Shown here piece by piece: positions 1-64,000 of a DNA stretch of 64,000 nucleotides. The DNA is from Lachnospiraceae bacterium (GTDB lineage Bacteria; Bacillota; Clostridia; Lachnospirales; Lachnospiraceae), in the NCBI GenBank assembly GCA_949383255.1, contig CASJPF010000008.1, positions 1 to 64,000 of the forward strand, in the 5' to 3' direction. The first letter of the stretch is position 1; each line of letters begins with the position of its first letter. The translations under genes were made by a program, and so were the position numbers. Under the pieces are notes generated by a model that was given only the letters and a program-made list of their open reading frames with translations, did no database searches and had not been told where the DNA came from.

Positions 1-92
1 ATATTAGAAAGTGTCCTGTGCGTTATTTTATTTCTCAAAAAGTTGTAAAGTGGTGGTTTATTATTTATTGTGCATAATATAAAATAGATTAT

Positions 93-121
93 TTGACATA
101 AAAATGATAGGATAGTATTGT
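93..121 (+). promoter_or_regulatory. sigma-A type promoter
   Basis: A TTGACA box at 93-98 is followed after exactly 17 bases by TATTGT at 116-121. It lies about 75 bases before the first small gene, which carries a GGAG ribosome site. It probably drives the two small ribbon-helix-helix-like genes. Confidence 0.55.
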
Positions 122-194
122 ATATACAGGTATTGCCATATGAAAAGAGAATACATACATATACAAATAAAAAATTGATTGGAGTAAAAAAGAT

Positions 195-413
195 ATGGCA
201 AAGACGAGCGAAGCAACATTAAAAGCAATAAAAAAATACAATCAGAAAAGCAAATTTATAAACATAAAATATACGCCAGATTCAACAGATGAATATGAAC
301 GTATAAGCAAATATTGTAAAGATAACAATTTATCAATGCAAGGATATATCAAAGAACTTGTAAAAATGGATCTAGATAATAAGGGAATTGAATATCCTGA
401 AAAGGAATCATAA
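195..413 (+). CDS. small Arc/ribbon-helix-helix-like protein
   Basis: A 72-residue, lysine-rich protein without signal peptide or membrane segment. The middle reads ...INIKYTP, then a helical stretch and SMQGYIKELVKMDL, the beta-strand plus two-helix pattern of short phage or plasmid ribbon-helix-helix proteins. Such proteins usually bind operator DNA as dimers. The next reading frame (417-649) is a paralogue sharing the YIKxLxKxDLDxKG ending, so the pair arose by duplication. The ATG is preceded by TTGGAG. Its place at the edge of a prophage remnant suggests a phage or integrated-element regulator. Family membership is inferred from pattern only and the target is unknown. Confidence 0.65.
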   Translation: MAKTSEATLKAIKKYNQKSKFINIKYTPDSTDEYERISKYCKDNNLSMQGYIKELVKMDLDNKGIEYPEKES

Positions 414-416
414 CAT

Positions 417-649
417 ATGGCATACAACGCAAAAGCACAAAAAAATATAATGAAAAAACAATATTGATTGCTGCAAGTTATAAACCAAATACAGATCTTG
501 CAGATGGGCAAAGAGTAAAGGCATATTTAGAGCAAACAGGACAGAGCGCAAATAGTTACATCAAGGCATTAATCAAGGCAGATCTGGACTCAAAGGGATT
601 TAATATAGATAGTATTACTACTATAGATAGTGAATCAGATAATAGTTAA
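417..649 (+). pseudogene. frameshifted paralogue of the ribbon-helix-helix-like gene
   Basis: An ATG at 417 opens MAYNAKAQK and then stops at 465. The matching remainder continues in another frame from about 446 to 649 (ending SANSYIKALIKADLDSKGF...). One extra A in the seven-A run at 439-445 would join the two into a single ~78-residue protein, MAYNAKAQKKYNEKTIL..., typical of small Arc-like proteins of Clostridia. The C-terminal motif matches the gene at 195-413. It is therefore either a real one-base deletion, a homopolymer sequencing error, or a slippage-dependent gene. The intact part alone could only start at TTG 464, which lacks a ribosome site. Confidence 0.75.
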
Positions 650-705
650 AATTGATGTTATAATACATTAGATTGTTAGGTTGTCAAATATTTATATTGT
701 ATAAG

Positions 706-740
706 AAAAAGCCTTGCACTGTATAATGTATAGGCTTTTT
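706..740. terminator. bidirectional rho-independent terminator
   Basis: AAAAAGCCT (706-714) pairs with AGGCTTTTT (732-740), giving a T run on both strands. It sits between the converging small genes at 417-649 (+) and 766-1008 (-). Confidence 0.8.
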
Positions 741-765
741 GTAGTGTTTTTATTCATTGTTTTAA

Positions 766-1008
766 TTATGTTTCATCTTTGATTGGTGAATCTGGTATGT
801 ATTCCAAAATATCACCAGGCTGGCAATTTAATAATGTACATACTTTGTTTAATGCTTCTTGTGTTAATAGTTTATGATCTCTAATTTGTTGTAACTGTGA
901 TTGGTTAAATATCTTTTCTTGTTCAATTTTATATGTGCTGTATCCCATTTGTCTCAAAGTTGAAAGAATATCTAATTTGTCAATAAAAGCAAATTGTATA
1001 TAATACAC
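766..1008 (-). CDS. small Xre/Cro-CI type HTH regulator (HTH_26-like)
   Basis: About 70-80 residues. The reading DILSTLRQMGYSTYKIEQEK, then LNKVCTLLNCQPGDILEY, matches the compact Cro/CI-like helix-turn-helix family whose hallmark is the C-terminal LLNCQPGDILEY segment. The annotated start is GTG at 1008 with no clear ribosome site; family members normally begin near the DILSTLRQ segment, so the true start is unsettled. It shares a bidirectional terminator with the paralogue pair and faces the phage tail genes divergently. It is probably a regulator of the former prophage or of a nearby mobile element. Confidence 0.7.
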   Translation of the reverse strand: MYYIQFAFIDKLDILSTLRQMGYSTYKIEQEKIFNQSQLQQIRDHKLLTQEALNKVCTLLNCQPGDILEYIPDSPIKDET

Positions 1009-1081
1009 AAATATAATCTAAATTTTAGACTATAATGACCTTAACGACAAACACAAAGCACCTTGATAATTGAATAAAGGC

Positions 1082-1110
1082 TTTACACTTTTCTCTACAA
1101 CCGCTATAAT
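1082..1110 (+). promoter_or_regulatory. sigma-A type promoter
   Basis: TTTACA (1082-1087) and TATAAT (1105-1110) are separated by 17 bases. Downstream lies GGTGGAAGG and ATG 1158, which opens a reading frame of only nine codons (MVVEEMNII). This promoter and start belong to a gene whose body is missing; phage tail sequence follows immediately. Confidence 0.6.
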
Positions 1111-1176
1111 AATTGTAACATTATAACAATTGTTTCAATTAAAAAGGCGGTGGAAGGATGGTAGTTGAAGAAATGA

Positions 1177-3330
1177 ACATCATCTGATTATAAAACATTT
1201 TCTCTTGACGAACTAAAACTACATTTAACTGCATATAATAAAGCGCTTGTTTCTTTAATTACCTTGTACAAAAATGAATTTGGTGTTACTGAAATTGGAA
1301 ATGCACCAAATTATAATCCAACTCCCTCTTCTGCTACTAACATAAAAAATACTCCCTACTGGCATGATTTTTATGCTTATAAAGAATCAATTATTCCACA
1401 AATTGAGGAAGCTTTAAAAATGTATTGTCAGACAGATTCTAATGGAAATCTAGTAACAGATAAAAATGGGCACTTTATAGAATTAAAATTTGGCAATCCT
1501 GCATACTATGCAGATCCAAGTATTGTAAAAGAAATTGATGCCTACAAATATGAATGGTCTTTGTATGGATTAGATGAACTAGAATCAAAGAAAAAGGCAT
1601 GGTCAGAAGTTTCAAATATTTTATTTCATGAATGTTTTATAAAATCTGGTACGATTGCAGCTCCTACCTCCTATCGTACTCCCGATGACAATGGCTGGAA
1701 TAGTCTATCTGATAAACAGAAAAAAGAATTTACATCGAAAGCTGCTTATATTGATAAGCTGAATCAATATCTTGATTATATGTCTTTTGATATACGAAAT
1801 AATTCTCTAACCAAAACCAAATGTAAAGGTATTATTAGACAATGTAATGATGCTATTATAACACATAAAAATGAAATTACTTCAATAGAGAAATTACAAA
1901 ACAGTTATCAACTTCAAAGAATTGAACTTGCAAATTCTGTATCCCTAAAAAATTTTAAAGTTAATAACACGCTTTTATTTAATGAAAAAGATTTGAATAT
2001 TATTAACAGTATGATAAGAGAACGAGATTATAATAATTCTAATATTCTAATCACAAATCTTGATGATATTGTTAGTACAATTGATGCCCAAGAAGAATTA
2101 TATCAAACGGCTATTGAAGAATTATATACATTATCACAACCACAGTATTCCTTTCATACAGAGTTGGACAACTTATATGCTCTTGAAGAATTTCAGAGTT
2201 ATCACGACTCCTTTGATGTTGGTAATTTTATTAGAGTTGGGTTTGAAATTCATGAGGAGCTTTTTGATATTGATTTCATAAAACTAAGATTGATTTCAAT
2301 TGAATATAATCCATTACAATCTGATGAAAATTTGTCAATTGAATTTTCTACTATGGAAAAAGGGTTAGACAATGTTTCTGATATATCATTTTTAATTGAC
2401 AAAGACAGTTCCTCTTCTTCTGGTAGTGGTTCGTCTTCTTCTGGAAAAGGAACCTATGGTAATAATGATGCAAACGTTCAAATAAGTAATAACATGTTGA
2501 ATGCCCTTCTTAGCACAGAATTATTTGGCACCACTGTCACTGATGTAATTTTAGATAGTCTCAAAAGTAATAAGGGAAATTTTAATACACTTTTATCACA
2601 CAGCGGTATATTTGATTCCTTAGAAGCTGGGCGTATTAAAATTAGTGGTGAATGTTTATTTGATATGATTCAATCAAGTAATTATGTTGCTGGAAAATCG
2701 GGAAGTTTTCTAAGTTTACTAAATGGAAATTTTGATTTTGCCGGGGGAAAGTTCAAATGGGATGGGATAGATTTAACAATTGATGGAAATGGAAAATTCA
2801 CTGGGGATATTGTTGCAAACTCATTGAAGCTAGGACAAAATGTAAAAATTGATGGAACATCTATAACAGGTCTTTCCAAAGTAGCAACAAGTGGCGACTT
2901 TAATGATCTATCTAACACATCAAATATATTAATGACTGATGATGTATCTATTAAATCTGTCACTGATACTAATGGAGTCACAACAAAAACAATAACTGTA
3001 GACAAACAAACTTACACAACAAAAGAATCAGATAATTATATTCTAACGAATGTTGGTCTTGGTGCCAATACTGATAAACATGATAAAAGTTTCTTTAAAG
3101 TATCAAAAAATGGCTTGTTAGAAGCAAACAATGCATTGATATATGGTACAGTATACGCAACAAATGGGCGTTTTGCAGGAGAAGTTATTGCTACTTCTGG
3201 GAGTTTTAGTGGGGATATTGTTGCAAACTCATTAACTGCAAATAAAAGTGGTACCATTGCAGGGTGGACTTTCAATGAAAATGGATTCTTTCGTGAAGAC
3301 GATTCTATTGGAAATTTTTTTCACAACTAA
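1177..3330 (+). pseudogene. phage tail-tip / minor structural protein, 5' truncated and frameshifted
   Basis: The frame is open from 1177 (after a stop at 1174) to 3330. It begins without a convincing start or ribosome site, so the N-terminal part of the tail protein is gone. The first ~380 residues are helical with coiled coil. A serine/glycine linker follows (about 2406-2450). The last ~300 residues repeat short fibre modules such as FTGDIVANSLKL and FSGDIVANSLTA, with a final IAGWTFNENG, typical of siphophage tail-endopeptidase or prophage antireceptor proteins. At the seven-T run 3315-3321 the frame ends nine bases later. One more T would continue straight into the S74-domain reading frame that follows, so the two are one broken gene. 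It would have formed the tail tip recognising the host surface. Confidence 0.75.
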
Positions 3331-4484
3331 TTGGAGCAAATGGTATCTCCATCTCAGATTTCTTCTTTGTACAACCAGAAGGTTTTGCTGTAACTGATCC
3401 AAAATACTATAAGAAAATGTATAATCATCAATGGAATGAAAACGAATTACTCAATTCGCTAATTCGATTATTAGGAGGAACTGAGGCAGAACTTTATGAC
3501 GAATCCTTATGTATAGAAATATATGCTTATAGTAATAAACCAGCTACAATAAAAATAACTGGAAATTTTTCAGAAGATCTTGACCAATCTGAAGTAGAGG
3601 ACGGAGAAAAAACTATCATAATCTCTAACCCAATGATTTGGCAAATCAACAATTATACAAAAATTCGCCTAACTACAGATGATATATTTTTTGGTTATCA
3701 CTTTGATGATGCTGTTCGTTTCCCTTCTACTTTCGCTCGCATAGAATCTATTGGACTATATGATAATTTAAATAAGCGAATCGGTATCTATAAAATTGAT
3801 GTGTTTGCCCATCAAACAAATCGTGTAAAACGCACAATTTATTTAAGTAAAAATCGCTCCTATGACGACTTTATAATCAATTCCTTATTTGGTCAAATTA
3901 CATTAAAGACATTGGACATCTATCCTTTAGGGATAAATGCATTTTCTGAATTTGAATTTAATATTTATCCCAATGATGACTCTAAAGTTACAATATCATC
4001 TTCTAAACTAAAACATTCCGGCGTTTATGATACCACTGTATCATCTGGATCGCAGTTAAGAATTAGTTCTGATGGAACAATTCAAAGATATTCATCTTCT
4101 TCTAAACGTTATAAAAAGGATATTACTTCCATTATTCCTTCCGAATTACTTCCTGAAAGATTATACGATTTAAATATAGTATCATATAAATATAAGGATT
4201 TCTATCTTCCAGCTAATGAGCAACGATATAGTCATAATATTCTTGGTTTTATTGCTGAAGATGTATATGAAAAATATCCCGAAGCTTGTAACTTAAATGC
4301 AGATGGGACTCCTGAAATGTGGGAAATCAATATACTTTTCCCCGCCGCATTAAAGCTTATTCAAGAACAGCACAAAGAACTTCAAAAGCTGCATAAAAAA
4401 ACTATCTCATTGGATAAACAGATAAAGTCCTTGAAACAGCAATTTCAAAGGATAAAAACATGCAATAACAACCAAACACACTAG
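3324..4484 (+). pseudogene. C-terminal part of the tail-tip protein with S74 intramolecular chaperone domain
   Basis: This frame is open from the T-run frameshift at 3315-3321 (reading QLIGANGISISDFFF...) to 4484. ATG 3417 is internal and has no ribosome site. The end carries the intramolecular chaperone of endosialidase-type fibres (peptidase S74): SSKRYKKDI, then ILGFIAEDVYEKYP and a C-terminal coiled coil with LIQEQHKELQKL. In phages this domain trimerises the fibre and cuts itself off using a Ser-Lys dyad. It should be fused to the reading frame ending at 3330. Whether any functional protein is made depends on that frameshift. Confidence 0.75.
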
Positions 4485-4534
4485 ACTTTTAGATATATTT
4501 CAAGCAAAAACAATCACAAAGGGAGAAGCAATTA

Positions 4535-4807
4535 ATGAGTCAACAAAACTTTGCACAAGACACAAATAACAACGTTACCGCCACTGATACTAATAATACA
4601 TTAACACATGGCTTACTTGCTGAAGATTTTAAGCAAAATATATTATCATTGGTTCAAGGACATCAACTAGACATACAAACTAAAGCTATTATCTTAGATT
4701 CTATTTTACTTGCAACCAATATAGCTGCAAGACAACAAACTCAATTGGAACTTGCGGAATATCAAAAGAAAAATACTAATATAACTTCAGAAAAAGAAAC
4801 ATCATAA
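4535..4807 (+). CDS. small phage tail-module protein of unknown function
   Basis: A 90-residue protein preceded by AGGGAGAAG. It is rich in Asn, Gln and Thr at the N-terminus and helical at the C-terminus (LAEYQKKN...). No signal peptide or membrane span is evident. It sits between the S74 tail gene and the BppU-like gene, with a stop codon five bases before the next start, so it belongs to the tail operon. Small proteins of this size at this position are common in Clostridia siphophages. No family is recognised. Confidence 0.6.
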   Translation: MSQQNFAQDTNNNVTATDTNNTLTHGLLAEDFKQNILSLVQGHQLDIQTKAIILDSILLATNIAARQQTQLELAEYQKKNTNITSEKETS

Positions 4808-4811
4808 AAAG

Positions 4812-7718
4812 GTGTTTCTTTTTGTATATGGAGGTGATTTTATTAACGCAGCAATAAAAACAAGCAAACTTAGTTTCTATAATGAATTGGGCATTTTAAC
4901 TTTCAATGCAAAACAATTTGATACTGGGCGAATTTTTGTATTTTATATTATGGATAATGATGAACCATATGATATTAGAGGCTGTAAAACATATATACGC
5001 ATACAAAAAGCAGATGGAACACAATTTCAGAGTAATGTCTGTTGTAAAATTGATGGTATAAATAGCATTATCGTTGATACATCTATTGGAAATAGAAATC
5101 AAATTCTTGCTGCCTCTGGAATTAATCAATGTGAATTGCATCTTGAAGATGATAAAGGTCTCTGCCTTACTACATGGACATTTAACATTTATGTTGAGAA
5201 ACGCGTACATAATGCTGAAAATTTATCTTCACATGATTCCTTTGATGTAATTGACAATATAGTTGCTGCGGAAAAAGATAGAATTGAAAGCGAAAAAATT
5301 CGTAAGCAGAATGAAGAACAACGCATTATTAACGAAAGTCAGCGCATTGATGAGGAAAATCTACGCCGAAGCAATGAAAATACAAGAAAAAATAATGAAG
5401 TTAATCGGGAAAATAACGAAAATCAGCGCATTGATGAGGAAAATCTACGCAACCAGGCAGAACAGACACGTAATAATAACGAGAATACTCGTATCCTTCA
5501 TGAAGATCTACGTATTGATGATGAAACACAGAGAAAAGCTGAGGAAAAAATAAGACAGGATAATGAAAATGACAGAAAGAAGACATTTAATACAGTTTTA
5601 TCCCAAGCACAAACGTATGCTACTTCTGCTTCTATTTCCGCTTATAATGCAAAAGATAGTGCAAAAATCGCTAAACTAAATGCAGATATTGCTATTGATA
5701 ACAATATCTCATTGACAGCATATGCTACTTCTGCCGAAAATTATATGGAAACTGCTAAAAGTTATGCTATTGGTACAAATAATGTTACTCGTCCAAATGA
5801 TAATAAGGATAATAGTAAATTTTATTCCGAATTAGCAAGACAGCTTACAGACAAAGCACAGAAGCTGTTAGAACAGGCGCAAAAGATAATAGCAGCGGCG
5901 TCAAGCGGGGCACTAATACCATCTGGAACGGTTACATTTGAAAATTTGCCAACAGAACCACAAATTGGATATATGTACAATATCAGTAATGATTTTACAA
6001 CAGATAACCATTTTATTGAAGGTGCGGGTATATTTTATCGTGCAGGCGCAAATGTTTATTGGACAAAAGACAACAGATGGGACATTATGGTTGGGGTACA
6101 AGTAACAGGCGTAAAAGGGGAAGCAGAAAGTATATATCATACCGGAAATGTAAATATTACGAAAGCAAATGTAGGATTAGGAAGTGTAAACAACACATCA
6201 GATAAAGATAAACCTATATCTACAGCACAACAAACAGCTTTAAATAACAAAATAAGCAAAACCGGAGATACAATGACAGGCGTGTTTACTTTACTTGGGA
6301 ACCAATATACAGATGCTTTAAGAGCCGGAGGAATGAATGCTAATAATTCAAATATATATGCAATAAACAGTTTAATATTTAGGGACCTGTCTGAAAGTGC
6401 AACTGAAGGCATACAATTTTATCGTGATGACTCACATGCTGACACATTGTATGGAAAAAACGGAGTGTTGTATTGGACTCTAAATAGAGCTTTTGGCACT
6501 CATGGTACAGACAGAATTGTCCTTACCAGTGAAAATTATGCTTCTTATGCCTTGCCAAAAGCAGGAGGTACAACAACAGGAAATTTAACCAGCCCAACAT
6601 TTACAGCTAATACACCAATGACCTTAACTAAAGGATTAGTGGACGGGCTTGGCAATGGAACGACAAAAGTATTTTCTAATGGCATAGCAATTTCAAATCC
6701 TACAATTAGAAGTGATTTAGGGTTTATACGGGTGACAGGAACCGGCGAAAGTGACACTGTGTTAGAAATTGCAACTGGCGATGATGGTGGCGTAGGCGAA
6801 CGAATAGTGGCGCGACAGTATAATACATCAAATGCAGTCGCTCATGAGCTTGTTTTATTAGGTAATAGTGGACAGACAGAATTTAATCAATACATAAAAG
6901 TTAATACACCTAATGGTACAGATGGAGAAGTACGTATTTTTCGCAATGGTAGTCAAAAAATGTATTTAGGTGTTGGAAGTGGAAATATCAATCATGGGAT
7001 ATGGGATAATGTTTTGAATAAATGGATGGTCTATTCAGATAATTCCAATACCTATTTAAATGGAACGGCTCAAAGTTCAAACACTATAATGATGCTTAAT
7101 CAAAATGAAACAAAGATCCAAGGAAGATTTCACAATGATATATTGAGAAACTCACCCTTTACCATAATGGGTTGGGATAACGATGGCGATATTCATGGTT
7201 ACGCATCTAGCAATCTTATTGTTAGGCGTGCTAGTGAAGCATTGGAAGATATTAACAACAATAGAATCGATAAATTTTATGCTAAATCAACTAGGCTTTT
7301 TGAATATTTTGGCAAGAATGGATTGGATAAACTATTAACCAGCGGAACGTTATACAACATATTTTCAACTAATTTGTCTTTACCTGCTGCGAATAAAGTA
7401 GCTAACTGTGTAGTGTCTGGAAATATCGGAGTGTACCTATTTCGCAATTCTACTAGTGCCGCTGTCACTAATAAATATATGGAAATTACTCTAGACGTAA
7501 CCGATTCAAATAATAATGAAATATATTACCAGACTTTTAACGCGCTAATGCCAAATACAGGCGTGCTTGGAAGAGTACATACAATAAGTTATAGCTTTCC
7601 CATACCAACAATAGCACAGGGTGTACTTACGTTTGCAATAAGTATTATGCAAAAAACAGGATCATCTATGTATTTATCAGAAAGCAAATCTTATTTGTAT
7701 GCAAATGCATTTCTTTAA
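4812..7718 (+). CDS. BppU-like baseplate / tail fibre protein
   Basis: A 968-residue phage structural protein. Residues ~15-130 resemble the N-terminal domain of BppU-type baseplate upper proteins (beta-rich, starting KTSKLSFYNELGILTF). Residues 157-254 form fourteen consecutive heptads R-x-x-x-E-x-x, a trimeric coiled-coil stalk. The remainder is fibre shaft and head with modules such as KANVGLGSVNNTSDKDKP and ISKTGDTMTG, known from phage tail fibres. GTG 4812 is the open start. A strong GGAGGTGA site at 4831 lies within the frame, followed only by ATT at 4842, so the true start is uncertain. It would attach the phage to its host. It is intact as a reading frame although neighbouring phage genes are broken. 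Confidence 0.8.
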   Translation: MFLFVYGGDFINAAIKTSKLSFYNELGILTFNAKQFDTGRIFVFYIMDNDEPYDIRGCKTYIRIQKADGTQFQSNVCCKIDGINSIIVDTSIGNRNQILAASGINQCELHLEDDKGLCLTTWTFNIYVEKRVHNAENLSSHDSFDVIDNIVAAEKDRIESEKIRKQNEEQRIINESQRIDEENLRRSNENTRKNNEVNRENNENQRIDEENLRNQAEQTRNNNENTRILHEDLRIDDETQRKAEEKIRQDNENDRKKTFNTVLSQAQTYATSASISAYNAKDSAKIAKLNADIAIDNNISLTAYATSAENYMETAKSYAIGTNNVTRPNDNKDNSKFYSELARQLTDKAQKLLEQAQKIIAAASSGALIPSGTVTFENLPTEPQIGYMYNISNDFTTDNHFIEGAGIFYRAGANVYWTKDNRWDIMVGVQVTGVKGEAESIYHTGNVNITKANVGLGSVNNTSDKDKPISTAQQTALNNKISKTGDTMTGVFTLLGNQYTDALRAGGMNANNSNIYAINSLIFRDLSESATEGIQFYRDDSHADTLYGKNGVLYWTLNRAFGTHGTDRIVLTSENYASYALPKAGGTTTGNLTSPTFTANTPMTLTKGLVDGLGNGTTKVFSNGIAISNPTIRSDLGFIRVTGTGESDTVLEIATGDDGGVGERIVARQYNTSNAVAHELVLLGNSGQTEFNQYIKVNTPNGTDGEVRIFRNGSQKMYLGVGSGNINHGIWDNVLNKWMVYSDNSNTYLNGTAQSSNTIMMLNQNETKIQGRFHNDILRNSPFTIMGWDNDGDIHGYASSNLIVRRASEALEDINNNRIDKFYAKSTRLFEYFGKNGLDKLLTSGTLYNIFSTNLSLPAANKVANCVVSGNIGVYLFRNSTSAAVTNKYMEITLDVTDSNNNEIYYQTFNALMPNTGVLGRVHTISYSFPIPTIAQGVLTFAISIMQKTGSSMYLSESKSYLYANAFL
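5280..5573 (+). repeat. fourteen-heptad RxxxExx coiled-coil coding repeat
   Basis: Every seventh codon is Arg and the fifth residue of each heptad is Glu, without exception for 14 heptads. A 27-base exact repeat (5340-5366 and 5424-5450), four heptads apart, shows recent internal duplication. Confidence 0.85.
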
Positions 7719-7741
7719 CAAAAAAGATTTAGGAGGGGACC

Positions 7742-7835
7742 ATGAAAGGAATCGATATTGCAAATTGATACGAGATAAGCAGTTAACAGTCAGGTAGTAA
7801 AAGATGTAGGTGTAGAGTTTGCTTGTTTTCAATAA
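7742..7835 (+). pseudogene. stump of a GH25 phage lysin
   Basis: After a strong AGGAGGGGA ribosome site, ATG 7742 encodes MKGIDIAN and then a stop. This is the characteristic start of GH25 lysozymes of Clostridia phages (MKGIDIA...). Out of frame, the following bases still read VVKDVGVEFAC, resembling the next conserved strand. The catalytic Asp in GIDIA is present but the rest of the enzyme is missing. It lies where the endolysin would follow tail genes, so the remnant ends here. Confidence 0.55.
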
Positions 7836-7853
7836 AATTGCTATTTAATGAAC

Positions 7854-7917
7854 TAGGTTCTTTAATCAGTGATGTTGTAAAATTATATACTTACAGCATC
7901 ACTAACTAAAGAACCTA
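7854..7917. terminator. long hairpin closing the prophage remnant
   Basis: TAGGTTCTTTAATCAGTGAT (from 7854) pairs with ATCACTAACTAAAGAACCTA (ending 7917), about 25 pairs with few mismatches. There is no strong T run. It could be a terminator or processing structure for the phage operon. From 7918 to 8118 I see nothing else. Confidence 0.45.
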
Positions 7918-8118
7918 TATTCAACTATTTAAGCTTAATAACATATAAAGACTGTCTCCATTTACAAATTGAAAAATCTCCAGTTTGTCTCCACACATGT
8001 CACAAACTACATTAATTTATACTAACTTATAACAAGTTATTGCGAAATTGTCATCACATATAAATACTTGAAACCACACGCTCTATCCCTAATAAACACA
8101 GCATTTTCAAGCATTTTG

Positions 8119-9024
8119 TTACCACTCATAAGGTGTCGCTTGGTACACGTAATAATTTAACCAATTCGTATATAAATTATTACTGTGAGAGCGCCATTGC
8201 AGATTCGGTCTCTGGGTTGAATCGTCATTTGGATAATAATTTCTAGGAATATGTATTGGCAATCCTTTGTTTATGTCTCGCTTATATTCTGCGTCAAGCG
8301 TATATCTGTCATACTCTGGATGTCCATTTACAAATATTTTCTTGCCATTCTCAGCATATGCAAGAAATACACCAGCCTCATTTGATTCGGCAAGCACAGT
8401 AATCTTATCGCAATTATGAATATCAGAAGCGGGCGTCTCTGTGTGACGACTGTGTGGTGCCAGAAAATAATCATCAAAACCGCGCACAAGGGGTACTTTT
8501 CTATTCTGTACCTTATGGGAATATAATCCAAACAATTTTTCGGAAAGTTGGCGTTTTTGAATGCCATAATAATAATAGAAACCTGCCTGAGCACCCCAAC
8601 ATATGTGAAGGGTAGAAGTCACATGCTCTTGTGCCCAATCCATAATAGCACACACTTCCGCCCAATAGTCAACTTCTTCAAAAGGAATATCTTCCACTGG
8701 TGCACCTGTGATAATCAAGCCATCAAACCGTTTGTTTTGAATCTGCTCAAATGTTGTGTAAAATCGATTTAAATGATTCGCTGATGTGTTAAGGGACACA
8801 TGACTTGTTACCATAAGGAATGTAACGTCTACCTGTAGTGGTGTATTGGACAGTGCGCGCAGAAGTTGCAACTCTGTATCTTGCTTCACAGGCATTAAAT
8901 TTAGGATACATACCTGCAAAGGTCTAATGTCCTGATGCATAGCACGATTTTCATCCATTACAAATATATTTTCATTTTCAAGTATTTCTTTTGCTGGCAA
9001 GTCACTTTGTACTTTAATTGGCAT
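8119..9024 (-). CDS. metAA: homoserine O-acetyltransferase (MetA family)
   Basis: Full-length 301-residue MetA: activates L-homoserine for methionine synthesis in the cytoplasm. Catalytic Cys142 (LHICWGAQAG) and the His235/Glu237 pair (NGHPEYD) are present. Residue 111 is Glu (APVEDI), the residue known in this family to favour acetyl-CoA over succinyl-CoA, so the product is expected to be O-acetylhomoserine. AGGAG precedes the ATG. It lies 52 bases downstream of ligA in the same direction. No SAM riboswitch or T-box is visible in the short gap, which instead contains a GTTACAATTCAG sequence identical to a transposable-element end. Confidence 0.95.
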   Translation of the reverse strand: MPIKVQSDLPAKEILENENIFVMDENRAMHQDIRPLQVCILNLMPVKQDTELQLLRALSNTPLQVDVTFLMVTSHVSLNTSANHLNRFYTTFEQIQNKRFDGLIITGAPVEDIPFEEVDYWAEVCAIMDWAQEHVTSTLHICWGAQAGFYYYYGIQKRQLSEKLFGLYSHKVQNRKVPLVRGFDDYFLAPHSRHTETPASDIHNCDKITVLAESNEAGVFLAYAENGKKIFVNGHPEYDRYTLDAEYKRDINKGLPIHIPRNYYPNDDSTQRPNLQWRSHSNNLYTNWLNYYVYQATPYEW

Positions 9025-9076
9025 ATTTCTACACTCCTGTCTAAATAGTTGTTACAATTCAGCTATCATCTTGTTT

Positions 9077-11053
9077 CTACACTTCCATATCCAAATACTC
9101 TTTCATAAACTGTTCTTCTGTGACAATAGAAACGTTAAGTTCTTTTGCCTTTTTATTTTTTGAGGAATTGGAAGTGCTGTCATTGTTGATTAGGCAAAGC
9201 GTTTTTGAGGATACACTTCCTGCTACTTTTCCACCTTTTTTCTCAATCAAATCTTTTAATTCATTTCTGCTGCCAAAATGATTTAGATTTCCAGTGATTA
9301 CAAAGGTCTTTCCCTCAAGTGTCTGCTCTTCCTCATTTATCTCCTCTTTCTGGATATGAACTTCCGTTAAAAGATTCTCAAATCTTTTATTGTTTTCCTC
9401 ATTAGAAAAATAATCGACAAACGCTTTTGCAATCACTTCTCCAATACCATCAATCATCGCAAGCTCTTCCACTGTTGCACAGCGCAGACTATCTAAATTA
9501 AAATCATAGAATCGACAGATAACCTTTGCGTTTGCCAAACCAATATTTGCAATCCCTAAACTAAAAATTAACTTGGGCAACTCCACGTCTCTGGCGGTTT
9601 CTATGCTGTTGATTAACTTTTTATAAGAACGTTCTCCAAAGCCTTCCATTGCCACAATATCAGCCTTATATCTATCAAGGTGGAAAATGTCCTGATATTG
9701 ATGAATAAATCCCTTTGCAATAAATTTCTCAAGTGTTGCCTCTGATAAGCCATCAATGTTCATGGCATCACGACCTACAAAATGTGTAAACGACTTTATT
9801 TTCTTCGCATCACAGTCAGGATTGGAACAGTATAGTGACTGCACTTCATTTACCGCGCGTATCTCTGTCGCGCCGCCACAGACAGGACAGACAGACGGTA
9901 TCTCTATATTCTCACTTCCAGTAAGATTTTCAGCAATCTGGGGAATAATCATATTTGCCTTGTAAACAGTAATCTTATCTCCAATACCTAATTTGAGTGT
10001 CTTCAAGATACTAATATTATGAACAGATGCCCTGCTCACAGTAGTACCTTCTAATTCAACTGGCTCAAAAATAGCAACTGGATTAATCAGTCCTGTGCGA
10101 CTTGGGCTCCATTCAATTTCTTTCAATATAGTCTCCCGAATTTCATCTGCCCACTTAAATGCAATGGAATCGCGTGGAAACTTTGCGGTTCTTCCAAGGG
10201 AACGACCATAAACAATATCATCATAAATCAATACCAATCCATCTGACGGAACATCATAAGTTTTAATACGTTCTTCATAATCAGATACAGCCGCAACAAT
10301 ATTACTGGCATTTACTTTTACGTATGCAACAACATCAAATCCTTGACTAGAAAGAAATTCAAATTGCTTTTCCCGCGAGTTCTCAAAGTCGACACCCTCA
10401 GCCTTCACCAGTGCAAATGCATAAAATCTTACATTTCGCTCTGCAGTAATCTGATTATTTAACTGTCTAACTGAGCCCGAACAGAGATTTCTTGGGTTTT
10501 TATATCTAGCTTCCACATCTTCAATATGACTGTTGATTTCCTCAAAATCCTGATATGTAATAACCGCTTCGCCTCTGAGAATCAACTCGCCCTGAAACTG
10601 AATTTTTAATGGAATATTTTTAAATACTTTTGCATTGTTGGTAATGACTTCCCCCACTTCACCATTTCCGCGCGTAACCGCCTTTAACAATTCTCCATTT
10701 TGATAAGTTAATACAATTGTAAGACCATCTAATTTCCAACTAAGCAGCCCTTCTTTGTCACCGAGCCAATCTTTTAGCGCTTCACGTTCCTTGGTTTTAT
10801 CAAGAGAGAGCATTGGACTTTCGTGAGCTTCCTTGGGCAACTCATCCACAGCCTCGTATCCCACACTAATTGTAGGGCTACCTGCAAGAACCATGCCTGT
10901 TTCCTGCTCAAGAGACACCAACGCATCATATAAGGTATCATACTCCAAGTTGCTCATAATTTCCCTGTCTTGCGTATAATATGCCTTTGAAGCTACTCTT
11001 AATTTCTCCACAAGTGCTTTCATCTGCTGTATTTTTTCAGTGTTTGCTTCCAT
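9077..11053 (-). CDS. ligA: NAD-dependent DNA ligase
   Basis: A 658-residue bacterial LigA sealing nicks during replication and repair. The N-terminal Ia domain holds NAD-binding tyrosines (SKAYYTQDREIMSNLEYD). The adenylated lysine is K107 in SWKLDG. An OB-fold follows, then a four-cysteine zinc finger (CPVCGG ... CSNPDCDAKK), helix-hairpin-helix repeats (MIDGIGEVIAKAF) and a C-terminal BRCT domain (LEGKTFVITGNLNHFGSRNEL). Length and domain order are typical. A GGAGGAAGT ribosome site precedes the ATG. It is probably cotranscribed with metA. Confidence 0.97.
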   Translation of the reverse strand: MEANTEKIQQMKALVEKLRVASKAYYTQDREIMSNLEYDTLYDALVSLEQETGMVLAGSPTISVGYEAVDELPKEAHESPMLSLDKTKEREALKDWLGDKEGLLSWKLDGLTIVLTYQNGELLKAVTRGNGEVGEVITNNAKVFKNIPLKIQFQGELILRGEAVITYQDFEEINSHIEDVEARYKNPRNLCSGSVRQLNNQITAERNVRFYAFALVKAEGVDFENSREKQFEFLSSQGFDVVAYVKVNASNIVAAVSDYEERIKTYDVPSDGLVLIYDDIVYGRSLGRTAKFPRDSIAFKWADEIRETILKEIEWSPSRTGLINPVAIFEPVELEGTTVSRASVHNISILKTLKLGIGDKITVYKANMIIPQIAENLTGSENIEIPSVCPVCGGATEIRAVNEVQSLYCSNPDCDAKKIKSFTHFVGRDAMNIDGLSEATLEKFIAKGFIHQYQDIFHLDRYKADIVAMEGFGERSYKKLINSIETARDVELPKLIFSLGIANIGLANAKVICRFYDFNLDSLRCATVEELAMIDGIGEVIAKAFVDYFSNEENNKRFENLLTEVHIQKEEINEEEQTLEGKTFVITGNLNHFGSRNELKDLIEKKGGKVAGSVSSKTLCLINNDSTSNSSKNKKAKELNVSIVTEEQFMKEYLDMEV

Positions 11054-11143
11054 ACTTCCTCCATTCTTTTTTACAACTTATCAAAATCTTCTCGCGCAAC
11101 AATAGATATTATAATAAATACTATAATTTTTGCTACTTTGACA

Positions 11144-11172
11144 GTTACAGCTCAGCCCTGCTAAACTGTAAC
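11144..11172. repeat. solo left-end hairpin of the miniature element family
   Basis: GTTACAGCTCAG...AACTGTAAC is a 29-base hairpin, the same length and pattern as the left ends of the elements at 50056 and 55993. It overlaps the last codons and stop of the pseudouridine synthase gene, supplying its final Val-Thr-Val residues. Confidence 0.5.
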
Positions 11173-11880
11173 CTTTGACATTCCACATGCACAATAAAGT
11201 TTTGACAGCTCTTCCCCGCTAAGTTCTCGATATTCACCACATTTTAATCCAGCAAGTTCAATATTCATCACTCTAATACGCGTAAGGGACCTTACGCCAT
11301 ATCCAAAACATGCACACATACGTCGAATCTGTCTGTTTAATCCTTGCGTCAATATCATTTTAAATGTATATTTTCCTATGTACTCTACACTGCATGGTCG
11401 TGTTGTCTCATGCAACTCTTTTAAATATACTCCCCTTGACAGTTTATCCAAAAATTCTTTCGTTATTTCCTTGTCCACCTTGACAAGATATTCCTTTTCA
11501 TGATGGTTTGCACCTTTCATCATTTGCTGTATCAATGTCCCATCATTTGTCATAAGAATCAATCCCTCAGATTCTTTGTCAAGGCGCCCCGCATAGGTAA
11601 GCCTTACGGGGTAATTGATTGCCTCCACAATTGTCTTTTCTGCATGTCGGTCTTTTTCTGTGCAAGTGATTCCGACTGGCTTATAATATGCAAGTACCAC
11701 CTTTGCAGAAACTGGCTGTATGCGCTTTCCATTCACTTCCACACAGTCTGATGTACACACTTGCATACCACTGACTGCCTTATTGCCATTGACTGTTACG
11801 CTTCCTTGCGCAATTAATTTATCTGCATTTCTTCTGGAACAGATACCACATTCTGCAAGGTATTTATTTAATCGGGTCAT
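11161..11880 (-). CDS. pseudouridine synthase, RluF/RluB-like
   Basis: A ~239-residue RNA pseudouridine synthase of the RsuA/RluB/RluF group. It has an N-terminal S4 RNA-binding domain (RLNKYLAECGICSRRNADKL) and the catalytic motif YAGRLDKESEGL with Asp101. The family isomerises uridine in ribosomal RNA; the spacing and the ending NRQIRRMCACFGYGV fit the RluF-like branch acting on 23S rRNA. I chose ATG 11880 because GAGAGGAA lies just before it; the upstream GTG at 11913 has none. The last three residues are encoded by a relic transposable-element end. Confidence 0.85.
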   Translation of the reverse strand: MTRLNKYLAECGICSRRNADKLIAQGSVTVNGNKAVSGMQVCTSDCVEVNGKRIQPVSAKVVLAYYKPVGITCTEKDRHAEKTIVEAINYPVRLTYAGRLDKESEGLILMTNDGTLIQQMMKGANHHEKEYLVKVDKEITKEFLDKLSRGVYLKELHETTRPCSVEYIGKYTFKMILTQGLNRQIRRMCACFGYGVRSLTRIRVMNIELAGLKCGEYRELSGEELSKLYCACGMSKVTV

Positions 11881-11909
11881 TTTGTTCCTCTCAATAAAAT
11901 CATTTCTAA

Positions 11910-12350
11910 TCACAAAAATTTTTTTAATCTGTTAATTGTTTTTTCTTCAAATGCAACCAGTTCTCGAGCAACTTCCATTGATGTATTTCCAGAATTTTGA
12001 TGGCGATTCATTGATTTCCACATATTGGTAATGCCCTTGTTGCTGCCCTGTATCATAATCTCTGCAATTTTACTTGTACTGCAATTTGTAAGTGTGTTCA
12101 TTTGAATACTGCCTTTGAGCATCATGTCCTGCACGCTACTGGCATGATACCCCTCCGCCCGCTCGCGTTGTAATCGGTCTGTTGCCTTGTTTTGTATTAC
12201 AGAATACAAAAGCTTTTCCTTGGAAAGCTCCTGCAACAGCTCATCATTGTGAACCATCTGAGATACTGTTTCAATCGCATTAATTGCCATACTGGAATTT
12301 TTCTGAACCTCTTTTAAAATCTCCTGATCATCTTTTTTCATAGCCATCAT
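11910..12350 (-). CDS. conserved hypothetical cytoplasmic protein
   Basis: Up to 146 residues, almost wholly helical and charged, without signal peptide, cysteine motif or membrane span. Three possible starts are clustered (ATG ATG GCT ATG). The third, at 12341, is best placed relative to AGAAAGGA. It reads KDDQEILKEVQKNSSMAINAI... and ends EKTINRLKKFL. I do not recognise the family. It lies directly upstream of the pseudouridine synthase in the same direction. Confidence 0.6.
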   Translation of the reverse strand: MMAMKKDDQEILKEVQKNSSMAINAIETVSQMVHNDELLQELSKEKLLYSVIQNKATDRLQRERAEGYHASSVQDMMLKGSIQMNTLTNCSTSKIAEIMIQGSNKGITNMWKSMNRHQNSGNTSMEVARELVAFEEKTINRLKKFL

Positions 12351-12403
12351 CCTTTCTTTCTAAACGATTCGTGATAGCTATATTATCACCAGTATTTAAC
12401 AGC

Positions 12404-13459
12404 TTATGCCTGTATATCCGTATTCTCCCATACTGTGTTTTCCACTTCGCCTGTCAGAACTTCCAATTTTTCTTTTTCCTGCTCAAAAGGATATACAACG
12501 CCCCACTGTGCGCGCAATTCATCCATCTGTTTCATAATGCGAATTATCTCATTATGCGGCATTTCCCAGCACTCTTTCTCTCCTTTTTCAATGGCTTCAA
12601 GGCTAGAATATACTTCATATTCATAGCCTGTAATCTGTTTGGGCGCTTTGATTGTCTTTCCCGCCTTACATTCTGCATCGTACACTGTAATGGACTCAAA
12701 ATTATTAATATTTTCTATTACAATATATCCTTTTGGTCCATATATCACACCTCTTCTGTCACTATATCCATACATTGTACTGTTGAGCACTGCCATCTTA
12801 CCATCTTTGTAAGTAAGCGTAATACTTTCCGAAGCATCTACTCCAGAATCTGTCAAAATACAGGAAGAATCCATTCGCTCAACTTCTTTTCCAAACATCA
12901 TCGCCGCAAAATTTAGTACATACACACCCAAATCAAGCAATGTTCCACCTGCAAGTGCAGGCTCTATTAGTCTTTTTTTATCAGAAATAGCATAGCTCAA
13001 ATTGGCTGTCAACATTGTTGGCTCTCCAATTATGCCCGAATTAATAACGCCTTTAATGGTGGTAAGCATTGGCATATACCGAACCCACATTGCCTCTGTC
13101 ACAAATACATTTTTTTCCTTTGCAAGCATTAAAATTTCCTCTGCCTGTGCTGCATTTGCAGTAAAAGCCTTCTCACACAGTACGTGTTTGCCATTTTCTA
13201 TACACAATTTCATATTTGCATAATGTTCTGAATGTGGCGTTGCAATATAAACCAAATCAATTTTATCATCTAATACCAACTCTTCATAAGAAGTATAAGC
13301 TACTTTAATACCATATTCATTCGCAAATTTCTGTGCGCGTTCCTCACTTCTTGACGCTACACCATAGCACTTTACATTTTTCATTTTTTTGATAGTGTTC
13401 GCCATAACGCCTGCAATTTTACCGGTTCCCAAAATACCGATACGCTTTTGTTTAAACAT
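12404..13459 (-). CDS. Gfo/Idh/MocA family oxidoreductase
   Basis: A 351-residue NAD(P)-dependent oxidoreductase. The N-terminal Rossmann fold shows GILGTGKIAGVMANTI. The catalytic-domain motif HVLCEKAFTANAAQAEE contains the conserved EK lysine, and GGTLLDLGVYVLNFA the C-terminal sheet motif. Members oxidise or reduce sugars, inositols or trans-dihydrodiols. The closest pattern is the dihydrodiol/xylose dehydrogenase-like group, but the substrate is not readable. Start at 13459 is favoured because AGGTAAGGA precedes it and the longer frame runs through a terminator hairpin. Confidence 0.85.
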   Translation of the reverse strand: MFKQKRIGILGTGKIAGVMANTIKKMKNVKCYGVASRSEERAQKFANEYGIKVAYTSYEELVLDDKIDLVYIATPHSEHYANMKLCIENGKHVLCEKAFTANAAQAEEILMLAKEKNVFVTEAMWVRYMPMLTTIKGVINSGIIGEPTMLTANLSYAISDKKRLIEPALAGGTLLDLGVYVLNFAAMMFGKEVERMDSSCILTDSGVDASESITLTYKDGKMAVLNSTMYGYSDRRGVIYGPKGYIVIENINNFESITVYDAECKAGKTIKAPKQITGYEYEVYSSLEAIEKGEKECWEMPHNEIIRIMKQMDELRAQWGVVYPFEQEKEKLEVLTGEVENTVWENTDIQA

Positions 13460-13510
13460 GCTTGTGTCCTTACCTTTCCTATTCAAGAATACCGTTGGTA
13501 TTCCTTCTGA

Positions 13511-13550
13511 ATGAAACGAAAGCCCATGCAGCACAAAGCTCATGGGTCTT
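13511..13550 (-). terminator. rho-independent terminator
   Basis: On the minus strand ACCCATG and CATGGGC form a stem followed by TTTCGTTTC. It lies just after the SH3-domain gene and before the oxidoreductase, and contains the whole apparent 5' extension of the latter. Confidence 0.6.
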
Positions 13551-13585
13551 CATTTTTTATGATTTGTATATAGCGTCTCAAGGTA

Positions 13586-14983
13586 TCACTCAAAAAATTC
13601 AGCTTTTACATATCCAACTGTACCATTATAGTTAATCTTGTACCACTCACCTTGGTCCTCCAACAACTCATAAGAATTTCCTCCTTGGGCAGTTCCAAGT
13701 TTTGCAGATTCCTGATTCGCTTGACTTCTAACATTTACATTTGTCGCGGCCTTTACTGTTCCAATTGGAGATGTGGAAGATTCAGATTGTGTGGTTACTA
13801 CCTCCAGATAATCGCTCTTAATATAAGCCTCTTTTCCATCAAATATTACCTTGCTCCATCCGTTCACTCTGTCTTCAATTTTGGTAAGTTGTGTTCCTGT
13901 CTCCGCCTTGCCAATCTTGTCCGCCTCCTCACTGTCAGAAGAACGCACATTCACGGTCGCTGTAGTCTTTACAATCTGATTGACAACTTGATTTTGAAGT
14001 GGCGGTTCCTCACTTTCTGCTGGTGTCTGTGTCTCAGTTGTGGGAACATCAGTTTCTGGTGCTTCCGGCGTCTGTGTCTCAGTCTCTTCCTGCGCCTCAA
14101 GCTGTGCTAACGCCTCACCGACAGAAGTCTTAATGGTCGCTGGCAGCGATTCCATAAATTGCCCCAATGCATCATCAGACGCAATTGCTTCCTTATAGTT
14201 TACATCAATTTTGTTATATAAGTCAACCACATCATCTTGACTGGTAACAAGTTTAAATGCTGCTGTAATATTCTCCTCAGTATCCCCGTCAATTTTAAGA
14301 TTTCCATCTTCCGCTGTATAAACATAGAACGCATTGAGTCCTGGTGCTTTCGTCTCAATATCTTTAATCTTGACGGCATATGTCACATATACAAAATAAG
14401 AATTTTCCTCCACACCAGACTTGGTATAACACTTAATATCGTCATACCCTTCAATAAATTCACTTTTCTTTTCATAAGTGATAAGATCCTTGTCACTGCT
14501 GTAATCCTTGACAGATTTTACTGTTTCCAAATCACCGTCTGCAAGCGCTTTATAAAACTTGCTCATCAGTTCATTGACATCTGTATGTGCATTTTCAGCC
14601 AACGGGTCTTCTTTTAACGCAGGAATCTCTGTTGTCACACTTGTTGGAGGCGTTACATCAGAGGTTTCTGTAGGTGGCTCTTTTGGCTTTCCTACAGAGG
14701 AAAAAATCACAGTAATTACAATGGCACACGCTGCAACTGGAAGCAACACTTTTAGTGCCTTAATAGCAATTGGTCTAATATTATTTGCGTCAAAATCCAT
14801 ATCCAAACGCACTGCTTTCCTTTTAGGTTCTGTCTTTTCATTGTTCTGTGTGGTATTGCTGTCAAAATGTACATCTGACGAATTGTTTTCTTGATTCTTT
14901 ATATTTTCTACTGTTGTATCTAACGTATTTCGTTCTGTGTTCTCTATATTTTGTACTTCTTTATTTGATTTCTTTTTATCCAT
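13586..14983 (-). CDS. membrane-anchored protein with two bacterial SH3 domains
   Basis: A 465-residue protein. A charged cytoplasmic N-terminus (1-70) is followed by one membrane span (about 72-97, IAIKALKVLLPVAACAIVI), then an extracellular NTF2-like-looking region (about 120-290), a Thr/Pro/Glu-rich linker and two SH3b repeats. The repeats are at about 345-400 (ATVNVRSSDSEEADKIGKA) and 410-465 (TNVNVRSQANQESAKLGTA). Such SH3b domains bind cell wall peptides, suggesting a wall-associated sensor or anchor. No enzymatic domain is seen. It is monocistronic, with a terminator just downstream. Confidence 0.8.
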   Translation of the reverse strand: MDKKKSNKEVQNIENTERNTLDTTVENIKNQENNSSDVHFDSNTTQNNEKTEPKRKAVRLDMDFDANNIRPIAIKALKVLLPVAACAIVITVIFSSVGKPKEPPTETSDVTPPTSVTTEIPALKEDPLAENAHTDVNELMSKFYKALADGDLETVKSVKDYSSDKDLITYEKKSEFIEGYDDIKCYTKSGVEENSYFVYVTYAVKIKDIETKAPGLNAFYVYTAEDGNLKIDGDTEENITAAFKLVTSQDDVVDLYNKIDVNYKEAIASDDALGQFMESLPATIKTSVGEALAQLEAQEETETQTPEAPETDVPTTETQTPAESEEPPLQNQVVNQIVKTTATVNVRSSDSEEADKIGKAETGTQLTKIEDRVNGWSKVIFDGKEAYIKSDYLEVVTTQSESSTSPIGTVKAATNVNVRSQANQESAKLGTAQGGNSYELLEDQGEWYKINYNGTVGYVKAEFFE

Positions 14984-15021
14984 TTTTTGCTCCTATCTAT
15001 TATAAACCCGCAAAATATACA

Positions 15022-15044
15022 AACCACGCAACAAGTGCGTGGTT
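15022..15044 (-). terminator. terminator after tRNA-Arg
   Basis: AACCACGC (15022-15029) pairs with GCGTGGTT (15037-15044). On the minus strand the stem is followed by TTTGTATATTTT. It lies about 110 bases after the tRNA 3' end. Confidence 0.65.
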
Positions 15045-15156
15045 CTGATTGTAAGTTCTTAATAACTTTTACAGTAAACTTCCATCATGAAATTCCTGCA
15101 CTCTTGCAGACTGTAACCTATATAACACACATCTGCATCAAACTTTTTAAAGAAAA

Positions 15157-15228
15157 TACACCCGACAGGAATCGAACCTGCATTAAAGGCGTCGGAGGCC
15201 TTCGTTCTATCCATTAGACTACGGGTGC
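15157..15228 (-). tRNA. tRNA-Arg (anticodon CCG)
   Basis: On the minus strand the acceptor GCACCCG pairs with CGGGTGT. The D arm is GTCT/AGAA, the anticodon stem AAGGC/GCCTT encloses loop CTCCGAC with anticodon CCG, and the T arm CAGG/CCTG has TTCGATT. Discriminator is A and no CCA is encoded. It reads CGG arginine codons. Confidence 0.95.
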
Positions 15229-15293
15229 TTAGATTTTGCATACACTCAATGCTGTATCATGTTTGTTATCATAACATAAAATGTTTCATTTGT

Positions 15294-15755
15294 CTATAAA
15301 AATTTTGCTTCATAATACTCTTTCCATAGAAGTCGAAGCAATATTATGTCATAAAATTTATCCTTATAAAAATATCCCTGTTCTTGAACTCCTTCCAATT
15401 TGTAACCTGCTTTTTTAAAAAACCGTATTGCTTTCTTGTTAAAATCTGTTATTTGCACGGAAATTCGCTGATATGCAAGAACATCAAAAATATACTTTTC
15501 CAAGAGTTCTAGTGCTTCCATACCATATCCTTTTCCACGTTTTTCCTCATTGTGAATTACAATCTGCAACTGGGTATTTTTCCATTCTGGATGACAATGT
15601 ACCATTCCAATTCTACCAATTGGCTGTGCTTCTTCTTTGCAAACAATCAAATACCATACATTTATCGCTTCCCCTTTTGAAATTGGACATAGCTGAATCC
15701 TCTCGGATTCTAAATATTTCCCACAAATACATTTATCATTTACCATAGCTGTCAT
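15294..15755 (-). CDS. GNAT family N-acetyltransferase
   Basis: A 153-residue GNAT fold. The acetyl-CoA loop is EKRGKGYGMEALELL and the late strand FNKKAIRFFKKAGYKLEG is typical of the RimJ/RimL-like branch. The N-terminus is shortened relative to RimJ proteins. Substrate could be a ribosomal protein N-terminus, an amino group on a metabolite, or an antibiotic; nothing in the context decides. GGGAGGGA precedes ATG 15755. It follows the Xre-PurM gene in the same direction by 30 bases, so the two may be cotranscribed. Confidence 0.85.
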   Translation of the reverse strand: MTAMVNDKCICGKYLESERIQLCPISKGEAINVWYLIVCKEEAQPIGRIGMVHCHPEWKNTQLQIVIHNEEKRGKGYGMEALELLEKYIFDVLAYQRISVQITDFNKKAIRFFKKAGYKLEGVQEQGYFYKDKFYDIILLRLLWKEYYEAKFL

Positions 15756-15785
15756 TTTATCCCTCCCTCACAGTTATCAATAATT

Positions 15786-17033
15786 CTACACAATCCAAAC
15801 ACGCTCCCCTAGATGCTTTATATCCTTCTCTATTTTTCCAAGACAATAACATTTATGATGTTTTTTAATAATTTTTAATACCTTATCACAATATTTTTCG
15901 GGAACTGCCAATAACATGCCAATTCCAAGTGAAAAATCTTTCAAAAAACATTCTCTATCCATCATATTTAAGTCAAATATATATTGAAACAGCGGGGGCA
16001 TTTGTATTGATGTAAAAGAAATACTTGCTCCAAGACCTTCAGGAATTTGAACATAACTTTTTTTATCAAGTAATGACTTTCTAATAATAAATATGCCATG
16101 AATAAGTTTTTGCCTGTTAAGCTTGTTAATTATATTGACATAAGAAGTATTTGGTCTCATCAACTCATCTATAAAAGTATTCTCTCCTGCAAACTTTGTA
16201 TTTATAATCTCAGGTTTTCTATCAAGGATTACTTTGATAAAAGGATAGCTAAGTGATGATATACCAGCGGTATGTAATCCAATCAGCACATCACCCTCCG
16301 CAATCTCGCTTCCAGTTATAATATCCTTTCTGTCAGAAATCCCAAACACCACAGCCCCTATTTTGTATTCGTTTGCAGGATAATTAACAGCCTGTGCTGC
16401 CACTCCCAATCCCGCAAATAAAATTCCATCGTTTTCACACGCCTCTTTCATTGATTCGCCCATAAGTAGCAACTGGCTACTGTCATTGTTTCCGCAGACA
16501 ACATTTGCTAATAAAACAGAAGGTCTCACACCAAAACGCATTAAATTATTTGATGCATTCGCCACCAAATCCATACAGATTTCCCTATCATAACCATTTT
16601 TCATGGCAAAGCGCTCCTTAGACCCTGGAACATGAAGCGCAAAGGAGCATACAGGTTCCTCCATTCCTATTAAGTCTGGCTTAAAAAATACAGGAGCGGT
16701 AACAATATTTGTATAAAATAGCCTGTCATCTTGTGTAATCATATCTGCCAACCGATCCTTAACCATATGAATTTTTTTGGTGTCAAGTCCAGTGTCCATA
16801 TAACTAATGCTCTTTCTCTCGCCAGAAAAACCACTCAACAAAGAATCAACAGTAGTGTCAAGAACTTGCGCAATATTATAAATCATATCTACTGATGGTA
16901 GACTAATTCCTTGTTCCCACCTTGAAACCGCCTGATAAGACACATTCAATAAACTTGCCAATTGCTTCTGCGTCATACCCTTTATCTTTCTCTGTTCTAA
17001 AAGTGCTTTCCCAACCTTCTCTCTATCGAGCAT
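15786..17033 (-). CDS. Xre-type HTH fused to a PurM/AIR-synthase-like domain
   Basis: A 415-residue fusion. Residues 8-62 are a Cro/CI-type helix-turn-helix (GMTQKQLASLLNVSYQAVSR). Residues ~75-400 follow the PurM layout: a starting YMDTGLDT like the YxDAGVDI of AIR synthase, MDLVANASNNLMRFGVRP like IDLVAMCVNDxLVxGAEP, and GDVLIGLHTAGISSLSYPF like the C-terminal GDVLIGLxSSGLHSNGY motif. The nucleotide-binding DGVGTK motif of true PurM is replaced by HVPGSK (134-139) and the GETAEMPG motif by unrelated residues, so catalysis is doubtful and ligand sensing is more likely. No purine genes are adjacent. I infer a regulator responding to a purine-pathway metabolite or nucleotide. GGAGG precedes the ATG. 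Confidence 0.8.
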   Translation of the reverse strand: MLDREKVGKALLEQRKIKGMTQKQLASLLNVSYQAVSRWEQGISLPSVDMIYNIAQVLDTTVDSLLSGFSGERKSISYMDTGLDTKKIHMVKDRLADMITQDDRLFYTNIVTAPVFFKPDLIGMEEPVCSFALHVPGSKERFAMKNGYDREICMDLVANASNNLMRFGVRPSVLLANVVCGNNDSSQLLLMGESMKEACENDGILFAGLGVAAQAVNYPANEYKIGAVVFGISDRKDIITGSEIAEGDVLIGLHTAGISSLSYPFIKVILDRKPEIINTKFAGENTFIDELMRPNTSYVNIINKLNRQKLIHGIFIIRKSLLDKKSYVQIPEGLGASISFTSIQMPPLFQYIFDLNMMDRECFLKDFSLGIGMLLAVPEKYCDKVLKIIKKHHKCYCLGKIEKDIKHLGERVWIV

Positions 17034-17165
17034 TACTTTTTTTCCTCCACAATCTTTTCATTATAACATTCCCCGTTATCTAAAGTTTATCACAGCACAA
17101 AGAAATTCTCAATCAACAAGCTATTGAAACCAGACACGGAACTCAACAAAATTAATATATTATTC

Positions 17166-17320
17166 GTAACAGTTCAGCCTTTGGCTTCCTGTTACGAGCA
17201 TCAAGCCGTGCATAATCGCTTCGCGGTGTCAAAGCCACGTACCGTGGCTTGATGCATCTCAACTACTACGCTTTCCCACGGACTTTGCAGCGCAATGCAA
17301 AGTCCTATCTGAACTGTTAC
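17166..17320 (+). mobile_element. miniature inverted-repeat element, copy A
   Basis: 155 bases from GTAACAGTTCAG to CTGAACTGTTAC, flanked by the 8-base duplication TATTATTC (17158-17165 and 17321-17328). It folds as three stem-loops: left GTAACAG/CTGTTAC, middle GCATCAAGCC/GGCTTGATGC, right GGACTTTGCA/TGCAAAGTCC. It encodes nothing and lies upstream of the Xre-PurM gene. Confidence 0.88.
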
Positions 17321-17331
17321 TATTATTCCTC

Positions 17332-17368
17332 AAAAAAAGAGCAGGTCCTCACACAAAAGAACCTACTC
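17332..17368 (-). terminator. terminator of the galactoside operon
   Basis: On the minus strand GAGTAGGTTCT and AGGACCTGCTC pair (two mismatches), followed by TTTTTTT. It lies about 70 bases past the zinc-ribbon gene stop. Confidence 0.75.
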
Positions 17369-17440
17369 CTATCTTTATTTAAAATTTATATATTTAGGAA
17401 TTGCTAATACATAAAATACAATTTATCTGTAAGCAGTTCC

Positions 17441-17659
17441 TTAATCAAAATCAAACTTTGTAAATCGTTTTGCTCTGTCAAGATAACGGAATCGTACCAT
17501 CTCATTTTTTTCAAGTACGTCCTCCTCCGTTCCTCTGTACTGGCAGCGGATACAGCTATAGATTCCTGTATCTTTATTGTAAAACATATCGATGTCGAGG
17601 TCTCGCATAAAGCAGGATGGACATCTATAATTTAATTTGCCTTTTCCAAGTTGAGCCAT
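17441..17659 (-). CDS. small zinc-ribbon protein
   Basis: A 72-residue protein with two CxxC knuckles (CPSC at residues 13-16 and CIRC at about 36-39), which would hold one zinc ion. The rest is charged. Its ATG lies inside the end of the preceding gene (28-base overlap), so it is translationally coupled and last in the galactoside operon. I do not know a function; similar ribbons occur in nucleic-acid-binding and rubredoxin-like proteins. The coupling to the DUF3863-like gene suggests partnership, but this is inference. Confidence 0.7.
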   Translation of the reverse strand: MAQLGKGKLNYRCPSCFMRDLDIDMFYNKDTGIYSCIRCQYRGTEEDVLEKNEMVRFRYLDRAKRFTKFDFD

Positions 17660-19491
17660 GTTGCAAATACCTCCTTATCAGAAATTGTCTTCTTGTAGCC
17701 AAGTTTAAACATCGGTGAGAATGCGTATCCCTCCTCAATATAGCCAAGTGCCTTATCAGAAGCAGTAAGGGAAACCTTTGTCTCAATTGCTGGAATCACT
17801 GCGCTCACTGCGCTTGCACCGTCAAGCTTCGCATCGCGGCATCTATATTCATAATTGATTGTCTCGCCGCCTTCTCCTTCACATGCAAGTGTAATACCTG
17901 TCATATCCTCAGGATACTCTGTTGTGCCATAACATGCTGTAATATATTCATCAAGTGTAATCTCAGCAGAAGGGTCGCTGATTTCAAGAATATTTCTTTC
18001 AATCTTAATATTAGAAGCGCCCTCCTCAAAATACTCTTTTGTCTGAAGCTTTACTGTAACGCCATTAAATTGAATCTCAACAGGATCAAGCGTTAAGATA
18101 CGTGTCTTTTTGCCGTCAATCACTTCCTCTGAAAAATGACTGTGTGTCGGGCAGAGGCAAAGGTCAACTTCCTCACCTTTATATGAAAGTTTTGCGCTTC
18201 TTACTGTGCCAGCTCCCGCATAGTGTGTAAAATATCCTGCGCGGTACTTTTCTTGAATTAAAAACGGATAAGAAGCGTCTTGCACATGTGGCGTGCCAAT
18301 GCCAACAGGCCAGTTTAGTTTTGCCACATAAGGGCGCAAATCCACAATTGCACCACCCTGATCCATATTGACGCAAGCTCTCATATAAGGGTCGCAATAC
18401 CAGAACAATTGTTTGTCAGAGCCATAAAGAATATCTCTCCAAGGTGCACATTCTGGCTCATTGTAATTTCCTGCGTTGACGCCCTTCTTTTCTCTATAGT
18501 AATCGGCAAACTCTGCCATTGTCATATCAATTAATTTGCCTTCTTTTTTCAAATCACCATAGTACTTACAGCCATCACTGTAGGATTTATACAAAAGCTC
18601 ATACGGCTGCTCCCAGCGCCCCATTTTATTCATCCAACCCGGTCCAACAAACATCATATTATAGGAATATCCATTGTTATATTTTGCAAGGTCGCGATAC
18701 TGGTCAATCAAATTGTAGAGATATGGATACTCCCATGTTTTGGTGTCATAAATCATACCGCGAAGCACATTCTGTGGGTGCGTACCAAAGTTGGAACCAT
18801 TTCCATCATAGCACGCAATCAAATCTCTGGAAAGATGCGGAATTGCAACAATCCCAGAATCCTCCTCCGCATTTGCCGCCGGTGCATGGGTATTTTGTTT
18901 TGATGGAATCCACGGTGCCCACGGACCGCCGTCAAACAATGTGTACCAAGAGTTATTGCAGGTATGATACGCTTTTGGTCCTTCTTCCCAACAGGTCGCA
19001 ACTGCACATTTTACAGTTGGGTATTTTTCTTTAATATAGTTTGTGAGTTCCGCATCCATATAGTAAGAGCCTGTTGACTCTGGATAGAAGCCAAATTTGT
19101 CATGGAATTTCTCAAAAACATCATTGACAATTGCCTTTTTGTCCTCCATTGAGAACATCCAAATACAAAAATCCTTTGTCTTGTATTTTTCGCGAAATTC
19201 CTCACAGGGAAGTCCAAGCAAAGAAAGTGCAATCTCATCTCCGTATTCCTCATGGTCATGCTTTGCAATTTCCACTGCCTCATCATTAAATAATGAAGCA
19301 TAAGTCATCTGAATTGTCACTTTAAGACCGTTTTCATGTGCCAGTCTCTGTTGTGTCTTAAAAATATCGAGTGACTCTGTTAAGAGTGCTTTATCTCCAA
19401 TATCCTCTTCCTTTCCCTGCCCCGTAACTGTGGCAGAATACTCCGGTACCATCTCCGGACGATGGATAATGTTTACAACAAATTTATCCAC
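17632..19491 (-). CDS. DUF3863/DUF3864-like protein, probable carbohydrate-active enzyme
   Basis: About 619 residues. The first ~300 residues look like a (beta/alpha)-barrel of the polysaccharide-deacetylase or alpha-mannosidase-like type (NGLKVTIQMTYASLFND, FGFYPESTGSYYMDAELTNY), and the last ~250 are beta-rich. The arrangement recalls the uncharacterised DUF3863/DUF3864 pair known mostly from Bacteroides; that match is from memory. No signal peptide, so it acts in the cytoplasm. The ATG at 19515 overlaps its own GGAGG site; GTG 19491 lies eight bases after that site and is the likelier start. It follows lacZ directly, so it probably processes a galactoside-containing glycan, reaction unknown. 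Confidence 0.65.
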   Translation of the reverse strand: MDKFVVNIIHRPEMVPEYSATVTGQGKEEDIGDKALLTESLDIFKTQQRLAHENGLKVTIQMTYASLFNDEAVEIAKHDHEEYGDEIALSLLGLPCEEFREKYKTKDFCIWMFSMEDKKAIVNDVFEKFHDKFGFYPESTGSYYMDAELTNYIKEKYPTVKCAVATCWEEGPKAYHTCNNSWYTLFDGGPWAPWIPSKQNTHAPAANAEEDSGIVAIPHLSRDLIACYDGNGSNFGTHPQNVLRGMIYDTKTWEYPYLYNLIDQYRDLAKYNNGYSYNMMFVGPGWMNKMGRWEQPYELLYKSYSDGCKYYGDLKKEGKLIDMTMAEFADYYREKKGVNAGNYNEPECAPWRDILYGSDKQLFWYCDPYMRACVNMDQGGAIVDLRPYVAKLNWPVGIGTPHVQDASYPFLIQEKYRAGYFTHYAGAGTVRSAKLSYKGEEVDLCLCPTHSHFSEEVIDGKKTRILTLDPVEIQFNGVTVKLQTKEYFEEGASNIKIERNILEISDPSAEITLDEYITACYGTTEYPEDMTGITLACEGEGGETINYEYRCRDAKLDGASAVSAVIPAIETKVSLTASDKALGYIEEGYAFSPMFKLGYKKTISDKEVFATWLNLEKAN

Positions 19492-19517
19492 TTTTCTTTC
19501 CTCCTTTTTTTGCATTT

Positions 19518-22500
19518 TTATATTCCTTTAAAATCAAAAGATAATACTAACTTTTGCGTTGCATCTAGCAAATATTCCTCATGCGTTCTTGCTCCCCAGC
19601 TATCATCACCTGCCACGCCCATCTGTTTTAGAGCAATGCGCGCCACTGTGTAATAAACAGGCGGTAATTCATAGACATGTGCAGCATTTTCCAACTCATG
19701 TGGTGTGTACGGCAGCACATTTACGCTCAAATCGTTTCCTGTAAAACGAATACCGCGCCCCTTGTTGTCTGTGATGTCTACACTGCGCACTCCTGTGTGA
19801 TTGCCGCACTCCTGCGGAACAAGATATTCTGCCAGATTATCTTTTACTTTTTTATGATATATTCCCAACTTACCACCCTTCTCACGGTCGCAGTAAGTAT
19901 CCGCTGGGCCAAGCCCATACCATGTCAGATTTTCTAAATCTGCATCAAATTTGAACAACATACCAAACTCAGGTATGTCTGTAATATTCTTTGGCGCTTC
20001 GTATTCCAATGTGGTGTTGATTGTTCCATCTTTTGTCACTTTATAAGTCACAAAGCATTCCGATTCAGGAATTGTGGGCAGTACATAGCAATAACGAACA
20101 ACGACATTTGTATCATTTTTGATGACAACAGCCGGCTTAGACTGTTGATATAAACTTGCTGTTTTCCACTGCGCATAGCGATATGGCATTCGATTGCCGC
20201 AGTCGTTATCTGTCGGTGCGCGCCAGAAATTTGGTTTTGGAATTGCTTTTATCAGTTCTCTTCCCGCATACACATAAGAAACCAGACCTTTTCCATCTTT
20301 GTCAAACAAAGCTTCAAAGTGCATTCCGCGCACCCCAATATTATAAGTGCCCTCCGTAATTTCAAACATGGGTATGTCTGCCATATTGGATTGCTCCTCT
20401 GTGTTCTTTATTGTATACACACCCTGTCCAAAGGCAACCTCATGACCGTGTTTTGCCCAAAGTGTATCCTGCAATAACACAAAACTTATAGTCACAACAT
20501 ACTCACCGCTCTTGACGGCTTTCCACCGCGCATCATCACTCCACGGCGTCATATATCCAAACACAGGCAATTTATAAACCTTTGCGGAAAGCGGTTCTAC
20601 TTCTGTGGTCATTGTCACTTTTGCAAGTTCCTCTCCGTCTCGTGCTAACGTGACAATGCACTCATAACTTGACGTATTGGTAAACAAGTTTTTGTTGATA
20701 ACTTTAAAACTGTCACCTTCTACTCGAATCTGTATATTTTGATAGTTAAACTTCACTTCCTGCATTTTAGGAGACGGCAATCTATTTCCACCATAGACAA
20801 TACCATTTCCACTAAAATTATAATCACATGGTCTGTCGTCAAAATCACCACCATATCCAAGCACTTCATTTCCATATCTATCTTTGTGGTAAATTGACTG
20901 GTCTACGTAATCCCAAATAAATCCTCCCTGAAACAGTGGTTCCTCATCTGTCAAATCTGTATACTTATGCATAGCGCCACAAGAATTTCCCATTGCGTGC
21001 GTATACTCACACAGCAGCATTGGCTTTGTTCTGTTCTCCGCTAAAAATTTCTTAATGGAATCCACACTTGGATACATTTGACTTTCCATATCCGAAGTAT
21101 CGTTGTAGCGTCTATCATGATAAACTCCTTCATAGTGAACAAGTCTTGTGCTATCTAATTCATGGAACTTTTGCGACATTGCATGAATAACAGAACCGCC
21201 AAACGATTCATTTCCACAGGACCAAATTAAGATAGATGGGTGATTCTTGTCTCGCTCATACATAGACTGAACTCTGTCTAACAAGAGCGGTTCCCAATCT
21301 TTCCTATCGCCCGGAATTACCTGCTCTATTGGCAATTTCCCTCGATTCGCCATATCCCAAATTCCGTGTGATTCCAAATTGCACTCATCAATAAGATACA
21401 ACCCATATTCATCACAAAGCGCATACAATTTGGAGTCATTTGGATAGTGACTTGTTCGGATTGCATTGATGTTGTTCTGTTTCATCGTAATAATATCTTG
21501 CAACATCTCATCATAATTTGGCACTCTGCCAAAACGCCCGCCAAACTCATGTCTGTCAACACCTTTAAACACAATGCGTTTCCCATTTAAAGTCATAATG
21601 CCATTGTCCAGCGCAAAACGCCGAAAGCCTACTTTTTGTGGTATGATTTCCACCACATTTTCATCTGCATCATACACTGTAATTAAGAGCTCATACAACA
21701 TTGGAGACTCCGCGCTCCAAAGCATTGGCTTATCAACTGCTATATGAATCTCTTGATTTTCACCGTTTGTAAGCTCCACTTTTGTCTCAGCTATTTCCGT
21801 ACAATCTGAAAGTGTAAGCACTGCGCTGGCAGCTTCAGAGGTCTTTTTTATCACATTTAGAGAGACCACCAAATCTGCTTGTGTATAATCCGCATTCAAA
21901 TCTGTCCGAATCTTCATATCACGAATGTGCGTATCTGGTATTGCATATAAATAGACACTCCGAAAGATTCCTGAAAACCGGAAGAAATCTTGGTCCTCGC
22001 ACCAACTCCCACTGGTCCATTTATACACTTGAACTGCCAGTTTATTCTCTCCTTCTCGCAATACATCTGTCAATTCAAACTCTGATGGCGTAAAACTGTC
22101 CTCACTATATCCAATATAACTATCATTACACCAAAGTGCAAATCCGCTCTCAACTCCTTGAAAGGATATAAACACACGTTTATCCTTAAACTGCGTTGGC
22201 ACTGTAAAATATTTGACATAGTTTGCTGTGGGGTTAAATCGTGTTGGAATTTCACCGGGCACAATCAACTCATGCCCATCCCACGGGTATTGCACATTCA
22301 CATATTGAGGTTTATCATATCCCTCAAGCTGTATGTGCGCTGGAACATAAATATCCTCCCAGTCTCGACAATCTACCTCCGTTTTATAGAAGTCCTTTGG
22401 AGACTCTTCTATATTTTTTGCATATCGAAACTTCCAAATACCATCGAAAGACTTTTTTAGACTTTGAATATTTTGTACAAATTCAGCCTCACTCACATAA

Positions 22501-22571
22501 TACTTATGGTCAGAGTGTGCCGCTATTTTATTTTCCCCATAAAATAAGGGATTTTTCATCTTTTCTTGCAT
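19518..22571 (-). CDS. lacZ: beta-galactosidase, GH2 (LacZ type)
   Basis: A 1017-residue LacZ-length GH2 enzyme. It has the sugar-binding jelly-roll domain, immunoglobulin-like domains, a TIM barrel with acid/base Glu455 (IWSCGNES) and nucleophile Glu522 (LLCEYTHAMGNS), and the C-terminal small-chain domain (WYGLGPADTYCDREKGG). It hydrolyses terminal beta-galactosides in the cytoplasm; there is no signal peptide. Substrates could be galactan oligomers from the GH53 enzyme of the same operon, lactose, or LacNAc from host glycans. GAGGATA precedes the ATG. Confidence 0.95.
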   Translation of the reverse strand: MQEKMKNPLFYGENKIAAHSDHKYYVSEAEFVQNIQSLKKSFDGIWKFRYAKNIEESPKDFYKTEVDCRDWEDIYVPAHIQLEGYDKPQYVNVQYPWDGHELIVPGEIPTRFNPTANYVKYFTVPTQFKDKRVFISFQGVESGFALWCNDSYIGYSEDSFTPSEFELTDVLREGENKLAVQVYKWTSGSWCEDQDFFRFSGIFRSVYLYAIPDTHIRDMKIRTDLNADYTQADLVVSLNVIKKTSEAASAVLTLSDCTEIAETKVELTNGENQEIHIAVDKPMLWSAESPMLYELLITVYDADENVVEIIPQKVGFRRFALDNGIMTLNGKRIVFKGVDRHEFGGRFGRVPNYDEMLQDIITMKQNNINAIRTSHYPNDSKLYALCDEYGLYLIDECNLESHGIWDMANRGKLPIEQVIPGDRKDWEPLLLDRVQSMYERDKNHPSILIWSCGNESFGGSVIHAMSQKFHELDSTRLVHYEGVYHDRRYNDTSDMESQMYPSVDSIKKFLAENRTKPMLLCEYTHAMGNSCGAMHKYTDLTDEEPLFQGGFIWDYVDQSIYHKDRYGNEVLGYGGDFDDRPCDYNFSGNGIVYGGNRLPSPKMQEVKFNYQNIQIRVEGDSFKVINKNLFTNTSSYECIVTLARDGEELAKVTMTTEVEPLSAKVYKLPVFGYMTPWSDDARWKAVKSGEYVVTISFVLLQDTLWAKHGHEVAFGQGVYTIKNTEEQSNMADIPMFEITEGTYNIGVRGMHFEALFDKDGKGLVSYVYAGRELIKAIPKPNFWRAPTDNDCGNRMPYRYAQWKTASLYQQSKPAVVIKNDTNVVVRYCYVLPTIPESECFVTYKVTKDGTINTTLEYEAPKNITDIPEFGMLFKFDADLENLTWYGLGPADTYCDREKGGKLGIYHKKVKDNLAEYLVPQECGNHTGVRSVDITDNKGRGIRFTGNDLSVNVLPYTPHELENAAHVYELPPVYYTVARIALKQMGVAGDDSWGARTHEEYLLDATQKLVLSFDFKGI

Positions 22572-22696
22572 TTTTTATCCTCACGGCAGGTTTTAATAAC
22601 GTGTGTAACATCATTATAACATCTGCCCTTTCTTTTATGTTTTTATAATCACCTTTATTTCGTGCAATTTTATTCTCTATCTTATTCTCTATCCTG

Positions 22697-23623
22697 CTAC
22701 CATCCTTTTAAGGCTGATATTTTATACTCCAACAGTTTTCCTTCGTGATTGTCTGGGCGTTTTTTCCACTGATAAGGAGACGTTCCTATAACGCGCCTAA
22801 AATTCCGGTTAAACGTTGAAGGCGTGATAAATCCTACTCTTTCTGCCACATCTTCCATGCTAATATCTGTCTTATCAATCAAGTCACACGCTTTGCGAAT
22901 CCGCACAAAGTTTACATACTCAACAGGTGTCATATTCATTTTTTCCTGAAAAACACGGCGAAAATGCGTCTCACTCATATGACATTCATTTGCCAAATCC
23001 GCAATCTTAAAATTATTTGCATAATTTTTATCCACATATTCAATTGCATTTTCCAATTGCAAACTGTTGTTCTTTTCACAAGACTGCACAATCTCTTTTC
23101 CATTAAACCGCGCAATCTCAAACAACAGCGAATACACAAGACCGCCAACACACTCCCGATAATAGGTGCTTTTATCTTGCATTTCCTCAAAAATTGCGCG
23201 AATCAAAGTCACAATCATTGGATTCTCCTCAACTTTTATAAAGAATGCTCTGCTGTTAATTGCATCAAGAAACGCTCTAATTTCCTGTGCAGATTTGCCC
23301 TGCTGCCTTAGTATATCCGTTGGATTAATATATAGATACTCCCAGAACGCCATAATATCTGTGTCACTTCTGGTTATATGCAGAAAATTTGCTGGAATAC
23401 AGGAAACCATACCCGCTCCAAAACGGTATTGATCCTCCTCAATAATCAAATCCCCATCTCCATAATGGCAGTATCCAATTTCTATTAGATTGTGAAAATG
23501 CATCTTGTCAATATTTTCGCCGTAAACCTGTATCCACTTTTTTCCCATTAACGCAAGAACTGTTTCATCCTGCGGTACTTCATAAAACCGAAACTCCACA
23601 GACCCCTTTTTCTTCTTCGCCAT
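22697..23623 (-). CDS. AraC family transcriptional regulator
   Basis: A 308-residue regulator. The N-terminal cupin-like sugar-sensing domain (FHNLIEIGYCHYGDGDLIIE) is followed by a double helix-turn-helix (FKIADLANECHMSETHFRRV and DISMEDVAERVGFITPSTFN). Start 23623 is chosen for the GGAGGAAATAAG site just before it; a start at 23650 would overlap the preceding gene. Placed between the lacI-type gene and lacZ in one operon, it is probably an activator responding to a galactoside. Confidence 0.9.
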   Translation of the reverse strand: MAKKKKGSVEFRFYEVPQDETVLALMGKKWIQVYGENIDKMHFHNLIEIGYCHYGDGDLIIEEDQYRFGAGMVSCIPANFLHITRSDTDIMAFWEYLYINPTDILRQQGKSAQEIRAFLDAINSRAFFIKVEENPMIVTLIRAIFEEMQDKSTYYRECVGGLVYSLLFEIARFNGKEIVQSCEKNNSLQLENAIEYVDKNYANNFKIADLANECHMSETHFRRVFQEKMNMTPVEYVNFVRIRKACDLIDKTDISMEDVAERVGFITPSTFNRNFRRVIGTSPYQWKKRPDNHEGKLLEYKISALKGW

Positions 23624-23646
23624 CTTATTTCCTCCAGAAATATTTT

Positions 23647-24648
23647 TCAAAAAAGTGTGGATTCTCGAATAACCAGTTCATACCCCAGCAGTGTTTTTGA
23701 CTCCACTTTTATCCCCTGAATATACTGTAACAATATTTTACATGTAAGTACACCAAGCGCTCTATCGTCAAACCAAAGCGAAGTGACCGCCGGTTTTGCA
23801 TGTTTTAACAATGTGCTGTCATAGAATGATGCAATCTGCATTTGTTGTGGTACTTGAATCTTTTTTTCTGCCAAAACTTGTAATACTACAGAACAGACAA
23901 AATCATCCATGCAGACAATTGCTCCAACATCTGCCCGAACCAATTTTTCTGTCGCGGACACAACTTTTTCCACGCTGTCACAATTTTCTATACACAATGC
24001 CGCATTCTGTTCTATGCCAACTGCCAAAAAAGCATCTTCGTATCCTTGCTTTCTGGTCCGATTGACAACATAGTTTTTGCTGCCGCCAATCAATCCAATT
24101 CTAGCAATTCCACTGTTTAATATACGACCTACCAAAGCACAACATCCTGCCCGATGATTATTGTCCACCTGCAAAATCTTTGCATCCCGCGAAGTTCCCA
24201 TCATTACAAATGGAATCTTTTCTTCCTTTAAGAAAGCTGCGTTTGTGTCTTTTACCAGCGAGCGGCTAAGTATTACACCATCAACCTTTTTGTTTGCTAT
24301 CATGCGTTCAAGATTTTCCGAGTGCCGACCAGTTACTGGCACAAGCATAACATCATAATCATTTGCAGACGCTTCCTCACAAATGCCCTGCATACTGTTC
24401 TGAAAAAATGGCATATCTACAAGGTTGCAATCCCCGGGAATCACCAACGCAATATTGTATGTTTTTTTCTGTGCAAGCCCTTTTGCAATTACATTTGGCT
24501 TAAAATCAGTCGCTTCAATATAGGATAAAACCCGCTGCCTTGTCTCATCGCTAATACGCCCTTTGCCAGAGATTGCACGGGATACAGTGGTCTTAGAAAC
24601 ATGGAGCGCATCTGCCACATCCGCAATTGTAATCTTGGAATCTTTCAT
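23647..24648 (-). CDS. LacI family transcriptional regulator
   Basis: About 333 residues. The N-terminal lac-type headpiece ITIADVADALHVSKTTVSRA is followed by a periplasmic-binding-like effector domain and the ending GYELVIRES. The start is at 24648, one base after the galT stop. Within the galactoside operon it is the best candidate to bind the palindrome TGCGCAACCGTTTGCGCA at 27395-27412 before the first gene of the operon, giving feedback control. The effector is probably galactose or a galactoside, by context only. Confidence 0.9.
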   Translation of the reverse strand: MKDSKITIADVADALHVSKTTVSRAISGKGRISDETRQRVLSYIEATDFKPNVIAKGLAQKKTYNIALVIPGDCNLVDMPFFQNSMQGICEEASANDYDVMLVPVTGRHSENLERMIANKKVDGVILSRSLVKDTNAAFLKEEKIPFVMMGTSRDAKILQVDNNHRAGCCALVGRILNSGIARIGLIGGSKNYVVNRTRKQGYEDAFLAVGIEQNAALCIENCDSVEKVVSATEKLVRADVGAIVCMDDFVCSVVLQVLAEKKIQVPQQMQIASFYDSTLLKHAKPAVTSLWFDDRALGVLTCKILLQYIQGIKVESKTLLGYELVIRESTLF

Positions 24649-24649
24649 T

Positions 24650-26161
24650 CTACAGACCATCTATAAACCGCTGGAATGCTGCTCTGCCAGCCGCATCTCG
24701 CTTGTAGACACCTGCATGTTCAAGCACTTTTCCAAACACAATTCCAACTTCTTTCTGAATTATATCCATCACATTCTCTTTTGTGACTTCATGATACTTA
24801 GGTAAAAATGCATCCACCCAATCTGCATGTTTCTCCAGCACTTCATTTTTACGCAAGTCTTCTTTTGCAAGGATTGCATCTGCAAGCTGTTCCAACTCCA
24901 ATTTTAATCTTGACGGCAGCACTGCCAACCCCATCACTTCAATTAAACCAATATTTTCTTTTTTAATATGATGTAACTCTGCATGGGGGTGATACACACC
25001 AAGCGGATGCTCTTCTGTTGTGATATTGTTTCTAAGCACCAAATCCAACTCATAATTCTCTCCGCGCTTTCTAGCAATTGGTGTGATTGTATTGTGTGGC
25101 TCTCCATCTGTCTCAGCAAAAATAAATACAGATTCATCTGTATAACCGCGCCACTTTGCAAGAATCACATCTGCAAGCGCTATAATTCGATTATAGTCTT
25201 TATGCGAAAGTCTGATAACAGACATTGGCCACTTGACAATGCCTGCTGCAATATCTTCAAAACCTTTCACAGTAAATTCCTTTTCAATCGGCGCCTTTGC
25301 CATTGCAAATTCATAGTTTCCACCCTGAAAATGATCATGGCTTAAAATAGATCCCCCCACAATTGGAAGATCTGCATTAGAACCTACAAAATAATGTGGA
25401 AACTGCTCTACAAAGTGAAAGAGTTTCACAAAGGTGTCATGTTCAATTTTCATAGGAATATGTTTGCTGTTAAACACAATACAGTGTTCATTGTAATACA
25501 CATATGGCGAATACTGAAATCCCCATTGATTCCCCTGAATCGTAACCGGAATCACTCGGTGGTTCTGTCGCGCAGGGTGATTTACGCGCCCAGCATACCC
25601 CTCATTTTCCATACAGAGCTGACATTTTGGATAACCGCTCTGCTTTGCGTTTTTCGCTGCCGCAATCGCTTTTGGATCTTTCTCTGGTTTAGATAAATTA
25701 ATGGTAATATCCATCTCTCCATACTCTGTATCTGCTTTCCATTTTCTATCCCGTGCAATGCGATAGCGCCGAATATAGTCTGTATTCTGACTAAAAGTAT
25801 AATACCAATCAGTCGCCGCCTTTGCTCCCTTCTCGTCATAAAGCTTCTGGAATTGTCGAATAACCTCAGACGGGCGGGGAACCAGCATTCCCATAATTCT
25901 TGTGTCAAACAAATCCCGATACACAATACTGTCATCAGGAAGGATTCCTTTTTCTACTGCATAGTCAAGCATTTGTTTCAGAAGTCCCTCCAAATCAAAC
26001 TCCGCTGGATTAGCGATTGTTGTTGCACTCTCTGGCGCATCATAATCCTCTAATCCGAACAGCTCCAAAAGCGTGTTGGTTGTGTAAATCCTATCAGCTT
26101 CCGCAAGAAGACCGGCTGCAATTCCATAGTTTACAAGAGTTGCAATGTTTTCTGTAATCAT
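24650..26161 (-). CDS. galT: UTP/UDP-glucose-hexose-1-phosphate uridylyltransferase, class II
   Basis: A 503-residue Firmicutes-type (class II) GalT. The active-site motif is SHDHFQGG (residues 274-281) with the nucleophilic His277 in the HxHxQ-like position. CQLC at about 180-183 and the surrounding ENEGYAGRVNHPARQNHR are family hallmarks. It converts galactose-1-phosphate and UDP-glucose to UDP-galactose and glucose-1-phosphate in the Leloir pathway. galK and galE are not in the window. It lies 36 bases after the GH53 gene and is coupled to the LacI gene, so it is second in the operon. Confidence 0.93.
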   Translation of the reverse strand: MITENIATLVNYGIAAGLLAEADRIYTTNTLLELFGLEDYDAPESATTIANPAEFDLEGLLKQMLDYAVEKGILPDDSIVYRDLFDTRIMGMLVPRPSEVIRQFQKLYDEKGAKAATDWYYTFSQNTDYIRRYRIARDRKWKADTEYGEMDITINLSKPEKDPKAIAAAKNAKQSGYPKCQLCMENEGYAGRVNHPARQNHRVIPVTIQGNQWGFQYSPYVYYNEHCIVFNSKHIPMKIEHDTFVKLFHFVEQFPHYFVGSNADLPIVGGSILSHDHFQGGNYEFAMAKAPIEKEFTVKGFEDIAAGIVKWPMSVIRLSHKDYNRIIALADVILAKWRGYTDESVFIFAETDGEPHNTITPIARKRGENYELDLVLRNNITTEEHPLGVYHPHAELHHIKKENIGLIEVMGLAVLPSRLKLELEQLADAILAKEDLRKNEVLEKHADWVDAFLPKYHEVTKENVMDIIQKEVGIVFGKVLEHAGVYKRDAAGRAAFQRFIDGL

Positions 26162-26197
26162 AAAAATCCTCCTTTTATTTATATCTCTTTTTTTCTT

Positions 26198-27313
26198 TCA
26201 CCCTTTATAATCTCTAATCACTTCCAACGCGGGAAGTGCATTTCCGTCATAGTCAAACAACGCCTGATTCGCCCATTCATTTCCGCCGGGTCCCGCCTCT
26301 TTAATATAAGCGAGTGCCTCATCTGTTGCCCAGCCGCTTCCTGCCACTGGAAGCCAACCTGCCTCCCAGTAAAAGAAACCTCTGCACTTGTGTTCTGGCA
26401 CTTTCTCAAGCACTTCAAGAAACGCCTTTATAAATGCACACTGTCCTTCTTTTGTCATTGGAAATGGCACTTTCTCACAGAGCGCGGGTTTTGTCGCCAT
26501 ACCTTTTCTATTTTCTGGAGCGAGCTTCTCATAATCCGCATAATCTTCAAGTGTATGTCCCATTGAGACTTCCGCAATTACAAGTTCCTTTCCATAGCGA
26601 ACCGCAATATCATTCATATTGTTTGACAAATCCTCCAGTGTCCCATGCCAGAATGGATAATAAGATAATCCAATCACATCAAAATCTGCCCCTTTGTTTC
26701 CATTGATGTACTGGTCAAACCACTCCCGATACAGCGCATTGTTCCCGCCATTATCCAAGTGTATCATAATCTTTGCCGTGGGGCATACTTCCTTTACCGC
26801 CTTGATGCCTGCACTGACAAACCGCGCAATATTTGCATAGTTTGGCGTTTGCCCCTCCGGCCAAAGCAATCCATTTGACAATTCATTTCCAACTTGTACC
26901 ATATCTGGCACAATTGCGTCTTTTTGTAAACGATTCATTATTTCCTTAGTAAAATCATACACTGCCTGCTCAAGCTGGTCTGCGTTAAAGTTTGCCCACG
27001 CCTTTGGCTTGCGCTGTTTGCCGGGGTCCGCCCAAAAATCACTATAGTGAAAATCAAGCAATATGCCAAGCCCTGCCACCTTTACACGCTTAGCCATGCG
27101 AAGCATTGTGTCATAGTCCGTATTTCCGGCACCATATGGCTTTCCATCAGAAGATTTTGGGTCATTCCAAAGCCGCAGCCGGATATAATTCGTACCATAA
27201 TCCTTTAGAATCTGAATTAAGTCCCCCTCTTTGCCATGATCATAAAATTTTGCACCAAGCTTTTCAATCTCATCTAATGAGGAAATATCCATTCCTTTAA
27301 TATAATCCAACAT
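26198..27313 (-). CDS. GH53 endo-beta-1,4-galactanase, cytoplasmic
   Basis: About 371 residues of GH53 catalytic barrel. Acid/base is near Glu147 (MVQVGNELSNG) and nucleophile near Glu251 (ELVIAEVSMG); FHYSDFWADPGKQRKPKAW is a family signature (numbering from the GTG at 27322). It cleaves beta-1,4-galactan or galacto-oligosaccharides. No signal peptide is present, unlike most GH53 enzymes, so it should act on imported oligomers. ATG 27313 follows AAAGGGTG. It is first in the operon, with a LacI-type operator about 80 bases upstream. Confidence 0.9.
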   Translation of the reverse strand: MLDYIKGMDISSLDEIEKLGAKFYDHGKEGDLIQILKDYGTNYIRLRLWNDPKSSDGKPYGAGNTDYDTMLRMAKRVKVAGLGILLDFHYSDFWADPGKQRKPKAWANFNADQLEQAVYDFTKEIMNRLQKDAIVPDMVQVGNELSNGLLWPEGQTPNYANIARFVSAGIKAVKEVCPTAKIMIHLDNGGNNALYREWFDQYINGNKGADFDVIGLSYYPFWHGTLEDLSNNMNDIAVRYGKELVIAEVSMGHTLEDYADYEKLAPENRKGMATKPALCEKVPFPMTKEGQCAFIKAFLEVLEKVPEHKCRGFFYWEAGWLPVAGSGWATDEALAYIKEAGPGGNEWANQALFDYDGNALPALEVIRDYKG

Positions 27314-27394
27314 ATCTTTCACCCTTTTTCTCCAATCTTATTTTTTAAGCGATAAGAATTTATCTTATTGTTATACAATCGCATATAAATTGTT

Positions 27395-27412
27395 TGCGCA
27401 ACCGTTTGCGCA
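27395..27412 (-). promoter_or_regulatory. LacI-type operator
   Basis: TGCGCAACCGTTTGCGCA is an 18-base palindrome with a central CG and 8 of 9 symmetric positions, fitting LacI-family operators. On the minus strand TGTATAAC about 15 bases downstream could be the -10 box of the GH53-galT-lacZ operon. The rest of this 390-base gap holds the divergent promoter of the ABC genes, with an extended -10 TGCTATAAT at 27571-27579. Confidence 0.6.
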
Positions 27413-27626
27413 TCTGAATTTATCATAACAGCACACCAAAAAGAAGTCAATACATCTACCTTAAATTTCTATGTGAGAAAATAACTACTTCTTTTTAGTA
27501 CTTTTGTACAATAAAGAACCCTTACTTCACTATGCAAATGTGAAAAAATCTTTATTTTTTTATGAAAATGTGCTATAATATCTCTATTCTCCCCTCTCTA
27601 TACTGTCATAACATACAAAACAAAAA

Positions 27627-27690
27627 GAAACGGTATGTAAAACATTAACATATTATTAATTCATTCTTGAATTTATCCACAGACCGTTTC
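27627..27690 (+). promoter_or_regulatory. inverted repeat in the ABC-transporter leader
   Basis: GAAACGGT (27627-27634) is complementary to ACCGTTTC (27683-27690), ending about 24 bases before ATG 27714. In RNA it would close a long leader loop just ahead of the AGGAG site. It could also be a two-site operator. Confidence 0.35.
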
Positions 27691-27713
27691 GTACCAAGAA
27701 ATAGGAGTACAAT

Positions 27714-29564
27714 ATGGAAAACGAAACACAAAAATCAAAAAAGAAAAAAACCTTCACCTTTTTGTACAGTCTAAAAAGCTGGCTTTCCAAACTTTATCAT
27801 GAATCTCCCCCCTTTGTCTTACTACTTATCATGCAGGTGCCATTACAGCTTGGAATTTTACTGTTAGAAAACTATTTTCCTTCTGTGCTGGTAGCGGATA
27901 TTGCAGAGCACAAGACCCTTAGTCTGATACTTGTTGATTTGATATTGCTTGGTGGTGGGCTCAATCTAATGCATATCGCACAAAACTGGGCAGAACAGAC
28001 ACAGGTGATTGCTGGGGAAAAATTGCGCTATCTGCATTCTATGGAACTTACAGAAACGCTCATTGGCACTGAGTATGCCAAGACAGAAAAACCAGAACGG
28101 CAGCACGTGTTTGAAAAATTGCAGGAAATGCATATATGGTCCGATAATTTTACAAAAAAGCTTATGGACTCCCTGCGATTTGCGCTGACTGGCGTCTTTG
28201 GCATAATACTCTATATTAGCATTCTAGCTCGAATTTCTCTATGGATTCCTTTTTTGTGCATTGGCGGAACATTACTTAACTTTTATGTGTGTGCAAGGTG
28301 CAACCGTTGGGAAGTCAACAATCGTCATAAATGGTGGGCTCTGGACAACCAAATGCAATATCTAAGCCTTACACTTTCCTCTTATGAGTCGGCAAAAGAT
28401 ATACATCTGTATCATATGCCATCATGGCTTGGAAAGCTATACCACGGAGTGCTCGCAGAACGATTGCGCTGCACAGTGCGTCAACAGGCAAACTACTATA
28501 TGATGACACTCTCTTCAAGACTTATTTGGCTTGTGACAGAAATCACTGCTTCTTTGTATCTAATTTACTGCGCAGGTCAAGGAAATCTGACTGCCGCACA
28601 ATGCGTCTTTTACTTTGGAGCAGTTAACAGTTTTTCTATGTGCTGCAATGCGGTTATATGGCAATTTAAAAATCTACATGAGACAGCCTTAAATATCGAG
28701 GAGAACGAACAATATATTGCGGACCTTCAATCCAATGAAAACGATGATAACAACACGGAACTGCAACTTCCCAAAAACCACGTTCCTGAAATCCGCTTTG
28801 AAGATGTCACCTTTCAGTATGAAGGCTCCGACGAACCGATTATCCGCAATATGAATCTCACGATTAAACCAGGTGAAAATCTTGCTATAGTAGGACTAAA
28901 TGGCGCAGGTAAAACAACGTTTATTAAACTTTTATGCGGCTTTTATCATCCCACATCTGGTCGAATACTAATTGACGGAATAGACCGCCGCAAGTATAGC
29001 AGTTCTTCTTGGCTTCATTACTTTACCGGTGTTTTCCAAGATACAACATTTCTCCCATTTACGCTCCGCGAAAATCTAGTGCCAGAAAGTGATGTAAACG
29101 AGGCACAATTGTGGGAATGTCTAAAGCTAGCGAATTTGGACGAAAAAATTAGCAAGCTGCCCGATGGACTAGACACAGTGTTTGGCATGGGAATCATTGA
29201 CAATGCAGTCGAATTTTCTGGCGGTGAACTTCAGAAATTAATGCTTGCGCGTGCACTCTATAAACAGGCACCGCTCATGATTCTAGATGAGCCAACAGCC
29301 GCACTTGACCCGTTAATGGAAAATGAATTATATGAACGCTACCGTGATTTTTCAATGGGTAAAACGACTGTTTTTATCTCTCACAGACTTGCCAGCACGC
29401 ACTTTTGTGATCGAATCCTTCTAATGGAAAACGGTGTGATTGCGGAGATGGGAACACATAAAGAGCTTATTGAAAAAGGCGGAAAATATACTGAAATGTA
29501 CCAATTGCAGAGCAAATACTATCAACTGTCGGAAGCAGGATTGGAAGGAGAGATGGTTATCTAA
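27714..29564 (+). CDS. ABC exporter half-transporter 1 (permease-ATPase fusion)
   Basis: 616 residues: about six membrane segments in residues 30-310, then an ATPase domain with Walker A GLNGAGKTT (394-402), signature FSGGE (501-505), Walker B LMILDEP (521-527) and H-loop ISHRLAS. All nucleotide-site residues are intact. No N-terminal peptidase domain. It overlaps the next gene by one base (TAATG), so the two halves should form a heterodimer exporting a peptide, lipid or drug. No precursor peptide is seen nearby. AGGAG precedes the ATG. Confidence 0.88.
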   Translation: MENETQKSKKKKTFTFLYSLKSWLSKLYHESPPFVLLLIMQVPLQLGILLLENYFPSVLVADIAEHKTLSLILVDLILLGGGLNLMHIAQNWAEQTQVIAGEKLRYLHSMELTETLIGTEYAKTEKPERQHVFEKLQEMHIWSDNFTKKLMDSLRFALTGVFGIILYISILARISLWIPFLCIGGTLLNFYVCARCNRWEVNNRHKWWALDNQMQYLSLTLSSYESAKDIHLYHMPSWLGKLYHGVLAERLRCTVRQQANYYMMTLSSRLIWLVTEITASLYLIYCAGQGNLTAAQCVFYFGAVNSFSMCCNAVIWQFKNLHETALNIEENEQYIADLQSNENDDNNTELQLPKNHVPEIRFEDVTFQYEGSDEPIIRNMNLTIKPGENLAIVGLNGAGKTTFIKLLCGFYHPTSGRILIDGIDRRKYSSSSWLHYFTGVFQDTTFLPFTLRENLVPESDVNEAQLWECLKLANLDEKISKLPDGLDTVFGMGIIDNAVEFSGGELQKLMLARALYKQAPLMILDEPTAALDPLMENELYERYRDFSMGKTTVFISHRLASTHFCDRILLMENGVIAEMGTHKELIEKGGKYTEMYQLQSKYYQLSEAGLEGEMVI

Positions 29565-31411
29565 TGAAAGTCAAAAAAGGAAGTGCATGGTCCAGTTTAA
29601 TGCGGGCATTGAAAATGCTGATGAAAGATTCCCCGCTACTAATTCCTTGCACGTTTGTCATGGCGGCATTTGAGGCAGCCTCCCCCTATATCAGCATTCT
29701 GCTCTCGGCAGAAATCGTCACACAACTTACCCTGCCAGACCGAGATATAAAACATTTATTTTTTCTTGCTATTGTAATGGCAGTCGCAAACTGTGTTGTT
29801 AGACTTCTACTATCATTTTTATATCAATTTCAAGATGTGCTTAAATATCGACAAATGAAAATTATTGATGGAAAGGTCGCAGAAAAATCGTGGCAAATGG
29901 ACTATGAGACCGTCTGTGATCCCAAAGTGCATGAAAAGGCAAACATTATTCCCCACTGGGGATATGAGCACGGCGTACTCGCCCTCGTCAAACAAATAAG
30001 TGAAATCTTAAGCGCTTTGTTTACAATCGCTATTTCGATAGTGTTGGTTATTGAATTTTTTTCACTTAAAACCACAGGAGACAGCGCGCTTTCACAGGCA
30101 CTAAACCATTGGCTGTCGCTAGTAATTTTCCTTGTGTTCTTTGGGCTATCAGCATACCACAATATCTGGGCGGCTGCCAAGATACAAAAAGTACGCTATC
30201 AAACAGACAATGACATTGAACAACCCTTTAATCAAGTTATGAACATTTTGGAATCCTGTTGTGCAGAATACCAACACGGAAAAGATTTGCGTATGTTTCG
30301 TGCACAGGGAATGGTATGTCATCACCTTTCAGCACTGTTTGATAAGCTTACAGCACTCCAGACAAACGCGAAAAAATATGCAAAAAAGATGATCCTTACA
30401 TCATTTCTCTCAGCGCGTGCTTTTCACCTATTTACATATATTTTTGTAGGATTAAAAGCATTATACGGAGCATTTGGCGCAGGTAGTCTGCTAAAATACA
30501 CAGGAATGGTAGAACAGATGAACGACGGTATTGGCAGAATGTGCAATGGTATTCGAGATGTCTTGCAGAATATCCACTATATTGACGATTATTTTGCATA
30601 TCAAGATTTGGAAAACCGCACATCTACAGGCACCAAACCAATCACCGAGGATATTTTAAACGATTATGTGTTTGAGTTTCGCAATGTAACTTTCACGTAT
30701 CCCGGCACAGAGACCCCAAGTCTAAAAAATATTAACTGCGTGCTAAGAAAAGAAGAAAAAGTCGCTATTGTTGGGCGAAATGGCTCTGGAAAAACAACAT
30801 TTATCAAACTGCTTTGTCGCCTTTACGACCCGCAGGAGGGTGCAATCCTGCTAAACGGAACAGATATTCGAGAATACCGTTATGAAGACTATCTAAAATT
30901 TTTCTCCACTGTATTCCAAGATTTTTGTATCTTTGCACTACAATTAGGTGAAAATGTAGCATCGGAAAGTGTTTATAATGAAAATGACGTAATACAGGCG
31001 CTTAAAAATGCCGGATTTGAAGAACGACTAAAAACGCTGCCAAATGGATTACAAACCCAGCTCTACAAATATTTCTATGATGATGGTGTTGAACTTTCTG
31101 GCGGTGAAAAGCAGAAAGTCGCTATTGCAAGATGCCTATACAAAGATGCACCCTACGCGATTTTAGATGAACCAACAGCCGCACTTGACCCAGTGGCTGA
31201 GGCTGATATATATCAGCGAATGAACCAATTTATCGAAGGAAAAGGAGCTATTTACATTTCTCATCGCTTGTCTAGCTGCCACTTTTGCGATTGTATTATG
31301 GTGTTTGAAAATGGACAACTTGTCGAGACTGGTACGCACGAAGCGTTGCTCGCCGCCGCTGGTCTGTATCAAAAACTATGGCACGCACAGGCAAAATATT
31401 ACCAATCTTAA
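29564..31411 (+). CDS. ABC exporter half-transporter 2 (permease-ATPase fusion)
   Basis: 615 residues: membrane domain (segments near 25-50, 65-90, 150-170, 180-200, 280-310), then Walker A GRNGSGKTT (404-412), signature LSGGEKQK, Walker B YAILDEP and H-loop ISHRLSS. It is coupled to half-transporter 1 by a one-base overlap. Both ATP sites appear catalytically complete, unlike many heterodimeric exporters with one degenerate site. Substrate unknown. The pair is divergent from the galactoside operon and convergent with the GH20 gene, sharing a terminator. Confidence 0.88.
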   Translation: MKVKKGSAWSSLMRALKMLMKDSPLLIPCTFVMAAFEAASPYISILLSAEIVTQLTLPDRDIKHLFFLAIVMAVANCVVRLLLSFLYQFQDVLKYRQMKIIDGKVAEKSWQMDYETVCDPKVHEKANIIPHWGYEHGVLALVKQISEILSALFTIAISIVLVIEFFSLKTTGDSALSQALNHWLSLVIFLVFFGLSAYHNIWAAAKIQKVRYQTDNDIEQPFNQVMNILESCCAEYQHGKDLRMFRAQGMVCHHLSALFDKLTALQTNAKKYAKKMILTSFLSARAFHLFTYIFVGLKALYGAFGAGSLLKYTGMVEQMNDGIGRMCNGIRDVLQNIHYIDDYFAYQDLENRTSTGTKPITEDILNDYVFEFRNVTFTYPGTETPSLKNINCVLRKEEKVAIVGRNGSGKTTFIKLLCRLYDPQEGAILLNGTDIREYRYEDYLKFFSTVFQDFCIFALQLGENVASESVYNENDVIQALKNAGFEERLKTLPNGLQTQLYKYFYDDGVELSGGEKQKVAIARCLYKDAPYAILDEPTAALDPVAEADIYQRMNQFIEGKGAIYISHRLSSCHFCDCIMVFENGQLVETGTHEALLAAAGLYQKLWHAQAKYYQS

Positions 31412-31420
31412 TCTCTATCA

Positions 31421-31458
31421 AACAAGAAAGAGGATGCATAAGCACCCTCTTTCTTGTT
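31421..31458. terminator. bidirectional terminator
   Basis: AACAAGAAAGAGG (31421-31433) pairs perfectly with CCTCTTTCTTGTT (31446-31458). It lies between the convergent ABC and GH20 genes and overlaps the GH20 stop codon. Confidence 0.75.
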
Positions 31459-33334
31459 AAGATAATCCTATCTCTTTTCTGCCTCGCAAGCAATCTGCAT
31501 ACCAAAATACAATCTCTGCAATGTGATGCAAATCACCCTCTTTGCTAACCGCACGCCACTGCTGCTTGTATGCCATAAACCAACGTTCCATTCGAGATGC
31601 CAGCCCACATGCCTGTGCCTCATCCCAGTTTTCTCCACGTTCCTTTACAGCAAGCATCGTTCCAACCATATTCCAGATTTGTATCGCCTCCACTGCAAGG
31701 TCAACCTCCGCAACAATTGGTCTAGTGTAGGAATCCATATTCGCAACGGTCTGTTTCATCTGGCGCATAACATCACACAACTTCTGGTTCGCTTGTGCAA
31801 TATCGTCTGCATTCTGCACAGCATCTGGAACTAACTTATCATTCTCTGGCGCATGATTTAACACATAGTTCTCATAAAATACATTTGCTGCCCACCAGTC
31901 AAATTTACTATAATTTGGAATCTGTGCCATTAATCCCACGAGCGCGCCAGAATGGTCGCCATATTCCAAACGCGAAATCTGTTCATTTATCTCATCAAAG
32001 CCTATCTCCAAAGGATTCCATGAGAAACATGCACCGTAAATGACACCCGGCACAGAAAATGCAGGATAGTTGACATGACCACAGTCACCCCAGTCGGTAT
32101 TGAGTATCCCTTCTGCGTGATATTTACGCGCATATCTGCACATTCTAGTAATATTTTTATAGGAATTTTCTATTAAATTCATCCATTGATTCCAACCACA
32201 GACACCAGGGCAAACATACTGTCTAGCGCCCGCTTCTGCCATGAGACGGCATTCCTCCTCGCGCTGTTCTGGCGCATAACCCCATGTCAGGCACAATGTA
32301 TTCTTAGGAAGTCTATTGATATAATCTGGATTCTTGCAGATTATATCTCCAAAAAACTGTGGCTGCTTTCCACGCTCTGTCAAAAAGACACATAGCTCGT
32401 TCACAAACCGAATATACATCTCATGAACACCATCACGCTCTGCTGTCTCCTTCGACTTCTCTTTGCCCAAATCAAACGTCTCATCAGCGCAAATATTAAA
32501 CTTGTCTGAAGTAAACAGCGCACCATACTCAGCAAGCATACTTTTAACCAATGTCAATGTTCTGTCATCGGTAACATTTAATGTGTGATGACGCATTCTG
32601 TCCCAGAAGGAGAAAGGCTCTTTCCAAGAATCCTTACGTTCACACAAATCGCCATAGCTCTTTGTAGACAAGAGCATATACAAATGGCCAAAGCTTGCCA
32701 ATGCCGGAACGAGCTCAACATGTCGTTCTTTGCAATAACGGTCCAGCTCCAAAATATCCTCCGATGTCAATGGTGTCTCATCACGCCACATCTCTGTCAA
32801 ATCACGGAACAAATATGTATGCTCCACATAGAGCTGAAATTGATTCATTTTATAGCGGCTGATACGGTCCACCATACGCTTTAATCCATCAAGTGTTAAT
32901 ACACGGCCTCGTGTCTCGTCAAAGAAGTACCCGCGAGCCTTAATATCTGGCGCATCTGTAATTTCCACACATGATATCATACCGCCGCTCTGCGCCGCAA
33001 TCTGCCCCAATGTCTGTACTCCGTAAAGCACCGCTGCGCCATCACCTCCCGCAATCACAATTCCATTTTTTGTCACGGATAGATGATACGCTTGCGCTTC
33101 AAGCGCGGTATCCTTTTTCAACACAATGTCCCCTGCACGACCCACACCTCTTGTCACCGCACAAGTAATCCCTGTTGCTTGCTGTAGATTATCCCGCAGA
33201 ATCGTAGCGTAAACAGTTCCATGCTCCTCTGCTGTGTCTCCAATCTCGCTGTCAACCGCAATGACACAATTCCAGCTCAGTTCATAAAATCCCTCTTTTT
33301 CTTCTACTTGTCTTGGTTTTGGCAGTATATCCAT
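31457..33334 (-). CDS. GH20-like beta-N-acetylhexosaminidase, cytoplasmic
   Basis: A 625-residue protein. The N-terminal GH20b-type domain (AQAYHLSVTKNGIVIAGGDG, then LYGVQTLGQI) leads into a catalytic barrel. The Asp-Glu catalytic pair is D284-E285 in NICADETFDLG, a variant of the usual GGDEV motif. The C-terminal ~150 residues are helical. The enzyme should remove terminal beta-GlcNAc or GalNAc. There is no signal peptide, so the substrate must be imported. It ends the run GH29-GH3-GH130-GH20, suggesting trimming of GlcNAc antennae or of the chitobiose core. Exact specificity is not readable. Confidence 0.85.
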   Translation of the reverse strand: MDILPKPRQVEEKEGFYELSWNCVIAVDSEIGDTAEEHGTVYATILRDNLQQATGITCAVTRGVGRAGDIVLKKDTALEAQAYHLSVTKNGIVIAGGDGAAVLYGVQTLGQIAAQSGGMISCVEITDAPDIKARGYFFDETRGRVLTLDGLKRMVDRISRYKMNQFQLYVEHTYLFRDLTEMWRDETPLTSEDILELDRYCKERHVELVPALASFGHLYMLLSTKSYGDLCERKDSWKEPFSFWDRMRHHTLNVTDDRTLTLVKSMLAEYGALFTSDKFNICADETFDLGKEKSKETAERDGVHEMYIRFVNELCVFLTERGKQPQFFGDIICKNPDYINRLPKNTLCLTWGYAPEQREEECRLMAEAGARQYVCPGVCGWNQWMNLIENSYKNITRMCRYARKYHAEGILNTDWGDCGHVNYPAFSVPGVIYGACFSWNPLEIGFDEINEQISRLEYGDHSGALVGLMAQIPNYSKFDWWAANVFYENYVLNHAPENDKLVPDAVQNADDIAQANQKLCDVMRQMKQTVANMDSYTRPIVAEVDLAVEAIQIWNMVGTMLAVKERGENWDEAQACGLASRMERWFMAYKQQWRAVSKEGDLHHIAEIVFWYADCLRGRKEIGLS

Positions 33335-33410
33335 AATGCTTCCTCCTATATGATTTAAAAATCTTTATAATAAAAATCTCTGATAACAGCTAACGTTTTT
33401 GCTTTTCTTA

Positions 33411-34391
33411 CTACTCCATACTTGCCATTAAGCGGTCAACCGTTGTAAATGCCAAACCTGTAACAGTATCTGCGCATCCATAATAAATCGCAATCCTGCC
33501 TGTGGCAGCATCTGTCAAAGTCGCACATGGAAATACCACATTGGGCACATCTCCCATGCATTCATACAATTCATGCGGTGCCAAAATATAATTTCTTGTT
33601 CTCTTTAATACCTTCCACGGCTTTTCCAAATCTAGTAGTGCACATCCCATGCGATACACATAGCCGTTACAAGTGGTAATAACACCATGATAGATTAACA
33701 GCCATCCTTCATCTGTCTCAATTGGAACACTACCTGCACCAATTTTAGTACACTGCCATGCAGAGTAATCCCCTTTGATTGCTCCCATTACAAAGCGATG
33801 ACATCCCCAATATTTCAAATCAGGACTCTCGCTTAAGAAAATATCACCAAATGGTGTGTGTCCATTGTCACTTGGGCGACTCAACATATAGTAATTGCCA
33901 TCAATTTTTCGTGGAAACAGAACACCATTTCGATTAAATGGCAAAAATGCATTTTCCATCTGGTAGAATGTTTGAAAATCAAACGTATAACCTACCCCGA
34001 TTGTAGGATACTCATGGTATCCGTTACACCATGTAATATAATACCGATCCTCCAGAAAACAAACTCTTGGATCATAACGAAAATCACGCTTTGCCACCTC
34101 TGGGTCCGCACCCTGAAAGGTAATTGGGTCATCTGATATATCCCAGTGAAGTCCATCTTTACTAAATCCTACAAAAATATCCATGCTGATAGATTTGCTA
34201 TCGCAGCGGAACACCCCTGCATATCCATCTTGAAATGGAACCACTGCGCTGTTAAAGATACTGTTGGAATTTTTTGTTGCAAAGCGGTCAATAATTGGGT
34301 TCTTGTCATAGCGCCACACTGGCTGCTTACTGTCTGTTGGCGCCTCCTGCCACGGCATGTTGGGTAGATCTTTTCCTATTATTTTTGCCAT
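33411..34391 (-). CDS. GH130 beta-mannoside phosphorylase (Man-beta-1,4-GlcNAc type)
   Basis: A 326-residue five-bladed GH130 enzyme. The catalytic Asp lies near residue 107 in RYDPRVCF, with [18 protein letters not shown] and [19 protein letters not shown] as further family motifs. Length and motifs fit the subfamily that phosphorolyses beta-1,4-mannosides, in gut bacteria typically Man-beta-1,4-GlcNAc from N-glycan cores. The products would be mannose-1-phosphate and GlcNAc. It is cytoplasmic. The GH38 mannosidase and GH85 endoglycosidase later in the window supply exactly that disaccharide, which supports the assignment. Plant mannan oligomers are the alternative. GGAGGG precedes the ATG. 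Confidence 0.88.
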
Positions 34392-34449
34392 CTTTATTTC
34401 CCTCCATTTTCATTTCCTTTATTTTTCTTCTTTCCTTTGAAGTGTCAAT

Positions 34450-36588
34450 TTAGACATCAATTCCCAGTTTTTCAACTGTATGCCCTGTAAGTTGCGCACT
34501 TCTTTTATCTGGCTGCTGTCCTCCTATATAGATATTGTAATGACCGTTGCACAACTCTTTTTTTCCATTTTCGTTATATAACATAAATGCGTCTATGGGC
34601 AGATGCATTGTAATTGTCTGCTCCTCTCCCGCCTTTAGCGGTAGTTTCACAATATGCTTAAGCTGTCCATGCGGCATCTTAGAATGTTCTGCATGTACAT
34701 ACACCTGCACAGTCTCCACTGAGTCCATCATACCTACATTTTTCACTGTGGTTTGAATCTCTACCCCATTCTCTGTCAACGCATTTCCTGTTAAAAGCTG
34801 TGTGTCGCTATATGCAAATGTGGTGTAAGCCAGACCATAACCAAACGGATACAGTGCTTCCTGTTCCATATAACGATAGGTTCTGCCTGTCATTGCGTAG
34901 TCCTCAAAAGGTGGAAGCTCTTCTGTGGTCCGATAAAATGTAACTGGAAGTTTTCCCTCCGGTGACACATCTCCAAACAGTATTTGTGCAATTGCTTTAC
35001 CGCCTCTTGCACCTGGGTACCATCCTTGCAAAATCGCATCCAGATGTTGATCGGCCCACGTAATTGCATGTGCGCCCCCCGACAGCACAATCAATATTAC
35101 TGGTTTCCCGCTCTGTTTCGCGATTTCTAACAGTTCTTGCTGTACACCAGGCAAATTTAGATTTTGCTTATCGCCGCTTCCATACTCGTTTCCAGCATCC
35201 CCCTGTTCGCCCTCTACACTGGCGTCAAGACCCATCACAGCAATCACAACATCACTATCCGCGCACACTTGGCGCACCTCAGCAGCACGGTCATTTGCCT
35301 GCGCAAGTCCAGTAGTGCGGTCTTTATAAAGATGACCTCCCTCAGAATAAAGTACGCGCGCGCGGTCCCCCACATAATCCTGAATGCCCTCAAGCACTGT
35401 GATATAACGAGACGCAGTTCCTTCGTAATTGCCGACAAGCGCACGACGGTTATTTGCATTTGGACCAATCACACCAATTGTCTTTATTTTGGATAAATTT
35501 AATGGCAATGTCTGATTTTCGTTTTTTAGTAACACAACAGAGCGCCTTGCCACTTCCTCGTTCAACGCCTGCATCTCTTTAGAATCCACCACACTGAATG
35601 GAATCTTGTCAAATGGACTATCTTCTTTTTGGTCAAATACCCCCAGTTTCATCCGCGCCATAAAGAGATTGATAACCGCCTCATCAATACGAGACTCGTC
35701 TACAAGCCCTGCTCTTGCAGCCTGCACTAAAAATCCAAACGTCTTTCCGCAATTTAAGTCACATCCATTGTTCATTGCCATAGCGGCAGAGTCCATTGGT
35801 GTCGCCGTTACACAATGTCTTAGATGAAAGTCTTCCAACGCACCACAGTCGGACACTACATGTCCTTTAAATCCCCATTCATCTCGAAGAATGTCTATTA
35901 GTAATCGACGATTTCCACAACATGGAACGCCATCTATGCGATTGTATGCGCCCATTACCGCCTCAACTTTTGCCTCTTTCACACAAACCTCAAACGCTGG
36001 CAAATATGTTTCGCGTAAATCCTGTTCACTGACATGCACATCAAACGCATGGCGTACCTCCTCGGGACCACTATGCACCGCTACATGCTTTACGCACGCG
36101 GCTGTCTTGAGATACTTCTCATCATGTCCCTGCAATCCTTCCACATAACGCAGTCCCATGCGACCAGATAAATAAGGGTCTTCCCCTAATGTCTCTTGTC
36201 CGCGCCCCCAACGTGGGTCCCTAAAAATGTTAACATTGGGCGCCCAAAAGGTTAGTCCTTTATAAATATCTGTATCATTTCCCGCCTGTTGCATATTAAA
36301 TTTGGCACGTGCCTCGGTGGAAACAGCATCTCCTACTTTTTCCATTAAATTCTCATCAAATGTCGCCGCCATACCGATTGCCTGTGGAAACACTGTTGCT
36401 GTACCCGCTCTAGCAACTCCATGCAGCGCCTCGTTCCACCAATTATAGGCTTTAATTCCCAAGCGTTCTATCGCTGGAGACTGATTTTGTGTCTGTGCTA
36501 CCTTCTCTTCTAATGTCATCTGTTTTACAAGCTCTGTTGCGCGTTCCCGATACGCTTTAAGCTTCTCTTCATTTTGGTTTAGTTCCAT
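34450..36588 (-). CDS. GH3 beta-glycosidase, cytoplasmic
   Basis: A 712-residue GH3 enzyme: TIM-barrel with nucleophile Asp247 (HVVSDCGALEDF), substrate loop NIFRDPRWGRGQETLGEDP, the second alpha/beta domain, and a C-terminal fibronectin III-like domain (TVKNVGMMDSVETVQVY). The SDCGA form resembles beta-xylosidase/beta-glucosidase members rather than NagZ. There is no signal peptide. In this operon it may remove beta-xylose, as in plant-type N-glycans, or beta-glucose; context alone does not decide. GGAGG precedes the ATG, 32 bases after GH29. Confidence 0.9.
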   Translation of the reverse strand: MELNQNEEKLKAYRERATELVKQMTLEEKVAQTQNQSPAIERLGIKAYNWWNEALHGVARAGTATVFPQAIGMAATFDENLMEKVGDAVSTEARAKFNMQQAGNDTDIYKGLTFWAPNVNIFRDPRWGRGQETLGEDPYLSGRMGLRYVEGLQGHDEKYLKTAACVKHVAVHSGPEEVRHAFDVHVSEQDLRETYLPAFEVCVKEAKVEAVMGAYNRIDGVPCCGNRRLLIDILRDEWGFKGHVVSDCGALEDFHLRHCVTATPMDSAAMAMNNGCDLNCGKTFGFLVQAARAGLVDESRIDEAVINLFMARMKLGVFDQKEDSPFDKIPFSVVDSKEMQALNEEVARRSVVLLKNENQTLPLNLSKIKTIGVIGPNANNRRALVGNYEGTASRYITVLEGIQDYVGDRARVLYSEGGHLYKDRTTGLAQANDRAAEVRQVCADSDVVIAVMGLDASVEGEQGDAGNEYGSGDKQNLNLPGVQQELLEIAKQSGKPVILIVLSGGAHAITWADQHLDAILQGWYPGARGGKAIAQILFGDVSPEGKLPVTFYRTTEELPPFEDYAMTGRTYRYMEQEALYPFGYGLAYTTFAYSDTQLLTGNALTENGVEIQTTVKNVGMMDSVETVQVYVHAEHSKMPHGQLKHIVKLPLKAGEEQTITMHLPIDAFMLYNENGKKELCNGHYNIYIGGQQPDKRSAQLTGHTVEKLGIDV

Positions 36589-36619
36589 ACTCCATATCCT
36601 CCAAGATGAATCGTATTTT

Positions 36620-37912
36620 TTATTTCTCCGACATCATCCAGCCTTCTCCATGACCTAAATTATACGTAATTTCTCCTTCCAATTCAACTTTTAATACAGT
36701 TGCATAAGAATGCAGTTCCATGTCTTTTGCCCAAATCCATGCAGTTCCAGGAATACCACTCCACGGCAGAGAACCTGTGTAAGTAACTTTAAGCTCCTCC
36801 CCTGTATGTAACACACTAACGCGGCGAATTGGTGTTTTAATTCCTTTCAGACACAATGCCTCCTGCGGTCTGTCATAGACAAAAAGATAAAGTGTTTGCT
36901 TGTCTGCTGAAATTGTGCTTCCACCCAAAAACTGATGGTAACTCAGCCCTTTTGTTGTGCCATATACCGCTTCTTTGTTATCATCAATCCAATTGCCAAG
37001 TTCTGTGAGCACATACTCTTGGCGCTCATCAATTGTGCCGTCTTCGCGTGGTCCAATATCCAGCAGCATCCTTCCACCCAGTGTAATACAATCACAGAAC
37101 ATGCGCACAATCTGTCCTGGTGTCTTGTATTCATTGTCAGAAGGTCTGTAGCCCCAAGAATCATTGATTGTTGTGCAGAACTCCCACTCGCCATCTAACC
37201 CATAAATAGGAATGCCCTGTTCTGGTGTCTGATAATCCCCGTAACCTTGCATTCTTGAGTTTAGCACCACATTTGGGTTTAACGTGTGTAGATACTCCCG
37301 AAATTCTGGCATTTTCCACTGTTTAGGACTTCTCTCCCAGTCACCGTCAAACCACAATAAATCAACTGTGCCATATTGTGTCATTAATTCCTTTAACTGA
37401 TTGTTATTAAATTCAAGAAACCGCTCCCACTGTTCCGGTTCCTCATCTTTTCCTGCGGGCGATCCATAAATATCATCAAGACTCTCCTCTTTTGTCTTTC
37501 CCTCTGGATAAACACTGCGATAGCGTGGGTCCGACCAGTCAATCAAAGAATAATACAAACCAACTTTAAGACCTTCCTCCTGCAATGCCTGTGTGTACTC
37601 TCGCACCAAATCCCGCGCCGCTGGCGTCTTTTTCACAACATTCAGGTCACTATACTTTGTGTCAAACAATGCCACACCGTCATGATGCTTTGTCGTCATG
37701 ACCGCATACTGTGCACCTGCTTTCTTAAACAATTTTGCCCAACTGCGCATATCCAACTTAGACGCAGTAAAACCTTCGCACTGTTTCATATAATCTTCAT
37801 AAGAAATCGCACCGTTATGAAAAGACCATGACTCGGAAACATCTCCTACTGCATAAATTCCATAGTGAATAAAAATTCCCAGCTTTGCATCTCGAAACCA
37901 CTGCTGCATCAT
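36620..37912 (-). CDS. GH29 alpha-L-fucosidase 1, cytoplasmic
   Basis: A 430-residue GH29 enzyme. It opens directly with the barrel (WFRDAKLGIFIHYG). Substrate residues include TTKHHDG (His76-His77) and nucleophile Asp189 in LLWFDGDW. The C-terminal half is beta-rich. It removes alpha-linked L-fucose. No signal peptide. With the importer upstream and GH3/GH130/GH20 downstream it probably defucosylates imported host glycans. A promoter with TTGCTC-18-TATAAT lies just upstream on the minus strand. Confidence 0.92.
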   Translation of the reverse strand: MMQQWFRDAKLGIFIHYGIYAVGDVSESWSFHNGAISYEDYMKQCEGFTASKLDMRSWAKLFKKAGAQYAVMTTKHHDGVALFDTKYSDLNVVKKTPAARDLVREYTQALQEEGLKVGLYYSLIDWSDPRYRSVYPEGKTKEESLDDIYGSPAGKDEEPEQWERFLEFNNNQLKELMTQYGTVDLLWFDGDWERSPKQWKMPEFREYLHTLNPNVVLNSRMQGYGDYQTPEQGIPIYGLDGEWEFCTTINDSWGYRPSDNEYKTPGQIVRMFCDCITLGGRMLLDIGPREDGTIDERQEYVLTELGNWIDDNKEAVYGTTKGLSYHQFLGGSTISADKQTLYLFVYDRPQEALCLKGIKTPIRRVSVLHTGEELKVTYTGSLPWSGIPGTAWIWAKDMELHSYATVLKVELEGEITYNLGHGEGWMMSEK

Positions 37913-37951
37913 AAAGCAAGCCCTCCCTTTGCTCTTATAATATTTATTTTA

Positions 37952-37981
37952 ATTATAATAAATTCATGCCCATTCGAGCAA
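37952..37981 (-). promoter_or_regulatory. promoter of the GH29-GH3-GH130-GH20 genes
   Basis: On the minus strand TTGCTC (37981-37976) and TATAAT (37957-37952) are 18 bases apart, about 40 bases before the GH29 ATG. It follows the terminator of the importer genes, so glycosidases can be transcribed separately. Confidence 0.5.
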
Positions 37982-38019
37982 GTATAATATCGTTAGACAT
38001 GATACCATATTGATAAAAT

Positions 38020-38054
38020 AAGGGCAGGCACAGCCAAAACTGTAACCTGCCCTT
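38020..38054 (-). terminator. terminator after the solute-binding protein gene
   Basis: AAGGGCAGG pairs with CCTGCCCTT, followed on the minus strand by ATTTTATC. It probably gives partial termination between importer and glycosidase genes. Confidence 0.7.
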
Positions 38055-38131
38055 ATCCAGTACAGCATTGCAGCTAACACAAATTGTCAAATTACTGCAC
38101 TTTACTTATCATACATCAAATCAAACGACAA

Positions 38132-39784
38132 CTACTCAATAATATTTGTAATACCGCGAATCTCAAGGTATTTGGAAAGTCCAAGGCCTTCAAATCCGTC
38201 TTTGTAAGCCTGCCAAGCCGCATCATCATCCACATCCTGCTCACCAGAGATAAACAATGCCTGCTGCTGTCTAAAATAATCGTCAATTGCAGTCTTATAC
38301 TCAGAATAAATTTCAACAGAATCCTGATCGACCCAAATTGACTCTACAACGTCCTTGGTCAAATATGGCTCATAAAATGTTTCAACTGCTTTCTTCTCAT
38401 CATAAAGTGGCTTATCTTCAACTGGCTTCCATCCAATTGGTGTATATTTTGGCAAAGACTGTGGCCACAGATTAGACCAGCTAACCTTTTCCTGTGTCTC
38501 AGCATCCAGAGTCTTTATATCGATTCTGCGATATGCATACTCATCTCCGCCCTCTTCTTTAAAGCATACAAGACCTACAGGTCCTACAGTACAACCAATA
38601 CCATTTTCAAACGCAAACGCATTGTCAAACCATCTTGCAATAATCTCAGGATGCTCTGCATTATCTGTGATAACTGCCTGTGTTCTGTAAACAGAGTTTC
38701 CAAGTGTCGCTCTTAACCACTTTCCACCTTTGTCTGCATTTAGAACAGGAAGGGGATCATATGGGGGTTTCTCCTCTGTCTGCTCAATTCCTGAAAATTC
38801 ATTGGAACCATATGCAATGGATACACCATACATATCTCTATTGCCTTTTCCTTCCCATGTTGCAGAATCCTGTGTAAAGATTTCTGTGTCAATCAGTCCC
38901 TGCTCATACAGTTTGTTGAGCCAGCTCAAGCACTCTCTATACTGTGAACTAATACCTGCGTAGGCATTCTCACCATCCACAACTGTAATCGCCTCTTTTG
39001 ACATAGGCATACCAAAGTATCCTGCCATCGCTTCCAAAGATTTATTATTTGGATCAGTTGAGAATGGAATTTCATCATTCGGGTCACCATTTCCGTTTGC
39101 GTCCTGCGCTTTAAATGCCTTCAAAACTTCCTCAAATTCATCTGTGGTAGTTGGCATCTCCATATTGACATTCTCCAACCACTTGCTGTTAATATAGGGA
39201 GTATAGTTTACTGTGGTATCGCCACATACATAAGGAATCGAGTAAATATGGCCATCTGGTGCAGTCATCTTCTCTCGCACACCGGGAAGATCCAAAATTG
39301 CAGAGATATTTGGACAATACTGCTCAAAAATATCCTCAAGTGGAATAAACACGCCCTGCTCCACACCGTAGGTAAGAATCATCGAGTCAGACAAAGTCCA
39401 GCCGCCGAGCACATCTGCATAGGAACCTGAGTTTAATGCTAGATTCAACTTCTCTGTTGCGTTCTCATAAGCATTAATCTGCAATTCAACGTCCACATTG
39501 GTCTGTTTCTTAAGCTCATCTAACATATAGAACTCACCTGTAGCACTTGAGTCGTCACAGAAAATAGAAAAGCTGTATGTGCCCTCGTCTACAATTGGAA
39601 GTCCCTCTGCATACATAATGCCATCAACTTTTCCGTCTGCATCCACTTCCTTTGGTGCCGCAGTTGTTGTAGAATCGGAACTGTCCTTTTTGTTAGCACT
39701 GGTATCACCACTACCTCCGCAACCTGCAAGTGTTGTTCCACACACTGCTGTTATCAGCAACATTGCCACTAACTTTTTCTTCAT
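38132..39784 (-). CDS. sugar ABC transporter substrate-binding lipoprotein (LplA-like)
   Basis: A 550-residue extracellular solute-binding protein. It has a lipoprotein signal with lipobox TLAGC and Cys22, an Asp/Ser/Thr-rich linker, and a large binding fold with a calcium-like loop DANGNGDPNDEIPFSTDPNN. Length and following permeases fit the LplA/YtcQ class that binds oligosaccharides. It captures the glycan outside the membrane and passes it to the two permeases upstream in the operon. No ATPase gene is nearby; these systems commonly share MsmK-type ATPases. AAGGAGGATATAT precedes the ATG. Confidence 0.92.
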   Translation of the reverse strand: MKKKLVAMLLITAVCGTTLAGCGGSGDTSANKKDSSDSTTTAAPKEVDADGKVDGIMYAEGLPIVDEGTYSFSIFCDDSSATGEFYMLDELKKQTNVDVELQINAYENATEKLNLALNSGSYADVLGGWTLSDSMILTYGVEQGVFIPLEDIFEQYCPNISAILDLPGVREKMTAPDGHIYSIPYVCGDTTVNYTPYINSKWLENVNMEMPTTTDEFEEVLKAFKAQDANGNGDPNDEIPFSTDPNNKSLEAMAGYFGMPMSKEAITVVDGENAYAGISSQYRECLSWLNKLYEQGLIDTEIFTQDSATWEGKGNRDMYGVSIAYGSNEFSGIEQTEEKPPYDPLPVLNADKGGKWLRATLGNSVYRTQAVITDNAEHPEIIARWFDNAFAFENGIGCTVGPVGLVCFKEEGGDEYAYRRIDIKTLDAETQEKVSWSNLWPQSLPKYTPIGWKPVEDKPLYDEKKAVETFYEPYLTKDVVESIWVDQDSVEIYSEYKTAIDDYFRQQQALFISGEQDVDDDAAWQAYKDGFEGLGLSKYLEIRGITNIIE

Positions 39785-39819
39785 ATATATATCCTCCTTA
39801 TTATAAAATATTTCATATT

Positions 39820-40749
39820 CTAGCCTTTCACAGAACCAATCATAACACCTTTTACAAAATGCCGCTGGATAAACGGATACAATACCAGCACTGGAATACT
39901 ACTTATGATAATGAGCGAGTATTTCATAACCTCAATGAGTTCCTTCTTTTCATTGAGCGCTGCTCTTGCCTCTGCTGTTGTCGCCGCCTGTTGCAGTGCA
40001 GACTCATTTGTAATCAAAATACTTCTCAATACGAGCTGCAATGGATATTTATTCTGATCAGACAGATAGATCAAACCAGAAAAATATGAGTTCCAATGGC
40101 CTACACCATAATACAGAACCATAATTGCGGTAATCGCACCGGACAGTGGTAACGCAATCTGGAAGAAAAACCGTCCTTGTGTACAGCCATCAATCTCCGC
40201 CGCTTCATAAAGCTCCTCTGAAATATTGGTCTTAAAGAAAGTTCTCGCCACAATCATGTTATATACGCTTAGACATCCCGGAAGAATCAAAGCCCACATC
40301 GTATCAAGTAATTTTAAATTTTGTACTACTAAATATGTAGGAATCAAACCACCACTAAAGAACATGGTAATTACATAAAACATTGTAATAACTTTCTTGC
40401 CTGAAAATTTATCTCTTGAGAGCGCATACGCAGTGGGAAGTGTTACAGCTAAATTTACCAGCACACCACATACCGTGTACAACACAGAGTTTAAGAAGCT
40501 TCGCACAACCGAGTCATCCTTAAATACCTCTGCATATCCCTTTAGTGTAAAACCGATTGGGTGCCAAATTACTTGACCACCAGACACAGCTTTGGGATTG
40601 CTGACAGAAGAGATAATAACCCACCAGAGTGGATACGCGACAATCAAAAGCAAAATTGTTAAGATAATAAAGATGACTGTATCAAAAATCACATCTTCTT
40701 TGCAACGTTTGATTTTGGATTCAACTTCCACTTCTTTTTCTTTTTTCAT
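39820..40749 (-). CDS. sugar ABC transporter permease (LplC-like)
   Basis: A 309-residue integral membrane protein with about six spans, of the MalG/LplC group. The EAA loop that contacts the ATPase is EAAEIDGCTQGRFFFQIALP. The final segment RHFVKGVMIGSVKG is a hallmark of this group. It lies 14 bases after the partner permease and 35 before the binding protein. GGAGGG precedes the ATG. Confidence 0.93.
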   Translation of the reverse strand: MKKEKEVEVESKIKRCKEDVIFDTVIFIILTILLLIVAYPLWWVIISSVSNPKAVSGGQVIWHPIGFTLKGYAEVFKDDSVVRSFLNSVLYTVCGVLVNLAVTLPTAYALSRDKFSGKKVITMFYVITMFFSGGLIPTYLVVQNLKLLDTMWALILPGCLSVYNMIVARTFFKTNISEELYEAAEIDGCTQGRFFFQIALPLSGAITAIMVLYYGVGHWNSYFSGLIYLSDQNKYPLQLVLRSILITNESALQQAATTAEARAALNEKKELIEVMKYSLIIISSIPVLVLYPFIQRHFVKGVMIGSVKG

Positions 40750-40763
40750 GCTGCATCCCTCCT

Positions 40764-41720
40764 TTAGAATAGGCTTGTTCCGGACATCTTATCCGCAATC
40801 TTGTTGACAATTATCAGCATGACCATATTAATCAAAGTATTAAACAGACCTATCGCCGAAGAGTAGGACATATTGTTATCGATCAAACCGACTTTATACA
40901 CGTAGGTAGAAATAATTTCCGATACAGAAAGGTTCAGGTCATTCTGCAAAGCATATGCCTTCTCAAAGCCAATAGACAAAATGCTGCCGCAACTTAAAAT
41001 GAGCTGAATTGTCGCTGTTGGAAGAATAGACGGAAAATCAATATAACGAATAATTTGGAATTTCGTCGCACCGTCACATTTTGCTGCCTCATGTAACTCT
41101 GGACTGATCCCAGACAATGCAGCAAAGTAAATAACGGAACTCCACCCCATGCCTTGCCAAATACCGGACCATACATACAGATGTCGCCAATATTCCTTCT
41201 TCGCCATAAAGTTGACTGCATCACCGCCGAACATCTTAATCACTGTATTAATAATACCAACGCTCGGAGACAGAAACAGAATCAACATACCACACATAAC
41301 AATGGTGGAAATAAAGTTGGGTGCATATGTAACGGTCTGGATGACTTTTCGGTAGCGTTTGTGCCGAAATGCATTCAGCATCAAAGCCAAAATAATCGGA
41401 ATTGGAAATGAAACCAGCAGACCATATAGACTCAAAATCAGTGTGTTTGTGATTGTGCGTCCAAAATACGGAGATTCTATAAATCGCTGAAAGTAACGCA
41501 GACCCACCCAAGGACTTCCCCAAATTCCTTGCTTCGCATTAAAACGCCGAAATGCAATCTGCACACCATACATTGGAATATAGCTGAAAATAAATGTCAG
41601 AATAATTCCTGGCACACAGAACATATAGAGAGACGCATCTTTCTTAATCGTCTCAACGAGACTGCGCTTTTTGGTTGGAATAGCTGGTTGATTTAAACTT
41701 TTGGTTGTTTTGGTTTTCAA
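40764..41720 (-). CDS. sugar ABC transporter permease (LplB-like)
   Basis: About 318 residues with six membrane spans, MalF/LplB group. The first span follows KKDASLYMFCVPGIILTFIF, and the EAA loop is HEAAKCDGATKFQIIRYIDF. The open frame starts at 41753, but AGGGGTGATTAT directly precedes TTG 41720, which I take as the start. It is the first gene of the importer operon; a LacI-like operator and TATAAT box lie upstream. Confidence 0.92.
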   Translation of the reverse strand: MKTKTTKSLNQPAIPTKKRSLVETIKKDASLYMFCVPGIILTFIFSYIPMYGVQIAFRRFNAKQGIWGSPWVGLRYFQRFIESPYFGRTITNTLILSLYGLLVSFPIPIILALMLNAFRHKRYRKVIQTVTYAPNFISTIVMCGMLILFLSPSVGIINTVIKMFGGDAVNFMAKKEYWRHLYVWSGIWQGMGWSSVIYFAALSGISPELHEAAKCDGATKFQIIRYIDFPSILPTATIQLILSCGSILSIGFEKAYALQNDLNLSVSEIISTYVYKVGLIDNNMSYSSAIGLFNTLINMVMLIIVNKIADKMSGTSLF

Positions 41721-41782
41721 ATAATCACCCCTCTGCTCTTTAAAGCGTAACACTAAGTTACTTTTGTTAATAGTTTCATGTT

Positions 41783-41796
41783 GACAAACGTTTATC
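41783..41796 (-). promoter_or_regulatory. LacI-type operator before the importer operon
   Basis: GACAAACGTTTATC has a central CG and near-perfect symmetry (GAxAAAC/GTTTxTC). It lies about 60 bases before the TTG start and just downstream of a TATAAT box on the minus strand (41813-41808), where a bound repressor would block transcription. Confidence 0.5.
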
Positions 41797-41911
41797 TCAT
41801 TTTTATTATTATACTATAAAATATTAACTTTTGGAAGCATTTTTTTGTATTTTTTTAGTCTTTTTTTATAGCATTTTTTTCATCTATTTATTATTTCGGA
41901 AAAAATCACTA

Positions 41912-41950
41912 AAAAATAGCGGTCTTTTCTGTCAAAAGACCGCTATTTTT
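41912..41950 (-). terminator. terminator after the aminopeptidase gene
   Basis: AAAAATAGCGGTCTTTT (41912-41928) pairs perfectly, 17 of 17, with AAAAGACCGCTATTTTT (41934-41950). It lies 25 bases after the stop codon. Confidence 0.9.
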
Positions 41951-41974
41951 AATTTACATTACTCTATACAAATA

Positions 41975-43402
41975 TTAACAGCACAGCGCATACATTGTAG
42001 AAGCGCCTGCTCCAGTACCGCCATAGGCGTAGAATGCAGGGGAATTTTCAGAGTCATAAGACTCCGCAGTACCCGCAATATCCAGATGAATCCACTGACG
42101 CCCCTCTGCAAACACACGGATAAACAACCCTGCTGTAATCGTGCCACAAGTGTCCCCACCTGTATTTTTAACATCTGCCCACTTGCTTTCAATCATGCGC
42201 TCATGTGCCTTATAAAACGGAAGTCGCACATAATGCTCGCCGGAAATATGCTGTGCACGTACAAACTCCTCGTAGAATTCCTCACCATCTGCCAACATAG
42301 GAGCCATCTGTTTGCCAAAAGTTGTTCCTGCTGCCCCAGTCAGTGTCGCAATGTCCAATACACGCTGCGCCTGCTCATGTCGAACTGCAAATGCCACTGC
42401 ATCCGCCAGTATCAGACGCCCCTCTGCATCGGTATTTAATATCTCAATTGTCTTGCCACTGTAAGAAGAAATCACATCCCCTGGAAGCATGGCATCCGAT
42501 GAGATACGATTCTCACACATAGGAATCACTGCCACCGTGTTTTTCGTACCGCCAGCCTTTGCCAGCGTGTACATGGCAGCAATTACAGCGGCAGACCCCG
42601 CCATATCCCCCTTGATTCCCTCCATAGAACCTGACGCCTTTACACAATAACCGCCTGTATCCACAGTGACGCCCTTACCAACGAGCGCAGTAATCACACC
42701 GTCTTTCTGCGGCAAATAACGAATCACCGTCAGACATGGCTCGTAGCTGCTGCCCTTTCCCACTGTCAAAAGCGCCTCCATGCCAAGTTCTACAAGCGCC
42801 GCCCGGTCGTAGATTTCTACCTGTGCGGGCAACTCTTTAAAAAGCTCTTTCACCCGCCTTGCATACTCCATAGGACGAAGTAAATTTGACGGGCTGTTTA
42901 CAGCATCACGCGCAAAATAAATTCCTTCTGCAAACGCCTTTTTTTCGTTCAATATGCGCGCATTCTCTGCGTCTGACATGACACCGCACAACACAATCTC
43001 ACGCATTGTACCAGACGTGTCTGGATTCGACTTGTATTTTGCAGGCTCATAGCACGCAAGTAACAATCCCTCAAATGCTGCGCCTATAAGCTCTCGCTCC
43101 TTTCCTGCAAGCTCCTCCGCCACTTGGTCAGATGTCAGAAGCGGAATCGTCAGCGTGTCCGTATATGCTTTTGATGCGTTAACCGCCTTCGCATAAACAT
43201 TCTTAACTTCCATCCAGTCTGCCACACCATCACCAACTCCAACCATCAGGCAAAAATTACCGCCAACTGCCGGAATGATACAGGTCTGTAAGTAATCGCC
43301 CTCAAAAAACTTACCATAGTTTTTTGCCTTTGCCTGCTCTTTCGTAAAAAACTGTATTTGTAACTGCTTTGGAACAGTCTCTTTCATTATAATATTTACC
43401 AT
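41975..43402 (-). CDS. leucyl aminopeptidase, M17
   Basis: A 475-residue M17 aminopeptidase releasing N-terminal residues from peptides in the cytoplasm. The two-metal site shows VGKGVTVDTGGYCVK and NTDAEGRLILADA. The metal ligands in these motifs are intact, and the GSAAVIAAMYTLAKAG helix is also typical. A GGAGG site six bases before ATG 43402 fixes the start. It is last in the transglutaminase-GH18-CBM9-GH29 cluster, which is unusual for a housekeeping peptidase and suggests it digests peptides released from glycopeptides (inference). Confidence 0.93.
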   Translation of the reverse strand: MVNIIMKETVPKQLQIQFFTKEQAKAKNYGKFFEGDYLQTCIIPAVGGNFCLMVGVGDGVADWMEVKNVYAKAVNASKAYTDTLTIPLLTSDQVAEELAGKERELIGAAFEGLLLACYEPAKYKSNPDTSGTMREIVLCGVMSDAENARILNEKKAFAEGIYFARDAVNSPSNLLRPMEYARRVKELFKELPAQVEIYDRAALVELGMEALLTVGKGSSYEPCLTVIRYLPQKDGVITALVGKGVTVDTGGYCVKASGSMEGIKGDMAGSAAVIAAMYTLAKAGGTKNTVAVIPMCENRISSDAMLPGDVISSYSGKTIEILNTDAEGRLILADAVAFAVRHEQAQRVLDIATLTGAAGTTFGKQMAPMLADGEEFYEEFVRAQHISGEHYVRLPFYKAHERMIESKWADVKNTGGDTCGTITAGLFIRVFAEGRQWIHLDIAGTAESYDSENSPAFYAYGGTGAGASTMYALCC

Positions 43403-43518
43403 AATAATCCTCCACTCAAACTAATACAGCATTGCTTAAATAATGATGAATACAGCACCTACCATTTGCACCAACACTGCGTTGTCGTCAGTCAACAATG
43501 CCACCGTGCAACACTGTA

Positions 43519-44952
43519 CTAGCACAGACAAAATACCCTTCCAATTGGCGCCTTGTCACCTATCCACGGCTCTGCCGTAACAAGATAACCACCATTCTTG
43601 CACTCAAAAGGAAGCACCGCACCTGTATCCAGCGCCGTAATCTGCTGCACACTGCCCTCGTAGGGAATCCAGACTGTCTCAGAAACCACGTCTGTCTCAG
43701 CTCCAAATGTCTGAATCGCGTAAACCACTTGTTCTTTTTGTGTAAAGCCAATTCCGTCTTTTTTGTATGGAGCACATGGCCGTGTACCATAAATCGCATC
43801 ACCATATACATTCATCCACTCGCCAATTCCGCGCAGGCTTTCCACTGCCCCCCTTGGAAGACGCCCATCTGGTTGCGGTCCCACATTCAGCGCAAGGTTG
43901 CCACCCTTCACCACAATATCTACCAACAGACAAATAACTTCTCGTGGTGTCTTATAGGTGTCCTCATACACAAAGGAAAACGAAGTTCCAAGTGTGATGC
44001 AGCTCTCCCACGGAATATCCAACGGTTCGTCAGGCACGCACTGTTCTGGCGTGACATAATTCTCATACACACCACCCACTGTCCTATCGGCACAAAGCAT
44101 TCCTGGCTGAAACTTTCTTACTCGTTCAATCACTTCACCCAAACGAATATCTTGCCCGTTTTGCGCACACACCCAGCCTGCATCAAACCACATTCCGTCA
44201 ATCTGCCCATATCTACTGCCCAACTCCAGAATCTGGTTCTGTGTAAATGTAACAAAGCGCTCCCATTCCTCTGGTTTTTCCGCTGGATTATAAGATGGTC
44301 CCCTGTGTTGATAACTTCCTCTCTCAAAATTCTCACTCCAATAGCTGTCCACATGCCAATCCGCCTTTGAAAAGTATGTAATAATGCCTAAATCACGCTT
44401 GCGGAAAGACTCAAATAAATGTGCGCAAATATCTGCATAATGGTTGGTATGAAACGGACAATCTGGCGCTGTTACCTTATAGTCAGAATATTTGCTGTCC
44501 CACATACAGAAGCCATCGTGGTGCTTTGTTGTAAACAACAAATATTTTGTACCTGCTGCCTTCGCAATATCCGCCCATTTCTCTGGCTCAAAACGAATTG
44601 GATTAAAGGTTTTGTTTAAATCAAAATACTGTTTCTTGAACGCTTCTCCTGTCACTTCCCAGTCAATACAATGTCTTGACCAGCAAGCATCTGCGTCTGA
44701 GAGCGCCCACGACTCCACAATGCCAAGCTGACTATAAGCACCCCAGTGCATCATCAATCCGAGCTTTTGATCACGAAACCACTCAATCTTTTGCAGCACT
44801 TTGGGATCTTTGGTCCATACATAGCGGTCCTTTGTGCTGTAGTTATGAACACCATTTTCCACAATCTCCTTCTCCGGTTCCTGCTCACCGTTCTGCTCTG
44901 TACCAGAGAGTGTTTCCTCCATATCCACTTCTTTCTTTAAAGCTTCCATATC
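43519..44952 (-). CDS. GH29 alpha-L-fucosidase 2, cytoplasmic
   Basis: About 477 residues. A charged N-terminal extension is followed by the GH29 barrel (IEWFRDQKLGLMMHWGAYS), TTKHHDGFCMWDS, and nucleophile Asp264 in GMWFDAGW (numbering from 44973). It is only distantly similar to fucosidase 1, so probably has another linkage preference. ATG 44952 follows AAAGGA and is the likelier start. No signal peptide. It lies between the CBM9-like gene and the aminopeptidase. Confidence 0.9.
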   Translation of the reverse strand, partial: DMEALKKEVDMEETLSGTEQNGEQEPEKEIVENGVHNYSTKDRYVWTKDPKVLQKIEWFRDQKLGLMMHWGAYSQLGIVESWALSDADACWSRHCIDWEVTGEAFKKQYFDLNKTFNPIRFEPEKWADIAKAAGTKYLLFTTKHHDGFCMWDSKYSDYKVTAPDCPFHTNHYADICAHLFESFRKRDLGIITYFSKADWHVDSYWSENFERGSYQHRGPSYNPAEKPEEWERFVTFTQNQILELGSRYGQIDGMWFDAGWVCAQNGQDIRLGEVIERVRKFQPGMLCADRTVGGVYENYVTPEQCVPDEPLDIPWESCITLGTSFSFVYEDTYKTPREVICLLVDIVVKGGNLALNVGPQPDGRLPRGAVESLRGIGEWMNVYGDAIYGTRPCAPYKKDGIGFTQKEQVVYAIQTFGAETDVVSETVWIPYEGSVQQITALDTGAVLPFECKNGGYLVTAEPWIGDKAPIGRVFCLC

Positions 44953-44988
44953 TATAATCCTTTCTGAAATCATTCTATCATTTTATTT

Positions 44989-45114
44989 CAAGAATGCCAT
45001 CGGCATTCTTGCTGCGGTGTACGAATCAGCTCTGCTAACAGATTACAGATTCGCACGCCTGCAATCCTACTGGAAGCTTATCTCAGTTGGAAATTGTACT
45101 CCCACTAAGATAAA
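44989..45114. repeat. three-hairpin intergenic structure
   Basis: Successive stems: CAAGAATGCC/GGCATTCTTG (44989-45011), CGGTGTACGAATC with GATTCGCACGCC (45015-45056, wobble-compensated), and TTATCTCAGT with ACTAAGATAA (45078-45114). It fills the gap between CBM9-like and GH29 genes. A GCACGCCTGCAAT string recurs at 53031-53043. It may be another small repeat family or a processing structure. Confidence 0.5.
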
Positions 45115-45190
45115 ATTGTATTTTACTCACCACTTATAAAAGTGGGAAGATTCTCTGACTGAGGTAAAATCTATGCGATTGTACACATTG

Positions 45191-46210
45191 TTAATTCTTC
45201 TCATACACATAAGCTCTGCCATCTCCCTGTACAGCAAGTTGACGTTTTTTGTCTTTGCTGTCACACCAAATTTCAAAAGTGTGGCATGTCGCTGCGTAAG
45301 ATGGATTAATCGTATAATCTTTTCCGTCCATAAAGGAAGACAAGTTTTCTGGAAAATGACCATTTTCATCATAATAGCAGTTCACATCGTAATACAAGCG
45401 ACGCAGCTCCCACTTATCACGTTCATCCTGTGGAATCTCATACGTCTCTGTTCCGTCTGTAAAAAATACAAATCCCCACAATTCAGGATAATGAATATTT
45501 ACAACTCCGGTAGGCGCCCAGACCCAGTTGTCCTCAGGCAATGTATTTCCATTCGCGTCACAGCGCTTTACATAGGTGTTATCCTTTATGTCCACTTTCC
45601 ACTGTACGCGCGAAAAATTAACGCGGTAATACTCGCCAGGCTTCGGGCTTCTCTTTTCTTTTGCGCACTCGTTTACAGCAGAGAATGGAATTACCACTTC
45701 CACTGACCAACGCTGATTGTCCGCAGATGGGTCATTCAACGCACCATCAATATGTACCGCGCTTCTCATACCATGCAAATCAAATCCATTAAGTGGTTTG
45801 CCACCATCGCGATAAGTTTTGGTCAGGAACAAATCCCAGACTGTATTTTTAGCGTTCATCTCAAATTCATAATACTGGTGTGTATCTGAGTCTGGATCAA
45901 TAAAAATTTCAAAATCATTGTCCTGAAAAATTACGCTGTCGCGCTCTGTCAAATGTCCCCAAATTTCATTTCCCTCAAGCACCGCACCGACATAAAGATT
46001 ATTGTCATCCCATAGCATCTTGGCACGTGTCACAAAACGAGGCTTCTCCCGCTTGTCTCCCTCAATATCAACAAATGCATCTGTAAACTCCGCGTCCTCC
46101 CAAAATTCCTTATCCAAACGCCCATTCAACTCGAAAGCCTTTGTGGCACGCCTACAATAATATACGGGTGGGTTAAAGCTAATATCTGGTTTTGGTATTC
46201 TATAATCCAT
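45191..46210 (-). CDS. CBM9-like carbohydrate-binding protein without signal peptide
   Basis: A 339-residue protein whose residues ~25-240 follow the family 9 carbohydrate-binding/DOMON-like fold seen in many gut bacteria: FELNGRLDKEFWEDAEFTDAF, AKMLWDDNNLYVGAVLEGNEIWG, DNDFEIFIDPDSDTHQYYEFEMNA (given here in parts). Usually such domains are exported; here no signal peptide is present. It may hold a glycan inside the cell or be a non-hydrolytic partner. It lies 33 bases after GH18, so one operon. GGAGGG precedes the ATG. Confidence 0.78.
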   Translation of the reverse strand: MDYRIPKPDISFNPPVYYCRRATKAFELNGRLDKEFWEDAEFTDAFVDIEGDKREKPRFVTRAKMLWDDNNLYVGAVLEGNEIWGHLTERDSVIFQDNDFEIFIDPDSDTHQYYEFEMNAKNTVWDLFLTKTYRDGGKPLNGFDLHGMRSAVHIDGALNDPSADNQRWSVEVVIPFSAVNECAKEKRSPKPGEYYRVNFSRVQWKVDIKDNTYVKRCDANGNTLPEDNWVWAPTGVVNIHYPELWGFVFFTDGTETYEIPQDERDKWELRRLYYDVNCYYDENGHFPENLSSFMDGKDYTINPSYAATCHTFEIWCDSKDKKRQLAVQGDGRAYVYEKN

Positions 46211-46242
46211 AATATATCCCTCCTAAATTTTCAATCCTTCTC

Positions 46243-47259
46243 TTATTCCTTGTCAAGCTCCTTACGCATATGAGAAACTAGCGTGCGTGTGCCGTCATCC
46301 TCGTAAACCCAAAACATAATTCCGTAAAGCTTCTGCTCCTTGAGCCATGCAATCTTGCACGAAAGAGACTCTTCGTCGTCATAGCTAATAAACCGCTCCC
46401 CATTAAAAAGCCAAGGCGCCTTGGCTTCATCATCCCAGTAGCGAATATAGCCATTTTTATTAATAAAATCTGCCGTTAGCACATGGAATGGATGTCCTGG
46501 AACAGGACTTTTTGCATGTTGAATCAAACCATGATTTCGATCAGGAACACCTTCCCACTCCCTACTGTAAAATGCAGCGCCAATTACAATCTTGTCACGT
46601 GGCACGCCCGCCTCATGAAAAGTCCGCACAGCCTTCTCCACACAGGGGTCAAACAAATCTGTCTGGTCTGCGAACAGGCTGGTATGATGCCCTGTGAGCA
46701 CCTGAAAACTTCCGCGCAGATCATATGTCATAAGCTGTACATAATCAAGACAGGCTACCACCTTTTCCATCTGTGTATTCTTGAGATAATAAGTATCTCC
46801 TCCCGCCGCGATTGTTAGAAGATAACGCCCTGACTCCTCCTGCTCAAATGCCTTTCGGATCCTCTGCAACAGCAATGTGAAATTCTCCTTGTCCTCTGGC
46901 CTCGCGTCAATACCCGCAAAATCCATGCAAGGATACTCCCAATCCAGATCCACACCATCCAGCCCATACGTTTTCACTAGCGCCACGCAATCCTTCGCAA
47001 AAGTCTCCCTTCCTTCCAGCGTACTTGCCATATCAGAGAATCCGCCCGCACTCCATCCTCCAATGGACAATACCAGTTTCACCTCAGGATGAATTGTCCG
47101 AATCCTTTCAATCGCATCACAGCACTCAGGATGTTCCCACACAACACGCCCAGAAACTATATGGCCAAACGCAATGTTAATAACATCGAGTGCTCGAACG
47201 TCCTTCTCCAGCATATTTGCCAGTTCCTTTTCGCCTACGTACCCTATCAAACGATTCAT
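46243..47259 (-). CDS. GH18 glycosidase, cytoplasmic
   Basis: A 338-residue GH18 barrel. The catalytic motif is DGVDLDWEYP (residues 101-110) with acid Glu108. LVLSIGGWSAGGF is the second family motif, and YDLRGSF and GIMFWVYEDDG the substrate loop and final strand. Without signal peptide it must act inside, on imported chitobiose-containing glycans or chitin oligomers. Endo-beta-N-acetylglucosaminidases also belong to GH18, so a second N-glycan core-cleaving role is possible. GGAGG precedes the ATG. Confidence 0.9.
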   Translation of the reverse strand: MNRLIGYVGEKELANMLEKDVRALDVINIAFGHIVSGRVVWEHPECCDAIERIRTIHPEVKLVLSIGGWSAGGFSDMASTLEGRETFAKDCVALVKTYGLDGVDLDWEYPCMDFAGIDARPEDKENFTLLLQRIRKAFEQEESGRYLLTIAAGGDTYYLKNTQMEKVVACLDYVQLMTYDLRGSFQVLTGHHTSLFADQTDLFDPCVEKAVRTFHEAGVPRDKIVIGAAFYSREWEGVPDRNHGLIQHAKSPVPGHPFHVLTADFINKNGYIRYWDDEAKAPWLFNGERFISYDDEESLSCKIAWLKEQKLYGIMFWVYEDDGTRTLVSHMRKELDKE

Positions 47260-47287
47260 GCTTATTACCTCCTTTTTCTTCTTTAAA

Positions 47288-49702
47288 TCAACACGAAATC
47301 CGCATTAACATCTGCGCAATACTTCCTACATTATATCCACAAGTGGCGTAGATTCCGCTACCACCTTCATCAAGTACAACCGCAAGAGGATATGTCTTCT
47401 TCGTCAACCCTGCTGCCTCCGCAATCTGCACGGCTGCTTCCGTATCATCTACATATGCAAGACGAATGTCTGGCGCGGCGTGCATAAGTTTCGCAAGTGT
47501 TCCATCTTGCTTCTGTCTCTGCCCACTCAATAAGAAAATACGCTCCTGACAATTCAACACATCTGACATACGCTCAAGCAATTCATTTAAAATATGTTCT
47601 GTAGGCTCCTCACCCTCACAAATCCAGATACAGATCGCACGCTGTCCATCACGCAGTGACTCCAGTGTATGCATAACATTCCGTTCTGCATTTGCTAGAT
47701 GCAACCTCACTTCAGGCAATTTAATACGCAGTGCATCTTGGTTTGCATTACTCCGCTCAAGTGCAATCTCCTTACGCTCTCCTGGACAAAGTGTAAAAAA
47801 GTATTCCATAAAACGTTGGCTGCCACCCGTCAAGCGCACTGTTGTTGTCACATGGTACGCTCCTGGCTCCGCCTCCAACACAAGCTGCTCCTCTTCCCAA
47901 GGGCTCTCCTCCATATCCAGCACACGAAATGTGCCGTCTTCCATATATTCTACGCTCCAATCCGTAAGGTACACCCACTTATTTCCATTTGCTAGAAATA
48001 CAATGTTGCCATATTCCTGCTCAGAACACTTATCAGAATCCATAACAGAATGGAACACACCATTTTGATAATATTGCGGCTCTCCTGTCACAGGATGCAA
48101 ACGCGCCGGAATACCACAGCTCCGTGCAACTGCCACAAACAATATCTTCTGGTCTGCTGCGCTTCCTCTACCTCCTTTGAGCACTGTAAGCGGATTCATG
48201 CGAAGTGTAGGATATGCATCTTCCGTCGGAATCTTCACCTTCGCACACACTTCCTTCCAGATGCGTGCAGGCTCTTCTCTAAATGCTGGTGCGCATGCTC
48301 CCATTATTTGCTTTATGCCGCTGCGCCATGCAAAAAGTTCCTCATGTTCAATGCGTGGATTTAATATGTAGTCTACAAAAATTTGTTCCTCTATGCTGTC
48401 TTGAAACGCTAACGCTTCTGTCAGATGATCTTCTAACACTGCGGCATTTAGATCATAATAATCTTTATCTGACAATGCCTTGAGCATTTTCATACGACAA
48501 GGGTTTTTATCCTTTTCCAGAAAGCTTATCACTTCCTCAAAATTACCGCCTGCCATTTTCAAAAGTTTTTCTGCCTGTGGAAACTGTGCACCGCGCACTG
48601 CATCATAATAAGATGCAATTCGTTCTTCTCGCATTTTTTTCGCCTGTTCAAGCTCCTGCTTAAATGCATCCGGCACATGCGGATTCTCCTCTATGCTTTT
48701 ATCCCCTTCCGGTGCAATAAATTCCCCTTTTTGCCATGTATTAAAAGTGACAGGCTCCAAAACTACCCTATGTTTACCAGACTTCATCATCTGTATTATT
48801 CCCGTATAATATACATTATCCTTCACTGCACTCACTTGCACACTCCCTAGTCCGAATTGCACTTGCACCTCACCGTTTTGATTGGTGTGCAGCGTAGCAA
48901 TCAAACCATAATGGGCATAGTTAAGCACTTTAAAGTGTACCTGCATATCAGCAAACAAACTGCCATCGTTAGCGCACAGCGTCAGAACTGCCGTGACAGT
49001 CTTTGCGTAATGCGCTGTGACATTATGATATGTAACAGCACCATTGTGAGAAATAATATCATCACCATGCTCTTGCAAACCAAAGCTTCGCGCATGCACA
49101 AGAATCGCTCTGGAGGCAGGAAGGCTAAACCACCCCTGATTGAGCACTGGCTCCGGCTCACAAGCTCCAAAATATTGCCAGCGACCTCCACAGTACACCT
49201 CCACCCATGCATGGTTGTCATTGCAGTGCGCCCACAAAGGCGCATACACCTGACGGGCAGCAATCCCCACACTGCGCAACACAGTCACCGCAAAGGTACT
49301 TTCTTCTCCACAACGCCCAAAGCCACTCTTGTAGACCGTTACTGCATTTGCTGTGCGCGCATCTGCCTGATGATATGTCGCATTCTGGGCACACCAGAGA
49401 TTTACACGCAGAATCGCTTCCTCCAAAGAAAGCCCATCCAAAACAGGCATCACCATGTCATAAAATAACTTGTAACAATCCTCAATACGCTCGCTGTTTA
49501 CTCTGTATGCTGCCACATTTTCCAAAAAAATCTCTTCAGGCAGTTCACTGCACCATGCCACATGCTCCCGCAGCCAAGCCGCATGTTCCGCAAAAGCGTA
49601 CAACACTTTCTCGGGTACATCAACCTTGTCACAATATGGCATCCCACTTTGGTAATACGCCAATATCCTCTCTATAAGGACTGGTGTGACCATTTGATCC
49701 AT
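47288..49702 (-). CDS. large transglutaminase-fold protein, putative glycopeptide-processing enzyme
   Basis: An 804-residue cytoplasmic protein. Residues ~100-200 form a transglutaminase-like core: Cys131 in GFGRCGEESTF, His164 in NDNHAWVEVY, then RWQYFGACEPEP. This resembles the catalytic core of eukaryotic cytosolic peptide:N-glycanase (GRCGEW ... DHVWxEV ... HVDSCE), but the third-position Asp is Gly179. A second, decayed copy without Cys is seen near 510-540 (GRGSAADQKILFVAVARSCG). The last ~110 residues look thioredoxin-like. Related large proteins occur in gut Bacteroidetes without known function. It is first in the GH18-CBM9-GH29-aminopeptidase cluster. A role in detaching glycans from peptides, or peptides from glycans, is inference. 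Confidence 0.7.
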   Translation of the reverse strand: MDQMVTPVLIERILAYYQSGMPYCDKVDVPEKVLYAFAEHAAWLREHVAWCSELPEEIFLENVAAYRVNSERIEDCYKLFYDMVMPVLDGLSLEEAILRVNLWCAQNATYHQADARTANAVTVYKSGFGRCGEESTFAVTVLRSVGIAARQVYAPLWAHCNDNHAWVEVYCGGRWQYFGACEPEPVLNQGWFSLPASRAILVHARSFGLQEHGDDIISHNGAVTYHNVTAHYAKTVTAVLTLCANDGSLFADMQVHFKVLNYAHYGLIATLHTNQNGEVQVQFGLGSVQVSAVKDNVYYTGIIQMMKSGKHRVVLEPVTFNTWQKGEFIAPEGDKSIEENPHVPDAFKQELEQAKKMREERIASYYDAVRGAQFPQAEKLLKMAGGNFEEVISFLEKDKNPCRMKMLKALSDKDYYDLNAAVLEDHLTEALAFQDSIEEQIFVDYILNPRIEHEELFAWRSGIKQIMGACAPAFREEPARIWKEVCAKVKIPTEDAYPTLRMNPLTVLKGGRGSAADQKILFVAVARSCGIPARLHPVTGEPQYYQNGVFHSVMDSDKCSEQEYGNIVFLANGNKWVYLTDWSVEYMEDGTFRVLDMEESPWEEEQLVLEAEPGAYHVTTTVRLTGGSQRFMEYFFTLCPGERKEIALERSNANQDALRIKLPEVRLHLANAERNVMHTLESLRDGQRAICIWICEGEEPTEHILNELLERMSDVLNCQERIFLLSGQRQKQDGTLAKLMHAAPDIRLAYVDDTEAAVQIAEAAGLTKKTYPLAVVLDEGGSGIYATCGYNVGSIAQMLMRISC

Positions 49703-49746
49703 TTCCGTTTCCTCCTAAATTATAAATTATGACGAAAATTTTTTTG

Positions 49747-49772
49747 AAATGTAACTAAAATACTTTACATTT
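49747..49772 (-). promoter_or_regulatory. ATGTAA-type inverted repeat before the transglutaminase gene
   Basis: AAATGTAA (49747-49754) and TTACATTT (49765-49772) are perfect 8-base arms with a 10-base spacer, 45 bases before the ATG. ATGTAA arms recur in the palindrome before the sugar kinase at 52687. The following gap to 50055 also holds TTACTATT/AATAGTAA (49905-49938) and nothing coding. Confidence 0.45.
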
Positions 49773-50055
49773 TGTTAATCATACTATAACAACTTACTTT
49801 ACATATTGCAAGTAGAATTTCTTATTTCTTTTATTTTTTAGTAAATATGTCTATTTTGTGTGCGCAACGCCAATTTATCTACGCCGCTATCCCTTCAATA
49901 TTTGTTACTATTCACAATTTCTATGGTATAAATAGTAATATAAAATAACAATCCTACTCTTACAAAATGTGTATTTCAACAAACATTTCTTTCTACTTTA
50001 TGATTGTTTTTTCTACCTTTTTATGGTATGGTAAACATATAATATTACTACTTTT

Positions 50056-50335
50056 GTAACAGTTCAGGCAAGCTGGCCTGTTACTGCAAAAATCCATTGA
50101 AAATCGTCTTTGGCAATGGGATTTTTGCTCTCAAACTTTATGTTGTAACAGTTCAGCCCTTGGCTTCCTGTTACAGACATCAAGCCATACAAAACCACTT
50201 CGTGGTGGTTTGATGTATCTCTGCCACTACACAGTTTTACGGACTTTGCAGTAAATGCAAAGTCTTAGACTGAACTGTATTTTACGCTTTCTTACGGTCT
50301 TTGCAAGACCTGCAAAGACCTATCTGAACTGTTAC
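50056..50335 (+). mobile_element. miniature element, copy B outer (interrupted)
   Basis: Starts GTAACAGTTCAG, ends CTGAACTGTTAC, and is flanked by the 8-base duplication CTACTTTT (50048-50055 and 50336-50343). Left hairpin 50056-50084. The middle hairpin GCAAAAATCC/GGATTTTTGC differs from copies A and C. The right hairpin is GGTCTTTGCA/TGCAAAGACC. A second copy is inserted at 50145-50280. Confidence 0.85.
50145..50280 (+). mobile_element. miniature element, copy B inner (nested)
   Basis: GTAACAGTTCAG to CTGAACTGTAT, with the CATCAAGCC-type middle hairpin of copies A and C. Flanks TTTATGTT and TTTACGCT agree at 6 of 8 positions, a worn target duplication. It splits the outer copy before its right hairpin. 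Confidence 0.75.
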
Positions 50336-50428
50336 CTACTTTTTACATTTATAAATTAATACTTGCTGCACACCGCTATTCGTGTGTTTCATTGATTAAA
50401 TGATGTACCAGCAGATAGGAGTTTTTCT

Positions 50429-51436
50429 ATGGAAAAAGTGACAATGAATAATATTGCAGAGGCACTCAATATTTCGAGAGTGACTGTCAGCAGGGCATTC
50501 AATAACCAGACGGGAGTGTCCGAGATCTTAAAAGAACAAATCTTTACAAAAGCAAGCGAAATGGGATACACCAAATTTCCCTATCCGTTTGTGAAACCAC
50601 CTGTCCAGAAAGAGCACACTGTTTCTCTCATTGTTTCACGACCTGATTCTACCCTATTCTGGACTAATATTATCCACCGCATGGCACAAGAACTTTTAAA
50701 ATACAATATCAATCTCTTATATACTTATGTTCCTTCCATCTACACCAAGGACTTTATGCTGCCTTCTATTTTGTTAAACGATAATGTAGATGGCATTATC
50801 ACAGTAAATGTGTACGCCCCTGAAATTTTGGAGATGATTAATTGTCTGCCGATTCCTAAAATTTTTCTTGACACAGTTCCCATGCTGTCTGAACAAAAAT
50901 TGACAGGGGACCTAGTCCTAATCGAAGGATACCAAACAGAATGGAATATCACCCAAATTCTTATCCAAGAAGGACATACAAATATCGGATTTCTGGGAGA
51001 TATTAATTATGCGCGCACCAACATGGAGCGTTATCGCGGCTACTGCGACTGTATGCAAAAACATGGGCTTCCAATCCGTTCCGAATACTGTCTCACCAAG
51101 TCCATCGGTGTTTTCTCCTATGACCGAGAACTGCGTACCTTTCTGGATTCTTTGACCATCTGGCCGACCGCATTTGTATGTGTCAACGACTATGTAGCGC
51201 ACTTTGTACAGATTTACATAGATGAGAAGTCAAAACAATTGCCACATCCGATTGTACTGACGGGCTTTGACAACACGGGTGAGTTCACCAATATCGCGGG
51301 CCGCATTATCACAGCCAATGTATCAACCGAATTGCTCGGCAAACGCCTCGCACTACAGTTATTATTCCGCACACAACATTCAGATGCTCCCTACGAACTA
51401 ACTTTTATCGCATCATCAGTTGTTCGTTTTCTATAA
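50429..51436 (+). CDS. LacI family transcriptional regulator 2
   Basis: A 335-residue regulator. The headpiece TMNNIAEALNISRVTVSRAF is followed by a hinge and an effector domain (NIGFLGDINYARTNMERYRG, PIVLTGFDNTGEF). It is divergent from the transglutaminase cluster and convergent with the KdgK-like kinase, with element copy B in its upstream gap. It is the natural candidate to control the glycan clusters on either side. The effector is not readable. ATAGGAG precedes the ATG. Confidence 0.92.
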   Translation: MEKVTMNNIAEALNISRVTVSRAFNNQTGVSEILKEQIFTKASEMGYTKFPYPFVKPPVQKEHTVSLIVSRPDSTLFWTNIIHRMAQELLKYNINLLYTYVPSIYTKDFMLPSILLNDNVDGIITVNVYAPEILEMINCLPIPKIFLDTVPMLSEQKLTGDLVLIEGYQTEWNITQILIQEGHTNIGFLGDINYARTNMERYRGYCDCMQKHGLPIRSEYCLTKSIGVFSYDRELRTFLDSLTIWPTAFVCVNDYVAHFVQIYIDEKSKQLPHPIVLTGFDNTGEFTNIAGRIITANVSTELLGKRLALQLLFRTQHSDAPYELTFIASSVVRFL

Positions 51437-51459
51437 AATCAAACGCCTGTGTGCAGAAA

Positions 51460-51493
51460 AAAGGAGACAACGCTATATGTCGTCATCTCCTTT
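51460..51493. terminator. terminator between convergent genes
   Basis: AAAGGAGA (51460-51467) pairs with TCTCCTTT (51486-51493), with A and T runs outside. It serves the LacI gene (+) and the kinase gene (-). Confidence 0.7.
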
Positions 51494-51504
51494 CATCTTG
51501 TTTT

Positions 51505-52563
51505 CTATCGATTCATTTCAAGCTGTGGTCCTGTGGCATGATGATTCCTGATGATTCCATCAATCTCTTTTAAATCAGAGGAAGGTAAGTCTCCCGGAAT
51601 CGTATTTTTAACCGCTGCCGTGGCATTTCCATACTCCATTGCCTTCGTGCAGTCCATATTGTGCGCAAGCAATCCATACAGTGCACCAGATATATAGGCG
51701 TCACCGCTTCCAATCCGATCCACCACGTCAATATTTTCATATGCTGGCTCTTGCACATAACAGTCATTGATTGCATCATAAATGCAAGAACCAAAAGAAT
51801 GAACCTTTGGAGAATGCACTATGCGCTGTGTTGATGCAACCACGCTAATCTTATAGTCCTTTGTGAAACTTTTCATCATCTCCTGCACAGTGCCTTCTTT
51901 TTTAAAGGTTAGTCTGGCAGTATCTTCCGAACAGAAAAATACATCTACATAAGGAAGAATCTGCTCAATGCACGCTTTTGCCTCCTCACCTGTCCATAGA
52001 TTTCCTCTAAAATTTACATCAAAGGAAATCAAAGTACCGTTTTCCTTAAAGCGCTTAATCATCTCGACCGCAGTATTTCTCGTCTTCTCTCCAAGTGCTA
52101 GCGTAATTCCCGTCGTGTGAAAACAACGTGCAGAAGTAAACATTTTCTCTGGAAAATCATCAATGGAAATCTCCGTAAATGCAGTATTTTTTCTGTCATA
52201 AACAACATTTGGTTTTCTTGGATGTGCACCATATTCATAATAATAAATACCCAATCTGGAATCTTTTGTGTTATCATATACTAGATAATCGTCACTCACA
52301 CCGCAAAAACGCACTCTGTTTTGAATATACCTTCCCAAATCATTTGCAGGAACCCGTGAAATAATTCCTGTCCTTAACCCTAACAGCGAAGTTCCTGACA
52401 CCACATTTAATTCCGCGCCACCCGCCTGCTTCTGAAACACATCTCCTCTAGTAAGCCGCTCGTTTACTGGCGGCGAAAGACGAAGCAAAATCTCTCCTAA
52501 TGCCAGCAGGTCAAATTCTCGTCTCTTGAATACTTCCTTATTTGTATTTGCGTTTGTATCCAT
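51505..52563 (-). CDS. PfkB family sugar kinase, KdgK-like
   Basis: A 352-residue ribokinase-fold enzyme. It has the N-terminal substrate motif ALGEILLRLSPP, the glycine pair GGAELNVV, and catalytic Asp288 in DRIGSGDAYISG. The overall form is closest to 2-dehydro-3-deoxygluconate kinases, which feed pectin or hexuronate breakdown into central metabolism. Fructose or tagatose kinases are alternatives. It is monocistronic. An ATGTAAGCTCTTACAT palindrome lies 124 bases upstream. GGAGC precedes the ATG. Confidence 0.82.
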   Translation of the reverse strand: MDTNANTNKEVFKRREFDLLALGEILLRLSPPVNERLTRGDVFQKQAGGAELNVVSGTSLLGLRTGIISRVPANDLGRYIQNRVRFCGVSDDYLVYDNTKDSRLGIYYYEYGAHPRKPNVVYDRKNTAFTEISIDDFPEKMFTSARCFHTTGITLALGEKTRNTAVEMIKRFKENGTLISFDVNFRGNLWTGEEAKACIEQILPYVDVFFCSEDTARLTFKKEGTVQEMMKSFTKDYKISVVASTQRIVHSPKVHSFGSCIYDAINDCYVQEPAYENIDVVDRIGSGDAYISGALYGLLAHNMDCTKAMEYGNATAAVKNTIPGDLPSSDLKEIDGIIRNHHATGPQLEMNR

Positions 52564-52686
52564 ATGCTCAGCTCCTTATCTCTGAAACGTTCCTAGTATT
52601 TCATTCCGTCAGAAATTAGAATGATACAACATACAACCTTAATTTCTGTCGGGATCGGGTACTAGAATATTTCTTGCTCCTTACTG

Positions 52687-52702
52687 ATGTAAGCTCTTAC
52701 AT
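52687..52702 (-). promoter_or_regulatory. 16-base operator palindrome before the sugar kinase
   Basis: ATGTAAGCTCTTACAT has perfect 7-base arms. On the minus strand a TATACAAT box overlaps its upstream side, a repressor position. The arms resemble those of the repeat at 49747-49772. Confidence 0.55.
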
Positions 52703-52820
52703 TGTATATATTAACATACAAAAACAAAAATATCAAATAAAAATCTTTATGAATTTCACAATTTTATCACAATTAGATAACAATTGAAACACAAATTCAT
52801 TTTATAGTATAACCATAACA

Positions 52821-52957
52821 GCAACAGTTCAGCCTTTGGCTTCCTGTTGCAGACATCAAGCCATGCATAATCGCTTCGCGATGGCTTGATGTATCTCTAC
52901 TACTACACGCTTTTACGGACTTTGCAGTAAATGCAAAGTCCTAGACTGAACTGTAAC
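52821..52957 (+). mobile_element. miniature element, copy C
   Basis: GCAACAGTTCAG to CTGAACTGTAAC, flanked by CCATAACA (52813-52820) and CCATAGCA (52958-52965), 7 of 8 equal. The middle hairpin is CATCAAGCC/GGCTTGATG and the right hairpin GGACTTTGCA/TGCAAAGTCC. It lies in the divergent gap between the sugar kinase and htrA. Just downstream CATTTTTGCT/AGCAAAAATA (52990-53059) forms another inverted repeat. Confidence 0.85.
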
Positions 52958-53107
52958 CCATAGCAACGCTAATTTAAAAATGTTATTGACATTTTTGCTC
53001 GGCGTAGAAACCATGACATAAAACCAATTTGCACGCCTGCAATAAAACAGCAAAAATATTGTAATGATAAATATAACATTCTTTTAATTTTGAAGGGAGA
53101 TTCTATT

Positions 53108-54625
53108 ATGTACGAAAACAACAATAACTACTCACAGCAGTCAAATAACGCAGGAAGCACTGGCAATGGATATCCAGAGTATTATTATTCTACAGGTGCT
53201 CCAAACATCAACTACGAGCAGACGCAGCGCCTTCCAGTAGACGCGCCAAAAATAAAACAAAAAAAGACAAACGGTTTTGGCAAAAAAGCAGTGTCTGTTG
53301 TCTGTCTTGGTCTAGTATTTGGCATTTCTGCTGGCGCAGCTTTTAGCATTCCTGCATCGATTGCCACAAAAGAATTAAAGCAAGCCAAACTTGAAATGCA
53401 GCAGATGCAAGATAGTCAGAGCGCTACTTCTAGCAAGCCATCGCTCACAACTACAGCGGACTCTCTGACAACCTCCAACGCACTTCACAACAGTAATACA
53501 TCTGCTACCGTGTCTGCAATTGTTGACAGTTGTCTGCCAAGTGTTGTATCAATTACCAACAAAGGTGTAACAGAAGTTCGCACAATGTTTGGTACTTACC
53601 AACAAGATACAGAAAATAGTGGTTCTGGCATTATAATTGGCGAGAACGACACAGAACTCTTAATTGTGACAAACTATCATGTTGTGTCAGGAAGCAATGA
53701 ACTGAGCGTTGTATTTAGCTATGATGAGGACAGCGATGAACCTTCACTGGTCAGCGCACGCGTCAAAGGATATGAAGCAGACAAAGATCTTGCTGTTATC
53801 TCCGTTTCTCTTGACGACATCACAGATGAAATGCGATCTAAAATTAAAATTGCAACTGTCGGGGATTCTTCCAATCTAGTGCTTGGGCAAGAAGTTGTAG
53901 CAATCGGTAATGCGCTTGGCTATGGTCAGTCTGTTACGACAGGCATTATTAGTGCACTTGGTCGAAATGTCACTGTCTCCGACGATAATGGCAGCAGTAT
54001 TACAAACAAACTGATTCAGACAGATGCAGCAATCAATCCGGGTAATTCTGGCGGTGCACTCTTAAATATGAACGGAGAACTGATTGGAATCAATTCCGTA
54101 AAAGTTTCCTCTAGTTCTGTTGAAGGCATGGGATATGCAATTCCAATCTCAGATGTTCAATCCATTATTGAAGAACTTATGCTAAAGGAGACGAGAGATG
54201 TGGTTTCAGAAGAAAGGCAAGGCTATTTGGGTATTCAGCCGATTGATGTGACAAATGATATTTATGAGACTTATGGTATGCCAGTTGGTATCTATATTAA
54301 CACCGTTTATGAAAACTCCCCAGCGGAAGCTGCCGGGCTTGTCAAGGGCAATATCATTACAAAATTTGATGGTCAAACCGTGAAAACCCGGGAAGAGCTG
54401 ATGTCTCTGCTCACTTATTACAGTGCTGGTGAGACAGTCGATGTCGTTGTGATGGTACAAAGTTCAGAGGGCTATGTCGAAAAAACTGTTCAGTTAACAC
54501 TTGGCACAAAAGATATTTTCGGAGATGACGCCGATAACACACAATCCAATCAACAGCGTCAGGAATCCAGAGAAGACGAAAATGGATACTTTAATCCATT
54601 TGGATCATTCTGGTCAATTCCTTAA
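53108..54625 (+). CDS. htrA: HtrA/DegP-type serine protease, membrane anchored
   Basis: About 505 residues. A Tyr/Asn/Gln-rich cytoplasmic tail is followed by one membrane span (about 61-84, VSVVCLGLVFGISAGAAF), a linker, and a trypsin-like domain with triad His191 (TNYHVVSG), Asp227 (DKDLAVIS) and Ser314 (NPGNSGGALLN). One PDZ domain follows (GIYINTVYENSPAEAAGLVKG without its first strand). It degrades or refolds damaged proteins at the outer face of the membrane. GGGAGA lies before ATG 53108, making the longer start at 53090 unlikely. A terminator hairpin follows directly. Confidence 0.95.
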   Translation: MYENNNNYSQQSNNAGSTGNGYPEYYYSTGAPNINYEQTQRLPVDAPKIKQKKTNGFGKKAVSVVCLGLVFGISAGAAFSIPASIATKELKQAKLEMQQMQDSQSATSSKPSLTTTADSLTTSNALHNSNTSATVSAIVDSCLPSVVSITNKGVTEVRTMFGTYQQDTENSGSGIIIGENDTELLIVTNYHVVSGSNELSVVFSYDEDSDEPSLVSARVKGYEADKDLAVISVSLDDITDEMRSKIKIATVGDSSNLVLGQEVVAIGNALGYGQSVTTGIISALGRNVTVSDDNGSSITNKLIQTDAAINPGNSGGALLNMNGELIGINSVKVSSSSVEGMGYAIPISDVQSIIEELMLKETRDVVSEERQGYLGIQPIDVTNDIYETYGMPVGIYINTVYENSPAEAAGLVKGNIITKFDGQTVKTREELMSLLTYYSAGETVDVVVMVQSSEGYVEKTVQLTLGTKDIFGDDADNTQSNQQRQESREDENGYFNPFGSFWSIP

Positions 54626-54626
54626 T

Positions 54627-54703
54627 CGAGTAGGGAAGTAATCTTCCCTACTCGCCACACGACCTGCGCGCCACTTTAGTGGCATATTTCCTTTGCGCAG
54701 GTC
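54627..54703 (+). terminator. terminator hairpin plus branched structure after htrA
   Basis: CGAGTAGGGAAG/CTTCCCTACTCG (54627-54654) is a perfect 12-pair stem right after the stop. It is followed by GACCTGCGC/GCGCAGGTC (54661-54703), which encloses a smaller GCCACT/AGTGGC stem, a branched fold. There is no clear T run. Confidence 0.6.
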
Positions 54704-54716
54704 TGCGCATAAAACA

Positions 54717-54740
54717 AAAAGCAGGCTGTACGCCTGCTTA
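54717..54740 (-). terminator. terminator of the HTH-PfkB gene
   Basis: On the minus strand AAGCAGGC and GCCTGCTT pair with a TTTTTGTTTT tail, immediately after the stop codon. Confidence 0.8.
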
Positions 54741-55826
54741 TTATAATTCTATTCTCGTTCTCTCCACAAGCGCAGGAATACACAATTGTGGATTTACTGC
54801 CATTTTTCCCTCGCCTGTAATACTCAAAGCGGCCAATCCAATTTTTGCCATCTGGCGGATACTCAAATGCTTCATATATCCAAGCACCACGCCTGCCATA
54901 AACGCATCATTTGCTCCATTGCAATGAATATGCTGTCCTCCAGAGCTATTTACCATAAACTGCTCCTCGTCACAAGCACAGTAAACACCGCCTTTTTCTG
55001 GCAGAATAAAAACATTCTTCACACCTTTTTCCAAAATAATATCCGCCGCCCGTTCCAGCGAATCTTTATCCTGAATCCGAATACCACTCAAAACCTCTGC
55101 CTCCGCCTCATTTGCCATCACAACGCAAAGTCTGTCAAGAACTGGAAGCAGTTTCTCCGCTCTCTTGCGCGACTCTGCGGAGGCAAACACTGGCGCTCTG
55201 CACTTTTCACAAAGATATTGAATTGTCCCTGCTGGTATATTCGTATCCAATATGATCATGCGCGACTTATTTAACAGTTCCATCTTAGAAGAAATAAATT
55301 TCGTTGTCAGCTTTTCATAAATCCGCATATCCGATACAGAAAATTTTATATTCCCCTTTTCATCTGCTATATACAGATAAACCGGCGTGGACTCGCCGGA
55401 TGTCTTTAAGGAATGTGCAATGTCTATGCCAAGTTCCTCACAACTTTCAATAATACTGCGCGCATTGGGGTCATCGCCAATTGCGGTAATCAGTTTTACC
55501 CCTATACCAAGAAGTCTTAAATTATGCGCTGTATTTCTTCCTGCGCCGCCAAGAGACTGTATCGCCCTTCCAGAATTAGAATCCCCTTCTGTCAGTGCTT
55601 CCTCGGGCGTTCCTCCAATATCAATATTGGCGCTTCCAATTACTGTACAATAGCTCGGACCACTTGTGACATATCCCTTTCCAAGAATATACCCTTTTTT
55701 CATCAGATTTGAAATATGTACTGCTGCCGATGAACGGGCAATGCCGGCCTTTGCTGCAAGTTCTTCCTGCGAGATCATTGGATTCTCTGTTATCCATTGA
55801 AATATCTGTGCCTCTCTATTTGTCAT
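54741..55826 (-). CDS. PfkB family kinase with N-terminal winged HTH (pseudouridine-kinase-like)
   Basis: A 361-residue protein. Residues 1-52 are a winged helix (MISQEELAAKAGIARSSAAV), and residues ~58-355 a ribokinase fold with GGAGRNTAHNLRLLG and catalytic Asp307 in HCNGANDAFMAG, where GAGD has become GAND. The HTH-kinase layout is known from PsuK/YeiC-like pseudouridine kinases and relatives. The HTH part may make it autoregulatory. No psuG glycosidase is adjacent, so the substrate is uncertain. GAGGGAGA precedes the ATG; two miniature elements lie upstream. Confidence 0.82.
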   Translation of the reverse strand: MTNREAQIFQWITENPMISQEELAAKAGIARSSAAVHISNLMKKGYILGKGYVTSGPSYCTVIGSANIDIGGTPEEALTEGDSNSGRAIQSLGGAGRNTAHNLRLLGIGVKLITAIGDDPNARSIIESCEELGIDIAHSLKTSGESTPVYLYIADEKGNIKFSVSDMRIYEKLTTKFISSKMELLNKSRMIILDTNIPAGTIQYLCEKCRAPVFASAESRKRAEKLLPVLDRLCVVMANEAEAEVLSGIRIQDKDSLERAADIILEKGVKNVFILPEKGGVYCACDEEQFMVNSSGGQHIHCNGANDAFMAGVVLGYMKHLSIRQMAKIGLAALSITGEGKMAVNPQLCIPALVERTRIEL

Positions 55827-55992
55827 ATAATCTCCCTCTCTGTTGTGCCTTAAAAATTATTTTCAAGTATACATTCTGCACATAAAATACAGCAAAAATA
55901 CATTAAACTATCTAAATAATTGTTCGTTCTTCCTATATTGTTATCATATCACCCAAAAAAACCACTGTCAATGCAATCTATAAAGTGACTCA

Positions 55993-56126
55993 GTTACAAT
56001 TCAGCCTTGCCGAATTGTAACGCAACAAGCTATGCAAAATCGCTACGCGATGGCTTGTTGCATCTCAACCACTATGTTTTCTTACGGAATTAGCAGTAAA
56101 TGCAAAGTCCTAGACTGAACTGTAAT
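55993..56126 (+). mobile_element. miniature element, copy D
   Basis: GTTACAATTCAG to CTGAACTGTAAT, flanked by a perfect duplication GTGACTCA (55985-55992 and 56127-56134). The middle stem is GCAACAAGC/GCTTGTTGC, a compensated version of GCATCAAGC/GCTTGATGC in copy A. In the right stem the 5' arm has changed to GGAATTAGCA. Confidence 0.88.
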
Positions 56127-56143
56127 GTGACTCATGCAAAAAA

Positions 56144-56276
56144 GTTACTATTCAGACAGGATTTCGCATTCACTGCTAATTCCGTGCAAAAATGTGTCAC
56201 ATTCAAGTAAAAATCCATCACCAAAGGTGATTTTATATAGATTTTTACCCGTTACTGAAACGTAGTGAACAGTAAC
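56144..56276 (-). mobile_element. miniature element, copy E (inverted)
   Basis: Opposite orientation to copy D, ten bases beyond its duplication. Ends GTTACTATTCAG and GAACAGTAAC; left hairpin GTTACTG/CAGTAAC at 56251-56276; middle stem GTAAAAATC/GATTTTTAC of the copy-B-outer type. Flanks GCAAAAAA and GAAAAAAT agree at 6 of 8. From 56277 to 56345 I see nothing more. Confidence 0.7.
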
Positions 56277-56345
56277 GAAAAAATCCAATACAGACCATAA
56301 TCCGCATTAGATTTTTTTATTCTGCCCCAATATATCACGCAAGCA

Positions 56346-57323
56346 CTATTCACCAGCGCCAAGCACAAGGCCTGCCGCCCCAATCATTCCTGCGTTATTT
56401 CCATTCTGAGCGATCACAACCTTTGGAATGTAGGTAACTTCACTGCCAAAACAATTTTCCTGTAAAAATTCGTTGAGCGGTTTTGTAAGTTTCTCACCCT
56501 GCGCGCACACACCGCCGCCAAGTACAATAATATCTGGCCGAAAAATATTTGCAAGGTCCGTAATGCCATCCGCCAGATAACCAATATAATGTTCCACCAA
56601 TGTTTTGCCGCAACTGTCACCAGCATCCGCCGCGTCAAATGGAATCTTCGCATTCATTGTCTCCAAATCATGACCACACAACTCCCACAAAAGTGATTCT
56701 GGGTGCTGTTCTGCAAGTTTCTTTGCATCTTCAATCAGCGCCGTTGCGGACGCATATGCTTCCAGACAATCATATCTGCCGCAAGTACATCTGCGTCGCT
56801 GTGAACCACCTTTGATATGTCCCAACTCCGCACCTCCAGAATGTCCGCCTTCAAATATCTTTCCATCAATTACAATTCCACCGCCAACTCCGGTTCCAAG
56901 TGTTAGAAAAATTGCATTTTGGTATCCTTTTGCCGCCCCTTTTAACACTTCACCCAGCGTCATACAGTTCGCATCATTTTGAATATAGACTGGAACTGGA
57001 AGGTACTGTTGTAGTGTCTCCGAAAAAGGAACATGGTCCCAACGTATATTATTTGAATATAACACAACTCCATTCTTACTGTCAATAATACCCGGACTTC
57101 CCACACCAACACCACGACAATCGGATAGTGCATACCCATTTTCTGTTAAAAGTGTGGCTGCTGTCTTTCCAATATCTGCTATAATCTCTTCATATGGCCG
57201 CTGCGCATTTGTCGGTATTGATGTCTGCGCCAAAATTTCATAAGATGTATCTAGGATTCCCATTTTTACAGCGGTTCCTCCAAGGTCAATTGCAATGACT
57301 ACCTGTTTTTTATTGTCTGACAT
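56346..57323 (-). CDS. ROK family sugar kinase (glucokinase-like)
   Basis: A 325-residue ROK kinase: ATP loop AIDLGGTAVKMGILD, catalytic Asp118 in QNDANCMTLGE, TLGTGVGGGIVIDG, and the zinc motif with His169 (GAELGHI) and CTCGRYDC cysteines 179, 181 and 186. It phosphorylates glucose or a related hexose. It follows the GH85 gene by 52 bases, so mannose, GlcNAc or glucose from glycan breakdown are likely substrates. A strong hairpin in the gap may tune its level. GGGGGATGA precedes the ATG. Confidence 0.9.
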   Translation of the reverse strand: MSDNKKQVVIAIDLGGTAVKMGILDTSYEILAQTSIPTNAQRPYEEIIADIGKTAATLLTENGYALSDCRGVGVGSPGIIDSKNGVVLYSNNIRWDHVPFSETLQQYLPVPVYIQNDANCMTLGEVLKGAAKGYQNAIFLTLGTGVGGGIVIDGKIFEGGHSGGAELGHIKGGSQRRRCTCGRYDCLEAYASATALIEDAKKLAEQHPESLLWELCGHDLETMNAKIPFDAADAGDSCGKTLVEHYIGYLADGITDLANIFRPDIIVLGGGVCAQGEKLTKPLNEFLQENCFGSEVTYIPKVVIAQNGNNAGMIGAAGLVLGAGE

Positions 57324-57343
57324 CGTTCATCCCCCTATATTGT

Positions 57344-57367
57344 CACAGCCCGGAAAACCGGGCTGTG
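57344..57367 (-). terminator. intercistronic hairpin between GH85 and ROK genes
   Basis: CACAGCCCGG (57344-57353) pairs perfectly with CCGGGCTGTG (57358-57367) around a four-base loop. The minus strand continues ACAATATAGG without a T run, so a partial terminator or RNA-stabilising stem is likely. Confidence 0.6.
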
Positions 57368-57375
57368 ATATAAAA

Positions 57376-60270
57376 CTATTCTAATGTTTCCTCTAAACCA
57401 AAAACTTCTACCTCATAGATACGCGCTGCACTGTCACTTCCCTGTGTTGGTTTATTTACCACAAGTTTGACAAACTGTGCTTGAACTGGAGCAAACGCGT
57501 CATGAGTTGTTCCCGCTGTATTTCTCGTTACACTGCGCACTTCCTCAAAAGATGCACCGTCTTCGCTAGTTAAGATTGCGTAAGATTTCGTGTTCATATC
57601 TGCGCTCTCTCCGCCTGCCTCTGCATGATACACATCCACTGCGCTGACAGTCTTTACAGAACCAAGGTCCAAAGTAATCTCATGTGGTGCACTTCCTGTA
57701 GCACACCATTTCTTTGTGTAATCGCCGTCTACTGCAAACTGTGGCGCCTCATTATCATTGACATAGGTATCTGCTTCTGTGCCAGCACCTTGTGAGAGCA
57801 ATACAAGACCTTCTGAAGCTTTCTCTGTGATAACAATGTAGCCTTCTTTTGATGCCTCACTGCTGCCAGACGCATTCTCTGCCTTAATAGAAACTGCATA
57901 GACACCCGCTTCTGGGTATGTCACAGACACACTGTTCCCCTCTGCGGTCTCTGTGTCTGATCCAGTCAAGGTCCAAGTTACTTTCTGTGTATTCTGTGAG
58001 CACAAGCTCTCAAATGTAATTGTTTCTCCCGGTGCTGCCAGTGTAATATCTGCTGTAAATGCAGCCTTTGGAATGCTGTTGTCCGGCCAATCCATTGTCA
58101 CAGTCGCGCCAGTACCTTCAACCAGTAATTTATTCACTGGAATTACTTCAAATGTAGACTTATTTGTCTCGTCTGTACGCGGTAATGTGTTGATGTAAAA
58201 ACTATCTGTATTTGATACACCTAACAATGATTTTGTTTGGTCCTGATTAATGCGATATACTTCATAGTAATCTGACGCAACATCGCTATCCCATGAAAGA
58301 CGCACGCCTGCGTACATTCCATCTTCATCAAACTCACTGTCAAGCACTTGTACATTGCTAACAGTCGCTGTCTGCACTGTATCTGCCTCAATCATTGTAA
58401 TATTTCCAAAACGGAACTGTAAAGAACTGCCGTCTGCATCTGATGTCAATCTGTAGGAAATTGTTTTGATTGTCTTTCCTGCAAGGTCCGCGGTCTGATA
58501 GTTCACAGTTGTCCATTCATCTACAACCTTTTTATCACCCTCAAGTACCAGCTCAGAACCGTCATCCAAGGTCAACACTGCATCCAGTGCAACCTCTGCC
58601 CCCTTTGCCCGAGCAGTCGTTGTAAAAGTCATTTTGTCAGAGACCGGCATATCTGCACTGTACATCTTAATGGTGGAAGGTACGCCCTGCTTTACAGTAC
58701 CGCGCAAAATCATGCTGTTGCCACCATAATATGCATCGCCTATATCAAGGTCCGCTGCCAGCTTATTGCCCTCGCCATCCTCAATAATATAGCGATAGGT
58801 TGGAAGCACATCAGAAATACTACGATTGTTCCAGTCAAGCATACTGATTAGCTCTCCATTTTTATAAAAACCGTAACCATTTCCTGTAGAGAAATTTGTC
58901 ACAAATGGAAGTTCTGTGAGCGCAGTACGCTCCACAACATAAGTCGATACACCTCGCCAGTCTGTATTTTCTGTCGCTTTCACATCTGCGGAAGGATCTC
59001 CTGCTCCATTTACCCACAGTTTATTTTCTTTTTTCCAGAAATCTTGCACCATCTGGGAAGAAAAATATGCCCAACTTGGACAGTAAACTCCCAAGGAAGT
59101 ATAGGTTCCACCATCTGGGTTTTCAAATAAATCCCATTTGATTGGTGTGTCATAGCCATTGCTTTGTATATCAACTCCTGCGTACAAATCATATGGATCA
59201 ATCTGCTTTTCTGCCGCCAATTCTGCGGAAGTTTTTAACAGCTCTTCCGGCGCAAGGGTATCCGTTGTCCACCAGAAATTTAGGAACATGGAATCTGCTA
59301 CATCAGCGCCTTCTTCCGACTTCAAATAAGCTGCATTCTCTTCTGTCAATGCATTCTGCCAGTCCATCTCACCATCCACTGTCATAGAATCATAGTACAC
59401 CAGTTCTAACTCTGGTGCCTTCTCTTTATAATAAGCGAGAAATCCCTGCATCAAATCTGCATGTTCTTTTGTCAATGGTGCCTCGTCTGTTCCTTCTGTC
59501 TCCTGATTAATAAACCACCCATCAAATCCATATGTATTTGCCACTTCAATCAGTTTATCCACAACTGGAAAACTGCCATCCTCTGTCTGTTGTAACAAAT
59601 CATCAAGCCACTCCGTCTTTCCGCCATGTGCTGCCTGCGGCATAAACACAGTGCCAATTACCTTTACGCCGTTCTTGTGCCCAGCATCCACTACATCAGG
59701 GCTAGGAGCAACAATCAATCCCTCACCAGAAGAACCACCCCAGTACACCAGTGTGTCAACATACTGCCAGTAGGTAAAAGCGTTGGACTCCGCCTTATTC
59801 AATCCATGTGGAGAATTTCCGCTTGTACTGCCATTCATAATAGAGATAGACATCACTTTTGTCTCTTTATTCTGCGTAGAATTTACAGTTTCAAGAGAAG
59901 CAATGTCAGCGCGCTCTGCAAGTGGCACAGTACTCACATTAAAAATTAAATCCTCATCCTCTGCGGCTTCCCACTCCAATAATTGCGCTGGAAACCAATA
60001 GGAAGCCTCAGGCTGGCGTGTCATTGTAAGTTCTTTATTCTCATTCTCTCCAGTCACAGAATACTTTGTGGTCTCTGATGTGGCTGGCGGTGCCTCTGTT
60101 TCCGGTGTCGCCGCTGCTTCTGAATTTGCCTCTGTCTGAACCGGCTCCTGCGATGCGGCTGGCGGTGTATCCTGCCCTTTATTGCCTCCACAAGCCGCTA
60201 GGCTAACCATCATCGATGCCACCAGAAGAATACTCATTATTTTCTTCCCATATATTTTTTTTCGTATCAT
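57376..60270 (-). CDS. GH85 endo-beta-N-acetylglucosaminidase, surface lipoprotein
   Basis: A 964-residue protein. Lipoprotein signal with lipobox SLAAC and Cys27, then a Pro/Glu/Thr-rich spacer to ~75. The GH85 barrel spans about 85-430, with catalytic Asn255 and Glu257 in DGWFINQETEG, plus QYVDTLVYWGGSSGEGLIV and GTVFMPQAAHGGK. Beta-sandwich and fibronectin/PKD-like domains follow (about 440-820, TWTLTGSDTETAEG), and a C-terminal F5/8 discoidin (CBM32-like) domain (about 835-960, WCATGSAPHEITLDLGSVKT). GH85 enzymes cut the chitobiose core of N-glycans. Anchored outside, it would release glycans for the importer. The ribosome site is weak, but later ATGs would lose the signal's charged head. 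Confidence 0.93.
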   Translation of the reverse strand: MIRKKIYGKKIMSILLVASMMVSLAACGGNKGQDTPPAASQEPVQTEANSEAAATPETEAPPATSETTKYSVTGENENKELTMTRQPEASYWFPAQLLEWEAAEDEDLIFNVSTVPLAERADIASLETVNSTQNKETKVMSISIMNGSTSGNSPHGLNKAESNAFTYWQYVDTLVYWGGSSGEGLIVAPSPDVVDAGHKNGVKVIGTVFMPQAAHGGKTEWLDDLLQQTEDGSFPVVDKLIEVANTYGFDGWFINQETEGTDEAPLTKEHADLMQGFLAYYKEKAPELELVYYDSMTVDGEMDWQNALTEENAAYLKSEEGADVADSMFLNFWWTTDTLAPEELLKTSAELAAEKQIDPYDLYAGVDIQSNGYDTPIKWDLFENPDGGTYTSLGVYCPSWAYFSSQMVQDFWKKENKLWVNGAGDPSADVKATENTDWRGVSTYVVERTALTELPFVTNFSTGNGYGFYKNGELISMLDWNNRSISDVLPTYRYIIEDGEGNKLAADLDIGDAYYGGNSMILRGTVKQGVPSTIKMYSADMPVSDKMTFTTTARAKGAEVALDAVLTLDDGSELVLEGDKKVVDEWTTVNYQTADLAGKTIKTISYRLTSDADGSSLQFRFGNITMIEADTVQTATVSNVQVLDSEFDEDGMYAGVRLSWDSDVASDYYEVYRINQDQTKSLLGVSNTDSFYINTLPRTDETNKSTFEVIPVNKLLVEGTGATVTMDWPDNSIPKAAFTADITLAAPGETITFESLCSQNTQKVTWTLTGSDTETAEGNSVSVTYPEAGVYAVSIKAENASGSSEASKEGYIVITEKASEGLVLLSQGAGTEADTYVNDNEAPQFAVDGDYTKKWCATGSAPHEITLDLGSVKTVSAVDVYHAEAGGESADMNTKSYAILTSEDGASFEEVRSVTRNTAGTTHDAFAPVQAQFVKLVVNKPTQGSDSAARIYEVEVFGLEETLE

Positions 60271-60398
60271 AATTTTGTGTCTGCTACTAAAAATATATAC
60301 AAAAGTGTATATACTAGATGATTCGCCACAATCTCACGATTTGTGGTTACTGTTTCAACGTGTATGCTTTCATAATTGTATCAATATACTACTCACAA

Positions 60399-60418
60399 GT
60401 TCGATGTGTTTATCGAAC
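60399..60418 (-). promoter_or_regulatory. operator-like inverted repeat upstream of GH85
   Basis: GTTCGAT (60399-60405) and ATCGAAC (60412-60418) are perfect 7-base arms with a 6-base spacer, about 130 bases before the GH85 ATG on the minus strand. It is a candidate site for one of the LacI-type regulators. Confidence 0.4.
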
Positions 60419-60500
60419 ACATTGTACACTCCACAGTCGTAAATTCCCGACTAACCATCGGTACATACCTATAAATCCTTTTCTTGATTCATATAGGTTC

Positions 60501-60710
60501 TCATCTGAAATAGCTTTTTCCTTTCCTAAATTTTATTATTTTTTGCCCTTGGTTTTTGGGACTTATCCATTGACCAACTGCACCCACAGATGTACTGCCA
60601 TCTTTGTTATACTGTAATGTTTCAGCCAGTAAGGGAATCATTTCCGCAGTTTTGCCTGCTTTAAAGTCAGCACAAACTATACTCTGGATTTTGAGTACTT
60701 TTAAGTCTAT
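60501..60710 (-). other. startless 69-codon reading frame, possible gene remnant
   Basis: In the 540-base gap between GH38 and GH85 the minus strand is open from 60710 to TGA at 60501. It reads ADFKAGKTAEMIPLLAETLQ and further protein-like sequence, with no start until an internal ATG. The composition looks coding but I recognise no family. It may be the tail of a deleted gene or chance. Confidence 0.3.
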
Positions 60711-60764
60711 TTACTTATATATAACATTATTTTTAATTACTTAGCATATCCTCTTTTTTTCTAT

Positions 60765-60810
60765 GATAGCCTCTCAGACCTTTCCTTGCAAAAAGATCTG
60801 AAAGGCTATT
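60765..60810 (-). terminator. hairpin after the GH38 gene
   Basis: On the minus strand ATAGCCTTTCAGATC pairs with GGTCTGAGAGGCTAT (one wobble, one mismatch), five bases past the stop. It lacks a T run, so termination strength is uncertain. Confidence 0.55.
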
Positions 60811-60814
60811 ATAC

Positions 60815-63800
60815 TCATACGAGTTTTACAGTCACCACTTCGTATGGTTTCAACACCACTTCAATCTGCTTGCCTGAAACAGACGCCTCACATTCTGTCT
60901 CCTCAAGCAAGTTACAAATAAATGCTTTTTTGAAATCCGCATTTACAGTCAATTTTGTCTTGGTATAAGCATTCTCTGACTCGTACATACGAATAACTGT
61001 TCCTTCTCCGTCTTCAGCGCGTTTGATTGTCTCAACAATAACATTTGCATTTGAGACAGACGCATAAGAAAATGCATCTAACGCTTTCGCCTGCGATTGT
61101 ACCAACAACGGCTGATTGAGCTTATATGCCTCCGCAACAGTTCCCGCAGCGCGCCATCCTTCTGCGTGAGGATAAATTGCATAGATAAAATCATGCTCTT
61201 CTTGGTCTGTTGTTGGATTTGGCTCAATTCCTGATTTAATCAGCGTAAGTGCCATATTTGCATCTTTTACAGAATGCCCATATTTACAATCATTTAAGAG
61301 TGATACACCATAATGGCCTTCTGACAAATCCATCCATTTCTGTCCGCAACTCTCAAAACGCGCAACATCCCAGCTTGTATTCTGATGTGTCTTTCTTGTC
61401 AAGTTACCAAACTGCACATCAAATGTCGCTTCATCTGTATGCACAGCCACTGGAAAATGTACTTTTAACAGAGTTTGATGTTCCTTCCAATCCACATGTG
61501 TCACAAAATCAATTCTGCGGCTGTCCGCATAGAAAACGATTTTTTGCTGAATGGTAGACTGTGACGCTTTTCTAGTAATATCAAGCACTGCACGCACTGT
61601 ACCAATCTCTGTCCATTCCATGTGCTCCACATTGTCTATATCCCAAAACTTCTCTGTATAATAAATATCAATGTCCCAGTTGTCAAAATAAATTGGCTTA
61701 TCTTCATACATGCGCAATAGATTTGCACGCTGTCCTTCCTGTATCACTTCACGATCATTCTCCTTGTCATAAATACTGGTAAACATTCCCTGATCGTCAA
61801 GTTTTATTGTATAGAATGGTGTCTCCAACTGATGGACGCCAACCAGTGTAAACGGTGCCTTATCGTCTGCGCCGTTTGCTGTATCGCTCACATGGAATGA
61901 CTTATAGCCCTTTGACGGCAGACTGCGCACAAATGCGATATTTCCATCTGTAGTCTTTTGAATAGGATATACTGTTCCGTCTGTATCAATTAATGCACTT
62001 CCTTCCAAAGCACCTAGATTTACAATATCATCTCTTATCTGACCTGTAGTATTAAAGATAGTAACTGCGTCTCCCTCTCCAGCAATTGCTTTTCTGCGCT
62101 GTGCGGTCATCTCTGCAAGCTGCGCTGCAAGCGCATCATATTCTTTCTTTGTCACCTCATAAACTTCATGAATCGAAGACCCGGGCAGAATATCATGGAA
62201 CTGATTTAACAGTACAACCTTCCACATTGCATCCAAATCTTCCTGCGGATACCCCATTGTCTCCTGTGTCAAAACAGACAACAATTCTAAATCCATCAAT
62301 CCCAGTTCGGATTTACGATTAGAACGTTTGTTTCTCGCCATAGAAGTCAGTGTGCCTCTGTGGTACTCAAAATATAATTCTCCTTCCCACACTGGAAGAC
62401 GCTTGTTGTCGCCAACGCGCTCCTTTAATTCGTCAAAATAAGTACGTGCAAATTCTTGGCGCACCTTGGGAATTCCCTTCACTCCTTTTTCCATACGAAT
62501 AGAAGTCTCAAGCATCTCTCTCGTTGGGCCGCCGCCGCCATCACCATAACCGTAAGAAATCAAAATATCATTGTTAATATCTTTGTTCTGATAGCGCATC
62601 CATCCACCCATAATTGCATCTGGGTGAAGCATTCCATTGTATGTTGTGAAGAAATCCTTAATTGGCTGATTTACTCCCAATGTTGTAATTAAGTGTGTCA
62701 ATACTTCTGAGCCATCAATTCCTCTCCACATCATTGTATCATATGGAATTTTATTAAACTGATTCCATGCCAGCTTGGTGGTCATAAAATAGTCAATTCC
62801 GCACTTTTTCATAATCTGTGGCAATGCACCAGAATATCCAAACACATCTGGCAGCCATAGAATCCGATTGTCCACGCCAAACTCTTGTTTAAAAAAGCGC
62901 TTGCCATGCATAAACTGACGCACCAGAGACTCTCCAGAAGTCAAATTGCAGTCCGCCTCAACCCACATGCCGCCTTCTGGCTCCCAGCGTCCTTCTTGAA
63001 TGCGCTCTTTTGCCTTCTCATAAAGTTCAGGATAGCGCTCTTTTAAAAAGGCGTACAACTGTGGCTGACTTGACATAAATCTATAATTCGGATACTCTTC
63101 CATCAATTTCAGCACTGTCGCAAAGCTTCGCCCTGTCTTTTCCCTTGTCTGTGCAACAGTCCACCACCAAGCAACGTCAATATGTGTATGTCCAATACAA
63201 GTCGCAATCACATCCTGATACCCTGCCATATCAGAATACAATGCCTTGTCAATATAGTCAGATGCTTGCTGTAAAGTACGATAAAACTCCTCGGAGTACG
63301 GTGTGCGCAAATCCAGATAATTAATGGTATTATTCAAAATTTCCAAAATATCCTTGCGGTTCTTGTCATCCTCTTCCATTCTGGAAAACGCTGCAAGAGG
63401 AACCCACAAATCATAGTAAAGTTTTTCTATCAGCGCATCAATTTCCTGCATCTCTACAATTAGATTAAATTCTTTGTGCAGGATTCCGGTATAAGACTGA
63501 AGACCTATCTCCAATGTATCTTTGGCTTTTGCGGCTGTCGATAACAATACATCGCGGTGATTCATATCAATTCCTTGAATGACTTCCCCGTTTACAAACA
63601 ATAAAAACTGTGGATTTTTTGCGTCGTCCCACTCGTCAATCTGCGTGCGGACATGAAGCCACATGCGCTTCCCGTCCAATTCCTGCGGCACCTGATAAGT
63701 CGTCTTAAACCAATAATGACGATCTTTTCCATACCAATGCATATTCTGACAGTCAAATTTTTCCCATGCTGTAGTGTCTGCCTCGGCTTCCTCTGGGCGA

Positions 63801-63910
63801 ATAAAATTCCCTTCCTTATACATCCAGTTATCAATCACAAATTTCTGCTTCACTTTTAATTTTTTGAGTTCCTCGCAGATCACGTTAACCCTTTTGTCTA
63901 AAAAATGCAT
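60815..63910 (-). CDS. GH38 alpha-mannosidase, cytoplasmic
   Basis: About 1031 residues. An N-terminal beta domain (~1-230) precedes the GH38 barrel with zinc ligands in GHTHIDVAWWW (His241, Asp243-245 region) and nucleophile Asp355 in WLPDVFGYSG. A three-helix segment and C-terminal beta-sandwich domains follow. It removes alpha-linked mannose from imported glycans. No signal peptide. ATG 63910 follows GGAGGG; the upstream ATG at 63922 overlaps that site and is not the start. With GH85 and GH130 it completes an N-glycan mannose route. The upstream part of its operon lies beyond the window. Confidence 0.94.
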   Translation of the reverse strand: MHFLDKRVNVICEELKKLKVKQKFVIDNWMYKEGNFIRPEEAEADTTAWEKFDCQNMHWYGKDRHYWFKTTYQVPQELDGKRMWLHVRTQIDEWDDAKNPQFLLFVNGEVIQGIDMNHRDVLLSTAAKAKDTLEIGLQSYTGILHKEFNLIVEMQEIDALIEKLYYDLWVPLAAFSRMEEDDKNRKDILEILNNTINYLDLRTPYSEEFYRTLQQASDYIDKALYSDMAGYQDVIATCIGHTHIDVAWWWTVAQTREKTGRSFATVLKLMEEYPNYRFMSSQPQLYAFLKERYPELYEKAKERIQEGRWEPEGGMWVEADCNLTSGESLVRQFMHGKRFFKQEFGVDNRILWLPDVFGYSGALPQIMKKCGIDYFMTTKLAWNQFNKIPYDTMMWRGIDGSEVLTHLITTLGVNQPIKDFFTTYNGMLHPDAIMGGWMRYQNKDINNDILISYGYGDGGGGPTREMLETSIRMEKGVKGIPKVRQEFARTYFDELKERVGDNKRLPVWEGELYFEYHRGTLTSMARNKRSNRKSELGLMDLELLSVLTQETMGYPQEDLDAMWKVVLLNQFHDILPGSSIHEVYEVTKKEYDALAAQLAEMTAQRRKAIAGEGDAVTIFNTTGQIRDDIVNLGALEGSALIDTDGTVYPIQKTTDGNIAFVRSLPSKGYKSFHVSDTANGADDKAPFTLVGVHQLETPFYTIKLDDQGMFTSIYDKENDREVIQEGQRANLLRMYEDKPIYFDNWDIDIYYTEKFWDIDNVEHMEWTEIGTVRAVLDITRKASQSTIQQKIVFYADSRRIDFVTHVDWKEHQTLLKVHFPVAVHTDEATFDVQFGNLTRKTHQNTSWDVARFESCGQKWMDLSEGHYGVSLLNDCKYGHSVKDANMALTLIKSGIEPNPTTDQEEHDFIYAIYPHAEGWRAAGTVAEAYKLNQPLLVQSQAKALDAFSYASVSNANVIVETIKRAEDGEGTVIRMYESENAYTKTKLTVNADFKKAFICNLLEETECEASVSGKQIEVVLKPYEVVTVKLV

Positions 63911-63956
63911 AATTCCCTCCATATCTGCAATTCAATGCAGAATTTATTTTGTTTGC

Positions 63957-63985
63957 ACTCACAACCCGTAAAATTTGCTGTGAGT
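63957..63985 (-). promoter_or_regulatory. inverted repeat upstream of GH38
   Basis: ACTCACA (63957-63963) and TGTGAGT (63979-63985) form a 7-pair stem about 50 bases before the GH38 ATG. A second small stem CTGCA/TGCAG lies at 63934-63940. It could be a terminator of the preceding gene or a leader structure; the window ends here. Confidence 0.35.
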
Positions 63986-64000
63986 ATCGCGCTGGCATCT

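Follow-up and report, generated by a model that had tools for sequence, protein, structure and literature searches.

A gene cluster in a Gram-positive, gut-type bacterium of the Lachnospiraceae looks equipped to detach sugar chains from proteins, take them up and break them down intracellularly. It occupies ~31.4-64.0 kb of the window, which is the whole 64,000-nucleotide stretch of DNA analysed, together with ~6 kb beyond its end, and is read here, with a probability of roughly 0.55, as a system for the utilisation of N-glycans and N-glycopeptides through two import branches. As the available text of a review on bacterial N-glycan use deals chiefly with Bacteroides, Bifidobacterium and Streptococcus (PMC10154615), the locus would represent a concrete further Gram-positive system. 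Moreover, it links an uncharacterised, widespread family of transglutaminase-fold proteins to N-glycan catabolism, and the handling of the Asn-linked stub and of whole glycopeptides by such bacteria is directly testable with one purified protein.

Composition and extent of the locus

The preliminary description had placed a single N-glycan release-import-degrade pathway with two LacI-type regulators at 31457..63910. The enzymes and the importer that it listed are present in this span, gene families being called by Pfam above the gathering score, and an LAAC lipobox, read by eye at the N-terminus, bears out its surface GH85 lipoprotein. Signal peptides were judged by a crude hydropathy scan and by reading of the N-termini; lipoprotein-type starts were seen in GH85 and the solute-binding proteins, and the other listed glycosidases have no signal peptide. 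The regulator count and the extent required revision, as the span holds just one LacI-type gene (50429-51436, Pfam) and the system seems to extend beyond the window, as far as contig position ~70.4 kb. Three genes had gone uncounted, encoding the transglutaminase-fold protein, a CBM9 protein and an M17 aminopeptidase, all of which recur beside such enzymes elsewhere. The features are as follows.

23647-24660: LacI of the galactan unit, which adjoins the locus
31457..33334, minus: GH20 beta-hexosaminidase, divergent, no signal peptide (Pfam; Asp-Glu pair read from sequence)
33411..34391, minus: GH130 mannoside phosphorylase a (GH130a), nearest UhgbMP (Pfam, PDB match)
34450..36588, minus: GH3, Fn3-like end, no signal peptide (Pfam)
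36620..37912, minus: GH29 alpha-L-fucosidase a (Pfam 7e-89)
38132..39784, minus: lipoprotein solute-binding protein 1 (SBP1), 5g5y-type (Pfam, PDB match)
39820..40749, minus: ABC importer permease, LplC type (1) (Pfam)
40764..41753, minus: ABC importer permease, LplB type (1) (Pfam)
41975..43402, minus: M17 leucyl-type aminopeptidase (Pfam 3.5e-99)
43519..44973, minus: GH29 alpha-L-fucosidase b (Pfam 5.2e-84)
45191..46210, minus: CBM9-domain protein (Pfam)
46243..47259, minus: GH18, 338 aa, no signal peptide, DGVDLDWE motif (Pfam 1.1e-68)
47288..49702, minus: transglutaminase-fold protein, 804 aa, cytoplasmic (Pfam Transglut_core, 2 stretches)
50429..51436, plus: LacI-type regulator (LacI1), divergent from the transglutaminase-headed run (Pfam)
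56346..57323, minus: ROK sugar kinase (Pfam ROK 8.1e-69)
57376..60270, minus: GH85 endo-beta-N-acetylglucosaminidase, lipoprotein, with GH85_C, PKD and F5/8C domains (Pfam 7.6e-89)
60815..63922, minus: GH38 alpha-mannosidase, 1035 aa, no signal peptide (Pfam GH38N/mid/C)
L002:6317-7357 (contig 69316-70356), outside the window: LacI2, paralogue of LacI1

The transglutaminase-fold gene heads 12 co-directional genes, a run that includes the in-window importer, GH18, CBM9, GH29 and M17. Interspersed among the locus genes are two PfkB kinases and one HtrA protease.

UhgbMP-type GH130 enzymes are N-glycan mannoside phosphorylases, and UhgbMP is the best PDB match of GH130a (1.6e-148), while the nearest PDB chains of GH38 are those of Ams1. 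GH18 matches the chitinase 5gzu best (3.4e-143, two stretches), followed by 6inx, named N-acetylglucosaminidase (1.5e-105), which makes it a candidate chitobiase-like beta-N-acetylglucosaminidase with chitinase relatives. For GH29a, the match to 6gn6 (5.8e-79) far exceeds those to AlfC (5e-33) and to chains named alpha-1,3/4-fucosidase (3.8e-12), and both GH29 proteins lack a signal peptide. The ROK kinase, which adjoins GH85 in three other loci as well (L183, L184, L185), fits the ROK glucokinase subfamily best in NCBIfam, with a score under the cut-off. Neither GH92 nor GH125, mannosidase families that both belong to the pneumococcal N-glycan system (GH92 as SpGH92), was found in the organism's own genome, which is 86% complete.

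Two importers and a proposed two-branch pathway

A second importer, comprising a solute-binding protein (SBP2, contig 65301-66824) and ABC permeases, lies 1.3-4.8 kb past the window end (L002:2302-5762) and adjoins a second GH130 (GH130b), GH38 and LacI2. SBP2 matches the NgtS structure 5swa across residues 55-505 (2.2e-46); of the two ligand tryptophans of NgtS described in the available part of PMC5215778, Trp81 is retained and Trp386 is replaced by Tyr. SBP1, in contrast, matches 5g5y-type chains and not NgtS. The two GH130 copies are 88% identical, each standing beside one importer, and the two LacI proteins are 67% identical.

The data thus back the N-glycan reading of the preliminary description while showing it to be incomplete; the N-glycans used may be those of the host or of plants. 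Release, import and cytoplasmic degradation fit because of the GH85 lipoprotein, a GH130 nearest UhgbMP, the NgtS-like importer and GH38; one pathway with one importer does not, because the in-window solute-binding protein is of the 5g5y type and the NgtS-like importer lies beyond the window. Since the in-window importer is one member of a recurring set that also comprises GH18, CBM9, GH29, M17 and the transglutaminase-fold protein, a glycopeptide branch is suggested, with SBP1 as the proposed N-glycopeptide binder.

In the first branch, surface GH85 would cleave the chitobiose core, and the freed chain, keeping one reducing GlcNAc, would be taken up by the NgtS-like importer. Its alpha-mannose would be trimmed by cytoplasmic GH38, Man-beta-1,4-GlcNAc would be phosphorolysed by GH130b, and the ROK kinase would phosphorylate a product. 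In the second branch, the 5g5y-type importer would take up short N-glycopeptides with the chitobiose core still on Asn. The M17 peptidase would trim the peptide part, GH29 would remove core fucose, and GH3 and GH20 would take off further decorations. Partnered by CBM9 for glycan binding, the transglutaminase-fold protein would then hydrolyse the Asn-GlcNAc amide, after which GH18 would split chitobiose and GH130a would finish on Man-GlcNAc. Each branch would be under one of the paralogous LacI regulators. Taken alone, the amidase step is put forward tentatively, as less likely than not.

Conservation of the gene set

Much of the transglutaminase-headed set reappears in Lachnospirales, Paenibacillus, Cohnella and Caldicoprobacter, and GH18, CBM9, M17 and the transglutaminase-fold gene co-occur, partly as fusions, in several lineages. 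Neighbours were labelled by phmmer with the window and neighbour proteins, Pfam being used only where named. At least one of GH29, GH18, CBM9, GH130, GH38 and GH85 was found at 44 of 94 transglutaminase-fold loci, M17 or CutC at 39/94, one or other of these groups at 64/94, and at least three of the first group at 16/94, compared with 1/20 and 0/20 in control regions that were fixed, hand-picked, non-random positions in 8 genomes. The 94 loci are what is left of 100 once 3 duplicates, and 3 loci in which no gene was called, had been removed; further duplicates may be present, the loci stem partly from the best 80 of 587 relatives, and some end at contig ends.

CBM9-transglutaminase fusions occur in three other genomes, and an oligopeptide importer is paired with the transglutaminase-fold gene at 7/94 loci, three of which also have GH29. 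In Paenibacillus brevis (L062) the order is importer-GH29-GH18-transglutaminase-GH85. Niameybacter massiliensis (L102) and Lachnospiraceae CE91-St56 (L057), which like P. brevis are in culture, also possess a large part of the set. Genes resembling those of the first branch are also grouped in genome G100, where one run holds GH38-GH85-SBP2-LplC2-LplB2, with GH85 in two frames, and a second run holds GH85-GH130-SBP2-LplC2-LplB2 (L189, L193). In addition, the transglutaminase-fold gene tracks GH85: with cut-offs chosen after the tables had been seen, 11/196 genomes have a strong GH85 (E < 1e-40) and 21/196 a strong transglutaminase-fold match (E < 1e-60; 21 of 24 matching genomes), and 8 of the 11 have both (Fisher 5.9e-7). 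At E 0.001, GH85 matches appear in 48/196 genomes, mostly as weak partial matches.

The transglutaminase-fold protein

The 804-aa protein consists of an N-terminal transglutaminase domain, a beta domain resembling 3e8v, a further transglutaminase-like stretch, which looks degenerate, and a C-terminal thioredoxin-like domain. Cys131 and His164, corresponding to the catalytic Cys and His of peptide:N-glycanase (PNGase), are present in 97/97 aligned sequences; the position of the PNGase Asp, which is catalytic, is Gly179 in 97/97, and an invariant Glu182 stands nearby. The GRCGE and ACE motifs are common to this protein and PNGase. A profile of 17 relatives matched 3e8v best, an 82-residue fragment (3e-16), with PNGases second and weak (2f4m 0.0037, 1x3w 0.049, 3esw 0.053), ahead of the putative cysteine protease 3isr (0.29). 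The whole-protein fold search was swamped by the thioredoxin-like end, and the N-terminal domain was therefore predicted separately, using 60 of the 97 aligned sequences. In Foldseek, this predicted domain gave its best E-value with 3isr; PNGases were present, and as they rank below transglutaminases by Z the label PNGase was not applied.

Known Asn-GlcNAc hydrolases are nearly absent from the 196 genomes searched: the glycosylasparaginase family (PF01112) was above the cut-off in 2/196, the organism's own genome not among them, and the PNGaseA family in 0/196. PNGase F-type matches were likewise 0/196, an absence that is unusable because the control genomes gave no match either. Among the openly available papers matched by literature searches, no title or abstract opening describes a transglutaminase-like protein with N-glycan gene clusters, and the protein may be a so far unstudied enzyme, a candidate Asn-GlcNAc amidase. 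It is possible, if doubtful, that the widespread cytoplasmic family, found at the head of an N-glycan cluster here and with oligopeptide importers, fucosidases and CutC elsewhere, is a missing bacterial counterpart of NGLY1 and glycosylasparaginase, cutting imported N-glycopeptides at Asn-GlcNAc with a Cys-His-Glu triad, Glu replacing Asp. Such an enzyme, if real, would be useful for glycoprotein analysis.

It is somewhat unlikely that the protein instead works as a cysteine peptidase or amidase with the peptide moiety of glycopeptides, or other peptides, as its target rather than the Asn-GlcNAc bond. The Foldseek result, the missing PNGase Asp, and the company of M17 in some loci and of the seven oligopeptide importers favour such an activity. 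However, the CBM9 fusions and the pairing with GH29, GH18 and GH85 argue that the substrate bears sugar, and in the profile search PNGases, though weakly matched, outrank all other full enzymes.

Other readings of the locus

Another reading, an unlikely one, is that GH29a-GH3-GH130a-GH20, which form the second half of this run, act on N-glycans of plant type, the core beta-1,2-xylose being taken off by GH3. In the available text of PMC9522356, Bacteroides plant N-glycan loci unite GH29, GH3 and GH130, and the GH3 of one such locus is a beta-1,2-xylosidase. On the other hand, orthologues of the present GH3 at 55-65% identity lie in mixed contexts (n=14), with GH38 pieces in 1/14 and an SBP2-type importer in 1/14, and GH3 was consequently no longer taken as proof of plant N-glycans; moreover, according to the accessible part of PMC10154615, no GH85 was known by 2023 to act on plant N-glycans.

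A single pathway, in which GH85 releases the chains, one importer takes them up and all cytoplasmic enzymes act on them, with the transglutaminase-fold, CBM9 and M17 proteins as bystanders, is improbable. Every enzyme listed for it is present, and GH85 products would require little beyond GH38, GH130 and GH20. However, the GH85 cleavage site lies between the two GlcNAc residues of the core (available text of PMC10154615), and the released chain thus offers GH18 no chitobiose; the supposed bystanders recur together with GH18 across lineages, and the two importers differ in type, each with its near-identical GH130. A locus for beta-mannan or mixed plant oligosaccharides, with GH85 and GH38 incidental, is very improbable: GH130a is strongly similar to the mannooligosaccharide phosphorylase 5ayd (4.6e-141) and a galactan unit is next door, but none of the 29 window proteins scanned matched a mannanase family above the cut-off, and GH85, the NgtS-like protein, GH29 and GH18 suit N-glycans.

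Regulation

A scan for central-CG palindromes and a shared-word scan of upstream regions gave no LacI operator motif common to the units. The strongest shared word is part of a ~120-bp dispersed repeat with 43 genome matches and was dropped as a regulator site for that reason. The 17-bp palindrome within this repeat is not over-represented at 2 mismatches (14 matches vs 10.8 expected; in L002, 4 vs 3.6 expected).

Comparison with known systems

As far as the available text of PMC5215778 describes it, the EndoD/NgtS system of Streptococcus pneumoniae likewise has a surface-anchored GH85 and an NgtS solute-binding protein with ABC permeases. It differs from the present locus, where GH130 is present, GH92 and GH125 were not found, Trp386 is Tyr, and a second importer branch carries GH18, GH29, M17 and the transglutaminase-fold protein. 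The alf-2 system of Lactobacillus casei for fucosyl-GlcNAc-Asn, as set out in the accessible part of PMC6960285, would share the import of an Asn-linked sugar, a cytoplasmic GH29, a peptidase and a sugar kinase; here, in contrast, PF01112 was not found, the transglutaminase-fold protein is proposed for the amide step, import is by an ABC system, and a larger glycan is expected. Compared with the Bacteroides plant N-glycan loci in the available text of PMC9522356, which likewise combine GH29, GH3 and GH130, no SusC/D occurs among the window proteins scanned, and no PNGase F-type match was obtained, as in the control genomes.

The likeness to UhgbMP systems lies in GH130a, whereas two 88% identical copies in an importer-based context are particular to this locus. 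The transglutaminase-fold protein shares with NGLY1/Png1 the transglutaminase-like fold, the catalytic Cys and His and the GRCGE/ACE motifs, but it is bacterial, is paired or fused with CBM9, has Gly for the catalytic Asp, and carries three additional domains, a beta domain, the degenerate second one and a thioredoxin-like one.

Lysosomal N-glycoprotein breakdown employs a peptidase, a GH29 core fucosidase, an amidase, a GH18 chitobiase and GH38, followed by cleavage of Man-GlcNAc. The proposed glycopeptide branch would follow a like order of activities, although in a bacterial cytoplasm, with an amidase of another fold and with phosphorolysis in place of beta-mannosidase, and if this is true, gut Firmicutes would be able to process whole glycopeptides in the cytoplasm along a lysosome-like route.

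The gene run and the transglutaminase-fold set

The source contig comprises 110,737 bases, the window being its first 64,000, and belongs to a draft genome of 4.38 Mb that is 86.4% complete with 6.85% contamination. All enzyme families listed in the preliminary description were borne out by Pfam, and lipoprotein-type N-termini were found on GH85 and the solute-binding proteins, the remaining listed glycosidases being without one. With coordinates taken from gene calls and families from Pfam, 12 co-directional genes, with a divergently oriented LacI regulator gene in front of the first, run from 49702 to 31457 in this order:

47288-49702 (-), transglutaminase-fold protein, 804 aa, candidate Asn-GlcNAc amidase
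GH18
CBM9
43519-44973, GH29b
M17 aminopeptidase
LplB
LplC
SBP1
36620-37912, GH29a
GH3
GH130a
GH20

The transglutaminase-fold, CBM9 and M17 genes had been omitted from the earlier count, and the transglutaminase-fold set is the most interesting part of the system. Upstream of the run lie GH38 and a GH85-ROK pair, the intervening stretch holding two genes for PfkB kinases and one for an HtrA protease; a RAGATH-18 RNA candidate (45.7 bits, gathering score 44.9) is located immediately upstream of GH85 at 60347-60437 (-). An intergenic repeat of ~120 bp, present at 50160-50280, 52836-52955 and 56023-56124 and with 43 genome matches (self included), has a longer copy flanked by inverted AACAGTTCAG/CTGAACTGTT and resembles MITE or REP-like elements.

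Spread and neighbours of the transglutaminase-fold family

At E 0.001, 24 of the order's 196 genomes carry a relative of the 804-aa protein, and the match is strong in 21 (E < 1e-60, a cut-off chosen after the tables were seen). Among the matches listed from named genomes, the nearest relative comes from an uncultured Eisenbergiella sp. (best segment 51% identical), which makes it likely that the host of the window is Lachnospiraceae-like. Neighbours were counted around 20 loci of the set, 80 named-genome loci and 20 control loci (hand-picked fixed positions in 8 genomes).

Neighbours of transglutaminase-fold loci (20-locus set; named-genome loci, the best 80 of at least 587 matching stretches; controls)
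GH29: 9/20; 30/80; 1/20
CutC: 8/20; 25/80; 0/20
SBP1: 6/20; 18/80; 0/20
GH18: 8/20; 15/80; 0/20
CBM9: 8/20; 13/80; 0/20
M17: 9/20; 12/80; 0/20
GH130: 7/20; 1/80; 0/20

After removal of three duplicates and three loci without a called gene from the 100, at least one of GH29, GH18, CBM9, GH130, GH38 and GH85 was found at 44/94 loci versus 1/20 controls, and M17 or CutC at 39/94 versus 0/20; 64 loci have one group or the other and 30 neither. In three genomes, CBM9 and the transglutaminase fold share a single frame of 1160-1161 aa, CBM9 being N-terminal in the one fusion checked for order. Paenibacillus brevis has the run LplB-LplC-SBP1-GH29-GH18-transglutaminase-GH85, with S-layer domains on that GH85, and in Niameybacter massiliensis the gene lies with GH18, M17, GH29, CBM9, GH130 and GH38.

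Two kinds of locus can be distinguished with zero overlap, the first (at least two of SBP1, GH18 and CBM9) at 22/94 loci and the second (CutC or an oligopeptide importer) at 33/94. The importer signature is present at seven of the 94 loci and no control; five of these seven have CutC, three GH29, and one none of the partners sought. On a tree with weak support at several nodes, the first kind undergoes 9 changes, compared with 19.9 on average (minimum 15) in 500 shuffles, so that it is partly inherited and has probably also been assembled more than once. CutC (PF03932), customarily labelled as copper homeostasis, often stands beside M17, GH29 or oligopeptide importers (e.g., at loci L035, L037, L038, L073 and L074), and may have a role in this sugar-peptide pathway too.

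Link with GH85 and a second importer

Strong GH85 (E < 1e-40, likewise chosen after the tables were seen) occurs in 11/196 genomes, eight of which also have a strong transglutaminase-fold gene (Fisher 5.9e-7, a test that ignores kinship), and in 7/9 genomes with a first-kind locus versus 1/12 other strong carriers (p 0.002). The glycosylasparaginase family exceeded the cut-off in 2/196 genomes, one being a transglutaminase-fold carrier, and was not found in the source genome by the same family search; PNGaseA exceeded it in none of the 196, with one weak match.

The proposal of an N-glycan system with one importer holds as to the N-glycans; the single-importer picture does not, as an NgtS-like importer lies past the window end. 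There, directly upstream of GH38, stand GH130b, SBP2, LplC2, LplB2 and a divergent LacI2. GH130b shares 88% identity with GH130a, and LacI2 67% with the LacI at the head of the run; SBP1 and SBP2, in contrast, are dissimilar to each other. SBP1 best matches 5g5y-type chains in the PDB (top 7.9e-49), which we take to be pneumococcal SP_0092. SBP2 matches the pneumococcal N-glycan binder NgtS along its length (2.2e-46), with ligand residue Trp81 retained and Trp386 replaced by Tyr; 5SUO, 5SWA and 5SWB are described as NgtS entries in PMC5215778. In one further genome, one run reads GH38-GH85-SBP2-LplC2-LplB2, its GH85 lying in two frames, and another GH85-GH130-SBP2-LplC2-LplB2 (loci L189 and L193); both support the NgtS-like importer as a partner of GH85. 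Among 12 strong GH85 places fetched, the permease is nearest the type that accompanies SBP2 in four and nearest that of the other importer in four, with none in the stretch in four.

Proposed pathway

In a first branch, GH85 products would enter through the NgtS-like importer for processing by GH38, GH130b and ROK. In a second, glycopeptides with chitobiose intact would be processed by cytoplasmic GH18, M17, GH29 and the candidate amidase, which would explain these enzymes, superfluous for the first. Top PDB matches of GH18 are a chitinase and an N-acetylglucosaminidase, and thus its chitobiase role in the second branch is one that we infer. The lysosomal sequence of steps agrees with the second branch. 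The nearest worked example of that branch is the alf-2 pathway of Lactobacillus casei, with fucosidase, peptidase, glycosylasparaginase and kinase steps as outlined in PMC6960285. GH29, GH3 and GH130 together are also typical of Bacteroides plant N-glycan loci, according to PMC9522356, and GH3 orthologue contexts do not discriminate host from plant glycan origin.

Adjoining genes

Immediately past LacI2, a further GH38-like protein, divergent and 795 aa long, lies with a GntR regulator (L002:7409-9796, in the stretch reaching past the window end). Further downstream (L002:13829-17150), genes for an acyltransferase-alanine racemase fusion and a D-Ala-D-Ala ligase recall cell-wall precursor clusters. 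On the other side, a galactan unit (LacZ-type GH2, AraC, LacI, GalT and GH53) occupies 19518-27322, and an ABC exporter pair (27714-31411) adjoins GH20. Since counterparts of the pair lie near a transglutaminase-fold cluster in the uncultured Lachnospiraceae isolate Lapin-001 (L101:15894-19632), it may be part of the glycan system. Upstream of the pair, at 27395, is an 18-bp palindrome, TGCGCAACCGTTTGCGCA, with 8/9 pairs by script count.
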